NCBI RefSeq assembly: GCF_009739905.1
Contig: NZ_CP034279.1
Location: forward strand, 2,232,001-2,296,000
Direction: 5' to 3'
Origin: Streptomyces ficellus
GTDB taxonomy: Bacteria > Actinomycetota > Actinomycetes > Streptomycetales > Streptomycetaceae
DNA: 64,000 bases
Shown: positions 1 through 64,000 of the stretch, piece by piece
Position numbering within the stretch: the first letter of the stretch is position 1
Layout of the letters: every line of letters begins with the position of its first letter
Made by a program: the position numbers and the translations under genes
Notes under the pieces: generated by a model
What the model saw: only the letters and a program-made list of their open reading frames with translations
What the model was told of the DNA's origin: nothing
The model's database searches: none

Positions 1-3000
1 TCGACGAGAACAGCACGAAGGCGCTCAGCCCGCGGTCCCGGGTCAGCTCGTCCAGGTGCGCGGCCACGTCGACCTTCGGCCGGAAGACGGTGGCGACGTC
101 GTCCGCGGTGAGCGACTCGACGGTGCCGTCCGCGACGACCCCGGCCGCGTGCACGACGGCGGTCGGCGGATGGGCGGCGAGCAGGGCCGCGACGCCCTCC
201 CGGTCGGTGAGGTCCACAGCGACAGCGGTGACGTCGGCCCCCAGCGCGGTCAGTTCAGTCACGAGTTCCGCGGCGCCGGGCGCGTCCGGGCCCCGGCGGC
301 CGGCCAGCACCAGGCGGCGGACCCCGTACGCGGTGACCAGGTGCCGGGCGACCAGGCGGCCCAGTGTCCCGGTGCCGCCGGTGATCAGCACGCTGTCGCC
401 CCAGTCCGGCGCCGCTGCGTCGGTCGTGCGGGCGCGGACCACGCGCCGTGCCAGCACGGCCTCCCCGCGCAGGGCGAGTTGCGGCTCGTCGAGGGTGACG
501 GCACCGGCGAGCAGGGGCGCGGACGGCGTTTCGGCGGGGTCGAGTTCCAGCAGCAGGAACCGGCCCGGGTGCTCCGTCTGGGCCGTCCGTACGAGGCCGT
601 AGGCGGCGGCGGCCGCCAGGGCGTCGGACCCGCCCTGCCCCTCCGGGAGACCGGGGGCGACCGTGTCACCGGGGGCGCCGGTTGTCGCGGCGTGACCGAG
701 GAACACCAGCTTCGATTCGCTGAACCGCGCGTCGGCGAGCCAGGCCTGGATCGTCCCGAGCGTGCCGACGGTCGCCTCCAGCGCACCGGTGGACGCCGGG
801 ACGGGGACGAAGACCACGGCGGGAGCCGGCCGGCCCTCGTCCATCGCCGTGCCCAGCCCGTAGAGGTCCGCGAAACGCGCCACCTCGGTCCCGAGCCCCT
901 CGGCCACGCCGAACAGGTCCTCGCCGACCACGGCCCAGCCACCGCCGTCCACCGGGACCGCTCCGCCGCTCGGGGCGACCTCCACCCACTCGGGGCGGTA
1001 CAGGTGCTCCGGTGTGCGCGTCGCGCTCCCGGCGGCTGGGGGCCGTACGAGGAGGGAGTCGACCGTCAGCACCGGCCGGCCGCCACCGTCGGTGGCGAGC
1101 ACGGCGAAGGTGTCCGTGCCGGTGGGGGTGACTCGTACCCGCAGGGCGGACGCCTTCCCGGCGTGCACGGTGACACCGTTCCAGGAGAACGGCAGCTTCG
1201 CCTCCGCCACCGGCCCGACCAGCGCGGCCGAGTGGACGGCCGCGTCGATCAGCGCGGGATGGAGGGTGAAGCCGGCCGTGTCGGGAGCGGTCTGCGGCTC
1301 GATCTCGGTGAACACCTCGTCGCCGCACCGCCAGGCGGCGCGGATGCCGCGGAACGCCGGCCCGTACTCGAGACCGGTCGCCGCCAGCTCCTCGTACAGT
1401 CCCGCCACGTCGACCGGCTCGCTCCCGGCGGGCGGCCACGACAGCAGCCGCCCGTCCTCGGCCGGCTCCCGCGGCTCGGCGCCCAGGGTGCCCGTGGCGT
1501 GCGTGGTCCACTCCTCCAGCGCGCCGCCGCGCCCGTGGACGGTGACGGCGCGCCGTCCGTCGTCCGCGGCCGCGCCCACCGACACCTGGAGCTGGACCTC
1601 CCCGTCCTCCGGCAGGAGGACCGGCGAGACGATCACCAGCTCCTCGAGCGTGCCACAACCCACCTCGTCCCCCGCCCGGACCAGGCACTCGACGAGCGCC
1701 GCGCCGGGCAACGGAACCACGCCGCCGACGCGGTGCTCGGCGAGCCAGGGGTGTTCACGGATCGAGAGCCGGGCGGTGAACACGTGCCCGCCCGAGCCGG
1801 CGAGCGCGACCGCCGCGCCGAGCAGGGCGTGTCCGGTGCTTTCCAGACCGGCCGAGTGCACGTCGCTCCGCTGGGAGCGGGACGCTTCGAGCCAGTAGCG
1901 TTGGCGTTGGAAGGGATAGGTGGGCAGGTCGACCCGGGTGGCGGCGGTCCCCTCGAACAACACCCCCCAGTCCACCGCGACACCCGACGTGAACAACCGC
2001 CCCAAGGCCGACAGGAACGCCTGCTCCTCCGACCGGTCCTTCCGCAACACCGGCACCGTCACCGCACCCGGCACCACACCCGCCGCCATCCCCGACAACA
2101 CACCATCAGGACCCAGCTCCAAAAACACCGACACCCCGGCATCGGCAAGCGCCCGCACCCCATCACCGAAACGCACCGCCTCCCGAACATGCCGCACCCA
2201 GTACTCCGGCGACGACACCAACCCAGGACCAGCCACACCACCCGTCACATTCGACACCAACGGCATACGCGGCTCGGAGAACGACAACCCCTCCACCACC
2301 GCACGGAACTCCGCCAACATCGGCTCCATCAACGGCGAATGAAACGCATGCGACACCCGCAACCGCGACGACTTCCGCCCCGGCAACGCAGCAACCACCC
2401 CCTCCACCGCACCCACATCACCCGCGACCACCACAGCCTCAGGACCATTGACCGCAGCGATCGACACCCCCTCACCCAACAGCGGCAACACCTCCGCCTC
2501 AGACACACCCAACGCCACCATCGCCCCACCCTCCGGCAGAGCCTCCATCAACCGCGCACGCGCCCCCACCAGCACACACGCATCCTCAAGCGACAACACC
2601 CCCGCCACATGCGCCGCAGCCACCTCACCAATCGAATGACCCGACACAAACTCCGGCACCACACCCAACGACTCCACCAACCGGAACAACGCCACCTCAA
2701 CCGCAAACAACGCCGGCTGAGCCCAACCCGTCCGACTCAACAACCCCGCATCCGACCCCCACACCACCTCACGCAAACCATCAAACCGCCCCACCACCTC
2801 ATCAAACACCCCCGCAAACACCGGGAAACGCCCATACAACTCCCGGCCCATACCCAAACGCTGAGCACCCTGACCCGAGAACAACACCCCCACCCGACCC
2901 ACACCATCAACCACACCACGCGCCGCCTCCACCACACCCTCAGCAGAAGCCAACACCACCGCCCGATGACCAAACACCGACCGACCCAACAACGACCAAC

Positions 3001-6000
3001 CCACATCCACCCGGCCCCGCGCACCCACCGGCGAACCCACCGAACCCAGGGCCACCAGCCGCGCATCCAGCGCCCCCGCCGACTTCCCCGACACCACCCA
3101 CGGCACCACACCCGGCACCGAACCGGGCACCGAACCGGGCACCGACTCCCCGCCACCAGACACCGACTCCGCAGCGCCAGGCACCGACTCCACCCCCGGC
3201 GCCGACTCCAAAATCACATGCGCGTTCGTCCCACTGATCCCGAACGACGACACCGCAGACCGACGCACACCCCCAACAGACCCCGGCCACGCGACGTTCT
3301 CCGTCACCAACTCCACCGCACCCGACGACCAGTCCACATGCGGCGACGGCGCATCCACATGCAACGTCCGAGGCACCACACCCGCACGCATCGCCATCAC
3401 CATCTTGATCACACCACCCACACCCGCAGCCGCCTGCGCATGCCCGATGTTCGACTTCAACGACCCCAACAACACCGGACGCCCACGATCACCACGCCCA
3501 TACGTCGCCAGCAACGCCTCCGCCTCAATCGGATCACCCAAAGACGTCCCCGTCCCATGAGCCTCCACCACATCCACATCCACCACCGACAACCCCGCAC
3601 CCGCCAACGCCTCACGGATCACCCGCTGCTGCGACGGACCATTCGGCGCCGTCAAACCATTCGACGCACCATCGGAGTTGACCGCGCTGCCGCGCACCAC
3701 GCCAAGGATCCGGCGCCCGTTGCGCACGGCGTCGGACAGCCGCTCCAGCAGGAGAACACCAGCACCCTCGGACCAGCCGACGCCGTTGGCGGCCGCCGCG
3801 AAGGCACGGCACCGGCCGTCCGGGGACAGGCCGCGCTGGCGGGAGAACTCGACGAAGGTCTCGGGTGACGCGAGGACGGTCACGCCGCCGGCCAGGGCGA
3901 GGTCGCACTCGCCCTGCCGCAGCGCCTGCGCCGCCAGGTGCAGGGCGACCAGCGACGACGAACACGCCGTGTCCACGGTCAGGGTCGGACCCTCGAAGCC
4001 GAAGGTGTAGGAGACGCGGCCGGAGGCGACACTGCCCGCGGTCCCCGTGCTCACGTATCCCTCCAGCTCCTCGGGCACCCCACCGAGCCGCGACACATAG
4101 TCGTGGTGCATCACGCCGGCGAACACGCCGGTGCGGCTGCCGCGCAGCGAGACCGGGTCGATGCCGGCCCGCTCGAACGCCTCCCACGACACCTCCAGCA
4201 GCAGCCGCTGCTGCGGGTCGGTGGCCAGTGCCTCCCTCGGGCTCATCCCGAAGAACTCCGCGTCGAAGTCACCGGGGCCGGTCAGGAAGCCGCCGTGGCG
4301 GGCGTAGGAGGTCCCGGGTGTGTCCGGGTCGTCGTCGAAGAGACGGCCGAGGTCCCAGCCGCGGTCGGTCGGGAACTCGCCGATCGCGTCGACACCTTCG
4401 TGGACCAGGTTCCACAGGTCGTCGGGGGACTCGATCCCGCCCGGGTAGCGGCAGCCCATGGCCACGATCGCGATCGCCTCGTCGTCGGCGGCCCGGGCGG
4501 GCCGTGCGGCGGGCGCGGTGGCCGGGAGGGCCGTGCCGGTCAATTCGTCGCGGATGTGTGCGGCGAGCGCGGCGACCGTCGGGTAGTCGAAGGCGACCGC
4601 CGCGGGAAGCCGCAGCCCGGTGGCGGCGGCGAGCCGGTGGCGCAGCTCGACCACGGTCAGCGAGTCGAAGCCGAGGTCCCCGAAGGACCGGTCGGCGTCC
4701 GCCGCGGTGAGCGCGGCCCTGCCGAGTACCGTCGCGACCTCCGTGGCGACGAGTTCCCGGACCGTCTCGGTCCGTGCCTGCTCGGGCAGGCCGAGGAGGC
4801 GCTGCGTCAGTGTCGTGTCGCCGCCGCTCGCGGTGCGGCGGGCGGGTGCGGGCGCCAGGCCGCGCAGTACGGCGGGCACCGGGCCGGTGGCCTGGGCGCG
4901 CAGTGCGGCGGTGTCGATGCGCGCCGCGACCACCGCGGCGCGGTCCCCGTGGAGCGCGGCGTCGAAGAGCGCGAGTCCCTCGTCCGTGGTCAGCGGGGTG
5001 ATCCCGGAACGCTTCAGCCGCTTGACGTCCGCCTCGGCGAGGGCGCCGGCCATGCCGCCGTGCTCAGCCCACAGCCCCCAGGCGATGGAGGTCGCGGGCA
5101 GTCCGATGGCGCGTCGGTGCTCGGCGAGGGCGTCGAGGAAGACGTTGGCCGCGGCGTAGTTGGCCTGGCCCGCCCCGCCGAGGGCGCCCGACACCGAGGA
5201 GAACACGACGAACGCGTCGAGGGGCGTGCCGTCGGTCAGTTCGTGCAGATTGACGGCGGCGTCCACCTTGGGGCGCATGACGGCGTCGATGCGGTCGGGG
5301 GTCAGGGCGGCGAGTACGCCGTCGTCGAGGACTCCCGCGCTGTGCACGACAGCGGTCAGCGGGTGTGCCGCGGGTATCCCGGCCAGGAGGGCGGCGACCG
5401 CGTCCCGGTCGCCGGTGTCGCACGCCGCCAGGGTGACGCGGGCGCCGAGGTCCTCCAGTTCGGAGACGAGACCGGCCGCGCCGGGGGCGTCGGAGCCCCG
5501 GCGGCCGGCCAGCAGCAGGTGCCGGGCGCCGTACGCGGTGACGAGGTGGCGGGTGATGACCCGGCCGAGCGCCCCGGTAGCCCCGGTGACGAGGACGGTT
5601 CCCTCGGGGTCGAGGTGGGTACGCCCGGTCTCCGCGCGCGGTGTGCGCGTCAGACGGGGTACGCGGACGGAGGTGTCGCGCAAGGCGAGCTGCGGCTCAC
5701 CGGTGGCGAGCGCGGCCGCCAGGAGCGGGCGTTCGGGTTCCGTGCCGGGTTCGCCGTCGACCAGGACGAAGCGGTCCGGGTGCTCGGTCTGCGCCGAGCG
5801 GACCAGGCCCCAGAGTGCGGCGTTGGGCGGGTCGCCCGCCTCTTCGCCGGAGGCGGCGGCCATGGCCCCGCGGGTGACGAACACCAGGCGGGACGCGGCG
5901 AACCGGTCGTCGGCCAGCCAGTGCCGCATCAGCGCCAGCGCACGGTGGGCGGCGGTACGGGCGGCCTCGGCGAGGGGACCGCCGAGGGGCGGGCACGGTA

Positions 6001-9000
6001 CCAGGACGGCGTCCGGTACGGGTCCGGCCGCGGCGAGCGCGTCGAGCCCGGCCGTGTCCGTGGCCTCGCCCCAGGTGGCGGGTGCGCCCCCGGTGCCGGC
6101 CGTCGGCGCGGACGTCCACTCGATCGCGTACAGGGGCGCGGTGGCCCCGGCACCGCCTGCCTGCGGGGTGGTGCCGGCGCGCAGGGTCAGCGACGTCACG
6201 GAGGCGACGGGCTGGCCGGCCGGGTCGGCGAGCCGGAGCGACACGGTGTCGCCGTCGCCGACCGGGGTGAGGGCGACCCGCAGGCGGGACGCGCCCGCGG
6301 CGGCGAGGCTGACCCCGGTCCAGGAGAACGGGAGGCGCAGTTCCGTCCCCGGCTCTCGGGTGTGGGTGGTGTGCAGGGCGGCGTCGAGGAGTGCCGGGTG
6401 GATGCCGTACTCGGACACGTCGGCCCCGTCGGGCAGGGCGACCTCGGCGAACACCTCGCCGTCCCGCCCGCGCCAGGCGGCCTTGAGGCCCTGGAACAGC
6501 GGACCGTAGCCGTACCCCTGGGCGTCGAGGCGTTCGTACAGTCCGGTCAGCTCGACGGGTTCGGCGCCCTGCGGGGGCCACTGGCCCGCCAGTGTGAACG
6601 TGTCGTCCGCGGGCTCCGGCCCGAGGACGCCCTCGGCGTGCCGGGTCCAGGTGTCGTCCTGGCCCTCCTCCTGCGCGAACACGCCGAACCGTCGGTGGCC
6701 GGAGTCGTCCGGCGCGTCGACCGTCAGCTGGATCCGTACGGCGCCGGTCTCGGCGAGCGTCAGCGGTGAGCTGAGGGTCAGCTCCGCCACGGTGGCGCAA
6801 CCGACCTCGTCGCCGGCCCGCACCGCCATCTCGACGAAGGCGGCTCCGGGCACGATCGCCCGGCCGCCGACAGTGTGCTCGGCCAGCCACGGGTGGGTCG
6901 CCCGGGACAGGCGGGAGGTGAACAGTACGCGTCCGTCGTCGGCCAGTTCGACGGCCGCCGCGAGCAGGGGGTGCCCGGCGGCGGACATGCCCGTCGCGCG
7001 CACATCGCCGGATCCGGTGCCGTGTGCTTCGAGCCAGTAGCGTTGGCGTTGGAAGGGATAGGTGGGCAGGTCGACCCGGGTGGCGGCGGTCCCCTCGAAC
7101 AACACCCCCCAGTCCACCGCGACACCCGACGTGAACAACCGCCCCAGCGCCGACAGGAACGCCTGCTCCTCCGACCGGTCCTTCCGCAACACCGGCACCG
7201 TCACCACACCCGGCACCACACCCGCCGCCATCCCCGACAACACACCATCAGGACCCAGCTCCAAAAACACCGACACCCCGGCATCGGCAAGCGCCCGCAC
7301 CCCATCACCGAAACGCACCGCCTCCCGAACATGCCGCACCCAGTACTCCGGCGACGACACCAACCCAGGACCAGCCACACCACCCGTCACATTCGACACC
7401 AACGGCATACGCGGCTCGGAGAACGACAACCCCTCCACCACCGCACGGAACTCCGCCAACATCGGCTCCATCAACGGCGAATGAAACGCATGCGACACCC
7501 GCAACCGCGACGACTTCCGCCCCGGCAACGCAGCAACCACCCCCTCCACCGCACCCACATCACCCGCGACCACCACAGCCTCAGGACCATTGACCGCAGC
7601 GATCGACACCCCCTCACCCAACAGCGGCAACACCTCCGCCTCAGACACACCCAACGCCACCATCGCCCCACCCTCCGGCAGAGCCTCCATCAACCGCGCA
7701 CGCGCCCCCACCAGCACACACGCATCCTCAAGCGACAACACCCCCGCCACATGCGCCGCAGCCACCTCACCAATCGAATGACCCGACACAAACTCCGGCA
7801 CCACACCCAACGACTCCACCAACCGGAACAACGCCACCTCAACCGCAAACAACGCCGGCTGAGCCCAACCCGTCCGACTCAACAACCCCGCATCCGACCC
7901 CCACACCACCTCACGCAAACCATCAAACCGCCCCACCACCTCATCAAACACCCCCGCAAACACCGGGAAACGCCCATACAACTCCCGGCCCATACCCAAA
8001 CGCTGAGCACCCTGACCCGAGAACAACACCCCCACCCGACCCACACCATCAACCACACCACGCGCCGCCTCCACCACACCCTCAGCAGAAGCCAACACCA
8101 CCGCCCGATGACCAAACACCGACCGACCCAACAACGACCAACCCACATCCACCCGGCCCCGCGCACCCACCGGCGAACCCACCGAACCCAGGGCCACCAG
8201 CCGCGCATCCAGCGCCCCCGCCGACTTCCCCGACACCACCCACGGCACCACACCCGGCACCGAACCGGGCACCGACTCCCCGCCACCAGACACCGACTCC
8301 GCAGCGCCAGGCACCGACTCCACCCCCGGCGCCGACTCCAAAATCACATGCGCGTTCGTCCCACTGATCCCGAACGACGACACCGCAGACCGACGCACAC
8401 CCCCAACAGACCCCGGCCACGCGACGTTCTCCGTCACCAACTCCACCGCACCCGACGACCAGTCCACATGCGGCGACGGCGCATCCACATGCAACGTCCG
8501 AGGCACCACACCCGCACGCATCGCCATCACCATCTTGATCACACCACCCACACCCGCAGCCGCCTGCGCATGCCCGATGTTCGACTTCAACGACCCCAAC
8601 AACACCGGACGCCCACGATCACCACGCCCATACGTCGCCAGCAACGCCTCCGCCTCAATCGGATCACCCAAAGACGTCCCCGTCCCATGAGCCTCCACCA
8701 CATCCACATCCACCACCGACAACCCCGCACCCGCCAACGCCTCACGGATCACCCGCTGCTGCGACGGACCATTCGGCGCCGTCAAACCATTCGACGCACC
8801 GTCCTGGTTCAGGGCCGATCCCCGGACGATCGCGAGCACGGGGTGGTCGTTGCGGACCGCGTCCGAGAGCCGCTCCAGGAGGAGCATGCCGGCGCCTTCG
8901 GACCAGCCGGTGCCGTTGGCACCGGCGGCGAAGGCACGGCACCGGCCGTCGGGTGACAGCGCCCGCTGGCGGGAGAAGTCGAGGAACACCTGCGGCGAGG

Positions 9001-12000
9001 CCATGACCGCCACGCCGCCGGCCAGGGCGAGGTCGCACTCGCCCTGCCGCAGCGCCTGTGCCGCCTGGTGCAGGGCGACCAGCGACGACGAGCACGCCGT
9101 GTCCACGGTGACGGCCGGGCCCTCCAGGCCCAGGGTGTAGGCGATGCGGCCGGAGGCGACACTGCCGGCCGCCGCGGTGCCGAGGTAGCCCTCCAGCTCC
9201 TCGGGAACGCCTTCGTAACGCTCCGCGTAGTCGTGGTGCATGAGACCGGCCCAGACGCCGGTGCGGCTGCCGCGCAGCGAGACCGGGTCGATGCCGGCCC
9301 GCTCGAACGCCTCCCACGACACCTCCAGCAGCAGCCGCTGCTGCGGGTCCATCACGAGGGCCTCGCCGGGGGCGATGCCGAAGAAGCCGGGGTCGAAGTC
9401 GCCGACGTCGTGCAGGAATCCGCCGTGGCGGGTGTAGCAGGTACCGGGTGCGTCCGGGTCCGTGTCGAACAGCGCGGCGAGGTCCCAGCCGCGGTTCGCG
9501 GGGAACTCGCCGATGCCCTCACGGCCTTCGACGACGAGGCTCCACAGGTCCTCCGGGGAGGTGATGCCGCCCGGGTAGCGGCAGCCCATGGCCACGATCG
9601 CGATCGGCTCGTCGTCGGCCGGCCGGGGGCGACGCGACGCGGGGGTGGCGGTGTCGGCGGGCGTACCCGTCAGTTCGGCGGCGAGGTGGCGGGCCAGCGC
9701 TTCGGGGGTGGGGTGGTCGAAGGCGACGGCGGCGGAAAGGGCGAGACCGGTGGCCTCGACGAGCCGGTTGCGCAGCCGGACCGCGGTCAGGGACGTCAGG
9801 CCGAGTTCCTTGAAGGCCCGGTCCGCGGCGACGGTCGTGGGCGCGTTGTCGCCGAGGACGGCGACGACCGCGGCCACGACGCGCTCGACGAGTGCCGCCC
9901 GACGCGCGGCGTCGGTGAGCGGCTCCAGCTCGTGGGCGAGCCGGGCGCGTACGGAGGCGTCGGGCGCCGTCCAGTCGTCCGCGGTGTCGGCCGCGCGCGG
10001 TGGCAGGAGGAGGTGGGCCGCGGGCCGGGCCGGGCCGGGGGCCAGGAGGCCTGTGTCCGGGCCGGTCAGGGCGGTGTCGAACAGGGCCAGTCCGTCCCGG
10101 ACGGGGATCGCCGTTTCGTCACCGTCGGCCCAGGCGGCCGTGGCGAGCAGGGCGCCGGTGCCGCCATGGGCGCGGTGGGCGCGGACGAGGGCGGCGGCGG
10201 AGGCGGTGGACGCGCCGGCGTCCTGACCGTCGGCGCCGAGGGCCGTGGTCAGTGGGGCGATCACCACGAGGGCGGGCAGGCCGCTGCCGCCGGCGGCCTC
10301 GTACAAGGCGTGCAGGGCGTGCGTGTCGTCCGGGTCCGGGCCGTCGGCCATGGGCGCGGCGTGCACGAGCGCGGTCACCGGGCCGTCCAAGTCGGCCACC
10401 GCGTCGGTGGTGGTGCGGACGTCGGCACCGAGGGCGGTCAGTTCGGCGGTGAGCGCGGCGAGGCCCTCGCTGTCCCGGTCGGTGAGCAGCAGGCGGCGTA
10501 CGCCGTGACCGGTGACGAGCTGCTCGGCGACGGCGGCGCCCACGGTCCCCCGTGCGCCGGTGACGACGGTGAGGCCGTCGGGGTCGAGGCGGGGGACGGC
10601 CGTGTGGGGTGCGGCCGCCGGGGCGAGCCGTGGGACGAGGGCGTCGCCCGCGCGGACGGCGATCCGAGGCTCGCCCGATTCGACGAGCCGGCGCAGGGCG
10701 TCGGGGGTGATGGCGTCCTCGTCGAGGTCGACGAGGACGAGCCGTCCGGGGTGCGCGGTCTGGAGGGACCTCAGCCGGGACCATGCTTCTCCGGCCACCG
10801 GGCCGGTCTGGAACGCCGCGTCCACGGCGCCCCGGGTCACGACGACGAGCCGTGACGGCGCCGGGGGGTTCCCCTCGTCCGTGCGGCCCGTCTCGTCGGC
10901 GAGGTCCGCGAGGCGGGCGGCGACACCGTCCGCCAGGTCGGCGGGGTCGCCGAGCGGCCGGACGACGGCCGGGTCGCCCTCGGCGGTCTCCGGGCTCCCG
11001 CCGTGCAGTTCCCAGGCGCGGGTGTCGGCGCTTCCGCTGTCCGGCAGCGGTACCCAGTCCAGGCGGAATAGGCCGTCGACGGTGCCCGTACCGGTGGCGA
11101 GGAGCCGGCGCGGCTGGTCGAGCAGGGCGTCCCGGACGATCTTGCCTGAGGGAGTCCGCAGGATGCGAGCGACGGTGTGGAGTTCCTCGGGGACCTTGTA
11201 GTACGACAGCCGGGTGCGGCACTCGGCGAACAGGCGCGGCGCGTCGACGCCGTCGGGGCCCGGTACGACGAGAGCCACCGGGACCTGCCCGAGGACGTCG
11301 TGGGGCACCGCGACGACGGCGGCGTCGACGACGCCGGGGACCTGGCGCAGCACCTCCTCGACCTCGCCGGGGTGGATGTTCTGGCCGCCGCGGATGATCA
11401 GCTCCTTGATCCGGCCGGTGACGGTGAGGAAGCCGTCCGCGTCGCGGCACGCCAGGTCGCCCGTGCGGTGCCAGCCGTCCGCGGGGGGCGTGGCGGTGCC
11501 GGTGGCACCGTCGTAGTAGCCGAGCATGACGTTCGGTCCCTGTACCCACACCTCGCCCTCCTGGCCGGTGGGGACGTCCTCGCCGGTCCGCGGGTCGACG
11601 AGCCGGAGTTCCAGTCCCGGCAGCGGGCGTCCGCAGGAGCCGTGCACGCGCGGGCCGTCGGGTGCGTTGGCGGTGATGGGGCCGCAGGTCTCGGTGGTGC
11701 CGTAGCTGTCGAGCAGGTCGACGCCGAACCGTTCCCGCACCAGGGCGCGCAGGGGCTCGGAGGCGACGGAGCCGGCGGTGAGGCAGACGCGCAGCGTGTC
11801 GGACACACCGGTGCCGCGTTCCCGGGCCGCCTCCACCAGCTGGTGGTACATGGCCGGGACGGCGGCGAGGAAGGTGAAGTCGCGGGTCGTGAGCAGTTCG
11901 AGTGCCTCGCCCGCCGAGAAGGCGGTCATGATGTGGGCGGTCGCGCCGACGGCGGTGACGCCGAGCACGCCGAGGTGGTGGCCGAGGCAGTGCGACAGGG

Positions 12001-12685
12001 GCAGCGGCCACAGGACGTGGTCGTCACCCGAGAGGCCGAGCGTCGGCGCGTAGCAGGCAGCGACGGTCCACAGGGAGTTGCGCGTGGTGGACAGCACGCC
12101 CTTGGGGCGGCCGGTCGTCCCGGACGTGTACAGCATGAAGGCCGGGTCGTCGAGGCCGAGGTCGTCCCGGGCGGGCCGCGTGGGTTCGGTGGTGGCCAGG
12201 GTGGTGAACGAGACCGTGCCGGAGGGTGAGCCCGCGGGCAGGGTGTCGCCTGTGACGACGACGATCAGGCCGGGGTGGCGGGGCAGCAGCGCGCGGATGT
12301 CGTCGAGGCGGGCGGGGTCGGTGACGAGGAGGCGTACGCCGGCGTCGGTGAGGATGTGGTCGAGTTCGTCGCCGCTGGTGCGGGGGTTGACTGGAATGCC
12401 GATGCCGGAGGCCCTGGCGATCGCGTGGTAGCTCTCCACCATGTCGACGCCGTTGTCGAGGTGGATGGCGGCGCGGTCGCCGCGGTCCAGGCCGAGCGTG
12501 CGGAAGTGTCCGGCCAGCCACGCGGTGCGGCGTTCCAGCTCGGCGTAGTCCACGCTGCGCCGGGCGTCGGAGAAGGCGGTCTTGCCGCCGAGCCGCTCGG
12601 CTTGGTCCCGCAGCAGTTCGTGCAACGGCCGGATCAGATCGCTGCGCAGCACTTCAGCACTTCCCTCGGTGTCGTTCTCGGTCAT
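1..12685 (-). CDS. Starter modular type I PKS: AMP-ligase/KR-like/ACP loading module plus two KS-AT-DH-KR modules (C-terminal part outside window)
   Basis: First enzyme of the assembly line; it activates a carboxylic acid and starts chain growth. ATG at 12685 lies 31 bp after the chorismatase-DAHP synthase stop; at least 4,228 codons are visible. Approximate residues: AMP-ligase 1-520 with the [11 protein letters not shown] core near 190; KR-like region with TGARGTVG near 710; loading ACP near 963 reading GLTSL instead of GxDSL. Module 1: KS from about 1027 (DTACSSS near 1192), AT (GHSIGE, HAFH: malonyl type), DH (H-x3-G-x4-P near 1935), KR (TGATGALG near 2368, ANYAAAN), ACP near 2673. Module 2: KS, AT (GHSIGE, HAFH), DH with intact motif, KR (TGGTGTLG), and the window ends at the KR FSS serine motif. 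Both KRs carry a B-type LDD/VAD-like signature. The ligase-first layout resembles rapamycin/FK506 starter PKSs, but those carry an ER-like domain where this has a KR-like one (family knowledge). The substrate is inferred from the adjacent chorismatase. Confidence 0.95.
1884..3670. repeat. Copy B of a 1.78-kb near-identical intragenic repeat (KS C-terminal part + AT, module 2)
   Basis: This 1,787-bp stretch matches 7026-8800 almost base for base. By eye I find three substitutions (two adjacent to the AT C-terminal end near 2006-2012, one near 2061) and a 12-bp indel where this copy has an extra unit near 3115-3140, in the KS-AT linker. It covers the last third of the KS, the linker, the whole AT and the post-AT linker. 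The coding strand here uses many TTG, GGT, GTT and GCT codons, unlike the flanking C/G-ending codons. Both edges are sharp. Confidence 0.95.
7026..8800. repeat. Copy A of the 1.78-kb near-identical intragenic repeat (KS C-terminal part + AT, module 1)
   Basis: The 1,775-bp partner of 1884-3670, in the same orientation about 5.14 kb away within the same gene. Homologous recombination between the copies would delete or duplicate exactly one module in frame. Identity stops abruptly just after the shared [12 protein letters not shown]-coding region on the KS side and at the post-[11 protein letters not shown]-coding region on the other. Confidence 0.95.
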
Positions 12686-12716
12686 TCAGGTGGTTCGCCC
12701 GCCGGGGCGGGTGGCG

Positions 12717-14915
12717 TCAGGCCGGTCCGAAGACGCGGTCGACGAGGTGGGCGGCCTGCTCGCTGTTGAGCCGGGGGTCGCACAGCGTCGTGTAGTGGCG
12801 TTCGACGTCGTCCGGGCCGTGGACCGGCCCGCCGATGCACTCGGTGACGTCCTCGGCGGCGGTCTCCAGGTGCAGCCCACCCGGGTGTTGGCCGTGGGCG
12901 CGGAGGATGTCGCGGAAGCGGAGGGCCTCGTCGACGAGGTGGTCGAGGTGGCGCACCTTGATGCCGGAGGGCAGCTTGACGGTGTTGCCGTGCATGGGGT
13001 CGCTGAGCCAGACCACGGGGTGGCCGGCGTCGCGGACGGCGCGGACCACCGGGGGCAGGAGGGTGCCGATGTCGGCGCTGCCCATGCGGACGATGAAGGT
13101 GAGCCGTCCGGGTTCCCGGTGCGGGTCGAGCGCCCGGCACAGGGCGAGGACACCGTCGGGTGTGGAGCGGGGTCCGATCTTGCAGGCGACGGGGTTGATC
13201 ACCGAGCCGAGCAGGGCGACGTGGGCGTGGCCGGGGTCGCCGGTGCGTTCACCGACCCACGGGTAGTGGGTGGAGCCGAGGAATCGGTCGCCGGTGGCCT
13301 CGTCGACGCGTACCAGTGCGCCGGTGTAGTCCATGACGAGCGCGTCGTGGCTGGACCAGGGGCCTGGGTGGACACCGTGCAGGGTCGCCCCGCGGTGGCC
13401 GCGCAGGGTCCGCTGGACCTCGTCGCTGAAGTGGTAGGCCCACAGCATGCGGACGGGGTCGTGCTTCCTGGCCTCGGGGGACCGGCCCTCGGCGTTGACC
13501 ATGTGGCCGCGGAAGGCGGGCAGTTCGACGCCGTCGACCACTTCGAAGGGGGTGGAGCGGGGCTTGGCGTACTGGCCGCCGATGCGGCCGATCCTGACGA
13601 CGCCGCGCCCGGTGTGGTGGCCGAGCCGTCCGGCCAGTGCGTCCAGGGCTTCGATCTTCGCCCGGGTGTGGTCGGGAGTGCTCTCGTAGAAGCTTTCCGC
13701 GCAGTCCCCGATCTGAAGCACGTGGGCCTCGCCGGCGGCGACCTCGGCGAGCCGGTCGCGCAGTTCGCGGACCTCGCCGGGAAGGACGAGGGGCGGGGCG
13801 GCCGTGAGGGTGGCCTTCACCCGCTCGTAGGCGGGGTGGTCGCCCCACTGCGGCTGCTGTCCGGCGGGCAGGTGCTCCCACTCGGGCGTGTGCCGGAGGT
13901 TCGAGACGTGGTCGCGGACAACGATGCCCTCCAGCTCGACGAGCAGGTCCGCGCGGCAGATGTCGGCGTTGAGGAACACCATGTCGACGGCCGGCGAGAG
14001 GGCCTCTCGGCAGATCCTCTCGACGCGGGCGATGTCCGACTGGTGGCGGACGTAGACCTTCACGGCGCGCAGGTCGTCGAGGGTGCAGCCCCGTCCGATG
14101 CCGTGCACGGAAAGGTTCCTGCCGCCGATGACGTGGGCGATGTTGTCCAGGGCCAGCCGGCACTGCGCCTCCACGTCGCCGGGGTGCATGGTGCGGTGGC
14201 CGAGGATGCCGGCGGTGCCGGACACGTAGAGCTGTTCGCCGCCGCCGTCCTGGGCGAGATAGGTGGCGCGGGCGAAGTTGGGGGCCTTGGGGCCGTACCG
14301 GCTCGGATAGTGGTAAGGCGGCACCTGGCGCGGGTTGTCGATGTTGACCTGGGTGCCGGCGCGGCAGGCGAGGAAGTAGAGGACGATGCCTCCGCCGTGC
14401 GCGCCGATGACGGTCGCGGCGGGCATGTCGTCGGTCATTCCGTACCGTTCGAGGGCGCGGGCCCGGCCGACGCAGAACTCCCGGTAGACCTCCAGGCCCG
14501 CCGCGTTCTCCTCGTTGACGCGGCTGATGTAGTGCCACACGCGGTAGAGCCGGCCGTAGCCGAGGGTGCGCGTCAGTTCGACCGCTTCGGTGTAGGCGGT
14601 TTCGGTGGCGTCGACGTAGTCGTCGCTCTCCGGTATGCGCGCGGCGCAGAACAGGAACTCGCCGTCCACGGCGTAGGACAGCGTGCCCGACCGGCCCGCC
14701 CGGACCGGCCGGGGCGAGGTCCACACTTCGGCGAACCCCTCCTCCACGGATCTGGCGATCTGGATGCCGACCACCGGGTGCCCGGCGTCCGTGCCGGGGT
14801 CCGACGGTTCGTGCGTGAAGTCGACCCTGCCCAGGACGTGCCGGCCCGGCGCCACCCGGTCGGCGGTCTTCAGACTCTGGAAGGTGACCGTCGGTGCGTA
14901 CGTACTGCTCGTCAT
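12717..14915 (-). CDS. Chorismatase (FkbO/Hyg5 family) fused to class II DAHP synthase
   Basis: A 732-residue two-domain enzyme. Residues 1 to about 338 match chorismatases, which cleave chorismate to pyruvate plus a (dihydro)hydroxybenzoate used as a PKS starter; visible family signatures are NIDNPRQV (191-198), YGPKAP (207-212), VSGTAG (231-236) and C320-x6-E327 before the domain end. Residues about 345-732 are a short class II DAHP synthase, the first shikimate step: the QIGDCAESF cysteine (C405), GRIGGQYAKPRS (443-454), KIGPRS (579-584), DPMHGN (639-644), LETAAED (683-689) and DPRLN (713-717) supply the expected metal and PEP/E4P ligands. The long N-terminal regulatory part of primary-metabolism class II enzymes is absent, as in PhzC-like secondary-metabolism forms, suggesting weak feedback control (inference). 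GGGGGA precedes the ATG. It lies immediately upstream of the AMP-ligase PKS, so it probably feeds that enzyme. Whether the acid is 3-hydroxybenzoate or a dihydro compound is not settled. Confidence 0.93.
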   Translation of the reverse strand: MTSSTYAPTVTFQSLKTADRVAPGRHVLGRVDFTHEPSDPGTDAGHPVVGIQIARSVEEGFAEVWTSPRPVRAGRSGTLSYAVDGEFLFCAARIPESDDYVDATETAYTEAVELTRTLGYGRLYRVWHYISRVNEENAAGLEVYREFCVGRARALERYGMTDDMPAATVIGAHGGGIVLYFLACRAGTQVNIDNPRQVPPYHYPSRYGPKAPNFARATYLAQDGGGEQLYVSGTAGILGHRTMHPGDVEAQCRLALDNIAHVIGGRNLSVHGIGRGCTLDDLRAVKVYVRHQSDIARVERICREALSPAVDMVFLNADICRADLLVELEGIVVRDHVSNLRHTPEWEHLPAGQQPQWGDHPAYERVKATLTAAPPLVLPGEVRELRDRLAEVAAGEAHVLQIGDCAESFYESTPDHTRAKIEALDALAGRLGHHTGRGVVRIGRIGGQYAKPRSTPFEVVDGVELPAFRGHMVNAEGRSPEARKHDPVRMLWAYHFSDEVQRTLRGHRGATLHGVHPGPWSSHDALVMDYTGALVRVDEATGDRFLGSTHYPWVGERTGDPGHAHVALLGSVINPVACKIGPRSTPDGVLALCRALDPHREPGRLTFIVRMGSADIGTLLPPVVRAVRDAGHPVVWLSDPMHGNTVKLPSGIKVRHLDHLVDEALRFRDILRAHGQHPGGLHLETAAEDVTECIGGPVHGPDDVERHYTTLCDPRLNSEQAAHLVDRVFGPA

Positions 14916-14986
14916 TGCCTTATCCCCCGTGGCCTCGTGCCGGGCTGGCTACAGTCCCGGTCTTGGGAACATTGCTCCTGCGCCGG

Positions 14987-17900
14987 TCACGAGCCGTTGC
15001 GACCGAGCGCCAGCCGCACCAGTTCCTCGGCGTCCATGTTCTTGATGGCGTGCTCCGCTGCCTCGGCGGCCTCGGAGGTGCGGCGGTCCGCGGGGGCGGC
15101 GCCCCCGGGCTTGTCAGCTTCGGCGGTGTCCGTGGCGGGCGCGGGCATAATGCGCCCGGCCAGCCAGTCCGCCACGGCCTGCGGTGTCGGATAGTCGAAG
15201 ATCAGAGTCGAGGGCAGGCGCAGTCCGCTGACCGCGTCGAGCCGGTTGCGCAGCTCGATGCCGGTGAGCGAGTCCAGCCCGAGGTCGAGGAACCCGCGGT
15301 CCACCACCACGGTCGCCGGGCCGGCGTGCCCGAGGACGGCGGCGACGTGTTCCCGTACGACGGCGAGGACCTCGCGGGCCCGGTCCTGCTCCGGCAGGTC
15401 GGCCAGCCGGGCGCGGAGCGCGGCGGACTGGTCGGACCGCTCGGCGGTCCTGGCCCTGGGGAGCCGGACGAGGCCCCGCAGCAGCGGCGGCACCTGCTCG
15501 GCGCGGGAGAACAGCCGGCGCAGCGCCCTGACGTCGAGGCGGGCGGGCACGAGGGCGGCTTCGCCGGTGCCGGTGGCCAGGTCGAAAAGGGCGAGGCCCT
15601 CGTCGGTCGTCAGCGCGGTGAGCCCGACGCGGGCGGCACGGGCGCGGTCGGCCTCGGCTAGCCGGTCGACCATGCCCCCGTCGGCCTCCCAGGCTCCCCA
15701 GGCCAGGGCCTGGGCGGGCAGTCCGTGTTGCCGGCGGTGGGCGGCGAGGGCGTCGAGGAAGGCGTTCGCGGCGGCGTAGTTGGCCTGTCCGGCACCGCCC
15801 AGGGTGCCGGACAGCGACGAGAACAACGAGAAGAACCGCAGGTTCGTGCCGCGGGTCAGTTCGTGCAGGTTCCAGGCGGCGTCGACCTTGGGGCGCAGGA
15901 CGTCCTGCAGCTCGCGCTCGGTGAGCGTCTCGAGCATGCCGTCGGCGAGGACACCGGCGGCGTGGACGACTCCGGTGAGCGGCCGGTCCTGCGGTACGGC
16001 GTCGAGGACGGCGGCCAGCGCGGCGCGGTCGGACACGTCGCACGCGGCGATCTCGACCTCGGCTCCCAGGTCCCGCAGCTTTGCGGCCAGTTCGGCGGCA
16101 CCCTCGGTGGCGGGGCCGCGGCGGCTGAGGAGCAGGAGCCTGCGGGCGCCGTGCCGGACGACCAGGTGCTCGGCGAGGGCGGCGCCCAGGGCCCCGAGGG
16201 CTCCGGTGACCAGGACGGTGCCGGCCGGGTCGGGTGCCGGCGCCGCCGGGGCTCCGGTGGGCGCGGGGCGGGCCAGGCGGGGCACGAGGGGCTCGCCGTC
16301 GCGGAGCGCCGCCTGGGGTTCTTCGAGAGCGAGGAGGCCGGGCAGGGCGCGGGCCGACGCCTCGGTGCCGTCGGTGTCGACGAGGACGAACCGGTCGGGG
16401 TGCTCGGTCTGGGCGGTGCGCAGCAGGCCCCACACCGCGGCGCCGGTGAGGTCGGCGGGGGCGTCGCCCACGGCGCCCCGGGTGACCACCACGAGCCGTG
16501 CGGCGGCGAGCCGTTCGTCGGCCAGCCAGTCCTTGAGGGTGGTGAGCGTGGCGAGTGCGGCGTGCCGGACGGCGGCGGGCAGGTCGGCCGGGGTGCCGTC
16601 CGGGGCGGTGTGGGTGAGCACGACCAGGGCGGGCGGGGTGGCGCCCGCGTCGAGCGACCGGCGCAGGGCGCTGAGGTCGGGGTGCCAGGAGCCGTCGCCC
16701 CACTGGGCGCGCAGCGCTCCGGAGAGGCGTACGTCGTCGGCGCCGAGTGCCGCCCAGGGGCCCGCCGGGCGGGCGGAGCCCTCACGGGGCGGCGGCGGGT
16801 CGGCGGGGGCCCACTGCACGTGGAAGAGGGCGTCGTCCGTCGTGTCGCAAGCGACCAGTTGGTCGGGCGCCACCTCGCGCAGCCGGATCCTGTCGACGGT
16901 CACCACGGGGAGGCCCGCGTGGTCGACGGCGGTCAGGGACAGGGTCTCCTCGTCGGCGGCGACGATCCGGACCCGCAGGGCGACGGCGCCCCGGGCGTGA
17001 ACTGCCACGTCCTGCCAGGCGTACGGCAGTCGTGTCTCGCCGTCGGCCTCGTCGTAACCGACCAGGGCGAGGGACTGCAGGGCGGCGTCCCAGAGGGCCG
17101 GGTGGAGGACGAAGCCGCCGGTCTCCTCGTGCCGGGCCTCGGGCAGGGACACCTCCGCGAACACCTCGGCGTCCCGGTGCCACAGGGCACGGACGCCCTG
17201 AAACGCGGGCCCGTAGTCGTAGCCGCGTGCGGCGAGCCGTTCGTACACGCCGTCGATGTCGACGGCGGTGGCGTCTGCCGGCGGCCATGCGCCGGTGAGC
17301 CCGGCCGTGTCGGGGACGGTGTCCGGTTCGGGGGTGACCGTCCCGGAGGCGTGGAGCTCGAAGGGGTCGTCGGGGAGGGCGTCCTCGCGGCGGGAGTGGA
17401 CGGTGAGCGCGCGGGCGCCCTCCCCGTCCGGGGCCGACAGGGCTACGCGAAGGTGGACGGCCGTGTCGGCGGGCACGAGCAGCGGGGCGTGCAGGGTGAT
17501 GTCCCGGACGGCGGGGCAGTCCGCGGCCTCGCCGGCGCGTGCCGCCAGTTCGACGAGTCCGGTGCCGGGCAGCAGGGCGGTGCCCCACATGGCGTGGTCG
17601 GCGAGCCAGGGCTGGGTCTCGGCGGAGATCCTGCCGGTGAGCAGCATGCCCTCGGATGCCGGGAGTTCGGCGGCGGCCCGGAGGAAGGGGTGGCGGACGG
17701 CGGTGAGGCCGAGTCCCGCCGCGTCGACGGTGTCCTGGTGCGGGGCGGTCCAGTAGCGGCTGCCCTGGAAGGCGTACGTGGGCAGTTCCAGCCCGGGGTC
17801 GGGGTGGCCGTCGAAGACGGCGTCCCAGTCGACGGTGACGCCGTCGGTGTGCAAGCGCGCCAGGGCGGCGAGCACGGTGCCGGTCTCGCCGCGGCCGCGC

Positions 17901-20449
17901 CGCAGGAGGGCGGCGAACACCGCGTCACCGGTGTCGTCCACCCCGGCGAGGGTGTCCTGGGCGGCCGGGGTGAGCGCGGTGTCCGGGCCGATCTCCAGGA
18001 ACCGGGCGGCGCCTTGTGCGCGCAGGGTGCGGACGCCGTCGGCGAAGCGCACGGTGCCGCGGACGTGGGCGGCCCAGTACTCGGGTGAGCGGGCCTGTTC
18101 GGCGGTGAGGAGTTCGCCGGTGACGTTGGACACGACGGGCAGGCGGGGCGCGTGGGAGCTGACGGAGGACAGGACGGCGGAGAACGCCTCCAGGGCGGGC
18201 TCCATCAGCGCGGAGTGGAAGGCGTGCGAGGTGCGCAGGGGCCTGGTCCGTACGCCTTCGGCGCGGCAGGCGGCGGCGACCTTGTCGACGAGCGCGTCCT
18301 CGCCCGACACGACCACGGCGGAGGGCCCGTTGACGGCGGCGATGCTCACGTCGGCGCCCAGGGCGGCCATGAGGTCGCGCACCCACTGTTCGGGGGCGGC
18401 GACGGCGACCATGGCGCCGCCGGCGGGCAGGGCGTCCATCAGGCGTCCGCGTTCGGCGACCACCTTCGCCGCGTCGGGCAGGGACCAGACGCCGGCGATG
18501 TGGGCCGCGGTCAGTTCACCGATCGAGTGCCCCGCCAGGAGGGTCGGGCGCAGACCCCAGCTCGCGGTGAGCCGGTGCAGGGCCACTTCGAGGGCGAACG
18601 TCGCCGCCTGGGTGTAGGCGGTGCGGTCGAGGAGACGCGCGTCGGCGGTGTCGGGTCGGGCGAACAGCACGGTCTTCAGAGGCCGTTCGAAGTGGGGGGC
18701 GAACGCGGCGCACACCTCGTCGAGGGCTTCGGCGAAGACGGGGTACGCCGTGTACAGCTCGTGGCCCATGCGGGGCCGCTGGGCGCCCTGGCCGGTGAAC
18801 AGCACCGCGAGCCCGCCCTGTCGGCGTGCCCGGACGCCGGCGACGTGGGTGTCGGCCTCGCCGGCCGCGAGAGCGTCGAGTCCGCGCAGCAGGTCGGCCC
18901 GGTCGGTGCCGAGGACGGCCGCGCGCACCGGCATGGCCGTCCGGCGGGTCGCGAGGGCCATGGCGACGTCGGCGGGTTGGGCGTCCTCGTGGTCGTCGGC
19001 CCAGGCGCGCAGCCGGGCGGCCTGGGCGCGCAGGGCCTCCTCGGTGCGGGCGGACAGGATCCAGGGGGCGGTGTCGATGTGGGGCCGCGTGGGTGTGGGC
19101 CCGGCACTCTCGGGGGCCTGTTCGAGGATGACGTGGGCATTGGTGCCGCTCAGTCCGAAGGAGGACACGGCCGCTCGGCGGGGCCGGCCGGTCTCGGGCC
19201 AGGGCACGGGGCTCAGGGTGACCAGCCGGACGTCGCCGACGGTCCAGTCGACCTGGGGTGAGGGCTCGTCGGCGTGCAGGGTGGGCGGGACGGTCCCGTG
19301 GCGCATGGCCTGCACCATTTTGATGATGCCGGCCACGCCCGCGGCGGCCTGGGTGTGGCCGATGTTGGACTTGACGGACCCGAGCAGCAGTGGGCGGCCG
19401 GCGGGCCTGCCGGTGCCGTAGGTCGCCAGGAGGGCCTGTGCCTCGATGGGGTCGCCGAGGCGGGTGCCGGTGCCGTGGCCCTCGACGACGTCGACGTCGG
19501 CCGGGCCGAGGCCGGCCCGGTCGAGGGCGCCTTGGATGACCCGCTGCTGGGAGGGGCCGTTGGGGGCGGTGATGCCGTTGGATCTGCCGTCCTGGTTGAC
19601 GGCCGAGCCGCGGATCACCGCGAGGACGGGGTGGCCGAGGCGGCGGGCGTCGGAGAGCCGCTCGACGAGCAGCACTCCGACCCCTTCCGCGAATCCGGTG
19701 CCGTCGGCTCCCGCGCCGTAGGACTTGCACCGGCCGTCCGTGGCCAGTCCGCGCTGGCGGCTGAAGTAGACGAAGGTGTCGGGGGTCGTCATGACGGTGG
19801 CCCCGCCGACCAGGGCGAGCGAGCAGTCGTCGTCGGCGAGTGCCTGGCAGGCGACGTGGAGGGCGACCAGCGACGAGGAGCATGCCGTGTCGACCACGAC
19901 GGCCGGGCCCTCGAGGCCGAAGGCGTAGGCCACGCGTCCGGCGGCCATGCTGGCGGTGTCGGTGGACGGGCCGGAGGACATGATGCCGCTGAATACGCCG
20001 ACGCGGCCGCCCCGCAGGGTGTCCGGCCGGATGCCGGCGCGTTCGACGGCTTCGGCGGAGCACTCCAGCAGCAGTCGGTGCTGGGGGTCCATGGCCAGCG
20101 CCTCGCGGGGGCTGATGTCGAAGTACCCGGCGTCGAAGGAGGCGGCGTCCTGGAGGAAACCGCCCTCCCGGACGTAGCTCTTGCCGACGGCGTCGGGGTC
20201 GGGATCGTAGATGCCCGAGACGTCCCAGCCCCGGTCACCGGGGAATTCGGCCACCGCGTCGCGCCCCTCGGTCACCAGCCGCCACAGGTCGTCCGGCGAA
20301 GCCACTCCACCCGGATACCGGCATGCCATTCCTACGATTGCCACGGGCTCCGGGAGCCGGTTTTCCGCCGTGTGCAGACGTTGCCGCAGGTCCTGTATCT
20401 CCGCCGTCGCGCGCCTCAGATAGTCGACGTACTTCTGCTCGTCAGCCAT
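14987..20449 (-). CDS. Type I PKS, single module KS-AT-DH-KR-ACP
   Basis: An 1,820-residue one-module extension PKS. The N-terminal class 1 docking helix ([15 protein letters not shown]) spans residues 7-21. KS about 35-460 with DTACSSS near 187; AT with GHSIGE near 641 and HAFH near 745, pointing to malonyl-CoA; DH with [11 protein letters not shown] near 953 and a DAALQ second motif; KR with TGALGALG near 1412, FSSLSG and ANYAAAN, B-type VLAD signature; ACP serine in GLDSL near 1725; C-terminal docking helix [12 protein letters not shown]. All catalytic motifs look intact, so the module should add two carbons and leave a double bond. ATG at 20449 follows a strong GGGGGAG ribosome binding site. 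Its place in the assembly order is unknown, because modules are missing to the left of the window. Confidence 0.95.
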
Positions 20450-20602
20450 TGTCTCCCCCGTTAATCAGACGCATCCCGAAAGCGCATTCCGGCACGCCGC
20501 ACGGAACACCGAACCAATCACCCGGGCAGCCTGGGACGCATGACGGCGGGTGAGGAAAAAGAAAGTGGATATGGAAAGGTTTTTACCCGAAGCGGAATGA
20601 AC

Positions 20603-20635
20603 GGCTCACCGGCCACCGGACGCGGCCGGTGAACC
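20603..20635 (-). terminator. Candidate terminator after the XRE regulator
   Basis: Inverted repeat GGCTCACCGGCC / GGCCGGTGAACC, 12-bp arms with one mismatch and a 9-nt loop. It starts about 20 bp beyond the regulator's stop. No T-run is present, as is common in Streptomyces. Confidence 0.5.
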
Positions 20636-20655
20636 ACGGGACCATGACTGGAGGA

Positions 20656-20982
20656 TCAAGCGGAACGCTTCTGCCCGATCAGCTCGTCCAACTGGAGCCG
20701 AGCGGAGCAGGACGGGCACTGGGCGACCGAACGCCCCCTCGCCGCCTGCCGGAAGTGCTCCAGCGAGTCCCCTTCGATGCACAGCGCGTCGGCCAGCAGG
20801 GCGATCGACCGCCGCTGCGGCGTGGTGGTGCGGCCCCGTTCCAGATCGGAAATCGTCCGAATGCTCAGACCGGAACTGAAGGACAGTTCTTCCTGCGTCA
20901 TCCCGGCCTGCTCACGAAGCAGACGCAACAGTGAGGCGAGCTCTTCCGCAGGACGATGATGCATGACAATGCGAGATATCAC
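20656..20982 (-). CDS. XRE-family helix-turn-helix regulator, embedded in the PKS cluster
   Basis: A 108-residue protein. GTG at 20982 is preceded by GGGGAG with a 6-nt spacer, which decides the start. An XRE/Cro HTH covers about residues 14-65 (LREQAGMTQEEL, FSSGLSIRTISDLERGR, SIALLADAL). The C-terminus has a CPSC pair (CPSCSARLQLDEL) that could bind metal or form a disulfide. It sits between two PKS genes on the same strand, 161 bp downstream of the PKS-NRPS stop and 206 bp upstream of the next PKS, and has its own leader. The position suggests a pathway-specific regulator, but nothing in the sequence shows whether it activates or represses, or which promoter it binds. Confidence 0.85.
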   Translation of the reverse strand: MISRIVMHHRPAEELASLLRLLREQAGMTQEELSFSSGLSIRTISDLERGRTTTPQRRSIALLADALCIEGDSLEHFRQAARGRSVAQCPSCSARLQLDELIGQKRSA

Positions 20983-21000
20983 GTAGTTCTCCCCGTGAGC

Positions 21001-21036
21001 CCCCCTCGGGGCCACTTGAACCAGCCACCGAGGGGG
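21001..21036. promoter_or_regulatory. Inverted repeat in the leader of the XRE regulator
   Basis: Perfect 9-bp arms CCCCCTCGG (21001-21009) and CCGAGGGGG (21028-21036) with an 18-nt loop, ending about 20 bp upstream of the regulator's GTG and about 6 bp from its ribosome binding site. It could be an autoregulatory operator or an mRNA hairpin. The same 160-bp gap must also end the PKS-NRPS transcript if that does not read through. Confidence 0.4.
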
Positions 21037-21143
21037 AACAACGTGATTTGTGTTGGCGAGATCGACCCTAACACGGCACCTCTGGATCTTGGTACCCGAT
21101 TCTTGGGCCCGAACTCGCCAAACCCGCATCCTTTACGGGGACT

Positions 21144-28966
<7,823 letters not shown>

Positions 28967-28970
<4 letters not shown>

Positions 28971-31900
28971 GCGTTCCCGAGCTGTTCGTCCAGCAGGTTG
29001 AAGAGTTCCTCCGGTGTGGCGGACTCCAGGGGGGCGGCGTGGTAACCGGGGGCTCCGGACCACGTGCGCGTCAGCTCCTTGAGCCGGGCCACGAGGTGTT
29101 CGCGCGCGGTGTCGTCCAGCGTGGTGGCCGACAGGGTCGCGCTCAGGTTGTCGAGGGCCTCGTGGACGGCACCCTCGGCGGCCGGGGCGCCGGGCGTGCC
29201 CGGCCCGTTCGCCGCCGCCTTCCCGTCCCGGAAGTGGGTGTCCAGGAATGTGGCGAGCGCCGCCGGGGTCGGGTAATCGAAGACCAGGGTGGCGGGGAGC
29301 CGGATGCCGGTCACCGTGCCGAGCTGGTTGCGCAGCTCGACCGCGGTGAGCGAGTCGAAGCCCAGTTCCTTGAACGGGCGGTCCTCGTCGACGGTTTCAC
29401 CGCCGGTCCCGTCGTGGCCGAGGACGGCGGCCACCTTGGCGCGGACCAGCGCCACGAGTTCGTCGAGCCGTTCGGCGGCCGGCAGGTCCGCGAGCCGGTC
29501 ACGCAGGGGGCCGTCGGTGTCCGCGCCGGTGCCGGATCCCTCGCCGCCCCGGCCGGGTGCGGCGGGCCGCACCCGCAGGAGCGAGCGCAGCACCGGCGGC
29601 ACACCGCTGGCCTGGGCCGCGGCGTGCAGCGCGGGGAGGTCGAGGCGGGCGGTGACGAGTTCGGGCGCGTCGTGGACGTGCGCGGCGTCGAGCGCAGCGT
29701 CGAGGAGCGCCAGGGCCTCCTCGGCCGGCATGGCGACGATGCCGGGGGCCGCGAGCCTCCGCATGCCGGCTTCGTCCAGGTCCCCGGTGATGTCGCTGCT
29801 CTCGTCCCACAGGCCCCACGCCAGCGACGTGGCGGGCAGGCCGAGCCGGTGGCGGTGCCGGGCGAGGGCGTCCAGGAAGGCGTTGGCCGCCGCGTAGTTG
29901 GCCTGGCCCGCGCGACCGAGCACGCCCGACAGCGAGGAGAACGTCACGAACGCCGTGAGGTCGTGTCCGAGGGTGAGTTCGTGCAGGTTGAGCGCCGCGT
30001 CCACCTTGGGGCGCAGGACGCGGTCGAGGCGCTCGGGGGTCAGTGAGGTGACGATGCCGTCGTCGACCACACCGGCCGTGTGGACGACCGAGGTGAGCCG
30101 CCGCTCAGGGGGCAGGGAGGCGAGCAGCGCGGCGAGCGCGTCGCGGTCCGCCACGTCGCAGCGGGCCACGGTGACGTGCGCGCCCAGGGCGGTGAGTTCC
30201 GCGACGAGGGCGTCGGCGCCGGGCGTGGCGGTGCCCCTGCGGCCCACGAGCAGCAGGTCGCGTACGCCCTTCTCCGCCACCAGGTGCCGGGCGACGAGGC
30301 CGCCGAGCACGCCGAGGCCGCCGGTGATCAGGGTGGTGCCCCGGCCGTCCGCCTCGGCGGGGGCGGGGGCATGTGCGGCCGGGACGCGTACGAGCCGGGG
30401 CACGAGGACGGTGCCGGCCCGGACGGCCGTCTCCGGTTCACCGGTCGCCACGGCCGCCGTCAGCGTCTCGGCGGCCACCGGGTCCGGTCCGGCCGCGTCC
30501 ACCAGGACGATCCGCCCCGGGTGTTCGGCCTGGGCGGAGCGCACCAGGCCCCACACCGCCGCGCCCGCGAGGTCCGTGGGGGTCGTGTCGCCGGCCGGCG
30601 CCACGGCGCCGTGGGTGACGACCACCAGCCGCGAGTCGGCCAGGAGGTCGTCCCGGAGCCACTCCTGGACGAGCCCGAGCACCCGGTCGGTGGTGTACCG
30701 GACCGCCGCGGCCGTGTCCGGCGACGTACCGTCGCCGCCCTGCCCGTCGTCGTCGGCGGCGGTGACGGGAGCCACCGGGGCGAACACGAGTTCCGGCGGC
30801 GGGGTCCCGGCCCCGGTCGCGGCGAGGAGCGCGGGGAGGTCGGCGTAGGGGTGGCCGGACGCGCGGGCCGGGTCACCGGCGCCGCCGATCACCGCGCACC
30901 GCTCGGGGCGGGTCACCGGGCCGGCCGGTGTGGCGGCCGTCCAGTCGAGCCGGAAGAGGGCGTCCCGGTGGGCGTCCGCGGTGGCCCGCAGCTGGTCGGC
31001 GGTGACGGGCCGTACGGTGAGCCCCTCGACGGACACGACCGGCGTGCCGGTGGTGTCGGCGGCCAGCAGCGTGAGCTCGTCGCCCTCATGGCGCAGGGCC
31101 ACCCGCAGGGCGGTGGGGCCGGTGCGGTGCACGGTGACGCCGCGCCACGCGAAGGGCAGCCGCAGGGGCGCGGGGCCGGGCTCCCGGTCGAGCCGGTCGG
31201 CGAGCACGGCGTGGAGGGCGGCGTCGAGCAGGGCGGGGTGCGGGCCGAAGGCCGCCGCGTCGGTGAGCGCGGCCGTCTCCGGGGCGACCTCGGCGAACAG
31301 CTCGTCGCCGCGCCTCCACAGGGCGCGCAGTCCGCGGAAGGCGGGGCCGTACGACAGCCCGAGGATGGCCAGCCGTCCGTACAGGGTGTCGACGTCCACC
31401 GGGATTGCCCCGGGCGGCGGCCAGACGCCGCGCAGCTGGTCCCAGGCGCCGCCTTCGGGGCGGGCGGTCTCCTCGGGCCGCAGGGTCCCCTGGGCGTGCC
31501 GGGTCCACGGCGAACCGGCGGGGCCGTCCTCGGGGCGGGAGTACAGGGTGAGCGCCCGGCGGCCGGAGTCGTCCGGGGAGCCGACGGCCACCTGGAGGGT
31601 GAGGGCGCCCTCGTCGGGCAGGACGACCGGTGCGTGCAGCATGAGCTCCTCGACGCTGCCGGGGCCCGTGCGGGCGGCCAGGTGGGCGGCGAGTTCGACG
31701 GTGGCGGTGCCGGGGAGCAGGAGTGTGCCGGCGACGGCGTGGTCGGCGAGCCAGGGGTGCATCCCGGCCGCGAGCCGCCCGGTGTGGACGGCCGCGCCGT
31801 CCACACCCGCGTCGTCCGCCAGGTCGACGGTGGCGCCCAGCAGCGGGTGGTCCACGGTGTGCAGCCCGGCGGCCCGGACGTCCCCGGCGGACGGGGCGGG

Positions 31901-34666
31901 GGCGTCGAGCCAGAACCTCCGCCGCTGGAAGGCGTAGGTGGGCAGAGGTACGTGACGTGCTCCGCCGCCCGCGAGGAGGGCGTGCCAGTCGACCGGGCCG
32001 CCACCCGCGTGCAGCAGGCCCAGCGAGGTGAGGAAGCGGTCCGGTCCGCCCTCGTCGCGCCGCAGGCTCGGGACGACGGTCGCCTCGGCGCCCGCCTCCT
32101 GGAGGAGTTCCTCCAGGCCGTAGGTCAGCACCGGGTGGGCGCCGCACTCGACGAAGGTGCGGTGCCCGTCCGCGAGGAGGGCGCGCACGGCGCCCGCGAA
32201 GTCCACGGGGCGGCGCAGGTTCTCGAACCAGTACTCGGCGGTCAGCGCGGCGCCGTCGAGGGGGCCGCCCGTGACGGTCGAGTAGAAGGGAACTCTCAGC
32301 TCGCCCGTCGGGAACGTGCCGATGGTGTCGAGGAGTTCGCGCCGTACGTCGTCGATGTGGGCGGAGTGGGAGGCGTAGTCGATGGGGATGCGGCGCGCGG
32401 GCGTCCCCTCGGCCTCGCAGACGGCCAGCAGTTCGTCCAGGGCGTCCAGGTCACCGGAGACCGCGGTGGCCGCCGGGCCGTTGACGGCCGCGACGGTGAG
32501 CCGTCCGTCCCAGCGCTCCAGCAGCTTCTCGACGTCGGCGACCGCGCGGGGCAGCGAGGCCATACCGCCGCGGCCCGTGATCGCGGCCCTGATGGGCCGG
32601 TTGCGCCGGGCGACGATCCGTACGGCGTCGGGCAGGGACAGCGCCCCGGCCACGCAGGCAGCGGCGATCTCGCCCTGGCTGTGGCCGACCACCGCGGTGG
32701 GCCGGACGCCGCAGGACTCCCACAGCGCCGCGAGGGAGACCATCATGGTGAACAGGGCGGGCTGGACGACCTCGTCCTCGTCCAGGGCGCGGGCTCCCGG
32801 CGTTCCGCGCAGCACGTCGACGAGCGACCAGTCGAGGTGGCGGTCGAACTCGTCGAGGCACTCGCGCACCCGGGCGGCGAAGACGGGGGACGTGTCCATC
32901 AGCCTCCTCCCCATGCCGGCCCACTGGGGGCCCTGGCCGGGGAAGACGAAGACGGCGCCGGACCGGCCGCCGGCCGCCGGTGCCACGCCCTGGACCAGCT
33001 GCGGTGCTGTCTCCCCCGCCGCGAGCGCCGTCAGCCCGGCGGTGAGCTGCCGCCGGTCGGCGCCGACGACGACGGCGCGGTGCTTCAGGGCGGAGCGGCC
33101 GGTGGCGAGGGTGAGGGCGATGTCGGCGTCCGCGAGGGCCGGTTCGGTCCCGAGGTGGTCGAGCAGCCGGGCGGCCTGGGCCCGCAGCGCGGGAGCGGAC
33201 CTGGCGGACAGCAGCCAGGGGACGGCGGGCAGGGGCGTGGCGACGGGCGCGGGGCGGTCGGCGGGGTCGACGTCGGTGCGGGTGCTCGGGGGCGCCTGTT
33301 CGATCAGCGCGTGAACGTTGGTTCCGCTGAGGCTGAACGAGGAGACCCCGGCGCGGCGCGGCGCCCCGGTATCGGGCCACGGCGTGTTTCGCCGAAGCAG
33401 TTCGACGCCGTCGGAGTCCCAGTCGACGTGCGGGGTCGGTTCGTCGATGCCGATGCTGGCCGGCAGGACACCGGCGCGGAGGGAGAGCACCGTCTTGATG
33501 ACGCCCGCGAGACCGGCCGCGGCCTGGGTGTGGCCGATGTTCGACTTCACCGAACCGACCAGCAGGGGCCGTCCGGCCCGGCGCTGAGCGCCGTAGGTGG
33601 CCAGCAGTGCCTGTCCCTCGATCGGGTCACCGAGGGTGGTTCCGGTGCCGTGGGCCTCGACGGCGTCGACCTGGTCGGGGGTGAGCCGGGCGTTTGCGAG
33701 GGCCTGGCGGATCACCTGCTCCTGGGCAGCGCCGCTGGGGGCGGTGAGGCCGTTGGAGGCGCCGTCCTGGTTGACCGCCGTCCCCCGGACAACCGCCAGC
33801 ACTTCGTGCCCGGCGCGCAGGGCGTCGGAGAGCCGTTCGAGGACGAGTACGCCGACACCCTCGGAGAAGGCGGTGCCGTCCGCGCCGGCGGCGAAGGGCT
33901 TGCACCGCCCGTCCGGGGCGAGACCTCCTTGGCGGCCGAACTCGACCAGCATCGCCGGGGTCGACACGACGGCCGCGCCGCCCACCAGGGCGGTGGTGCA
34001 CTCGCCGCCGCGCAGCGCCCTGCACGCGTCGTGCAGGGCGACCAGCGCCGACGAGCACGCGGTGTCAATGGTGACGGCGGGGCCTTGGAGGCCGAGGGTG
34101 TAGGCGATGCGGCCGGAGGCGAAGGCGGCTCCCGCCCCGTTGATGAAGTAGCCGTCCAGACCGGCGGAGCCGGAGGCGGTGAGGTGGGCGGCGTAGTCGC
34201 CGCTGATGATCCCCATATAGGCGCCGGTGCGGCTGCCGTGCAGGGAGTCGGCCGGGATTCCGGCCCGCTCCAGCGCCTCCCAGGCGGTCTCCAGCAGGAG
34301 CCGGTGCTGGGGGTCCATGGCCACCGCTTCGCGTGGCGAGATCCCGAAGAAGTCCGCGTCGAAGTCAGTGGCGTCGTCGAGGAAGGCGCCGAAGGTGCGC
34401 AGGGTGTCCGTGCCGTCCGGACCCTGCACCGTGAGTTCGTCGAGGTTCCAGTTGCGGTCGTCCGGGGTGCCGGACACCACGTTCCCGCCGGCGGTCAGCA
34501 GCCGCCAGAGGTCTTCGGGGGTCCGTATCCCGCCCGGGAAGCGGCAGGCCATCCCGACGATCGCGACGGGTTCACCGCTCTCGACGGCCTCCAGACGCTC
34601 GCGGGTCTCCAGCAGCTCCGCGGTGACTCGCTTGAGATAGCCGCGGAGTTTGTCCTCTGTGCTCAC
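28967..34666 (-). CDS. Type I PKS, single module KS-AT-DH-KR-ACP (methylmalonyl-type AT)
   Basis: 1,899 residues from GTG 34666, chosen because it follows GGGGGACGAGG and begins a class 1 docking helix ([20 protein letters not shown]); the frame is open further upstream but without PKS-like sequence. KS with DTACSSA near 202; AT with [10 protein letters not shown] near 664 and YASH near 766, the methylmalonyl-CoA signature; DH with [11 protein letters not shown] near 980 and DAALH; KR with TGGLGVLGG near 1449, ANYAAAN near 1589, B-type VDD signature; ACP GFDSL near 1772; C-terminal docking sequence [15 protein letters not shown]. All domains look active, so the module should install an alpha-methyl alkene. 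It is the first gene of the leftward operon, followed by the PKS-NRPS with a 4-base overlap. Confidence 0.95.
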
Positions 34667-34993
34667 CAAAACCTCGTCCCCCGTGGTGACCGCATGGCAA
34701 GGAATCCTTGTCCATAAGCCTCCACGCCGGGGAAGTGCCGGAACAGGCAGAACCGGCGGCGAAACCACAGAAATCCGGAACAGTGAATTCCATTTGTGTT
34801 CCGTCAGCCCGTCGCCACCACTTCGGGACCACCGATCCGGATGCCACTTGAGTTATCTTGACAGCCAGGGCTAGCCTGCCCGTCGGGGGAAATTCGCGTA
34901 TCGCTCTGTGCGCACCTCCGCCCTGCTTCCCGTCCTTTCCCGCCGACGCGGAACACACACCCGGAAATTGCACTGACCCGACGGAGGTCGACC
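34667..34993. promoter_or_regulatory. Divergent promoter region between the PKS operon and the Rieske oxygenase gene
   Basis: 327 bp without a gene, noticeably richer in A/T than its surroundings. For the rightward gene, TTGAGT (34848-34853) and TAGCCT (34872-34877) are 18 bp apart and form a plausible vegetative promoter with a leader of about 110 nt. Next to the PKS start lies a small palindrome CAAGGA-A-TCCTTG (34698-34710). CCGGAACAG occurs twice in direct orientation (34738-34746 and 34775-34783). No clear -10/-35 pair was found for the PKS direction. Confidence 0.4.
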
Positions 34994-36187
34994 GTGGTAT
35001 TCCAGCCCACTCGAGGAAACCTGCCCGCCCGCTTCGGCCCCGGCGTCCCCGGCGTTCCGGCCATCGGCCCCACGACTCTCGACGCCGAGGTCTACCGCGA
35101 CCCCGAGCGCTACGAGCAGGAGCGGATCAAGGTCCTCAATCGCAGCTGGCAGATCATCTGCCGGTCCGAGCAGGTGGCCGAGCCGGGCGACCACCACGTC
35201 TGGGAGGGCCACGGCGAGAGCATCGTCATCACCCGGCGCGAGGACGGGGGCCTCGACGGCTTCCACAACGTCTGCGCGCACCGGGGTGCCCGGATCGTCG
35301 CCGAGAGCGGCACCAAAGCCCGCCGCTTCACCTGCAAGTGGCACAACTGGGCGTACGACACCGAGGGCAGGGTCACCGGCGTCCCGGACCGGCCCGACTT
35401 CGACGCCACCATGCTGGCGGGCCTCTGCTCCCCGGCCGTCGACGTCGACGAGTGGGGCGGCTGGGTGTGGGCGGTCCTGGCCGGCCCCGGGGTGGCCGGC
35501 CCGCTGAAGGACTGGATAGCCCCCGAGGTGCGGGACGACCTGGCGGCCTTCCGCATGGAGGACATGAAGCTCGTCGAGAAGGTCGAGTGGGAGGTCGACG
35601 TCAACTGGAAGGTCGCCATCGACGCCTTCAGCGAGTACTACCACGCACAGGCGCTGCACGGCATGGGCGGCAAGGAGGCCAAGGACGCCCGCCACTCGAC
35701 GATGCACGTGCACGGCCGCAACGGCATGTACTTCGTCCCCTTCCTCGGCGTGCTGGAGGACCTCCTGCGGACCCTGGACCACACGCGCTACGCGATCTGC
35801 AACTACCAGCTCTTCCCCACCGCCGTGGCCAACTGCCAGGCCCTGCACACCCAGGTCTTCCGGGCCGTGCCGCTGGGCGTCACCAAGACCCGGTTCGAGG
35901 CGTGGGAACTGCGCTACGAGACGGACGAGAACGACGACCCCGAGTACCTGCGGCAGGTCGACTTCTTCTGGGAGATCTACAAGGCGGTCGTCCAGCAGGA
36001 CATCGACGAGTGGACCGACGTCGCCGCCACCACGCACTCCTCCGCGTACCGGACGAACATCCTCAGCAAGCGGGAGTGCATCATCGCGCACTTCCACCGC
36101 GTCATCGAGGACATGCTCGCCGGCGGCGACGGCCTCGGCCTGGAGCCCGCTCCGGCCGAGGACGGGGCGGACGCGCCCACCGGCTGA
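34994..36187 (+). CDS. Rieske-type aromatic-ring oxygenase, alpha subunit
   Basis: A 397-residue Rieske non-heme iron oxygenase. GTG 34994 follows CGGAGG with a 6-nt spacer. The Rieske [2Fe-2S] ligands are C94-x-H96 and C114-x2-H117 (NVCAHRGA, CKWHNW). The catalytic domain has the NWK...EYYHAQALH signature with H217 and H222 as expected mononuclear iron ligands. Family members hydroxylate or dihydroxylate aromatic or other substrates, taking electrons from a reductase and often a ferredoxin. Neither partner is encoded in the window. It is divergent from the PKS operon and convergent with the thioesterase gene, so it is probably a tailoring enzyme of the cluster, perhaps acting on the benzoate-derived end (inference). 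The substrate cannot be read from the sequence. Confidence 0.9.
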   Translation: MVFQPTRGNLPARFGPGVPGVPAIGPTTLDAEVYRDPERYEQERIKVLNRSWQIICRSEQVAEPGDHHVWEGHGESIVITRREDGGLDGFHNVCAHRGARIVAESGTKARRFTCKWHNWAYDTEGRVTGVPDRPDFDATMLAGLCSPAVDVDEWGGWVWAVLAGPGVAGPLKDWIAPEVRDDLAAFRMEDMKLVEKVEWEVDVNWKVAIDAFSEYYHAQALHGMGGKEAKDARHSTMHVHGRNGMYFVPFLGVLEDLLRTLDHTRYAICNYQLFPTAVANCQALHTQVFRAVPLGVTKTRFEAWELRYETDENDDPEYLRQVDFFWEIYKAVVQQDIDEWTDVAATTHSSAYRTNILSKRECIIAHFHRVIEDMLAGGDGLGLEPAPAEDGADAPTG

Positions 36188-36196
36188 GCGGACCCC

Positions 36197-36333
36197 GGGG
36201 CCGGTGGCCGTCCCCGCCCGCCGCGCGGGACGGCCACCGGCCCCCCACGGGCGACCGCCCGTGGGGGGCCGGGCCCGCACGACGCGCAGCACGACCACGG
36301 GCGTACCGGAGGACCGAATCCTCCGGTACGCCC
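36197..36333. terminator. Three stacked hairpins between convergent genes (bidirectional terminator)
   Basis: Hairpin 1 has perfect 18-bp arms (36197-36214 and 36227-36244; GGGGCCGGTGGCCGTCCC) with a 12-nt loop. Hairpin 2 has 12-bp arms CCCCCCACGGGC / GCCCGTGGGGGG (36241-36252, 36257-36268) and loop GACC, sharing four bases with hairpin 1. Hairpin 3 has 15-bp arms GGGCGTACCGGAGGA / TCCTCCGGTACGCCC (36299-36313, 36319-36333). They separate the Rieske gene (+) from the thioesterase gene (-). Confidence 0.8.
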
Positions 36334-36351
36334 TGTGGCGTGCGCGCCCGG

Positions 36352-37107
36352 CTACCGGCGCGGCAGCTCGCGGTCCACGACGCCGGCGACCTCGTCGATG
36401 TGCTCCGCCAGGTAGAAGTGCCCGCCGGTGAACGTCTCCAGGGTGAACGGCCCGGTCGTGTGCTCCGCCCACGCCCCCGCCTCCTCGGCGGTCAGGGTCT
36501 CGTCGTCCACACCCGCCAGGGCGACGACGGGGCAGTCCAGCTTCGGACGCGCCGGGTCGTACCGGTAGGTCTCAATGGCGGTGTAGTCGGCGCGCAGCGG
36601 CGGCAGGATCATGCGCAGCACGTCCCGGTCCTCCAGGATGCGCGCGTCCGTACCGCTCTGACTGCGCAGCACCTCCACCAGGCCCTGGTCGTCGAGCAGA
36701 TGGATACGGCTCTCCCGGTCCCTGGACGGCGCCCGCCGGCCGGACACGAAGAGCGTCGAAGGCGCCGTGCCGAGCCGCTCCCGCATCCTGTTCGTCACTT
36801 CGAAGGCGATGGCCGCGCCCATGCTGTGACCGAAGAAGGCGACGGGCTCTTTCAGCAGTGGTTCGAGCGCGGTGTACGCGGCGTCGGCGAATTCACTGAT
36901 CGTCGTCAGAAAAGGGTGGCTGATCCTGTCCTGCCGGCCGGGGTACTGCACGGCGAGAACCCGGGCCCTGTTTTTCAGGGACTGGGAAAGCGGACGGAAA
37001 TAACTCGCCGATCCGCCGGCGTGCGGAAAACACACCAGCGGCGTCGCACCCGTGGGCGCGGGCACGAATTGACGAATCCAGACGTCGTCCAGCACGATCT
37101 CGCTCAT
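36352..37107 (-). CDS. Type II (editing) thioesterase
   Basis: A 251-residue alpha/beta-hydrolase of the external thioesterase family that removes aberrant acyl groups from PKS/NRPS carrier proteins. The nucleophile elbow is GHSMGA with S95. An acidic residue in AGVDDETL and a histidine in FTGGHFYL complete the expected triad. The N-terminal LVCFPHAGGSASYF stretch is typical of the family. ATG at 37107 has only a weak ribosome site (AAGGAA 13 nt upstream). The desulfurase-like gene ends 55 bp upstream on the same strand, so the two are probably co-transcribed. Since no chain-releasing TE domain is visible in the cluster, it could also take part in release, although that is not the usual role of this family. 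Confidence 0.93.
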   Translation of the reverse strand: MSEIVLDDVWIRQFVPAPTGATPLVCFPHAGGSASYFRPLSQSLKNRARVLAVQYPGRQDRISHPFLTTISEFADAAYTALEPLLKEPVAFFGHSMGAAIAFEVTNRMRERLGTAPSTLFVSGRRAPSRDRESRIHLLDDQGLVEVLRSQSGTDARILEDRDVLRMILPPLRADYTAIETYRYDPARPKLDCPVVALAGVDDETLTAEEAGAWAEHTTGPFTLETFTGGHFYLAEHIDEVAGVVDRELPRR

Positions 37108-37162
37108 TGAGGTTTCCGTTCCTTGGGGATCGGCACGGCGGAATTTCCTCGCCGGCCGGGGA

Positions 37163-38422
37163 TCACAGGTGCCCGGCGAGCCGCCGGCCGGCGCCGGACT
37201 CGAGCCCGGGCAGCGCGGCGAGCCCTTCCAGCAGCCGGTCGACGTCCTCCTCGGAGGTGTAGGGCGCCAGGCCCACCCGCACCCCGCCCTCCTCGTTCAG
37301 ACCGAGGCGCCGGGCGGCGTCCGCCGAGTAGAAGGTCCCGACCCCGGTGTCGACACCCCGGGCGGCCAGATGGCGGTGCACCTCGCGCGGGTCGTGGCCC
37401 GGGAAGGTGAGCAGCAGGGTGGGCGCCCGCAAGGCGGCCCGCGAGTGCACCGTGACGCCCCCGAGGGCGGCCAGGCCCCCTTCGAGCCGCACTCGGAGCC
37501 GGTCCTCGTGCTCCTCCACCGCCGTCAGCGCCGCCGTCAGACGGTCGGCCCGGGGGGCGTCGGCGGGCCGCAGACCGCTGAGCCCCGCCCAGAAGTCCAC
37601 CGTCGCACGGACGCCGGCGAGCACGCCGTAGGGCAGGATGCCGAGCTCGAACCGCTCGGGAACGGCGTCGGTCGAGGCGAGCAGCTTGTCGGGGCTGAGC
37701 GTCTCCAGCAGCGCCGTACGGGCCGCGAGGACCCCGAGGTGCGGTCCGAGGAACTTGTACGCGGAGCAGCTGAGGGAGTCCGCGCCGAGCGCGTCGAGGT
37801 CGACGCGGGCGTGCGCGCTCAGCTGGGCCGCGTCGACGTGCAGCAGGGCGCCCACGCCGTGGGCAAGCTCGGAGATCGCCCGGATGTCGGGGCGTGTGCC
37901 GATCAGGTTGGACGCGGCGGTGACCGCGACCAGACGGGTGCGCTCGGAGAGCACCTGGCGCAGGTGGTCGGGGGTGAGTTCGCCGGTCGCCGGATCGAAG
38001 TCGGCCCACCGGACGGTGACCCCGGCGGCCTGGGCGGCCTGCTCCCAGGGCCGGATGTTGGCCTCGTGGTCGAGGCGGCTGACGACCACCTCGTCGCCCG
38101 GCCGCCAGGTCTTGGCCAGCGTGCGGGAGAAGTCGTAGAGGAGCTGGGTGGAGCTGCGCCCGAAGACGATGCCGCCCGGGTCGGCGCCGAGGAAGTCCCC
38201 GAGCGCCCGGCGCGCCGACACGACGATCGCCTCCGCGTTGCGCTCGCCCGCGGTACTGCTCCCCCGGTTGCACAGCGGGTCGGAGAGGGCGTCCACCATC
38301 GCGTCGATCACGGGCTGCGGTATCTGGGTGCCGCCCGGGCCGTCGAAGTGCGCGGACCCGGCCTTGAGGGCGGGGAACTGCGCGCGGACGGCATCGATGT
38401 CATAGGGCTGAAGGTTCGTCAC
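37163..38422 (-). CDS. Class V aminotransferase, cysteine desulfurase-like, lacking the usual catalytic cysteine
   Basis: A 419-residue PLP enzyme. GTG 38422 follows GGAG with a 5-nt spacer. Fold type I signatures are present: HVDAAQ (D197), PLP lysine K223 in SCSAYKFLGPH, and the STAGERNAEA start typical of the desulfurase-like (TIGR01976-type) subfamily. Desulfurases need a cysteine in a C-terminal loop; the only cysteines here are C51 and C219, and the corresponding region reads GTFYSADAARRLG. Sulfur transfer is therefore doubtful; a lyase or aminotransferase reaction is equally possible. Followed 55 bp later by the thioesterase gene. Membership in the pathway rests on position only. Confidence 0.88.
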   Translation of the reverse strand: MTNLQPYDIDAVRAQFPALKAGSAHFDGPGGTQIPQPVIDAMVDALSDPLCNRGSSTAGERNAEAIVVSARRALGDFLGADPGGIVFGRSSTQLLYDFSRTLAKTWRPGDEVVVSRLDHEANIRPWEQAAQAAGVTVRWADFDPATGELTPDHLRQVLSERTRLVAVTAASNLIGTRPDIRAISELAHGVGALLHVDAAQLSAHARVDLDALGADSLSCSAYKFLGPHLGVLAARTALLETLSPDKLLASTDAVPERFELGILPYGVLAGVRATVDFWAGLSGLRPADAPRADRLTAALTAVEEHEDRLRVRLEGGLAALGGVTVHSRAALRAPTLLLTFPGHDPREVHRHLAARGVDTGVGTFYSADAARRLGLNEEGGVRVGLAPYTSEEDVDRLLEGLAALPGLESGAGRRLAGHL

Positions 38423-38446
38423 GGGCGCTCCGTTTACGCTGCGGAA

Positions 38447-38458
38447 GATGACGTCATC
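38447..38458. promoter_or_regulatory. 12-bp perfect palindrome upstream of the desulfurase-like gene
   Basis: GATGACGTCATC lies 25 bp upstream of the GTG at 38422, between it and the core-region gene. The position and perfect symmetry suit an operator for the desulfurase-like/thioesterase pair. No regulator can be assigned. Confidence 0.35.
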
Positions 38459-38587
38459 CCGCCAGTCGGACGTCGTCGTCCCCCGCCGGTGGCGTCACTG
38501 CCGGTCCCTGTCGCCGACCGTTTCACCTCGATGATCCACCGGTCCTCGAGTCCGGTACAGGCAGAACAGATGGAGAAATCAAGCCGG

Positions 38588-38623
38588 ACGCGCCCCGCGC
38601 CGCCGCTCAGTGGCGGGGCGCGT
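38588..38623 (-). terminator. Terminator hairpin overlapping the 3' end of the small Cys/His gene
   Basis: Perfect 11-bp arms ACGCGCCCCGC (38588-38598) and GCGGGGCGCGT (38613-38623), 14-nt loop. The stop codon (38607-38609) sits in the loop, so the last codons (NAPRH) form one arm. Confidence 0.65.
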
Positions 38624-38936
38624 TGCGGGACCGCTGCACCTTCGTGGTGCGGCGGTCCTTCGCGTTCCAGCACGCCTTGTGCCAGTGCCGCCGGTCGTCC
38701 ACGCCGCCGTAGTCGGGCCAGGCCACCACGTGCGGCACGCCGGACGGGATCTCCTGGTCGCAGCCCGGGCAGCGGTACCGCTTGCCGCCGGCGGCGGCGC
38801 CCGCCACCTGCCGGACCGACCACTCCTCGCCCTGCCAGGACTCGGTGCGCTGGAACCCCCCGTACCGGTCGCCCGACTCGCCGCTGTTCTCGTTCGGCTT
38901 CTCGCCGCCACGGGGGCGGTTGCGGCGCGGGGACAC
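38607..38936 (-). CDS. Small conserved actinobacterial protein with a Cys/His zinc-site pattern
   Basis: 109 residues from GTG 38936 (GAGG site 6 nt upstream); another GTG at 38948 has no ribosome site. The N-terminus is basic (SPRRNRPRGGEKP), then a serine/glycine-rich stretch, then CPGCDQEIPSG, followed by H, HWHKACW, which together form a CxxC-HxxxC-like pattern expected to bind zinc. I recognise the sequence type as widespread in Streptomyces, often labelled ATP/GTP-binding, though no nucleotide-binding motif is visible. Function unknown. It marks the first core gene right of the cluster. Confidence 0.85.
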   Translation of the reverse strand: MSPRRNRPRGGEKPNENSGESGDRYGGFQRTESWQGEEWSVRQVAGAAAGGKRYRCPGCDQEIPSGVPHVVAWPDYGGVDDRRHWHKACWNAKDRRTTKVQRSRNAPRH

Positions 38937-39143
38937 GGAACACCTCACTGGGGCGGAGCGCGGACATGTGCCCGTCCAGCCTAAGACCCGCGACGGTGGG
39001 TGGTCGTGCGGTCCGGCGGGGGTGAGCGGTACGAGTTACCGGAAAATCGCAACAACTTGCCGCCGGGCCGTTGCCTTTGGCACCTGCCAGACGTTGATGC
39101 CGGTGAGGGGAGCCGCGTCGGCCGGTCAAGGAGGCATAAGGCG

Positions 39144-40178
39144 ATGCGTGTGGGAACTTTTGTACTGGCGGCCCAGTTTCCCGGCCAGGGCCAGGGGGAG
39201 GCGCTGCACCGGGCGGTGCGGTCGGCGGAGGTGGCCGAGGAGGCCGGACTGGACTCGGTATGGCTGGCCGAGCACCACTTCGTGCCGTACGGCGTGTGTC
39301 CGTCCGCCGTGACGCTCGCCGCGCTGCTGCTGGGCCGGACGCGCCGCATCCGGGTGGGGACGGCCGTGAGCGTGCTGCCGACGGCCCATCCGGTGGCGCT
39401 CGCCGAGCAGGCCGCGCTGCTGCACGTCACCTCCGGCGGCCGGTTCACGCTGGGCGTGGGCCGGGGCGGGCCGTGGGTGGACCTGGAGGTGTTCGGCGCG
39501 GGCCTGGAGGCGTACGAGTCGGGCTTCCCCGAATCGCTGGACCTGCTGCTGCGCTGGCTGCGCGAGCCGCGCGTCTCGGGGGACGGGCCGCGCCACCGGT
39601 TCCGCGAGGTCGCCGTCGTACCCAGGCCGCAGGAGCTGCTCGACGGGGACGCCGCCCTGGAGACGGTGGTGGCCTGCACCTCCCCGCGGAGCGTGCGGCT
39701 CGCGGCGGAGCGGTGCCTGCCGATGCTGCTCGGGATGCACTGCGGGGACGAGGAGAAGGCCGAGGTGGTGGCCCTGTGGCGGCGCGAGGCGCTGGCCGCC
39801 GGCCACACCCAGGACGCGGTCGCGTCGGCCGCGGCGGGGCACGTGTCGGCGGGTGTGGCGCAGATCGCCGACCGCACCGAGGACGCGGCGGAGACGCTGC
39901 TCAAGGCGATGCCGGGCTGGCTGAAACAGGGGCTGGACGCCCATGTCACCGTCGACGGCAGGCACCGCACGATGCGTGACCCCGTCGCGTACACCGAACT
40001 GCTGTGCCGGCTGCACCCGGTGGGTTCGCCCCGGGTGGCGGCGGACCGGCTGGCGGCGACCTCGGAGCGTACGGGCATCACGCGCTTCGCTCTGCTCGTC
40101 GAGGGCTCCGGGGACGTCGCGGCCACGGAGGAGAACGTCCGGCGGCTGGGCGCGGAGGTGGCCCCCCGGCTGGACTGA
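39144..40178 (+). CDS. LLM-class (luciferase-like) flavin-dependent oxidoreductase
   Basis: 344 residues. ATG 39144 follows AAGGAGG with a 9-nt spacer, so the longer open frame upstream is not used. Bacterial-luciferase-like TIM barrel: early FVLAAQF, then VWLAEHHF near 45-52, the TRRIRVGTAVSVLP strand-loop, and GRFTLGVGRGG typical of the F420/FMN-binding members. Such enzymes are monooxygenases or F420-linked dehydrogenases. The flavin and substrate cannot be told from sequence alone. It stands alone, with a hairpin after its stop. Confidence 0.88.
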   Translation: MRVGTFVLAAQFPGQGQGEALHRAVRSAEVAEEAGLDSVWLAEHHFVPYGVCPSAVTLAALLLGRTRRIRVGTAVSVLPTAHPVALAEQAALLHVTSGGRFTLGVGRGGPWVDLEVFGAGLEAYESGFPESLDLLLRWLREPRVSGDGPRHRFREVAVVPRPQELLDGDAALETVVACTSPRSVRLAAERCLPMLLGMHCGDEEKAEVVALWRREALAAGHTQDAVASAAAGHVSAGVAQIADRTEDAAETLLKAMPGWLKQGLDAHVTVDGRHRTMRDPVAYTELLCRLHPVGSPRVAADRLAATSERTGITRFALLVEGSGDVAATEENVRRLGAEVAPRLD

Positions 40179-40279
40179 CGGCCACCATGCTGCCGCCCCT
40201 GCACCGGTCGCGCCTCCCGCGATACGGAGCGGCAGCACCAGGTCGTGTCGCGAAGCGCGAGGTTCCGGACACTCCCCCA

Positions 40280-40325
40280 GGGCCTGTCTTTCGGACCGTG
40301 CCGGGCTGATCCAAAAGACACGCCC
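40280..40325. terminator. Imperfect inverted repeat between convergent genes
   Basis: Arms of 16 bp (40280-40295 and 40310-40325; GGGCCTGTCTTTCGGA against the complement GGGCGTGTCTTTTGGA, 14 of 16 matching) around a 14-nt loop. It fits a bidirectional terminator between the oxidoreductase (+) and the SCO5389-like gene (-). Confidence 0.5.
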
Positions 40326-40330
40326 GGGCG

Positions 40331-40723
40331 TCAGCAGTCGCGCAGGGTCGGCGACTGGTTCAGCAGTTGGGCTCGTACGGAGGTGAAGCGGGCGAGCCGC
40401 TCGTCGACCGTGGAGTCCAGCGGGAACACCGCCACGCGGTGGCAGTTCTGGAACGCCAGACGGACGCCGAAGTGCCGCTGGAGCGCACCCCGGATCGCGT
40501 CACTCGCCAGTGCGCGCAGCAGCTGGCCGCGCGCCTGCTCGTCCGGCGGCGGCGTCTGGTTGTCGGCGAACGCACCACCGTCCACCTTCAGCTGGGCCAC
40601 CAGAGAGCTGATCATCTCCCATGCGTAGGGCAGGGAGGTCCGGACGCAGTCGACGAAGTCGGCTTCGTCGACCTCGCCTCGCTCGGCCTGTTCCAACAGC
40701 GCCGGTGAGACGTCGAGCGACAT
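40331..40723 (-). CDS. SCO5389-like family protein, function unknown
   Basis: 130 residues from ATG 40723, which has an excellent AGAGGAG site 6 nt upstream. The sequence (MSLDVSPALLEQAERG, FVDCVRTSLPYAWEMISSLV, DEQARGQLLRALASDAIRGALQRHFGV, FQNCHRVAVFPL) matches what I recall of a conserved actinomycete family named after S. coelicolor SCO5389. Soluble, mostly helical, no catalytic motif recognised. Divergent from nucS with about 220 bp between starts. Confidence 0.85.
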   Translation of the reverse strand: MSLDVSPALLEQAERGEVDEADFVDCVRTSLPYAWEMISSLVAQLKVDGGAFADNQTPPPDEQARGQLLRALASDAIRGALQRHFGVRLAFQNCHRVAVFPLDSTVDERLARFTSVRAQLLNQSPTLRDC

Positions 40724-40930
40724 GGGTTCTCCTCTCGCGACCCCGGGACCCCGGGGCCTTACGGGCAGGGAGGGAGGACGCCCCCCGCACGACACGCTGC
40801 GTGCACGAGCGACAACCTCCCGCTTCCACGGTAAGCGCGCTGTCCGGAGCGCACCAGGAGATTGGGTGTACAACCGGCCATGGGAGTTGGGGAGTTTAGG
40901 ACCGAATCGCGCGGAAGAGCGTGCGTCTTG

Positions 40931-40945
40931 TAGCGTTGCCGACCA
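40931..40945 (+). promoter_or_regulatory. Candidate leaderless promoter of nucS
   Basis: A TAGCGT hexamer (40931-40936) ends 8 bp before the nucS ATG, and there is no Shine-Dalgarno sequence in front of the ATG. This is the geometry of leaderless genes, in which transcription starts at the start codon. No clear -35 was seen. Confidence 0.3.
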
Positions 40946-41607
40946 TGCGTCTCGTCATCGCCCGCTGCTCCGTGGACTACGCGGGCCGGCTCACCGCCCA
41001 CCTGCCCTCCGCACCCCGTCTGATCCTGGTCAAGGCTGACGGCAGCGTGTCCATCCATGCCGACGACCGGGCGTACAAACCGCTCAATTGGATGTCGCCG
41101 CCGTGCACCCTCAAGGAGGGCGACGACCGTGTTTGGACGGTCGTGAACAAAGCGGGCGAGAAACTGATCATCACGATGGAGGAAATCCTCCATGACTCGT
41201 CGCACGAGCTGGGCGTCGACCCCGGCCTCATCAAGGACGGCGTGGAAGCACACCTCCAGGAGCTGCTCGCCGACCGGATCGAGACACTCGGCGACGGGTA
41301 CACGCTGATCCGCCGTGAGTACCCGACCGCCATCGGGCCGGTCGACATCCTCTGCCGCGACGCGGACGGCACGACCGTGGCCGTGGAGATCAAGCGGCGC
41401 GGCGAGATCGACGGCGTGGAGCAGCTGACCCGCTATCTGGAGCTGCTGAACCGCGATCCCCACCTGGCGCCGGTGAAGGGCGTCTTCGCCGCGCAGGAGA
41501 TCAAGCCCCAGGCGCGCGTGCTCGCGACGGACCGGGGCATCGGATGCCTGGTGCTGGACTACGACGCGATGCGCGGCATCGAGGACGACAAGCTGCGGCT
41601 CTTCTGA
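40945..41607 (+). CDS. nucS: Endonuclease NucS (non-canonical mismatch repair)
   Basis: 220 residues. NucS (EndoMS) cleaves both strands at mismatched base pairs and replaces MutS/MutL in actinobacteria. The N-terminal DNA-binding domain covers about 1-100; the C-terminal RecB-like nuclease has [12 protein letters not shown] and VAVEIKRRG, giving the D and ExK residues of the active site; the extreme C-terminus DDKLRLF is the sliding-clamp (DnaN) binding tail. The length is normal for the family. ATG 45 bases into the line is preferred to an upstream GTG at 40921 because the family starts at [16 protein letters not shown]. Monocistronic, ended by a strong hairpin. Confidence 0.96.
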
Positions 41608-41622
41608 GCCTTTTTCCTCCGC

Positions 41623-41658
41623 GGACGGCGGCCCCGGTCTCCTCCGGGGCCGCCGTCC
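41623..41658. terminator. Bidirectional terminator between nucS and the ATPase gene
   Basis: Perfect 15-bp arms GGACGGCGGCCCCGG (41623-41637) and its complement (41644-41658) with loop TCTCCT. It lies 15 bp after the nucS stop and 10 bp from the end of the convergent gene. Confidence 0.85.
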
Positions 41659-41668
41659 GTGCGAGGGG

Positions 41669-44491
41669 TCAGGCGTCCGTCCCGCTCGGCGACGGGCCGC
41701 TGCTCGTGGCGGGTGCGCTCTGGGTGGCCCCGCCGGCCCCGCCGGTCTCGGTGCCGCCGCTGCTCGTGCCGCCCCCGGCGCCGCCGCCCGTGGGATCACC
41801 CGTGGTGGAGCCACCGGTGGTGTCGCCCGTGGTCGAACCGCCCGTGGGGTCGCCCGTGGTGGACCCGCCGCTCGGGTCACCGGTGGTCGAACCGCCCGTC
41901 GGGTCCGTGCCGCCCGTGGTCGGCGACGAGCTGCCGCCCGTCGTGGGCGACGAGCTGCCGCCCGTGGTCGGCGAGCTGCTGCCACCCGTGGTCGGGGACG
42001 AGCTGCCGCCCGTCGTGGGGGACGAACTGCCGCCCGTGGTCGGCGAGCCGCTGCCGCCCGTGGCCGGCGACGAGCTGCCGCCCGTCGTGGTCGGGGAACC
42101 GCCGCCCGTGGTCGTCCCGCCCGTGGCGGCGGAGGGGTCGCCCGAGGGGGTGGACGGGGTGCCCGTGCCCGTCTCGCCGGGATCGGCCGAACCGGGCGCG
42201 CCGGAGGTGCCGGAACCCGGACCGGAGCCGCCCGTGCCGCCGCTGTCGCCACCCCCGTCGCCCGGGTCCCGCGTGGAGCCCTGCCCGGGCTCGTCCGCGT
42301 CGGCGCCACCGCTCCCGCTGTCCCCGCCGGCCGGCTGGTCGGACGTGACCCGGCCCGTGCCGTCCTTGCCGTTCTCGCCGCCGCCGGAGGTCGCTCCCAG
42401 GGTCACCATCGTGCCCAGGACCGCCGCGAGTACGGCGCCCGCGCCCGCGGCGACCAGGTTGCGCCGGGCGCCGGACAGGATGGTGCGCCGCGCCGCGGGC
42501 CGGGCCTCCGGGGCGGGCGGCTCCTGGTGGGCGACGAGCGTCTCGGCCGCCCCGCCGCCGATCCCCGGCAGGCCCGCGGCCTTCTGGAGCGGCACGCCCG
42601 CCGGTACACCACCGGGCGGGGACGCCGACTCCTCGTACCGCGCCGCGGGCACCTCCTCGCCCGACGCCGTCCGGCCGCCCGGCAGCGCCCCGCGCTCCCG
42701 GTCCGCGACCAGCGCCAGGGCGCGCCGGCCGGCGACCGTGCCGCGCTTGTCGGCGAGCGCACCGCGCATGGCGATGGACGCCTCCAGCTCGGCGCGGGCC
42801 CGGTCCAGGTTGCCGGCGCACAGCGCGAGCACACCCAACTCGTGGTGGAAGTAGGCCTCCTCGGCCACCTCGCCCGCGTGCCGCGCGGCCTCCGCGCCGG
42901 TCCGCAGCGCCCGCTCCCAGGCGCCCCACTGCAACCCGGCCGCGAACGCGGGCGCCGCGCTGCGGGCGAGGGCGACCGCGGTGGCGGCGTACTCCTCCTC
43001 GTCCTCCGCGTCGCCCCCGCCGCGGGAGGGGTCTTCGTCGTCCGCGGCGTCGGCGGCCGGCCCGCCGAAGACGTCCGCCGCCCCGGCCGCTCCCGCACCG
43101 GACCCGCCCTGGCCCGGCCCGCCGGCGTCCGCGGCGGCCTGCACGAGCGCCGTCAGCGCGGCCAGTACGGCGTCCGCCTCGACGGCCACCCGCTCGGTGC
43201 CGACCGACGGGTGGCCGACCCACCAGGCGTAGTGGTGGGCGGCAGTGTGGGCGCGGCCGGCGGCGCCCTCGTCGTAGCCCTTGGCCACGAGCTGGGCCAT
43301 GACCCCCGGGGCGAGCCGGTAGCGGGTGCCGACCGGGGTCAGCAGCCCGCAGCGCAGCAGCTCGCCGAGCGCGGCGTCCGCGTGGGTGTCGTTGACGAGC
43401 GCCGGCAGGTGCGCCTGGTGCGGCACCTCCCCGCCGAGCGCGACCGCGAAGCGCAGGGTCTCGCGGGCGGCCTCGGAGAGCCGGGACGCCAGCACCGGGG
43501 CGGGCGCCGCGCCGTCGCCGAGGGTCGGCAGCGGTGCCTCGCGGACGTCGGTGAAGACGCTGTCCTCGTCGTCGTCGCCGGACGGGCCGGCGCGCAGTTC
43601 GTCGCGCTGCCGCAGCAGGGCGCCGGCCTGGACGAAGCGCAGCGGCAGGCCCTCGGACTCGAACCAGAGGTCGCCGGCCCAGTTCGCCTCGTCGTCGGTC
43701 AGGGCGCGGTCGACACCGCGCTCCAGCAGCTCCAGCGCGGAGCCGCGCTCCAGCCCGGGGAGGAAGACCTCTTCGAGGGGGCAGTCGGCGGTGGGCGCGG
43801 CGACGTCGGGCGTGGCGGCGAGCAGGAACGCGCACTCGGGGGTGGCGTCGAGCAGCTCGTCCAGCGCGGCGCCGCCGAACTCCAGGTCGTCCAGGACGAC
43901 GACGGCGCCGATGCCCCGGACGGCGGCCTGGAGCCCGGCGCGGTCGGGGCGGTGGGCCGGTGAGCGGTGCACGGTGGCGAACAGTTCGTACAGCAGCTCG
44001 GTGGGGGTGCGGTGGTGGCCGGAGAGGCGGACCACACCGTCGGGGGCGAGGTCGGCGCAGTCGGCGGCGACGGCGTCGAGCAGCGCGGTGCGCCCGGAGC
44101 CGGCCGGGCCGGTGAGGCGTACGGAGCGGCCCCGGGACAGCAGCCGGACGAGCCGCTCGCGTTCCTCCTGGCGCTCCAGGAGCGGCAGTGGCGGAGCGGC
44201 GGGGCCGGGCGGTACGGGCGGGCCGGACGTGCGGGACAGCTCGGCGCGCTCCTCGGGGGTGCGGCGGCCGGGCGGTTCGGGCAGGCGTCCGGGCGGGCAC
44301 GGTTCGATCTCGCTGCCGTCTATCGGGTTGACGGTGAGCAGGAGGTCGCCGGAGACGAGTTGGGTGGTGCGGGCGGGGCCCGGCGGGGTGCCGCCCTGCC
44401 CGAACGCGTGCGCGGGGCCGCCGTCGCGCGGGGTGCGCGGGCGGCCGTCGTCGTGGCCGAAGTCTTCCGGTCCCCGGTTGATCGGGTCCAT
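41669..44491 (-). CDS. Large ATP-binding protein with one transmembrane segment and a repetitive Gly/Ser/Thr/Pro tail
   Basis: 940 residues from ATG 44491 (GGGGG site upstream; an upstream start in the same frame lacks one). A proline-rich N-terminus precedes a Walker A motif GPAGSGRT near residue 130 and a hydrophobic VVVLDDLEF Walker B-like stretch near 200, as in AAA/STAND regulatory ATPases. The middle is helical and TPR-like (AYFHHELGVLALCAGNLDRARAEL in part). One membrane segment lies at about 677-700 (VLAAVLGTMVTLGA), after which the chain is a low-complexity tail of about 240 residues, with the unit GGSSSPTT repeated and then GGSTTGDPT-type units. Topology predicts a cytoplasmic ATPase and an external wall-spanning tail. 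Function unknown. Confidence 0.88.
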   Translation of the reverse strand: MDPINRGPEDFGHDDGRPRTPRDGGPAHAFGQGGTPPGPARTTQLVSGDLLLTVNPIDGSEIEPCPPGRLPEPPGRRTPEERAELSRTSGPPVPPGPAAPPLPLLERQEERERLVRLLSRGRSVRLTGPAGSGRTALLDAVAADCADLAPDGVVRLSGHHRTPTELLYELFATVHRSPAHRPDRAGLQAAVRGIGAVVVLDDLEFGGAALDELLDATPECAFLLAATPDVAAPTADCPLEEVFLPGLERGSALELLERGVDRALTDDEANWAGDLWFESEGLPLRFVQAGALLRQRDELRAGPSGDDDEDSVFTDVREAPLPTLGDGAAPAPVLASRLSEAARETLRFAVALGGEVPHQAHLPALVNDTHADAALGELLRCGLLTPVGTRYRLAPGVMAQLVAKGYDEGAAGRAHTAAHHYAWWVGHPSVGTERVAVEADAVLAALTALVQAAADAGGPGQGGSGAGAAGAADVFGGPAADAADDEDPSRGGGDAEDEEEYAATAVALARSAAPAFAAGLQWGAWERALRTGAEAARHAGEVAEEAYFHHELGVLALCAGNLDRARAELEASIAMRGALADKRGTVAGRRALALVADRERGALPGGRTASGEEVPAARYEESASPPGGVPAGVPLQKAAGLPGIGGGAAETLVAHQEPPAPEARPAARRTILSGARRNLVAAGAGAVLAAVLGTMVTLGATSGGGENGKDGTGRVTSDQPAGGDSGSGGADADEPGQGSTRDPGDGGGDSGGTGGSGPGSGTSGAPGSADPGETGTGTPSTPSGDPSAATGGTTTGGGSPTTTGGSSSPATGGSGSPTTGGSSSPTTGGSSSPTTGGSSSPTTGGSSSPTTGGSSSPTTGGTDPTGGSTTGDPSGGSTTGDPTGGSTTGDTTGGSTTGDPTGGGAGGGTSSGGTETGGAGGATQSAPATSSGPSPSGTDA
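41906..42112. repeat. Tandem repeat, 24-bp period, inside the ATPase gene
   Basis: About eight imperfect 24-bp units (consensus beginning GAGCTGCCGCCCGTGGTCGG on the + strand) encode the repeated GGSSSPTT octapeptide on the minus strand. A neighbouring run of about 30-bp units (roughly 41800-41905) encodes GGSTTGDPTG-like decapeptides. Copy number is likely to vary between strains. Confidence 0.8.
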
Positions 44492-44720
44492 GGTGAAAGC
44501 CCCCAAAAGCGTGGTGCGCGGAAAAGCCCCTCCCGGCCTTGTCGCACGCCCGCTGTCGCTTCTGGTCCGGTGCCCGCCGGGTGGGTCCGTCATTCGGCAG
44601 GCGACCGAACCCTAGACGTTCGCTCAGTATGAATGAAGAGCCGGGGTGGCACGGCGCCCAAGACGTCACCTTCTTGTGAGGATTACGCGCTTGATGCTGC
44701 GGTGGGCCGTGCTCTTTCCG

Positions 44721-45044
44721 TTACACCCGGGGCAACGTTTCGGCGGCGATGCCGCCCTCGATGGCGAGGATGCGGTGCAGCCGGGTGGCCACCAGCAGGC
44801 GCTGCATCTGGGGCGGTACGCCCCGCAGCACCAGCCGGCGGCCGCAGCGGCCCGCTCGCCGGTGGGCGCCCATGATGACCCCGAGGCCCGTGGCGTCCCA
44901 GGAGTCGAGGCCGGTCAGGTCGAGCACCAGGTCGCCGGCTCCGTCGTCGACGGCCGAGTGCAGGACCGTACGGGCGTCCGCCGCGCTGCGGACGTCGAGG
45001 CGGCCCCCGACGACCAGCTCGGCGTGGTCGCCCCTGATGTGCAT
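44721..45044 (-). CDS. STAS-domain protein (anti-sigma factor antagonist type)
   Basis: 107 residues, a single STAS domain. ATG 45044 follows GGGGAG with about a 5-nt spacer. The pattern LVVGGRLDVRSAADART, then LVLDLTGLDSWDATGLGVIMGAHRRA, matches anti-anti-sigma factors; the residue aligned with the phosphorylatable serine lies in SWDATGLG, where the usual D-S-[ST]-G is DATG, so threonine would be the only candidate acceptor. These proteins release sigma factors from anti-sigma kinases. No sigma factor or kinase gene is adjacent; the large ATPase lies downstream on the same strand, 229 bp away. Confidence 0.9.
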   Translation of the reverse strand: MHIRGDHAELVVGGRLDVRSAADARTVLHSAVDDGAGDLVLDLTGLDSWDATGLGVIMGAHRRAGRCGRRLVLRGVPPQMQRLLVATRLHRILAIEGGIAAETLPRV

Positions 45045-45195
45045 ATGCGCTCCCCGAGAGTGCGTCGTCTGCGTCTTTCGTCGTCACGTACTTCTATGCA
45101 ACAACTGACTGCCTCACCGCCGGACCAGTTGCGCCTTGTAAGCGAACCGATACCGAATTCACCCCGAGGGGTGATGGTGAGGGGGTCGAGACGGC

Positions 45196-46044
45196 TCAGT
45201 GCTTGTAGAAGCCCTGCCCGCTCTTGCGACCGATGTCACCCGCGTCCACCATCCGGCGCATCAGCTCCGGCGGTGCGAACTTCTCGTCCTGGGACTCGGT
45301 GTAGATGTTGCCGGTGGCGTGGAGCAGGATGTCCACGCCGGTGAGGTCGGCGGTCGCGAGCGGGCCCATGGCGTGGCCGAAGCCCAGCTTGCAGGCGATG
45401 TCGATGTCCTCGGCGGAGGCGACGCCCGATTCGTACAGCTTCGCGGCCTCGACGACCAGGGCGCTGATGAGACGGGTCGTCACGAAGCCGGCGACGTCGC
45501 GGTTGACGACGATGCAGGTCTTGCCGACCGACTCGGCGAACTCGCGGGCGGTGGCGAGGGTTTCGTCGCTGGTCTTGTAGCCGCGTACCAGCTCGCACAG
45601 CTGCATCATCGGCACGGGCGAGAAGAAGTGGGTGCCCACCACGCGCTCCGGGCGCTCCGTCACGGCGGCGATCTTGGTGATCGGGATGGCGGAGGTGTTG
45701 GAGGCGAGGACGGCGTCGTCGCGTACGAGCTTGTCGAGCGTACGGAAGATCTCGTGCTTGACCTCGAGCTTCTCGAAGACGGCCTCGACCACGACGTCGG
45801 CGTCGGCGACGGCCTCCATGTCGGTGGTCGTGGTGATGCGGGCCAAGGCGGCCTCGGCGTCCGCGGCTTCGAGCTTGCCCTTGGCGACGAACCTGTCGTA
45901 CGAGGCCTTGATGCCGTCGGTGCCGCGGGTCAGGGCGGCGTCGGTGACGTCGCGCAGCACGACCTCCCAGCCCGCCTGGGCGGAGACCTGCGCGATGCCG
46001 GACCCCATGAGTCCGGCCCCGATGACGGCGAGCTTCCTGGCCAC
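45196..46044 (-). CDS. 3-hydroxybutyryl-CoA dehydrogenase
   Basis: 282 residues, the usual length. GTG 46044 follows AAGGGGAA. The NAD-binding fold opens with VIGAGLMGSGIAQVSA (residues 6-21); THFFSPVPMMQLCELV carries the catalytic histidine; the C-terminal domain has FVTTRLI and GFGHAMGPLATADLTGVD. It oxidises 3-hydroxyacyl-CoA to 3-ketoacyl-CoA with NAD(P), in fatty-acid or polyhydroxybutyrate metabolism and acetoacetyl-CoA interconversion. It is a single gene; a TetR gene lies 155 bp upstream on the same strand. Confidence 0.95.
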   Translation of the reverse strand: MARKLAVIGAGLMGSGIAQVSAQAGWEVVLRDVTDAALTRGTDGIKASYDRFVAKGKLEAADAEAALARITTTTDMEAVADADVVVEAVFEKLEVKHEIFRTLDKLVRDDAVLASNTSAIPITKIAAVTERPERVVGTHFFSPVPMMQLCELVRGYKTSDETLATAREFAESVGKTCIVVNRDVAGFVTTRLISALVVEAAKLYESGVASAEDIDIACKLGFGHAMGPLATADLTGVDILLHATGNIYTESQDEKFAPPELMRRMVDAGDIGRKSGQGFYKH

Positions 46045-46199
46045 GATCTTCCCCTTAACACCCGTTTACAATTCGGCTCTTCGCGGAGGTTAGCGGGCGC
46101 GCACGGCACTGTGGCGCCGAAGAGATGCGCGTCACGTCTCAGATGACGGACATCACATCGATACGGGCCGCGGGGTGAGCCGGCCGCCCGTGAGCCGGG

Positions 46200-46847
46200 T
46201 CACTCGGCCGGCCTCACGGCGTACTCCAGCACCTTGCGCCCCATCAGCTCCTCCATCTCGTCGAGCAGACCGAGCGCTTCGCGGGCGACCTCGGCGACGT
46301 CCCGCCGCTTGACCATCTCGGTGCCGATCCAGCCCATGAGCGTGCCGTGGATCCAGGAGAGCTGCCCGGCGACGAGGGTGGGCATCGGGTCGCCGTCCGT
46401 GGCGCCGGTCTCCTGCGCGAGCGTGGTGGTGAGGTCCGCGAGGACCTCGTGCTGGATCGCCCAGAGGCGGGAGCGCAGCGCGTGGGCGTCGGTGATGACC
46501 CGCATGAAGTCGGCCCAGCCGGCGAAGAGGCCGATCGCGGGCGACTGGCCCACGACGGCCGCACGCAGTTCACGCAGGACCGCGGCGGCGGCGGATTCAC
46601 CGGACCGGCGGCCGCGTACATACCGGGAGAGCCGGTCGATGACGTCCTCGACGCGGTCGAGGAAGAGGTCCTCCTTGGCGGGGAAGTAGTTGTACACCGT
46701 GTTGACGGAGACGTCGGCCGCCTTGGCGATCTCCGCGATCGTCACGGCGTCGAACCCGCGCTCCAGGAACAGCCCCGTGGCCACGTCGGAGATGTGCTGC
46801 CTGGTCTGCCGCTTCTTGCGCTCCCTCAGGCCTTCGGTCACCGCCAT
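46200..46847 (-). CDS. TetR-family transcriptional regulator
   Basis: 215 residues. The N-terminal HTH spans about 14-60 (IAEIAKAADVSVNTVYNYFPAKEDL), preceded by the usual RKKRQTRQHISDVATGLFLERGFDAVT helix region. The C-terminal ligand domain is variable and its inducer cannot be guessed. The gene is divergent from the ABC exporter pair with only 78 bp between starts, the classic layout for a repressor controlling its own gene and an efflux pump. Confidence 0.95.
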   Translation of the reverse strand: MAVTEGLRERKKRQTRQHISDVATGLFLERGFDAVTIAEIAKAADVSVNTVYNYFPAKEDLFLDRVEDVIDRLSRYVRGRRSGESAAAAVLRELRAAVVGQSPAIGLFAGWADFMRVITDAHALRSRLWAIQHEVLADLTTTLAQETGATDGDPMPTLVAGQLSWIHGTLMGWIGTEMVKRRDVAEVAREALGLLDEMEELMGRKVLEYAVRPAE

Positions 46848-46875
46848 GCCTTCATCCTAGCTTTCTGGAGACGCT

Positions 46876-46914
46876 TAAAACTTGGAGTCGTTGCAAAGTT
46901 TCAGTGACTCTGTT
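46876..46914. promoter_or_regulatory. Candidate operator between the TetR gene and the ABC exporter
   Basis: The 78-bp divergent gap holds two interleaved dyads: AAACTT ... AAGTTT and GAGTC ... GACTC. Together they form an A/T-rich symmetric patch of about 35 bp, in contrast to the GC-rich genes on both sides. It is a likely TetR binding site; the exact half-sites are uncertain. Confidence 0.4.
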
Positions 46915-46925
46915 TTCCTACTGGC

Positions 46926-47708
46926 ATGCCCATCATCGAAACGGCCGGACTGGCCCACACCTTCCGCACCCGCGGCGGCCCCGTCGAAGCCGTCCGCGGC
47001 ATCGACCTGGCCGTCGAAGCGGGCGAGATCCTCGGCTTCCTCGGCCCCAACGGAGCGGGCAAGACCACCACCCTGCGCATGCTCACCACCCTCCTCCCGC
47101 CGACCGGCGGCACCGCCACCGTAGCGGGCTGCGACCTGGCCGCCGACCCTGTAGGCGTCCGGCAGCGCATCGGATACGTCGCCCAGTCCGGCGGCGTCGA
47201 CTTCAGCATCTCCGTACGCGAGGAACTGGTCACCCAGGGCCGCTTCTACCGCCTGTCCAAGGCCGAAGCGGCCGCCCGGGCCGACGAGCTGGCCCGCGAA
47301 CTCGACCTCCACGCCCTGCTGGACCGCCCCTGTGCGGCGCTCTCCGGCGGCCAGCGGCGACGCCTGGACATCGCCATGGGACTCACGCACCGCCCCGAGA
47401 TCCTCTTCCTCGACGAACCCACCACCGGCCTGGACCCCGGCAGCCGCGCCGACCTGTGGCAGCTGGTGCGCCGGCTGCGCGACACCCACGGCATGACCGT
47501 CTTCCTCACCACCCACTACCTCGACGAGGCCGACGAACTGTCGGACCGGCTCGTGGTCGTCGACAAGGGCGCGGTCGTCGCCGAAGGCACCCCGACCGCG
47601 CTCAAGGAGCGGTACGCCGGATCGGCCGCCGCGTCCCTCCAGGACACCTTCCTCGCCATCACCGGACGCGGACCCGCGCCCGTCGACGCGGCCCCCGTGG
47701 CCATCTAG
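46926..47708 (+). CDS. ABC transporter ATP-binding protein (drug-resistance DrrA type)
   Basis: 260 residues. Walker A GPNGAGKTT near 38-46, signature LSGGQRRRLD near 140, Walker B ILFLDEPTTGLD near 160, and switch histidine in LTTHYLDEADEL. The ATG at 46926 has no clear ribosome site; the transcript may be nearly leaderless. Eight bp separate it from the permease gene, so the two form one exporter. Family members pump drugs or lipids; the divergent TetR gene suggests induction by the transported compound. Confidence 0.95.
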   Translation: MPIIETAGLAHTFRTRGGPVEAVRGIDLAVEAGEILGFLGPNGAGKTTTLRMLTTLLPPTGGTATVAGCDLAADPVGVRQRIGYVAQSGGVDFSISVREELVTQGRFYRLSKAEAAARADELARELDLHALLDRPCAALSGGQRRRLDIAMGLTHRPEILFLDEPTTGLDPGSRADLWQLVRRLRDTHGMTVFLTTHYLDEADELSDRLVVVDKGAVVAEGTPTALKERYAGSAAASLQDTFLAITGRGPAPVDAAPVAI

Positions 47709-47716
47709 GAGCTCCC

Positions 47717-48466
47717 GTGCTGTTCCACGACACCGCGCTGGTCTTCGGGCGGTACGCCCGCCAGACCGTCCGCTCCAAGCTGCAGTGGCTCTTCGGCCTC
47801 CTGATGCCCCTGCTCTACCTGGTGTTCTTCGGCCCGCTGCTGACCGACCTACCGCTCGGCGCCGAAGGCGACTCCTGGCAGATCCTCGTTCCCGGCCTCC
47901 TCCTCCAGCTCGGTCTCTTCAGCGCGTCGTTCGCCGGATTCGGGATCATCATCGAGAACGAGATGGGGGTCGTCGAGCGGATGCGCGTCACCCCCGTCAG
48001 CCGGCTCGCGCTGCTGCTCGGCCGGGTCCTGCGCGACACCGCGGTCTTCATCGTCCAGGCCGTGCTGCTCGTGCTCGCCGCCGTGGTCATGGGGCTGCGC
48101 GCCCCGCTGGCCGGCATTCTGATCGGTTTCGCGTTCGCCGCCGCCCTCACGGTCGCGATGGCGTCCCTGTCCTACGCGATAGCCCTGAAGATCTCCAAGC
48201 CGCAGGAGTTCGGGCCGGTCATCAACGCCGTGAGCATGCCGGCGATGCTCCTGTCCGGCCTTATGCTGCCCATGGCCCTGGCGCCGTTCTGGCTCGACGT
48301 GCTGTCGCACCTCATGCCCTTCCGCTACATGGTCGACGCGGTGCGCGCGGCGTACGTGGGCGAGTACGCCGGCCCCACGATGCTGTACGGAGTGCTCGTC
48401 TCCGCCGGTTTCGCCGCACTGGCCGTGACGGTGGGCACACGAGTGTTCCGGAGGGCCGGGGCGTAA
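47717..48466 (+). CDS. ABC-2 type transporter permease
   Basis: 249 residues from GTG 47717, with GGAG 5 nt upstream located just after the ATPase stop. About six hydrophobic segments: WLFGLLMPLLYLVFFG, LLLQLGLFSASFAGFGIII, AVLLVLAAVVMGL, IGFAFAAALTVAMASLSYAI, AMLLSGLMLPMALAPF and LVSAGFAALAVTVG. The E-M-G-V-V-E-R-M-R-V-T coupling-helix region after segment 2 is typical of DrrB-like permeases. It partners with the ATPase upstream. Confidence 0.95.
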   Translation: MLFHDTALVFGRYARQTVRSKLQWLFGLLMPLLYLVFFGPLLTDLPLGAEGDSWQILVPGLLLQLGLFSASFAGFGIIIENEMGVVERMRVTPVSRLALLLGRVLRDTAVFIVQAVLLVLAAVVMGLRAPLAGILIGFAFAAALTVAMASLSYAIALKISKPQEFGPVINAVSMPAMLLSGLMLPMALAPFWLDVLSHLMPFRYMVDAVRAAYVGEYAGPTMLYGVLVSAGFAALAVTVGTRVFRRAGA

Positions 48467-48479
48467 CTAGGCTGACCCC

Positions 48480-49052
48480 ATGGTCAACCTGACGCGCATC
48501 TACACCCGCACCGGCGACAAAGGCACGACGGCACTCGGCGACATGAGCCGCACGGCCAAGACGGACCTGCGGATCGCGGCGTACGCCGACGCCAACGAGG
48601 CCAACGCGGTCATCGGCACCGCGATCGCGCTGGGCGACCTCCACCCGGAGGTCGTCAAGGTCCTCGTCCGCGTCCAGAACGACCTGTTCGACGTGGGCGC
48701 GGACCTGTCGACGCCGGTGGTCGAGGACCCGAAGTACCCGCCGCTGCGGGTGGAGCAGGGTTACGTCGACAAGCTGGAGGCGGACTGCGACAGGTTCCTG
48801 GAGGAGCTGGAGAAGCTCCGCTCCTTCATCCTCCCGGGCGGCACCCCGGGCGCGGCCCTGCTGCACCAGGCGTGCACGGTCGTCCGGCGCGCCGAGCGCT
48901 CGACGTGGGCGGCGCTGGAAGTGCACGGCGAGACGATGAACGCCCTCACGGCGACGTACCTCAACCGGCTGTCCGACCTGCTCTTCATCCTGGCCCGCAC
49001 GGCCAACAAGGAAGTCGGCGACATCCTGTGGGTCCCGGGCGGCGAACGCTGA
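48480..49052 (+). CDS. Cob(I)yrinic acid a,c-diamide / cob(I)alamin adenosyltransferase, PduO type
   Basis: 190 residues, a typical PduO-type ATR that moves adenosine from ATP to cob(I)alamin to make coenzyme B12. The N-terminal TRTGDKGTTALGD ATP-binding motif, LRIAAYADANEANAVIG, the LPGGTPGAALLHQACTVVRRAER helix with conserved arginines, and the C-terminal LNRLSDLLFILAR are all present. The ATG sits 13 bp after the permease stop; TAGGCT just before it could be a -10 for a leaderless transcript, so it need not depend on the exporter operon. Confidence 0.95.
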   Translation: MVNLTRIYTRTGDKGTTALGDMSRTAKTDLRIAAYADANEANAVIGTAIALGDLHPEVVKVLVRVQNDLFDVGADLSTPVVEDPKYPPLRVEQGYVDKLEADCDRFLEELEKLRSFILPGGTPGAALLHQACTVVRRAERSTWAALEVHGETMNALTATYLNRLSDLLFILARTANKEVGDILWVPGGER

Positions 49053-49426
49053 CGCCACGCTGGTCGTGTTGTGGGCAATCGCCCCCGCCGGTCTCGTTGT
49101 GGGCAATCGTCCCGGAACTCCCACCCCCCGTTGTGGGCAATCGTCCCGCAGGGCGATGGGGGTCCCCCCTGCTCGAGCGAAGCCGAGAGCTTGGGGGAGG
49201 GTGGGCACAACGGGACCGGGCGGGTGCCTGTTCTCGGTTCGCTCCGGGGCGGTGCGTGGGGGGTGGGGCGTGGCCCCTCCGGGCTCGCCTCCTCGGGGCC
49301 GGCGGCCTCGGGTTACGGGGATAGGGAGCCCCGGTAACGCCGCCAACCCCTGCGGGGGCGACCCTGCACGGCCCCACCCCGGGTACGTCGCCGGGTGCGG
49401 GGCGGTGGGTGGGGGCACGGCGGTGC
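49053..49426. repeat. 374-bp intergenic region with short repeats and a C/G-run hairpin element
   Basis: No gene. GTTGTGGGCAATCG occurs three times in direct orientation (49068-49081, 49096-49109, 49130-49143) with 14- and 20-bp spacers. It is followed by an element of the form GGGGGTCCCCCC ... GAAGCC ... GGGGGAGGG (about 49158-49201), able to fold into a hairpin. A similar element occurs at 54784-54830. The rest is plain GC-rich sequence between convergent genes, and the hairpin may serve as terminator. Confidence 0.7.
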
Positions 49427-49999
49427 TCAGTGGCGGTCGGCCGTGACCGGTTCGCGGGGGTCCGGGGCCGGGGCCCTGCGGGGCCAGATCGCGTACGACG
49501 CCGCGATCACGCCGTGGATGCCGGCCGCCCGCCACGCCGTGCCGATCCAGCTCTCCAGCGAGCCCGTGCTGCCCGCGTCGCCGACGTACAGGATCGCGAG
49601 CCACAGCAGGAGCGTCGCGACGCCCGCGCCCAGCAGCGTGCCCAGCCAGATCCGGCCCTCGTGCCGGGCGCGCGCCATGCCGTAGCGGGGCGGCGGGACC
49701 GGCCGGGGGGCGCCGCCGAAGCGGTGCGCGGCGTGGCCGTCGAGCCACTTCACGGTCCGGTGCCCGTGGCCGACGGTGTAGCCGATGTACAGCGCGGCCA
49801 GTCCGTGCTTCCAGCTCGGGTCGGCGCCGTTCTTGAGGTCGATCGCCGTGACGACCAGCAGGACGACCTCCAGCAGCGGCTCGCACAGCAGCAGCGCGGC
49901 GCCGGTGCGGGGCATTCTCAGCAGGTAGCGGGTGGCGAGGCCGGCGGCCAGCAGCACCCAGAACCCCACTTCGCAGATCACGATGAGCGCGACGACCAC
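49427..49999 (-). CDS. Multi-pass membrane protein, function unknown
   Basis: 190 residues from GTG 49999, which has AAGGAG 7 nt upstream; the longer open frame upstream overlaps the divergent promoter and the kinase start, so it is not used. Hydrophobic segments at about 3-22 (VALIVICEVGFWVLLAAGL), 36-55, 70-85 and two more after residue 110 (LGTLLGAGVATLLLWLAILYV and HGVIAASYAIW). I recognise no catalytic motif. Divergent from the two-component system with 151 bp between starts, so it is a possible target of it. Confidence 0.8.
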   Translation of the reverse strand: MVVALIVICEVGFWVLLAAGLATRYLLRMPRTGAALLLCEPLLEVVLLVVTAIDLKNGADPSWKHGLAALYIGYTVGHGHRTVKWLDGHAAHRFGGAPRPVPPPRYGMARARHEGRIWLGTLLGAGVATLLLWLAILYVGDAGSTGSLESWIGTAWRAAGIHGVIAASYAIWPRRAPAPDPREPVTADRH

Positions 50000-50074
50000 G
50001 GCACTCTCCTTTCGTTGCTCCTCCAGGCTCCCGGCCGCCGGGCGCCGGTGCGTCGTCGCCGCTGACGAATCCGT

Positions 50075-50094
50075 ACTGCATCTTTCGATGTAGT
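50075..50094. promoter_or_regulatory. Dyad in the divergent promoter of the membrane protein and two-component system
   Basis: ACTGCATC (50075-50082), loop TTTC, GATGTAGT (50087-50094): 8-bp arms with one mismatch, in an otherwise GC-rich gap. The position suits a binding site for the response regulator encoded to the right. Confidence 0.4.
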
Positions 50095-50150
50095 CGGCGT
50101 TCCGCCCGCACGGGGAGGTCGGGGCGGCACCCAGCGTGTTGGATGGACGG

Positions 50151-51362
50151 GTGAGACTTCCCCGTACGTATCGCGACGACGTGCTGATCGCCGCCGCCGG
50201 GCTGGCCTGCGGCCTGCTGCTGTGGTCGTTCGGGCTCCACGCGCGGGGGCCGGGCGGCGAGGTGCCGCTGGACGGACCGGTGGTGCTCGTACCGCTGTTC
50301 GTGGTGACCGCGCTGGCGCTGGTGCGCCGGACGATGCCGCGCACGGCGCTGGTCGTCGGCACGCTCGCGGTCGTCGCGGACCAGCTCACCCGGGGCAACA
50401 TCATGACGGTGGTGATGTTCGCGGACATCGTGTACGCCGCCGTGGTGTACGGGCCGCCCGCCTCGGCCCGCCGGATCCCGGTGACGACGGGGCTGATCAC
50501 GATCGCGGTGACGCTCGGGTTCCTGGCCTGGTTCCGGGAGCCGGAGGCGCTGCTGATCGGTGTGGTGACGGCACTGATCACGTTCTTCCCCGCGATCACG
50601 GGCGCGGTGGTCCGCAATCACCGTCAGGCCGCCGACACGGCCCGGCTGCGGGCGGAGCAGACGGCGCTGCTGGCGGAGATGGACCGCCGGCAGGCGGTGA
50701 TCGCGGAACGGTCGCGGATGGCGCGCGAGCTGCACGACATGGTGGCCAACCACCTGTCGGCGATCGCGATCCACTCGACCGCCGCGCTCTCCCTCGACGA
50801 CGCGAAGACCTCGCGCGAGGCGCTGGGCGTGATCCGCGAGAACAGTGTGGACGGGCTGGCCGAGATGCGCCGGCTGATCGGCCTGCTGCGGGACAGCAGC
50901 GGCCACGACGAACCGGCCGCGGCGCCGACGCTCGACGGTCTGGACGCCCTGGTGCGGCAGGCCGGGATGAACGGTTCGGCCAGCGGTCTGACCTTCCGGC
51001 TGGCCGACGAGCGGGCGGCGGACGCCTCGCTGCCCGCACCCGTGGAGCTGGCCGCGTACCGGATCGTGCAGGAGTCGCTGACGAACACGCTCAAGCACGC
51101 GGACCCGGGCGGGGTGACGGTGACGCTGCGGTCGGCCGGGCACGGACTGACCGTCGAGGTGACGAGCCCCTTCGGTGTCCGGCCGGGGCCCCGCGCGCCG
51201 GGGTCGGGGGCGGGTCTGGTGGGGATGCGGGAGCGGATCGCGCTGCTGGGCGGCGTGTTCGAGGCGGGTCCGGCGCCGGGGCCGCCGGGCGGGCCGGAGA
51301 AGATCTGGCGGGTACGGGCGGAGCTGCCCGTGGCGGAGGACGACAAGGAGCCGTCGGCATGA
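50151..51362 (+). CDS. Two-component sensor histidine kinase (NarL-partner class)
   Basis: 403 residues from GTG 50151. About four membrane segments fill residues 8-150 (LIAAAGLACGLLLW, VVLVPLFVVTALALV, LITIAVTLGFLAWF, LLIGVVTALITFFPAITGAVV). The HisKA_3 dimerisation helix has RMARELHDMVANHLSAIAIHS with the phospho-histidine in ELHD. The ATPase domain has the N box ESLTNTLKHA and G boxes near GAGLVGMRERI. No extracellular sensor domain, so it may sense a membrane signal. ATGA overlap with the response regulator shows translational coupling. Confidence 0.94.
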   Translation: MRLPRTYRDDVLIAAAGLACGLLLWSFGLHARGPGGEVPLDGPVVLVPLFVVTALALVRRTMPRTALVVGTLAVVADQLTRGNIMTVVMFADIVYAAVVYGPPASARRIPVTTGLITIAVTLGFLAWFREPEALLIGVVTALITFFPAITGAVVRNHRQAADTARLRAEQTALLAEMDRRQAVIAERSRMARELHDMVANHLSAIAIHSTAALSLDDAKTSREALGVIRENSVDGLAEMRRLIGLLRDSSGHDEPAAAPTLDGLDALVRQAGMNGSASGLTFRLADERAADASLPAPVELAAYRIVQESLTNTLKHADPGGVTVTLRSAGHGLTVEVTSPFGVRPGPRAPGSGAGLVGMRERIALLGGVFEAGPAPGPPGGPEKIWRVRAELPVAEDDKEPSA

Positions 51363-52024
51363 CCGGAACCCCACGTGTGCGCGTACTCGTGGCAGAGGAC
51401 CAGGGCGCGGTGCGCGCCGGGCTGGTGCTGATCCTGGGCAGCGCGCCCGACGTCGAGGTGGTCGGCGAGGCCGGGGACGGCGAGGAGGCGGTGCGGCTGG
51501 CGCGGGAGCTGCGGCCGGACGTGGTGCTGATGGACATCCAGATGCCCCGGCTGGACGGGGTGTCGGCGACCCGGCTGGTGGTGGGCGAGCAGCTCGCGGA
51601 CGTCCTGGTGCTGACGACGTTCGACCTGGACGAGTACGTGTTCGGGGCGCTGCGCGCCGGGGCGGCCGGGTTCCTGCTGAAGAACACGGAGGCGAAGGAC
51701 CTGATCGAGGCGGTGCGGACGGTGGCGCGCGGTGAGGGGCTGATCGCCCCGGCGGTGACGCGCCGGCTGATCGCCGAGTTCGCCGCGCCGCCGGGGCCGG
51801 TGCGCGGGGCGGGCGCGCCGGATCCGTCGGTGCTGGACGTGCTGACGCGGCGGGAGCGGGAGGTGTTGTCGTGCGTGGGTGAGGGATTGTCGAACGCGGA
51901 GATCGCGGTGCGTCTGGAGATGGCGGAGGCGACGGTGAAGACCCATGTGAGCCGGCTGCTGGGGAAGCTTGAGCTGCGCAGCAGGGTGCAGGCGGCGGTG
52001 CTGGCACAGGAGTTGGGCGTCTGA
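51359..52024 (+). CDS. NarL/LuxR-family response regulator
   Basis: 221 residues. ATG 51359 overlaps the kinase stop by four bases. Receiver domain about 1-125 with acidic pocket AEDQ, phospho-acceptor aspartate in VVLMDIQMP, TTFDLDEYV and the lysine of FLLKNT. LuxR-type HTH about 155-218 (LTRREREVLSCVGEGLSNAEIA, ATVKTHVSRLLGKL). It should bind dyads such as the one in the divergent promoter at 50075-50094 (inference). Confidence 0.95.
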   Translation: MTGTPRVRVLVAEDQGAVRAGLVLILGSAPDVEVVGEAGDGEEAVRLARELRPDVVLMDIQMPRLDGVSATRLVVGEQLADVLVLTTFDLDEYVFGALRAGAAGFLLKNTEAKDLIEAVRTVARGEGLIAPAVTRRLIAEFAAPPGPVRGAGAPDPSVLDVLTRREREVLSCVGEGLSNAEIAVRLEMAEATVKTHVSRLLGKLELRSRVQAAVLAQELGV

Positions 52025-52040
52025 ACGAACCTCCCACCTA

Positions 52041-52082
52041 TGGTCTGGACCTATTGACGATTGGTCCAGACCTTCCTACGCT
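52041..52082 (+). promoter_or_regulatory. Chitinase promoter with two TGGTCnnGACCT elements
   Basis: TGGTCTGGACCT (52041-52052) and TGGTCCAGACCT (52062-52073) flank and overlap a promoter with -35 TTGACG (52054-52059), a 17-bp spacer and -10 TACGCT (52077-52082). Such 12-bp direct repeats are a known feature of Streptomyces chitinase promoters and carry chitin induction and glucose repression; they also resemble DasR sites. Each unit is nearly palindromic. Confidence 0.85.
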
Positions 52083-52158
52083 CACGGCGCGCGCACCTTT
52101 CACGGAGTCACGGACGCCCGACCCCCACCGTGTCCGTCCGCTACTTGAGGAGCACCCC

Positions 52159-54018
<1,860 letters not shown>

Positions 54019-54783
54019 TCACTGAGGGCGGGGGCGGTACAGCGTGCCGTCCCCGCCGTACGCCGCATCGTGGCGCACCACGGTGCACTCGGCTCCCAGG
54101 ACGGCGACCGCCGCCCGGTAGCCGGTGCCCGGGTCGACGTCCTGGAGCCGCACCGGCAGGTGCGGCTCCTTCCGGTCGTCCCAGGCCAGCAGCGCGGCGG
54201 GCTCCTCCGGGGCGCTCACCGTCAGCCGGGCCGGCTCCACCATCAGCCCGTCACCGGTCGCCTTGAGCACGGCTTCCTTACGCGCCCAGTAGCGGGTGAA
54301 CCCGGCCGCCCGCTCGGCCTCCGGCAGCCGCTCCAGCGCGGCGCGCTCCGCGGTGGACAGCACCGCCGGCGCCAGCTCCGCCGCCCGGTCGCCCGCGGCG
54401 ATCTCCTCCAGGTCCACACCGACCGGGCCGGCGAGCGACAGCGCGACCGCCACCCGGCTCCCCGAGTGCGACAGCGACAGTTCCAGCGGCGATCCGGCGA
54501 GCCCCGGCTTCCCGTGCGGCTCGGGCCGGTCGCAGTGGCGGCACTCCAGGACGAACCGCACCTCGCGCGGACCCATGCCCAGCTGCTCGGCGACGACCTC
54601 GCGGGCCAGCGCGTGCGCGGTCAGGTACAGGGCGCGGTCCTGTTCCCGGGCGAAGGCGTCGTGGCGGGCCAGCTCCCGGTCGTCGAGCAGCTCAAGCAGC
54701 CCGGGTACGCGGACGGCGCCGACCGCTTCGGCGAACCAGACGTGGCACTCCCCCGCTCCCACGCGCGGTATGCCGGTGCTCAC
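54019..54783 (-). CDS. 4'-phosphopantetheinyl transferase, Sfp type
   Basis: 254 residues from GTG 54783 (GGAGGG 10-11 nt upstream). An ATG at 54849 overlaps the upstream stop as ATGA and would add 22 residues, but those are encoded by the intergenic C/G-run element, so GTG is preferred. Sfp-type motifs: GVDLEEI near residue 130 with the Mg-binding acids, and WARKEAVLKATGDGL near 180. LSLSHSGSRVAVAL is the usual earlier motif. It attaches phosphopantetheine from CoA to carrier domains, and could activate the PKS and NRPS carriers 20 kb away even though its position reflects core synteny rather than the cluster. Confidence 0.93.
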   Translation of the reverse strand: MSTGIPRVGAGECHVWFAEAVGAVRVPGLLELLDDRELARHDAFAREQDRALYLTAHALAREVVAEQLGMGPREVRFVLECRHCDRPEPHGKPGLAGSPLELSLSHSGSRVAVALSLAGPVGVDLEEIAAGDRAAELAPAVLSTAERAALERLPEAERAAGFTRYWARKEAVLKATGDGLMVEPARLTVSAPEEPAALLAWDDRKEPHLPVRLQDVDPGTGYRAAVAVLGAECTVVRHDAAYGGDGTLYRPRPQ

Positions 54784-54830
54784 GCCACGTTGACCCTCCC
54801 CCAGGCTTCGCCCGGGGGTACCCCCATCCA
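54784..54830. repeat. Intergenic C/G-run hairpin element, second copy of the type at 49158
   Basis: Between the phosphopantetheinyl transferase start and the DUF2550 stop, the + strand reads CCCTCCCCCAGGCTTCG followed by CCCGGGGGTACCCCC. The two runs can pair around GCGAAGCC, as in the 49158-49201 element. It probably belongs to a dispersed Streptomyces repeat family. Confidence 0.55.
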
Positions 54831-54845
54831 GCGGGGCGCCTTTAT

Positions 54846-55319
54846 TCATGCGACATTGACCCGCTGGCCGGGAGGCGCCGCCTCCAGCCAGGCGAGGAAG
54901 CCGGTGAGCGCGTCCTCGCTCATCGCGAGCTCCACCCGGCGCCCGTGGTGCAGACAGCCCAGCACCACCGAGTCGGACAGCAGCGCCAGCTCCTCCTCGC
55001 CCTCGGGCATCCGGCGGGCGAGCACCTCGATGCCGGAGCGCTCCAGGATGCGGCGCGGCCGCGGCGCGTACGAGAAGACGCGGAACCAGGCGACCCGGTC
55101 GCCGCTGTAGCGGGCGACGCCGTACACCCATCCCTTGCCCGAGGGGGCCCCGGCGGTGGTCCGGGAGGCGGCGTCACCCTCCTCGGGGACGGTCCAGCGC
55201 AGGCTGCAGTCGAAGGTGCCGCCGGAGCGCTGGATCAGCCGCCGGCGCAGTCCGAACACGAAGAGCCCGATCACCACCAGGGCGACGACCAGGGCGCTCA
55301 CCAGCAGAGCGAGGAACAT
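54846..55319 (-). CDS. DUF2550 membrane-anchored protein
   Basis: 157 residues from ATG 55319 (AGGAGG 9 nt upstream); a GTG six bases earlier has too short a spacer. One N-terminal membrane helix (FLALLVSALVVALVVIGLFVFGL) then a soluble domain with GTFDCSLRW, WVYGVARYSGDRVAWFRVFSYAPRPRRIL typical of DUF2550. This family lies next to atpC in many actinomycetes. Function unknown. Confidence 0.92.
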   Translation of the reverse strand: MFLALLVSALVVALVVIGLFVFGLRRRLIQRSGGTFDCSLRWTVPEEGDAASRTTAGAPSGKGWVYGVARYSGDRVAWFRVFSYAPRPRRILERSGIEVLARRMPEGEEELALLSDSVVLGCLHHGRRVELAMSEDALTGFLAWLEAAPPGQRVNVA

Positions 55320-55377
55320 CTCCACCGACCTCCTCGCATCGTTCGTTCAACGAAATAACACCCTGCACCTGCATCGA

Positions 55378-55427
55378 CCTCAGCCGCGGCACGGTCTGGA
55401 TGATTCCAGACCGGGCCGCGGCTGAGG
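55378..55427 (-). terminator. Terminator of the atp operon
   Basis: Nested hairpin 20 bp past the atpC stop: outer arms CCTCAGCCGCGGC (55378-55390) and GCCGCGGCTGAGG (55415-55427), inner arms GGTCTGGA (55393-55400) and TCCAGACC (55405-55412), loop TGAT. Very stable, and it separates atpC from the DUF2550 gene. Confidence 0.88.
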
Positions 55428-55447
55428 GCACAACTGTCGGGGCGGTG

Positions 55448-55822
55448 CTATCGCACCGCCACCGCGCGCAGCCGGACATCGGCGCGCCGCTCGGCGGCGG
55501 CGTCCGACTCGGCCTTGGCGCGCTCCAGCGCACGCTCGGCGCGCTGGGGGTCGATCTCGTCCGCCAGCTCGGCGATCTCGGCGAGCAGCGACAGCTTGTC
55601 GTCCGCGAACGTGATGAAACCGCCGTGCACGGCGGCGACGACGGTCCCGCCCTCACTCGTACGGATGGTCACCGGGCCCGACTCCAGCACACCCAGCAGC
55701 GGCTGGTGGCCGGGCATGACGCCGATGTCGCCGGACGTGGTGCGCGCGATGACCAGGGTGGCCCCGCCGGACCAGACACTCCGGTCCGCGGCGACCAGCT
55801 CGACGTGCAGCTCAGCAGCCAA
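55448..55822 (-). CDS. atpC: ATP synthase epsilon subunit
   Basis: 124 residues. The epsilon subunit forms the central stalk foot with gamma and regulates ATPase activity. The N-terminal beta-sandwich domain (ELHVELVAADRSVWSG, GDIGVMPGHQPLLGVLESG, GGFITFADDKLSLLAE) and a C-terminal helical hairpin (RAERALERAKAESDAAAE) are both present. It is last in the atp operon, separated from atpD by 152 bp that contain two hairpins. Confidence 0.97.
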   Translation of the reverse strand: MAAELHVELVAADRSVWSGGATLVIARTTSGDIGVMPGHQPLLGVLESGPVTIRTSEGGTVVAAVHGGFITFADDKLSLLAEIAELADEIDPQRAERALERAKAESDAAAERRADVRLRAVAVR

Positions 55823-55884
55823 GGGTGGCTCCTCGGGTCACCACCCGGCGTGTGCCGGGTGTTGGGTCATAAGTCTAGTAGGAC

Positions 55885-55960
55885 GCCCGGCGCACGAACG
55901 CCGGGCCCCTTGGTCAAGCAGGGCGTACGAAGGGGGGCGGGACGAGACCCGCCCCCCTTC
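55885..55960 (-). terminator. Two hairpins between atpD and atpC (possible attenuator)
   Basis: Just after the atpD stop: perfect 13-bp arms GAAGGGGGGCGGG (55929-55941) and CCCGCCCCCCTTC (55948-55960), loop ACGAGA. Further on: 8-bp arms GCCCGGCG (55885-55892) and CGCCGGGC (55899-55906), loop CACGAA. They may partly terminate transcription or set mRNA ends, lowering atpC expression relative to atpD. Confidence 0.6.
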
Positions 55961-55974
55961 ACGAGTCACGGGAC

Positions 55975-58370
<2,396 letters not shown>

Positions 58371-58390
58371 GAGTCAGGTCCCTTCCGTCG

Positions 58391-59989
<1,599 letters not shown>

Positions 59990-60117
59990 CTGGGTTCCCT
60001 GCTCTCCTTGTTGGGCCCGAAGTTTCTTTGGGGGATCTGGGGGCTCCCCCCAGAACTTCTGCATCCTCTGCACGGCCCAACCGGGCCGTAGGTAACGCTT
60101 TGTCTGTTTGGTGCTGG

Positions 60118-60933
60118 TCAGCCGGCCAGGCGTCGGGACGCCTCGTCCAGCCGGGCCGCGACGGTGCCGTTGACGACCTCGTCACCGACCCGCACCGAGA
60201 TCCCGCCGAGGACCGTGGGGTCCACGTCCAGGTTCAGGTGCATCTGGCGGCCGTACAGCTTGGCCAGTACCGCGCCGAGACGCTGCTTCTGCTGGTCGCT
60301 CAGCGGCACCGCCGAGGTGACGACCGCGACCATCCGGTCCCGGCGCGCCGCGGCGAGCTTGGACAGGGACTCGAGTCCCGCCTCCAGGCTACGTCCCCGG
60401 GGCTGGGTGACGAGACGGACGATCAGTCGCTCGGTGGCCGGGTCGGCCTTGCCGCCGAGCAGGCTGCGCAGCAGCTCGCTCTTGGCGGACGCGGTGGCCG
60501 ACTTGTCGGTCAGCGCGGCCCGCAGTTCGGTGCTGGACGAGACGATCCGGCCGAACCGGAACAGCTCGTCCTCGACGCCGTCGAGCGTGCCGCCCTTCTG
60601 CGCCGCGGTGAGGTCCGCGGTGTTCGCCAGCTCCTCGAGGGAGTCGACGAGGTCACGCGAGTACGACCAGCGGGACCGGACCATGCCGGAGACCAGGTCG
60701 ACGGCTTCCCCGCCCACCTGACCGCTCAGCAGTCGCTCGGCCAGCGCGGCCTTGGCCTCGCCGGCCTGCGCCGGGTCGGTCAGGACCCGACGCAGCGACA
60801 CCTCGCGGTCGAGCAGCGCGGTAACGGCGGCCAGCTCACCGGCGAGCTTCGCCACGTCGACCGACGTGTTGTCGGTCAGCGCGTCGAGACGCTCGCGCGC
60901 GGCAGCCAGTGCCTCGCGGCTCGCTCCGTTCAT
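60118..60933 (-). CDS. atpH: ATP synthase delta subunit
   Basis: 271 residues, the long delta form usual in actinomycetes (about 100 residues more than in E. coli). It links F1 to the peripheral stalk. The C-terminal part [36 protein letters not shown]... ends with the conserved [14 protein letters not shown] motif. Its ATG overlaps the atpF stop by four bases (ATGA). Confidence 0.97.
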
Positions 60934-61478
60934 CGGGCGGCCTCGGCCTTCTCCTCGAGCTCGTCGAGGAAGCGGTCGATGGTGCGGCTCTGGCGGGCGA
61001 CGTCCTCGAGGGACTCGCCGACCAGCTTGCCGGCCAGGTCGGTGGCGAGCTTGCCCACGTCCTGGCGCAGCGCGGTCGCCGCGGCCTTGCGGTCGGCCTC
61101 GATCTGGGTGTGGCCGGCCGCGATGATCTCCTCGCGCTGGCGCTGGCCTTCCGCCTTCATCTCCTGGATGATCGCGGTGCCCTGCTCTTGCGCCTCCTGG
61201 CGCAGACGGGCAGCTTCGTGCCGCGCCTCGGCGAGCTGGGCCTTGTACTGCTCCAGAACGCTCTCGGCCTCGATCTGAGCCGCCTCGGCCTTCTCGATGC
61301 CACCCTCGATGGCCTCGCGGCGCTCTTCCAGAACCTTGTTGATGTTCGGGAGGAGCTTCTTGGCGAGGAACGCGAAGACGATGACAAAAGCGATCAGACC
61401 GATGACCACCTCAGGCCACGGCGGGATGAGGGGATTCTCCTTCTCACCCTCTTGCGCCAGGATCATGGCGAGGTTCAC
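60930..61478 (-). CDS. atpF: ATP synthase b subunit
   Basis: 182 residues from GTG 61478 (AAAGG upstream). One N-terminal membrane helix (EVVIGLIAFVIVFAFLAKKLL, residues about 23-43), then a long charged coiled coil rich in E, R, K and A that forms the peripheral stalk. 41 bp after atpE. Confidence 0.97.
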   Translation of the reverse strand: MNLAMILAQEGEKENPLIPPWPEVVIGLIAFVIVFAFLAKKLLPNINKVLEERREAIEGGIEKAEAAQIEAESVLEQYKAQLAEARHEAARLRQEAQEQGTAIIQEMKAEGQRQREEIIAAGHTQIEADRKAAATALRQDVGKLATDLAGKLVGESLEDVARQSRTIDRFLDELEEKAEAAR

Positions 61479-61519
61479 ATCAGTGCCTTTCGTCTAAGAG
61501 GCTGGTCGTCGCTACTCGG

Positions 61520-61819
<300 letters not shown>

Positions 61820-62644
61820 TCAGTGGTGCTCGGCGAGCGCGCCCTGCACGTAGTTGCAGGCCAGGAGGACGAAGACGTACGCCTGGACCGCCTGCACGAA
61901 AAGCTCGAAGGCGGTCATCACGATGACCATGACGAACGACACGCCCGCGTAGGCGATGCCGATGCCGTTCAGCAGGTACCAGCTCGCGATCGTGAACAGC
62001 AGCAGCAGCGTGTGGCCGGCGAACATGTTCGCGAAGAGTCGTACTGCGTGGGTGAAGGGCCGCAGGATCACGTTCGAGAGGAGCTCGATGCCCATCACCA
62101 GGGGCAGAACCGGGCCGAGGGACTTGTCGTAGCCGGAGAGGTTCTTGAGTCCGCCGACGAAGCCGTTCTTCTTGAACGTGAGGGTCATCCACAGGATGTA
62201 GACGATCGCCGCCATGGCAGCCGGGTAGGCGATGATCGACGTCACCGGGAACTGCGCGACCGGGATGACCGACCAGAGGTTCATCATCCAGACGAAGAAG
62301 AAGATGGACACCATCAGGGGGACGTACTTCTCCCCCTCCTTCTTGCCGATGAACTCGTAGACGATGCCGCGTCGGACGAAGTCGTAGCCCGCCTCGGCGA
62401 CCATCTGGAGCTTGCCGGGGACGATCTTCGGCTTACGGAAGGCCGCCCAGAAGAAGGCCACGATGATGATGCTGCCGAGCAGGGCCAGCAGCATCACCTT
62501 GTTGAAGTAAAGCCCGTCGCCGTCGGCGTTGCCCCAGAGCGGCTCGAACATGAACGAGTGCAGGCCCGGGCCCGGAAAACCACAACCGTCGAAGATGTGG
62601 CAGTCGGTCTCGAAAGCGAGCACCTGCGTCGGGTCAGCACTCAC
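61820..62644 (-). CDS. atpB: ATP synthase a subunit
   Basis: 274 residues from GTG 62644, chosen for its AAGGAG site 6 nt upstream. Six or so membrane helices. The conserved LRPFTHAVRLFANMFAGH helix holds the essential arginine of the proton channel, and the last helix has ELFVQAVQAYVFVLLAC. N-terminal FETDCHIFDGCGFP is typical of streptomycetes. Preceded by 225 bp with no gene or clear promoter. Confidence 0.97.
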   Translation of the reverse strand: MSADPTQVLAFETDCHIFDGCGFPGPGLHSFMFEPLWGNADGDGLYFNKVMLLALLGSIIIVAFFWAAFRKPKIVPGKLQMVAEAGYDFVRRGIVYEFIGKKEGEKYVPLMVSIFFFVWMMNLWSVIPVAQFPVTSIIAYPAAMAAIVYILWMTLTFKKNGFVGGLKNLSGYDKSLGPVLPLVMGIELLSNVILRPFTHAVRLFANMFAGHTLLLLFTIASWYLLNGIGIAYAGVSFVMVIVMTAFELFVQAVQAYVFVLLACNYVQGALAEHH

Positions 62645-62869
62645 CGCGGGCTCCTTCAGCGTGGCGCATAGGTACGGCAACCTCGTTGTGTCGGCGCGGC
62701 ACGCAGCCGCGGGTCGGCACTGGACTGGTCTTACGGATGGGGGGGCGGCGGTTCGGCGTCGAGCCTCGCGCTGGGACAGGCGTCAGCTCGGTCGGCCGCG
62801 CCCGCAGTGCCGCAGTTGGCACCGGACGATAGCAGCATCGCGAACGCGCGTTTATCCCGGCCCTACCCC

Positions 62870-63307
62870 TCACGCCGACGGGCCCGTCTTCTCGGGCTTC
62901 GAGCCCTTGTCAGACGGGTCGTCCACGTAAAGGATCTTGGCCTTCATGTGGGCGCGGGCCTGAGCCGCGACCCAGACAAGGGTCGCCCCGACGATCGTGA
63001 ACGCGAAGGCCTTGAACTCGAACAGCGTGGTGTTCTTGAACAGGGCCATGAACATGAACAGCAGCAGCAGTTCGGCCACGTAGAGCATCAACCCCATGGC
63101 CTGGAACAGCTGCGGAAGAGATTTTGCGGTCCGCTGGAGCACCACCAGCCCGATCCCCATGAAGAGGACGACCACGAGCGTCCCCACGACGGCACCGATC
63201 GCTCCCTGTCCACCGGCGACCACACCGCTGACGACGGTCGCGATCGCGCCGGCGACAAGCGTGGGTACGGCGGTGTGCAGGAGGGTGCGGACGTCAGTGG
63301 ACGGCAT
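62870..63307 (-). CDS. atpI: AtpI-like membrane protein (first gene of the atp operon)
   Basis: 145 residues from ATG 63307, which has GGAG 8 nt upstream; an ATG at 63349 lacks a ribosome site. Four membrane segments: VPTLVAGAIATVVSGVVAG, AIGAVVGTLVVVLFMGIGLVVL, LMLYVAELLLLFMFMAL and AFTIVGATLVWVAAQA. The position ahead of atpB and the four-helix topology identify it as the AtpI counterpart, proposed in other bacteria to help assemble the c ring; sequence conservation in this family is low. Confidence 0.85.
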   Translation of the reverse strand: MPSTDVRTLLHTAVPTLVAGAIATVVSGVVAGGQGAIGAVVGTLVVVLFMGIGLVVLQRTAKSLPQLFQAMGLMLYVAELLLLFMFMALFKNTTLFEFKAFAFTIVGATLVWVAAQARAHMKAKILYVDDPSDKGSKPEKTGPSA

Positions 63308-63485
63308 GGCGGCATCTCCGCTTGCTGGTGGGGGCAGTGGTGTCGTCATGGACGAGCGTAAGCCCGGTCCGAGGCGTGCTCTCGGGGCTGAGGAACCGTC
63401 GCACTACGGTCCTTCGGCTCTGTCGCCGGGTCTCGTGAACGGTATCACAAACTATTTGATGAGGTCTTTACCCAGAGGTGTGCCA

Positions 63486-63503
63486 ACTCTCACACATGAG
63501 AGT
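63486..63503. promoter_or_regulatory. Perfect inverted repeat upstream of the atp operon
   Basis: ACTCTCA (63486-63492), CACA, TGAGAGT (63497-63503), about 180 bp upstream of atpI in an A/T-richer gap of 262 bp between atpI and the phosphosugar transferase gene. Possible operator. I could not settle -10/-35 boxes for the operon. Confidence 0.3.
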
Positions 63504-63569
63504 GACCCCGCGCGTGTGTGCGCGACAGCGGGCTGGTTTGTCTGGTAATGGACCGAACCGAGCCCGACG

Positions 63570-64000
63570 TCAACCGCGCGTTCCGGCCTTCCGCCGGTCG
63601 TGGAGCTCGGGAAGGGCACTGAGCGCGGTCGCCCCGTTGACCCCCGCCGGCACCGGTACGGGCTCCTCGTCACCGGTCTCGGACGACGACCCGGGCGCCT
63701 GCTCCGGCTCCGCCGGCCGCACCGCGCGACGGCGGTAGCGGGGCGGGACGAACGACTCCGCCCAGCGCGGGGCGCGCGGGGTGAAGCGCGGCAGCAGCAG
63801 GAGCACCAGCCCGATCGCGCTCAGCGCCACGATCACCAGGACGATCCACATCGACGCCGAGTGCACCGAGTACGCCAGGGTGCCGAAGGCGATCAGCGCC
63901 GACCAGAAGTACATGATCAGCACCGCCCTGCTGTGCGAGTGCCCGATCTCCAGCAGCCGGTGGTGCAGGTGGCCCCGGTCGGCCGCGAACGGCGACTGGC
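63570..64000 (-). CDS. WecA/MraY-family undecaprenyl-phosphate phosphosugar transferase, C-terminal part (5' end outside window)
   Basis: About 143 C-terminal residues are visible. The stretch DRGHLHHRLLEIGHSHSRAV carries the HxHH motif of the MraY/WecA/TagO family, which transfers a sugar-1-phosphate to undecaprenyl phosphate at the membrane to start wall or capsule polymers. Two membrane helices follow (LIMYFWSALIAFGTLAYSV and WIVLVIVALSAIGLVLLLL), then a cytoplasmic tail rich in R, P and E. The gene reads toward the atp operon with 262 bp between them. Confidence 0.92.
   Translation of the reverse strand, partial: QSPFAADRGHLHHRLLEIGHSHSRAVLIMYFWSALIAFGTLAYSVHSASMWIVLVIVALSAIGLVLLLLPRFTPRAPRWAESFVPPRYRRRAVRPAEPEQAPGSSSETGDEEPVPVPAGVNGATALSALPELHDRRKAGTRG

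What the first reader, a model, noticed from the sequence alone, without database searches (positions are those of the whole stretch)
1..38422. Candidate new pathway: benzoate-primed polyene joined to serine
All four complete or nearly complete reducing modules in the window carry AT, DH and KR but no ER (malonyl in three, methylmalonyl in one), which would give a conjugated polyene from a chorismate-derived starter. The PKS-NRPS adds an unreduced beta-keto unit and an amino acid whose A-domain code reads as serine. A beta-ketoacyl-serine thioester is the classic precursor of a tetramic acid. I know 3-hydroxybenzoate-primed polyenes (cuevaene type), but none ending in serine; novelty is inferred from memory only.
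Basis: inference. Interest (0 to 1): 0.75.

Follow-up and report, generated by a model that had tools for sequence, protein, structure and literature searches.

The report
Aryl-polyene cluster with oxazolomycin-like ending
A Streptomyces gene cluster appears to build a sugar-decorated polyene that starts from 3-hydroxybenzoate and ends in serine; its last enzyme resembles those that make the reactive spiro-beta-lactone of oxazolomycin antibiotics rather than those that make tetramic acids, a combination I found described nowhere.

Summary
The window carries a 3-hydroxybenzoate-primed modular PKS and a PKS-NRPS with a serine A domain. Reading left of position 1 completes the cluster: one more reducing module, a glycosyltransferase and genes for a 3-amino-trideoxyhexose. 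Docking ends give one full order (g48>g47>g53>g50>g52). The predicted chain is aryl-pentaene-CO-CH(CH3)-CO-serine.

The tetramic-acid reading is weakened. The last AT is methylmalonyl-type, so the alpha carbon is substituted, and no Dieckmann cyclase is present. Instead, the first C domain and the MT-PCP-C part of an orthologous cluster (genome G284) independently pick the same relatives: ~2,000-residue C-A-MT-PCP-C NRPSs, one in a lajollamycin/oxazolomycin-type gene order. All share a terminal C domain that lost the HHxxxDG histidines; these terminal domains form one clade (99/97, with a long-branch caution).

I therefore favour an oxazolomycin-type cyclative release to a spiro-beta-lactone/gamma-lactam on a glycosylated 3-hydroxyphenyl pentaene. 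The chemistry is inferred, not shown. Side findings: a chorismatase-DAHP synthase fusion, a 1.8-kb gene conversion that overwrote an AT, and an ortholog with a methyltransferase in its A domain. New variant of a known kind.

The parts
1..12685 (-). g48 (continues to -925, 4536 aa): loading CoA ligase (12685-11117) - inactive KR remnant - ACP (9886-9683); module 1 KS-AT(malonyl)-DH-KR-ACP; module 2 KS-AT(malonyl)-DH-KR-ACP
12717..14915 (-). g49 fusion: chorismatase of the Hyg5 (3-hydroxybenzoate) type (aa 24-332) + short class II DAHP synthase (aa 350-724)
14987..20449 (-). g50 PKS, module 5 by docking order: KS-AT(malonyl)-DH-KR-ACP
20656..21129 (-). g51 small XRE-type HTH regulator, conserved in the orthologous cluster
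21144..29063 (-). g52 PKS-NRPS, terminal: docking-KS-AT(methylmalonyl-type, 27257-26298)-ACP-C-A(serine)-PCP-C*
24447..25784 (-). g52 first C domain (HHIIADAWS, intact); closest non-orthologous relatives are oxazolomycin-type NRPSs
22857..24365 (-). g52 A domain, code D-V-W-H-I-S-L-V-D; 57% identical (254 of 443) to the A domain of the oxazolomycin-type NRPS of G191. The ortholog in G284 carries a methyltransferase inserted here
21153..22496 (-). g52 terminal C* domain: HHxxxDG replaced by TLLAQDG; shares derived residues (His2218, Tyr2539) with oxazolomycin-type terminal C domains; proposed cyclising release domain
28967..34768 (-). g53 PKS, module 4 by docking order: KS-AT(methylmalonyl)-DH-KR-ACP
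34994..36187 (+). g54 Rieske non-haem oxygenase alpha subunit
36352..37107 (-). g55 stand-alone (type II-like) thioesterase
37163..38422 (-). g56 PLP enzyme of the VC1184 'cysteine desulfurase-like' family, without the desulfurase cysteine loop; last gene conserved with G284, right edge of the cluster
1884..3670 (-). g48 module 2 KS(C-terminal part)-AT tract, nearly identical in DNA to 7026-8800 of module 1 (recent gene conversion)
7026..8800 (-). g48 module 1 KS(C-terminal part)-AT tract, probable donor of the conversion

Best explanation
A complete biosynthetic gene cluster (about -14,100 to 38,400 in window coordinates) for a glycosylated 3-hydroxyphenyl polyene with a serine-derived end. 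The chorismatase-DAHP synthase fusion supplies chorismate and turns it into 3-hydroxybenzoate. The CoA ligase-ACP loading module activates it. Modules in the order g48 m1, g48 m2, g47, g53, g50 add malonyl, malonyl, methylmalonyl, methylmalonyl, malonyl, each ketoreduced and dehydrated, giving an aryl-conjugated pentaene. The last PKS module (in g52) adds an unreduced methylmalonyl unit, and the NRPS module adds serine. This gives an alpha-methyl-beta-ketoacyl-seryl-S-PCP. The histidine-less terminal C domain then releases it as in the oxazolomycin/lajollamycin pathways: the serine alpha carbon closes on the beta-ketone (gamma-lactam) and the serine hydroxyl closes on the thioester (spiro-beta-lactone). 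A 3-amino-2,3,6-trideoxyhexose is attached by the EryCIII-like glycosyltransferase. Shown by sequence: gene content, domain order, active-site motifs, kinship of the NRPS module. Inferred: module order, extender units, serine, all chemistry of release, the site of glycosylation, and the roles of the Rieske and PLP enzymes.
For: Starter: CH-II residues present (PMC7170507); loading CoA ligase-ACP with a dead KR. Chain: DH/KR motifs intact, no ER; docking-end types allow a single path through all five PKS proteins. Last extender: methylmalonyl-type AT. Serine code, shared with G191's NRPS. NRPS kinship: the first C domain's five best non-orthologous hits in 295 Streptomyces genomes are G175, G191, G088, G138 and G101 (408-360 bits, next 350); the methyltransferase-PCP-C part of the orthologous gene has G191, G088, G138 and G175 as its top four. 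G088's NRPS is followed by two discrete ATs, an acyl-CoA dehydrogenase and an FkbH-sized HAD protein in the order and sizes of Laj10-Laj16 (table in PMC10831120). In G191 the PKS before the NRPS is KS-methyltransferase-ACP without KR, i.e. also an alpha-methyl-beta-keto unit. Terminal C domains of all lack HHxxxDG, form one clade 99/97 and share derived residues such as His2218 and Tyr2539. Lajollamycin's serine/threonine is attributed to Laj10, which is also proposed to release the product. The G284 ortholog has the A-embedded methyltransferase of that NRPS type. Sugar genes.
Against: The terminal C domains of the two groups are far apart (about 24% identity) and the tree program warns that two long branches meet. 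The replaced histidine positions differ (TL versus SY/NY). The rest of the pathway is unlike oxazolomycin (cis-AT, no methoxymalonyl genes, no glycine/oxazole start). The window protein lacks the methyltransferase. The enzyme that forms the spiro-beta-lactone in oxazolomycin is, to my knowledge, not established. AT and A-domain predictions rest on motifs. The first C domain clade is only 86/84.
Confidence: 0.52

Rival explanations
1. Tetramic acid: the beta-ketoacyl-seryl thioester is closed by Dieckmann condensation, with the terminal C domain or the stand-alone thioesterase as cyclase.
For: Beta-ketoacyl-aminoacyl-S-PCP is the general tetramate precursor (PMC4979870). Serine-derived tetramates exist in fungi (equisetin; from memory).
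Against: Methylmalonyl-type AT in the last module places a methyl on the nucleophilic carbon. No PyrD3/D4, Dieckmann cyclase, R* or integrated TE was recognised in the cluster. NRPS kinship is with the spiro-beta-lactone type.
Confidence: 0.13
2. Oxazolomycin-like first step only: the serine alpha carbon closes on the ketone to a hydroxymethyl-gamma-lactam (or pyrrolinone) and the acid is freed by water, so no beta-lactone is made.
For: Same kinship evidence; a stand-alone thioesterase is present in both clusters.
Against: The known relatives of the NRPS type are reported with a spiro-beta-lactone (PMC10831120).
Confidence: 0.15
3. Simple release: the thioesterase or water frees an N-acylserine, or the phenol/serine hydroxyl makes a macrolactone; the terminal C domain is a vestige or a docking platform (like X domains).
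For: The terminal C domain has no catalytic histidines; a type II-like thioesterase is present.
Against: The terminal domain is kept at 77% identity in two diverged clusters, as is a counterpart in oxazolomycin-type NRPSs; an all-E pentaene disfavours macrocycle closure.
Confidence: 0.15

Closest known systems
Lajollamycin/oxazolomycin pathway terminus (Laj10/OzmL NRPS)
   Same: C-A(Ser)-PCP-C layout, stand-alone relatives of about 2,000 aa; first C domain closest of those sampled and A domain 57% identical to G191's; terminal C without HH; preceding module gives an alpha-methyl-beta-keto unit
   Different: Window: cis-AT PKS, methylmalonyl AT instead of C-methyltransferase, PKS and NRPS fused in one protein, no A-embedded methyltransferase (G284 has it), aryl start, aminosugar; no methoxymalonyl genes or oxazole start
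Cuevaene-type 3-hydroxybenzoate-primed polyketides
   Same: 3-hydroxybenzoate start from a chorismatase, conjugated chain
   Different: Cuevaenes end as free acids or amides and have a tricyclic core and an enol methyl ether; the window has an NRPS serine end and sugar genes
3-Hydroxybenzoate-primed heptaene macrolide clusters of Lentzea and Saccharopolyspora
   Same: Lentzea loading protein about 52% identical; chorismatase and DAHP synthase side by side (PMC8944477)
   Different: There the two enzymes are separate genes and the Lentzea PKS is predicted to have 24 modules and make a macrolactone
Salinosporamide (SalC) gamma-lactam-beta-lactone
   Same: Aldol plus lactonisation of an alpha-substituted beta-ketoacyl-aminoacyl thioester (from general knowledge)
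   Different: SalC is a stand-alone ketosynthase (PMC9582728); none is in this cluster

Membership tests
CH-II (Hyg5-type) chorismatase, 3-hydroxybenzoate synthase | Curated family score and CH-II Gly/Cys plus catalytic Glu (Hyg5 G240, C327, E334) | tested here: met
   TIGR04444 434 bits over cut-off 325; residues aligned; residue rule from PMC7170507
3-Hydroxybenzoate-primed modular PKS | CoA ligase-ACP loading module next to a chorismatase | tested here: met
   homologous loading proteins in Lentzea
Oxazolomycin-type terminal NRPS module | C-A(Ser/Thr)-PCP-C with terminal C lacking HHxxxDG, same clade | tested here: met
   long-branch caution
Oxazolomycin-type terminal NRPS module | A-embedded N-methyltransferase | tested here: not met
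   absent in the window, present in the G284 ortholog
Oxazolomycin/lajollamycin compound family | Trans-AT PKS, methoxymalonyl-ACP genes, formylglycine/oxazole start or equivalent | tested here: not met
   cis-AT modules and no such genes in the cluster
Oxazolomycin/lajollamycin compound family | Spiro-beta-lactone-gamma-lactam in the product | not testable with these tools
   no metabolite data
Tetramic acid PKS-NRPS | Dieckmann-closing unit (TE, R*, PyrD3/D4, Dieckmann cyclase) | tested here: not met
   none recognised among the annotated genes; a stand-alone thioesterase remains possible
Tetramic acid PKS-NRPS | Unsubstituted alpha carbon from malonyl in the last PKS module | tested here: not met
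   GHSQG/YGSH, methylmalonyl-type AT; motif- and similarity-based
Cysteine desulfurase (g56) | Catalytic cysteine loop | tested here: not met
   the region reads GTFYSAD in the alignment, no cysteine there

The most novel reading that the evidence does not exclude
The cluster makes an aryl-primed, glycosylated member of the spiro-beta-lactone/gamma-lactam class on a cis-AT assembly line, showing that a histidine-less terminal C domain is the portable cyclase that builds this warhead.
Probability: 0.35. Interest if true: 0.8.

Novelty: new variant of a known kind. Interest (0 to 1): 0.6.

Why it matters
How oxazolomycin-type assembly lines close the spiro-beta-lactone/gamma-lactam is, as far as I know, unresolved. 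A second, far-diverged lineage with the same NRPS ending narrows the candidates to the terminal C* domain and names residues to test (His2218, Tyr2539). It also predicts a new compound type: an aryl-polyene with a reactive lactone and an aminosugar. The pair of orthologous clusters contains two natural engineering events, an AT overwritten by its neighbour and an A domain with or without a methyltransferase.

Tried and rejected
(1) FK506/rapamycin kinship (chorismatase start, C-A-PCP-C end): rejected because the chorismatase has CH-II, not FkbO-type, residues and the A code is serine. (2) Tetramic acid: see rivals. (3) Salinosporamide-type closure by a SalC ketosynthase: no stand-alone KS in the cluster. 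(4) The luciferase-like gene at 39000-40178 as a tailoring gene: not in the G284 cluster, so left out. (5) ABC transporter genes at -18.1 to -15.1 kb as cluster members: absent from the G284 cluster. (6) g56 as a marker: the family is present in 113 of 295 Streptomyces genomes at E<=1e-60, so its presence says little about chemistry. (7) Plasmid collection searches gave only weak PKS/NRPS matches. (8) The first-hand oxazolomycin cluster paper is not held. (9) Literature searches for a described aryl-polyene with a serine lactone end found none, but most subscription journals are missing. (10) No structure prediction was run: the useful alignment rows come from genome-search loci, which the tool does not list as admissible.
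Full report
Setting. The window is positions 2,232,001-2,296,000 of a 7.08-Mb single-contig genome. I took 60 kb to the left and 20 kb to the right, called genes by frame composition and annotated them. Window coordinates are used; negative numbers lie left of position 1.

Cluster. From left to right: rmlB (-14119..-13124, +); NDP-hexose 2,3-dehydratase (-13065..-11296); an NAD-dependent epimerase/ketoreductase-like gene (-11668..-10667); an RmlC-like epimerase (-10676..-10074); a DegT-type aminotransferase (-10047..-8836); rmlA (-8839..-7916); an EryCIII-like, activator-dependent glycosyltransferase (-7817..-6399); PKS g47 (-6510..-952); PKS g48 (-925..12685); chorismatase-DAHP synthase fusion g49; PKS g50; HTH gene g51; PKS-NRPS g52; PKS g53; Rieske oxygenase g54; thioesterase g55; PLP enzyme g56. 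The sugar set (RmlA, RmlB, 2,3-dehydratase, aminotransferase, epimerase, ketoreductase, no methyltransferase) is what 3-amino-2,3,6-trideoxyhexose pathways use; that assignment, and the naming of the RmlC-like gene (by eye), are from general knowledge.

An orthologous cluster defines the edges. A search of 392 Streptomyces genomes with the chorismatase half found one genome, G284, with a close relative. Its region carries the whole cluster in the same order, rmlB to g56, at 67-89% protein identity, with different flanks. The luciferase-like gene at 39000 and the ABC genes at -18 kb are not part of it. The terminal C domain occurs at E<=1e-60 in only 2 of 295 Streptomyces genomes, these two. 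So the cluster is rare, and its conservation indicates a selected unit.

Starter. g49 scores 434 bits against the Hyg5/FkbO chorismatase model. In the alignment with Hyg5 (5ag3) it has the Gly, Cys and Glu at Hyg5 positions 240, 327 and 334. A paper that measured such an enzyme gives Gly-231 and Cys-318 (with Gly-164) as marks of the 3-hydroxybenzoate-forming CH-II group, and Glu-334 of Hyg5 as the catalytic acid (PMC7170507). The second half is a short class II DAHP synthase, closest among solved structures to 6bmc. In the other Streptomyces and Lentzea loci that hold both genes, the two are adjacent but separate, in different frames. The in-frame fusion is seen only here and in G284 (there with a frameshift inside the chorismatase part).

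Chain. The loading module is CoA ligase, KR remnant without Ser/Tyr motifs, ACP. All five extension modules have DH His/Asp and KR Tyr-Asn motifs and no ER. AT motifs: g48 m1 and m2 HAFH, g50 HAFH, g47 and g53 YASH, g52 GHSQG/YGSH. Against solved structures the g52 AT scores 374-349 bits with branched-unit ATs of EryA and similar proteins, and well below that with malonyl-type ATs (which of these ATs are malonyl-specific is from memory). Docking ends fall into two types. g48 and g50 end in the [24 protein letters not shown] type; g47 and g53 end in the [26 protein letters not shown] type. g47 and g52 begin with the [14 protein letters not shown] type; g50 and g53 begin with the [16 protein letters not shown] type. 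With the first end type matched to the first start type and the second to the second (established pairing, from memory), the only path through all proteins is g48>g47>g53>g50>g52. Predicted linear product: 3-HO-C6H4-(CH=CH)2-CH=C(CH3)-CH=C(CH3)-CH=CH-CO-CH(CH3)-CO-Ser.

Serine. A-domain motifs [29 protein letters not shown] and [12 protein letters not shown] give D-V-W-H-I-S-L-V-D, a serine code (residues; code table from memory).

The end of the line. The terminal C domain carries TLLAQDG where HHxxxDG is expected, in both clusters. The G284 protein has a methyltransferase inserted in the A domain. Searching 295 Streptomyces genomes with that methyltransferase-PCP-C part gave G191, G088, G138 and G175 as the best non-orthologous hits, three of them in frames of about 2,015 aa. 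Searching the same genomes with the window's first C domain alone gave G175, G191, G088, G138 and G101 as the best hits before any other NRPS. Two non-overlapping queries therefore name the same NRPSs. In G088 the NRPS is followed by a 1146-aa AT protein, a 685-aa AT protein, a 383-aa acyl-CoA dehydrogenase and a 365-aa HAD/FkbH-like protein. This is the order and size of Laj10-Laj12, Laj15 and Laj16 of the lajollamycin cluster (table in PMC10831120), which resembles the oxazolomycin cluster. In G191 the preceding PKS is KS-methyltransferase-ACP, so these lines too appear to hand an alpha-methyl-beta-ketoacyl chain to the NRPS. Lajollamycins B and C are attributed to serine or threonine chosen by Laj10, and release is assigned to Laj10.

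Tree and residues. In a tree of 34 C domains the six terminal domains form one clade (99/97) apart from 28 others, and the first C domains of both NRPS types are sisters (86/84). The program warns of long branches for the terminal group. Independent of the tree, 23 columns are invariant in the six terminal domains and uncommon in canonical ones; at His2218 all 14 canonical domains have Gln, and at Tyr2539 most have Leu. These are candidate catalytic or structural residues; no structure was examined.

Interpretation. Alpha-methyl-beta-ketoacyl-seryl-S-PCP plus an oxazolomycin-type ending suggests aldol closure of the serine alpha carbon on the ketone and lactonisation by the serine hydroxyl. 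An ordinary tetramic acid is disfavoured by the alpha-methyl group and by the lack of the cyclases listed in PMC4979870. The release step is inference; my confidence in the full statement is about one half.

Evolution. Modules 1 and 2 of g48 share a tract of about 1.8 kb that is nearly identical in DNA (7026-8800 and 1884-3670: exact runs of 121, 1069 and 525 bases, one 12-base indel), while the flanks are mostly 55-80% identical. In G284 the two ATs are 70% identical and module 2 has an unusual VASH motif. Thus in the window module 1's KS-AT end has probably overwritten module 2's, a natural AT swap. The two clusters may differ in that extender unit and in N-methylation.

Limits. The original oxazolomycin cluster paper is not held. 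AT, A and docking assignments are motif rules.

Noticed in passing
12717-14915 (window); L090/L110 in G284; L017, L027, L095, L099, L103, L104: Chorismatase and class II DAHP synthase are fused in frame in the window and G284, but adjacent separate genes elsewhere; I found no description of such a fusion.
   Followed up: yes
7026-8800 and 1884-3670: Recent gene conversion between modules 1 and 2 of g48 covering the KS end and the AT; a natural AT swap.
   Followed up: yes
G284:C1:2625607-2626689 (within L113, L134): Ortholog of g52 has a methyltransferase inserted in its A domain between the A8 motif and the A-domain C-terminal end; the window protein lacks it.
   Followed up: yes
G284:C1:2616437-2617427 (L090, L110): The chorismatase part of the G284 fusion is split by a frameshift (sequence error or broken gene).
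   Followed up: no
G284 g48 ortholog, module 2 AT: AT of the malonyl-type clade with GHSLG and VASH instead of HAFH; extender unit unclear.
   Followed up: no
37163-38422: VC1184-family PLP enzyme without the desulfurase cysteine, conserved at the cluster edge; its relatives in the PDB include UstD and FGM3. Role here unknown.
   Followed up: partly
34994-36187: Rieske oxygenase alpha subunit alone, 82% identical in G284; no dedicated reductase or ferredoxin among the cluster genes called.
   Followed up: partly
L129 (G671): A C domain with a half-lost motif (PHLVMDG) that branches next to the terminal clade.
   Followed up: no

Follow-up and report, generated by a model that had tools for sequence, protein, structure and literature searches.

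Organization of the Polyketide Synthase Gene

The analyzed window is a 64,000-nucleotide stretch of the Streptomyces ficellus genome (NZ_CP034279.1, positions 2,232,001 to 2,296,000), and positions 1–12685 of it belong to a modular type I polyketide synthase (PKS) gene on the reverse strand. The open reading frame starts at 12685 and continues beyond the window edge to genome position 2231077, for a complete protein of 4536 amino acids. A loading part (9656–12685), which resembles CoA ligase, KR-like and ACP regions by inspection rather than by profile, is followed by two KS-AT-DH-KR-ACP modules. Pfam domains identify KS, AT, DH, KR and ACP in module 1 (M1; 4496–9625, reverse strand) and KS, AT, DH and a partial KR in the piece of module 2 that lies within the window (M2; 11–4495, reverse strand, truncated by the window edge), and they mark the gene as an assembly-line, cis-AT PKS.

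Both modules carry a copy of one segment that spans the C-terminal half of the KS, the KS-AT linker, the AT and the post-AT linker (7026–8800 in M1 and 1884–3670 in M2, both on the reverse strand). A sequence-only reading of this DNA had described a 1.78-kb pair separated by three substitutions and one 12-bp indel, and pairwise alignment bears this out. The substitutions fall within 2005–2064 of the M2 copy, at 2005/7147 (TTG/CTG, Leu), 2006/7148 (GCC/GCG, Ala) and 2064/7206 (GCG/GTG, Ala/Val); the indel is a Ser-Val-Pro-Gly unit at 3114–3125, present in the M2 copy only, where a tandem array of such 12-bp units occupies 3102–3145. The copies are otherwise identical from 1884/7026 through 3670/8800. 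Outside the repeat, identity per 50 bp is 0.54–0.74 on the 1884 side and 0.62–0.96 on the 3670 side, and 150-nt fragments in the two segments have mean best identities of 0.977–0.978 against a median of 0.59 (1154 fragments, window positions 1–34768). The divergence of the flanks, also part of the earlier description, is evident in the amino acid identities between M1 and M2 (0.77 for the KS N-terminal part, 0.44 for DH and 0.52 for KR-ACP), which rule out a recent duplication of the whole module. The 5' breakpoint does lie in the KS, but sharing begins at the Gly codon of DGASNG rather than after the motif originally named; the 3' end lies directly past the post-AT linker.

Codon Use and Strand Skew

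On its coding strand the segment has a GC skew of +0.48 and a TA skew of +0.54, among the strongest of 100 KS-AT segments compared. Its 553 third codon positions comprise 383 G, 139 T, 31 C and no A. In 25-codon bins that lie fully within the skewed part, third-position G+T is 0.80–1.00 with no third-position A, compared with mostly 0.2–0.6 elsewhere, so the unusual codon use is confined to the segment, as had been proposed, and is not gene-wide. The dominant codons are GTG, GCG, GGT, TCG and TTG; GGT and TTG had been named as abundant, but GTT, named with them, occurs only five times against 86 GTG. Leucine is encoded by TTG 39 times and by CTG 10 times, in contrast to the gene's own flanks, where Leu codons nearly always begin with C. 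What had looked like foreign codon use is an intense recoding by strand skew, the feature by which published GRINS are recognized, and it leaves the coding strand almost without C and A at silent sites. Near 2000/7140, about 110 bp before the repeat reaches its 3' end, the skew stops, leaving an unskewed 3' tail at 7026–7139 in M1 and 1884–1997 in M2 (reverse strand; codon table and diagnostic columns); a little DNA with ordinary codons was thus copied as well.

Orthologs and the Native Origin of the Segment

The same two modules occur in orthologous syntenic clusters of two other organisms, the congener G284 and Actinophytocola algeriensis (L071). A search with the loading-module protein matched 7 of 41 genomes (S. 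ficellus and 40 relatives), the six other than S. ficellus at 47–55%; in a wider contig search covering 29 loci, A. algeriensis (61%) was the one that aligned over the whole gene, and six others matched at 45–54%. Both orthologs are more mildly skewed at the same place, with M1 values of 0.20/0.20 in the congener and 0.18/0.25 in A. algeriensis. The KS N-terminal, DH and KR flanks pair by module across the three species (DH identity is 0.63 between the S. ficellus and congener M1, compared with 0.44 between M1 and M2 of S. ficellus), which dates the divergence of the modules to before that of the species. The AT sequences, in contrast, pair within the genome in S. ficellus and A. algeriensis. 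Because flanks group by module and ATs by genome, homogenization postdates the module split and points to gene conversion. The proposal of recent conversion between the modules is therefore supported.

The further proposal that the cassette came from another source is not supported by the search against other PKS genes. Among 290 congeneric genomes, the best match to the cassette protein beyond S. ficellus itself is the orthologous M1 (74% and 881 bits, compared with 784 bits for the next genome), and in an AT tree of 46 rows the six M1 and M2 AT domains of the three species form one clade (97/93).

GRINS (2021, PNAS, doi 10.1073/pnas.2100751118) are defined in PMC9899208 and PMC10394414 by a length of at least 500 bp, by DNA identity above 80% with a second region of that PKS and by GC and TA skews above 0.25; those described in the latter source are about 1 kb long and often over 90% identical. 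By these measures, 1831–3750 and 6961–8880 (1.9 kb) have mean best ungapped identities of 0.977 and 0.978, and both copies have absolute skews of 0.45 (GC) and 0.51–0.52 (TA). The adjoining repeats at 3751–4320 and 8881–9450 pass on identity and fail on GC skew, and are not within the GRINS call. As in published GRINS, the repeats are about 1–2 kb long, over 90% identical within the same cis-AT PKS, skewed beyond 0.25 and located in KS-AT; we found no departure from the definition, and third-position A is absent from all 553 codons. With the orthologous M1 as nearest protein and all six ATs in one clade, this is native PKS sequence that was recoded, not imported. The locus is a strong example of this known element, and its history is very probably that of a native KS-AT segment that was recoded and then homogenized by recent intragenic gene conversion.

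Recoding Pattern and Rival Explanations

Between the congener M1 and the S. ficellus segment, four-fold degenerate sites changed by C>G (42), G>T (30), C>T (14), T>G (11), A>G (9) and A>T (1), with two changes to C and none to A. The recoding thus consists mostly of transversions and lacks a deamination signature. Amino acid changes are biased in the same direction: at codon positions 1–2 they raised G+T in 38 cases, lowered it in five and left it equal in 12, compared with 44/49/38 and 49/44/29 in the two flanks.

An assembler or short-read polishing could have overwritten one cassette with the other, in which case the true copies would be less alike and the skew still real. At 1.78 kb the repeat is longer than short reads, and the three substitutions are all found no more than 181 bp from the 3' edge, reachable by reads anchored in the unique flank, with none in the interior. 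However, the 12-bp difference was retained in the interior, 545 bp from the nearer edge, near-identical skewed pairs also occur in other assemblies (for example G224, 1.00; G080, 0.98; G096, 0.98), and the assembly is a single contig of 7,078,240 bp, an indication of long reads though no proof of them; such an artefact is very unlikely. We consider still more improbable, to the point of near-dismissal, the acquisition and later duplication of a KS-AT piece bearing another organism's codon usage. Codon use wholly unlike that of the remainder of the gene would fit such a piece, but the best protein match and the six-AT clade place it within this cluster, its third-position T sites coincide with those of the M1 orthologs above chance, both orthologs are already mildly skewed at the same place, and a third-position profile of 69% G, 25% T and zero A is that of strand skew, not of a low-G+C genome.

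The strand specificity of the skew could also reflect strand-asymmetric mutation, for example through cytosine deamination of an exposed coding strand or replication-strand pressure, with conversion incidental to it. In the 33 genomes whose matched contig carries dnaA, almost every match runs in the direction of replication (read by hand), which makes the coding strand the leading strand as well and a replication-strand origin inseparable. Yet the predominance of transversions at four-fold sites disfavors deamination as the sole source of the skew, the skew ends sharply near the tract ends in 25-codon bins, and these gene clusters also contain paralogous AT segments that share the strand but lack the skew; we regard this explanation as unlikely. 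Selection on mRNA or translation, acting on codon usage or RNA structure in KS-AT, seems somewhat less likely again. Predicted RNA structure is indeed weaker (-35.7 kcal/mol per 100 nt, versus -48.4 +/- 1.2 with native codon usage), but the G+T bias of the amino acid replacements would not arise from codon selection alone, the recoding spares the gene's adjoining KS N-terminal, DH and KR regions, and the preference for TTG sets the segment against its own flanks.

Direction of Copying

Under recoding followed by conversion, the part on the 5' side of the junction with the 3' tail (upstream in the gene, approximately 1.56 kb) appears to have been copied most recently, probably with M1 as the donor. 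Through alignment column 804, the diagnostic columns comprise eight of M1 type and two of M2 type. The third-position T sites of the segment coincide with those of the M1 orthologs more often than the amino acid expectation (19 versus 13.1, p = 0.009; 16 versus 11.4, p = 0.016), and show no excess over it with the M2 orthologs (4 versus 5.0; 11 versus 9.2). Against M1 as donor, the AT tree rejects a clade of the S. ficellus ATs with the M1 orthologs (p-AU 0.023); it does not reject a grouping with the congener M2 (0.224) and rejects one with both M2 orthologs (0.014). In the 3' tail, amino acids match the congener at 27/39 for M2 versus 22/39 for M1, and A. algeriensis at 22/39 versus 19/39; since the tail looks M2-like and holds all three substitutions, it may stem from a second tract, one that differs in age or direction.

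Natural AT swapping, as read from the sequence alone, would require that the converted module once had another AT specificity. The M2 AT signature is HAFH in S. ficellus and A. algeriensis and VASH in the congener; HAFH marks malonyl and VASH methylmalonyl-type ATs. The ancestral M2 type was not recovered from the 46-row AT tree. A GT-rich ancestor, considered from the congener branch (3 up/18 down) and the A. algeriensis branch (10 up/23 down), was dropped because sites picked for their match to a skewed sequence regress toward lower G+T.

Predicted DNA Structure and a Possible Mechanism

GRINS are regarded as accelerating PKS diversification, and their origin is said to be unknown. New here are the transversion-dominated recoding, the amino acid bias and the loss of predicted single-stranded DNA structure. 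The predicted single-strand energy of the segment is -11.6 kcal/mol per 100 nt for the coding and -7.2 for the template strand, compared with -26.4 and -28.2 in the 5' flank and -24.7 +/- 0.6 for the same protein in the gene's own codon usage. In these predictions, recoding more than halves single-strand structure, on the coding and template strands alike.

A G/T-rich coding strand and its C/A-rich complement would form little single-strand structure, which in DNA of about 76% G+C may allow a recombinase to load and pair readily. Segments that convert efficiently would overwrite their paralogs, and the skew could spread and deepen. That structure relief makes the segment recombinogenic is a tentative hypothesis. 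More speculative is the broader possibility that GRINS are single-strand relief elements and favored targets of recombinase pairing in very G+C-rich PKS genes, with the skew acting as a self-reinforcing drive of strand-asymmetric biased conversion, which would also push amino acid change and make the mildly skewed orthologs earlier or decaying stages.

According to PMC3763553, strands rich in TGG/TG carry the most stable RecA filaments. GGTGG and GNTGGTGG are frequent on the coding strand of the segment. Against synonymous-codon shuffles, TGG and Chi-like words show no clear excess (all z 2.5 or lower), and GTG (z 1.98) and GGT (z 2.45) at most a slight one, which speaks against selection for RecA triplets or Chi words; it is the composition that is special. 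Identity alone does not create skew: a second PKS in the same genome has AT segments that are 92% alike with GC skews of only 0.03–0.11, so conversion does not require skew. Among the compared segments, 4 of the 35 skewed ones lacked a fetched paralog at 80% or more, and 29 of the 65 unskewed ones had such a paralog. Structure and skew are nearly one variable, so correlation cannot separate cause from effect.

The locus offers a usable comparison, with the same two modules in three species, one intensely skewed and freshly homogenized and the others mildly skewed. It also yields testable statements, namely that recoding is not deamination-like, that amino acid change is biased and that predicted single-strand structure is reduced. 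If structure relief drives conversion, codon design could promote or prevent recombination between PKS modules.

Relation to Known Systems

KS and AT domains of PKS clusters are described as evolving in concert in the portion of PMC4256081 that concerns them. There too, internal conversion has led ATs to group with others of their gene cluster and not with those of the corresponding module; strand skew is not tied to the process in that portion, whereas here the homogenized part is also recoded. The azalomycin F PKS similarly has near-identical GRINS in two modules (3 and 6) of one PKS, but that pair is placed within a KS-AT-DH-KR tetradomain in the corresponding part of PMC9899208, and the pair here ends directly past the post-AT linker. 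Like the mid-KS hot spot from "accelerated evolution" of the rapamycin and tylosin PKSs, as outlined in the pertinent section of PMC10661043, the 5' breakpoint here lies inside the KS beside a conserved motif; those events were module deletions by homologous recombination in vivo, in contrast to the non-deleting conversion deduced here from sequence.

In genome G058, the one match that runs head-on to replication (7839845–7841677) is unskewed, and the segment at 7794445 is an example of inverse skew (-0.37/-0.31).

Near-Identical Segments in Two Neighboring Modules

The modular PKS gene (4536 aa, minus strand) starts at position 12685 and runs downward, with its beginning inside the window, and domain profiles place two KS-AT-DH-KR modules within it, module 1 (M1) and module 2 (M2). 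Each carries a minus-strand copy of a repeated KS-AT segment, hereafter the cassette, at 7026-8800 in module 1 and 1884-3670 in module 2, which begins immediately ahead of a conserved 15-residue stretch of the KS and ends directly behind the post-AT linker. Alignment agrees with the sequence-only reading that the copies are near-identical, the only differences being three substitutions and one 12-bp indel, the latter a single unit of a tandem array. Across the S. ficellus genome, assembled as one contig of 7,078,240 bp, no third copy was found; the next-best matches are partial and at most 75% identical, or cover 58 query bases at 81%.

Native Origin and Homogenization of the Cassette

A syntenic cluster occurs in a congener (G284; blocks at 75–83% identity), and the same PKS gene is present in Actinophytocola algeriensis (locus L071). 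Over the KS N-terminal, DH, and KR-ACP regions, cross-species pairing follows module position, with amino-acid identities of 0.84, 0.63, and 0.70 between the S. ficellus and G284 modules 1 vs. 0.77, 0.44, and 0.52 between the two S. ficellus modules. The modules are therefore old and homogenization is limited to the cassette, and the earlier claim of recent gene conversion between modules is thus well supported. The accompanying claim of a foreign source is unsupported, since the best match to the cassette protein outside S. ficellus is G284 module 1 (74%, 881 bits; searched in 290 genomes of the genus, with scoring of the four best candidates in each), and the M1 and M2 ATs of all three species, six in total, form one clade (97/93) in a 46-row tree whose other rows, drawn from fetched loci, are not a random sample. 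The second-ranked genome, G232, scores 784 bits, and 133 of the 290 genomes matched at threshold. The AT swapping of the sequence-only reading, with its altered AT specificity, is unproven.

The two A. algeriensis ATs are sisters in this tree (99/93), which points to separate homogenization there too, at the same place and apparently independently. Milder skew is seen in the same two modules of that locus (L071 13301-15350 and 19051-20450; window maxima 0.33 GC, 0.40 TA). The G284 module-2 AT (L046 4484-6226) has VASH and GHSLGE, the other five M1/M2 ATs having HAFH and GHSIGE or GHSVGE; it still falls within the six-AT clade, on a long branch, and may have had its specificity motif replaced within the AT.

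Ninety-three alignment columns are diagnostic, the orthologs agreeing within a module and differing between modules, and 17 of these fall within the cassette: through column 804 eight are M1-type and two M2-type, and from 810 on four are M2-type, one M1-type and two neither. Third-position T sites in the cassette match T sites of the two M1 orthologs more often than amino acids would predict, with no excess for M2. All three substitutions between the copies lie close to the M1-type/M2-type junction, inside the final 213 bp of the 1775-bp repeat (a chance of 0.0017 under uniform placement). We read the cassette as a probable recent M1-to-M2 tract with a putative separate 3′ tract of different age or direction, the latter suggested by seven columns and a DLPTY.. 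motif that is common across PKS generally. Counting against M1-to-M2 transfer, tree tests rejected a clade of S. ficellus with the M1 orthologs (p-AU 0.023); grouping with both M2 orthologs was also rejected (0.014), and grouping with G284 M2 was not (0.224). The clustering of the substitutions near one edge of the repeat would also fit a short-read assembly artefact; the sole points against it are the 12-bp difference inside the repeat and the assembly of the genome as one contig.

Strand Skew and Recoding

The odd codon use of the cassette amounts to a strand skew. Over the 553 codons of the skewed region in the module 1 copy, the third position is G in 383, T in 139, C in 31, and A in none, with coding-strand GC and TA skews of 0.483 and 0.539, vs. 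-0.083 and -0.002 in the remainder of the module. Because the skew stops about 110 bp short of the repeat's 3′ end, DNA with ordinary codon use was copied as well. When 104 kb surrounding the locus was scanned at 500 bp, no segments other than the two cassette copies passed 0.25 on both skews. Both copies qualify as GRINS under the sliding-window rule of PMC9899208, applied with ungapped instead of gapped identity, and under the stricter wording of PMC10394414, the definition used being that given in these two papers. The copies are a real, strong GRINS pair, a further example of a known element.

At the 267 four-fold sites whose amino acid is shared, S. ficellus differs from G284 M1 (G284 base first) by C>G 42, G>T 30, C>T 14, T>G 11, A>G 9, and A>T 1, with two others to C and none to A; these are differences and not events, because G284 is a relative, not an ancestor. 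Among 55 amino-acid replacements in the cassette on which both orthologs agree, G+T at codon positions 1–2 rose in 38, fell in 5, and was equal in 12, vs. 44/49/38 and 49/44/29 in the flanks. Gains are of Gly, Val, and Ser; losses are of Ala, Thr, Glu, Asp, and Gln. The pressure acts on the entire DNA segment, beyond codon choice.

Single-Strand Structure and Its Proposed Link to Conversion

Predicted ssDNA energies (kcal/mol per 100 nt) are -11.6 (coding) and -7.2 (template) for the cassette segment, -26.4/-28.2 and -26.4/-28.4 for the flanks, and -21.9/-18.0 for the corresponding segment of G284 M1; encoding the same protein with the codon usage of the gene itself gives -24.7 ± 0.6 on the coding strand. 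Across 100 KS-AT segments in 29 groups, two of them S. ficellus clusters, identity to the best fetched paralog correlated with skew (Spearman 0.69) and with template-strand structure (0.70), in a sample biased by selection largely on DNA similarity to the skewed cassette. Among the 35 segments that exceed 0.25 on both skews, 31 had a paralog at ≥80%, as did 29 of the remaining 65. Together with the in vitro preference of RecA for TG-rich strands reported in PMC3763553, the predicted energies and correlations lead us to propose that relief of single-strand structure may link skew to conversion. RecA triplets in the cassette showed no clear excess over the level that codon usage gives, and a literature search that did not extend to the defining PNAS paper listed no work tying GRINS to single-strand structure.

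A second PKS of the same genome (G000:C1:4228399-4241989; L042 8399-18557, L043 178-1989) has AT segments with up to 92% DNA identity and little skew (GC 0.03–0.11). This is homogenization without GRINS, so that structure relief would at most raise the conversion rate, and it offers a useful control for conversion without skew inside one genome.

Replication Direction and Other Features

In 33 genomes whose dnaA lies on the same contig as the match, orientation relative to dnaA was read by hand, and three records whose contig begins with dnaA were treated as circularized. All listed KS-AT matches were co-directional with replication away from dnaA in 32 genomes, and one of two was head-on in the remaining genome (G058), so that for PKS skew an effect of the coding strand cannot be separated from one of the leading strand. 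A PKS KS-AT segment of G058 (L133 12445-14406; G058:C1:7794445-7796406) is skewed oppositely (coding GC -0.37, TA -0.31; C3 0.68, A3 0.11), a rare case useful for tests of mechanism.

Elsewhere, a tandem-repeat array with units of 24, 27, and 54 bp lies at 41766-42167. Past the PKS genes, 54019-60073 holds a gene resembling a phosphopantetheinyl transferase (54019-55131), whose NCBIfam matches fall below cut-off, and the genes for the beta, gamma, and alpha subunits of F1 ATP synthase (55975-60073).

Follow-up and report, generated by a model that had tools for sequence, protein, structure and literature searches.

A chorismatase and a type IIB DAHP synthase fused in one reading frame within a polyketide gene cluster of Streptomyces ficellus

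The fusion gene and its cluster

A window of 64,000 nucleotides from the genome of S. ficellus (one contig, 7,078,240 bp, 100% complete) was analysed. Its minus strand carries an open reading frame with an ATG start that encodes a chorismatase, a linker and a class II DAHP synthase in a single protein of 732 amino acids. The parts of this gene and the polyketide synthase (PKS) genes around it are listed below.

2-12685, minus strand: PKS with an AMP-ligase (CoA-ligase-type) loading domain (residues 26-515), running off the window; starts 31 nt past the stop of the fusion gene
12717-14915, minus strand: fusion gene, chorismatase, linker and class II (type IIB) DAHP synthase, from the reading frame and profile matches
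12717-13877, minus strand: type IIB DAHP synthase half, residues 347-732, without alpha2a/alpha2b, from the PF01474 match and an alignment to PA1901
13878-13919, minus strand: linker, residues 333-346, disordered in the AlphaFold2 model
13920-14915, minus strand: chorismatase half, residues 1-332 (TIGR04444 at residues 24-332), from the profile match and an alignment to Hyg5
14987-20449, minus strand: PKS module KS-AT-DH-KR-ACP directly upstream of the fusion gene, from domain matches
21144-29063, minus strand: hybrid PKS-NRPS comprising KS-AT, carrier and adenylation domains and two stretches of condensation domain, from domain matches
28967-34768, minus strand: PKS module KS-AT-DH-KR-ACP that opens the row of PKS genes in the window, from domain matches
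36352-37107, minus strand: stand-alone thioesterase belonging to the cluster

The N-terminal half matches the FkbO/Hyg5 family TIGR04444 with 434 bits (cut-off 325; residues 24-332, model positions 2-311), and residues ~347-724 match the class II DAHP synthase family PF01474 with 418 bits (cut-off 27), which leaves a linker of about 14 residues. An earlier note on this DNA had proposed that both enzymes share one polypeptide, and the full-length matches within a single reading frame bear this out. With TIGR01358 the DAHP synthase half scores 400, below the cut-off of 615, which fits the short form of the enzyme. The AlphaFold2 model has a mean pLDDT of 88.7 and two well-folded domains; values below 50 are confined to residues 1-4 and 338-344, and at a pTM of 0.58 the relative orientation of the two domains is without confidence. 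The best PDB matches of the model in Foldseek were 6bmc for the DAHP synthase half (TM 0.94 by target) and 5a3k for the chorismatase half (TM 0.91 for Hyg5). No solved chain covering both halves was among the 50 matches listed.

The fusion gene lies directly before the AMP-ligase PKS, as the earlier note had stated. The order PKS, PKS-NRPS, PKS, fusion, AMP-ligase PKS is common to two further fusion loci, in Streptomyces nymphaeiformis and Actinophytocola algeriensis. In the unfused sister loci of A. xinjiangensis and Tamaricihabitans a homologous AMP-ligase PKS adjoins in the opposite direction. No other shikimate genes were found among the window genes scanned. A Rieske ring-hydroxylating oxygenase (34994-36187, plus strand) and a luciferase-like monooxygenase (39000-40178, plus strand) beside the PKS genes are possible tailoring enzymes, and a class V aminotransferase or cysteine desulfurase-like gene (TIGR01976; 37163-38422, minus strand) adjoins the thioesterase. 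A NucS endonuclease (40921-41607, plus strand) and ATP synthase genes (55975-61478, minus strand) have housekeeping functions and mark the cluster edge.

The adenylation domain of the NRPS is interrupted by about 350 amino acids in the two other fusion genomes (L157:9852-10964, L158:9477-10672), and the interruption in L157 matches methyltransferase families. The adenylation domain of the window PKS-NRPS is free of this insert, so the compound made here probably carries no methyl group at that residue.

Integrity and origin of the fusion

The closest unfused relatives have two genes that overlap by 4 nt in different frames, an arrangement in which one indel could mimic a fusion. A sequencing error that joined two separate genes is nevertheless a negligible prospect. 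Around the junction there is no stop codon in any frame within 135 nt, and in the other two frames the nearest downstream stops lie at gene nt 1096 and 1664, both within the DAHP synthase half. Moreover, from residue 314 to residue 365 the DAHP synthase frame offers no start codon. Thus a single indel would not yield two sensible genes. GC content by codon position is even along the gene, with a GC3 of 0.94 in the chorismatase half, 0.97 at the junction and 0.93 in the DAHP synthase half. The same in-frame join is present in S. nymphaeiformis (81% identity over 728 residues) and A. algeriensis (68%), whose genomes were sequenced independently and whose linkers have diverged, so that an artefact would need independent errors in all three genomes. 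With no sign of a frameshift and with three genomes in agreement, the artefact was rejected; the fusion is genuine.

Other two-domain proteins were sought among the GTDB chorismatase loci; out of 390 relatives, the 80 most similar to the window were surveyed. A fused chorismatase-DAHP synthase is encoded at two of these 80 loci, those of S. nymphaeiformis and A. algeriensis with their shared cluster order. An unfused class II DAHP synthase gene follows the chorismatase gene within less than 300 nt at 19 of the 80 loci and is found elsewhere within 6 kb at 7 more. Since the survey covered the best 80 of the 390 relatives, further fusions among more distant chorismatases are possible. In overlapping samples of 394 genomes of the order, 395 of the class and 397 of the phylum, no TIGR04444 protein, with flanks as read, was fused to a DAHP synthase beyond that of the window. 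A plasmid search returned chorismatase and DAHP synthase as separate genes only, and viral contigs just one remote relative. The available text of the open-licence papers found describes no chorismatase-DAHP synthase fusion. The earlier view of known chorismatases as stand-alone enzymes holds for the characterised ones, but their pairing with DAHP synthase as neighbouring genes is common. The novelty lies in the covalent join between the chorismatase and the type IIB enzyme; the single halves and their pairing as genes belong to known kinds or derive from them.

In the nearest unfused relatives the 4-nt overlap of chorismatase stop and DAHP synthase start reads ATGA in A. xinjiangensis (L075) and GTGA in Tamaricihabitans (L076); a GTGA overlap occurs in Streptomyces loci L064-L066 as well. 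In the chorismatase tree (81 rows) as in the DAHP synthase tree (32 rows), the fusion proteins form one clade, ((window, S. nymphaeiformis), A. algeriensis), with support of 97/90 and 96/90, respectively. Its sister in both trees is the pair of A. xinjiangensis and Tamaricihabitans. These congruent trees argue for a single origin of the fusion. Most simply, a translationally coupled pair overlapping by 4 nt was fused in one event, and the product then reached two families by transfer or by descent. Other DAHP synthase genes next to chorismatase genes belong to separate lineages; thus, the two enzymes appear to have been brought together on more than one occasion.

Two observations concern more distant loci. 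In isolates from fungus-growing ants, the Pseudonocardia plasmids pFRP1-1 and pBCI1-1 (L052, L165) encode 3-dehydroquinate dehydratase, chorismatase and DAHP synthase as separate neighbours, a small plasmid-borne shikimate supply set. The chorismatase L070:9569-10471 has an unrelated tail after NVDVCR and has lost the catalytic Glu, by decay, frameshift or assembly error.

Signatures and selection in the two halves

In an alignment to Hyg5, Gly233, Cys320 and Glu327 of the chorismatase half correspond to Gly240, Cys327 and Glu334. The corresponding set is carried by Nat-hyg5, a demonstrated producer of 3-hydroxybenzoate (3-HBA) (PMC7170507). This signature and the full-length TIGR04444 match characterize the half as a CH-II (Hyg5-type) chorismatase. 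Throughout the window clade Val169 is found where nearly all other chorismatases have Gly. Judged by offset, the site probably lines up with Gly-164 of Nat-hyg5, the third residue typical of CH-II (probably Gly173 of Hyg5), and Gly is also present there in FkbO. The three signature residues point to 3-hydroxybenzoate as the product, with Val169 as a reservation. CH-I-like loci (L115, L139, L142, L150) have Ala/Ala at the positions of Hyg5 residues 240 and 327. The FkbO-type product 3,4-CHD is disfavoured, as the Ala/Ala signature is absent from the window protein, even though the CH-I-like clade is sister to the wider chorismatase clade of the window. Profile searches gave no chorismate mutase match in the N-terminal half, which sets the protein apart from AroQ-type fusions. 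The fused chorismatase is the sole chorismatase of the S. ficellus genome.

The DAHP synthase half aligns over its full length with the short PA1901 (6BMC), beginning at PA1901 residue 12 and without a large gap. Its metal ligands are C405, H642, E684 and D713, the counterparts of Cys87, His369, Glu411 and Asp441 of Mtu AroG. The PEP site residues R444, E556, R557, K579 and R610 are all kept (Arg106, Glu217, Arg218, Lys240 and Arg271 in PA1901; PMC6435475). These alignments and that to Hyg5 agree with the earlier proposal of intact catalytic residues in both halves. At the alpha2a/alpha2b loop the DAHP synthase half is about 40-45 residues shorter than Mtu AroG and than the separate long-form housekeeping class II enzyme of S. 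ficellus. Type IIB enzymes are defined by an abbreviated N-terminal extension that is kept and an alpha2a/alpha2b insertion that is absent (PMC6435475). With its class II fold, PEP and metal residues, N-terminal extension and lack of alpha2a/alpha2b, the fused half is of this type. The enzyme is indeed short, as had been noted earlier, but its abbreviated extension is retained, and it is the alpha2a/alpha2b insert that is missing.

PA1901 is a dimer and insensitive to aromatic amino acids (PMC6435475), and by analogy the fused half probably escapes feedback by these amino acids. Insensitivity of the fused enzyme should not be taken for granted, however: in the caboxamycin strain all class II enzymes were subject to repression by aromatic amino acids (PMC5481532).

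Selection on the parts was estimated by a simple counting method on high-GC genes, which makes the dN/dS values rough. For the chorismatase half they are 0.21 against S. nymphaeiformis and 0.27 against A. algeriensis, for the DAHP synthase half 0.52 and 0.33, and for the linker, with 14 codons only, about 0.8-1.2, near neutral. Judged by these values, purifying selection maintains both halves, the chorismatase being the more constrained one, and the linker drifts.

The higher value of 0.52 could also mean that the DAHP synthase half is catalytically weak or decaying and retained only to support the chorismatase structurally. Two family-conserved positions are substituted in it (Mtu E248 to D524 and R286 to G559), and in the unfused sister proteins L075 and L076 the Glu of the GERT motif is altered (GLRT, GART). 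Type I DAHP synthases, however, tolerate other residues in this motif. In addition, the metal and PEP residues of the window protein are all intact, dN/dS is below 1 in both comparisons, and the barrel is well folded in the model and close to 6bmc. We therefore regard decay as improbable.

Proposed role and comparison with known systems

The likely explanation is a bifunctional precursor-supply enzyme for a PKS/NRPS primed with 3-hydroxybenzoate, in which we infer that both halves are active. The type IIB half would open the shikimate pathway, probably free of aromatic amino acid feedback, and chorismate would then be made by the housekeeping shikimate enzymes. The CH-II half would convert chorismate to 3-hydroxybenzoate and pyruvate, and the AMP-ligase domain encoded downstream would load 3-hydroxybenzoate onto the PKS. 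The benefit of the fusion may be that entry and exit enzymes are always present in equal amounts (1:1), at the same time and in the same place. Six enzymatic steps lie between the two reactions, so that coupling would act via amount or regulation and not by hand-over; direct substrate channelling between the halves was rejected for this reason.

In S. tsukubaensis, a near doubling of DAHP synthase activity raised FK506 by about 50% (PMC3680238), and DAHP synthase can thus limit a chorismatase-primed PKS. Counted against the supply role are the caboxamycin cluster, where production did not stop after removal of a class II DAHP synthase (PMC5481532), and the lack of further shikimate genes among the window genes scanned.

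The chorismatase domain might instead mainly gate the DAHP synthase upon binding of chorismate or 3-HBA, in the manner of the chorismate mutase domain of the Bacillus, Listeria and Geobacillus enzymes. There, a DAHP synthase is fused to a chorismate-binding enzyme with a regulatory role (PMC5526877), and type II DAHP synthases form regulatory complexes with chorismate mutase (PMC6435475). Nevertheless, the chorismatase half has kept its catalytic residues and is under stronger constraint than the DAHP synthase half. It is also the only chorismatase of the genome, next to a PKS that needs an aromatic acid, and the freely drifting linker and the model without a fixed domain orientation argue against gating as well. 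We consider a mainly regulatory domain unlikely. An allosteric role could add to catalysis instead of replacing it. It is unlikely, too, that the domain produces the starter and at the same time regulates the attached DAHP synthase, by chorismate or 3-HBA binding or in a shared oligomer, which would be a self-adjusting shikimate valve and a new regulated entry point.

As a supply enzyme for the starter acid, the fusion would tie entry and exit of the shikimate pathway in one protein. It resembles a natural form of the metabolic engineering in which more DAHP synthase is provided to supply a polyketide primed by a chorismatase (PMC3680238). Here nature allows one to ask whether coupled dosage is by itself enough to increase precursor supply, and the protein is a ready-made part for 3-hydroxybenzoate production; the unfused overlapping sisters render the evolutionary step directly testable.

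Among known systems, the CH-II 3-hydroxybenzoate synthases Hyg5 and Nat-hyg5 (PDB 5AG3, 5A3K) share with the fusion the whole chorismatase domain, its Gly/Cys/Glu signature and the PKS starter context. They are stand-alone in the characterised cases, whereas the window clade is about 48% identical to them and has Val169 in place of Gly. The type IIB enzyme PhzC/PA1901 (6BMC) is, like the fused half, a short class II DAHP synthase of a secondary-metabolism cluster, without alpha2a/alpha2b and with all PEP residues. It differs as a stand-alone dimer with 47% identity, while the fused enzyme has an extra N-terminal chorismatase of 332 amino acids. Adjacent gene pairs, as in Lentzea, Paractinoplanes, S. 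eurocidicus, A. xinjiangensis and others, provide both enzymes in the same order and in some cases with 4-nt overlaps, but as two polypeptides. The AroQ chorismate mutase-DAHP synthase fusions of Bacillus, Listeria and Geobacillus likewise combine an N-terminal chorismate-using domain with a C-terminal DAHP synthase. In those proteins, however, the partner domain is a primary-metabolism chorismate mutase that often has a regulatory role, and the DAHP synthase is of another type; the window protein joins a chorismatase to a type IIB DAHP synthase of secondary metabolism.
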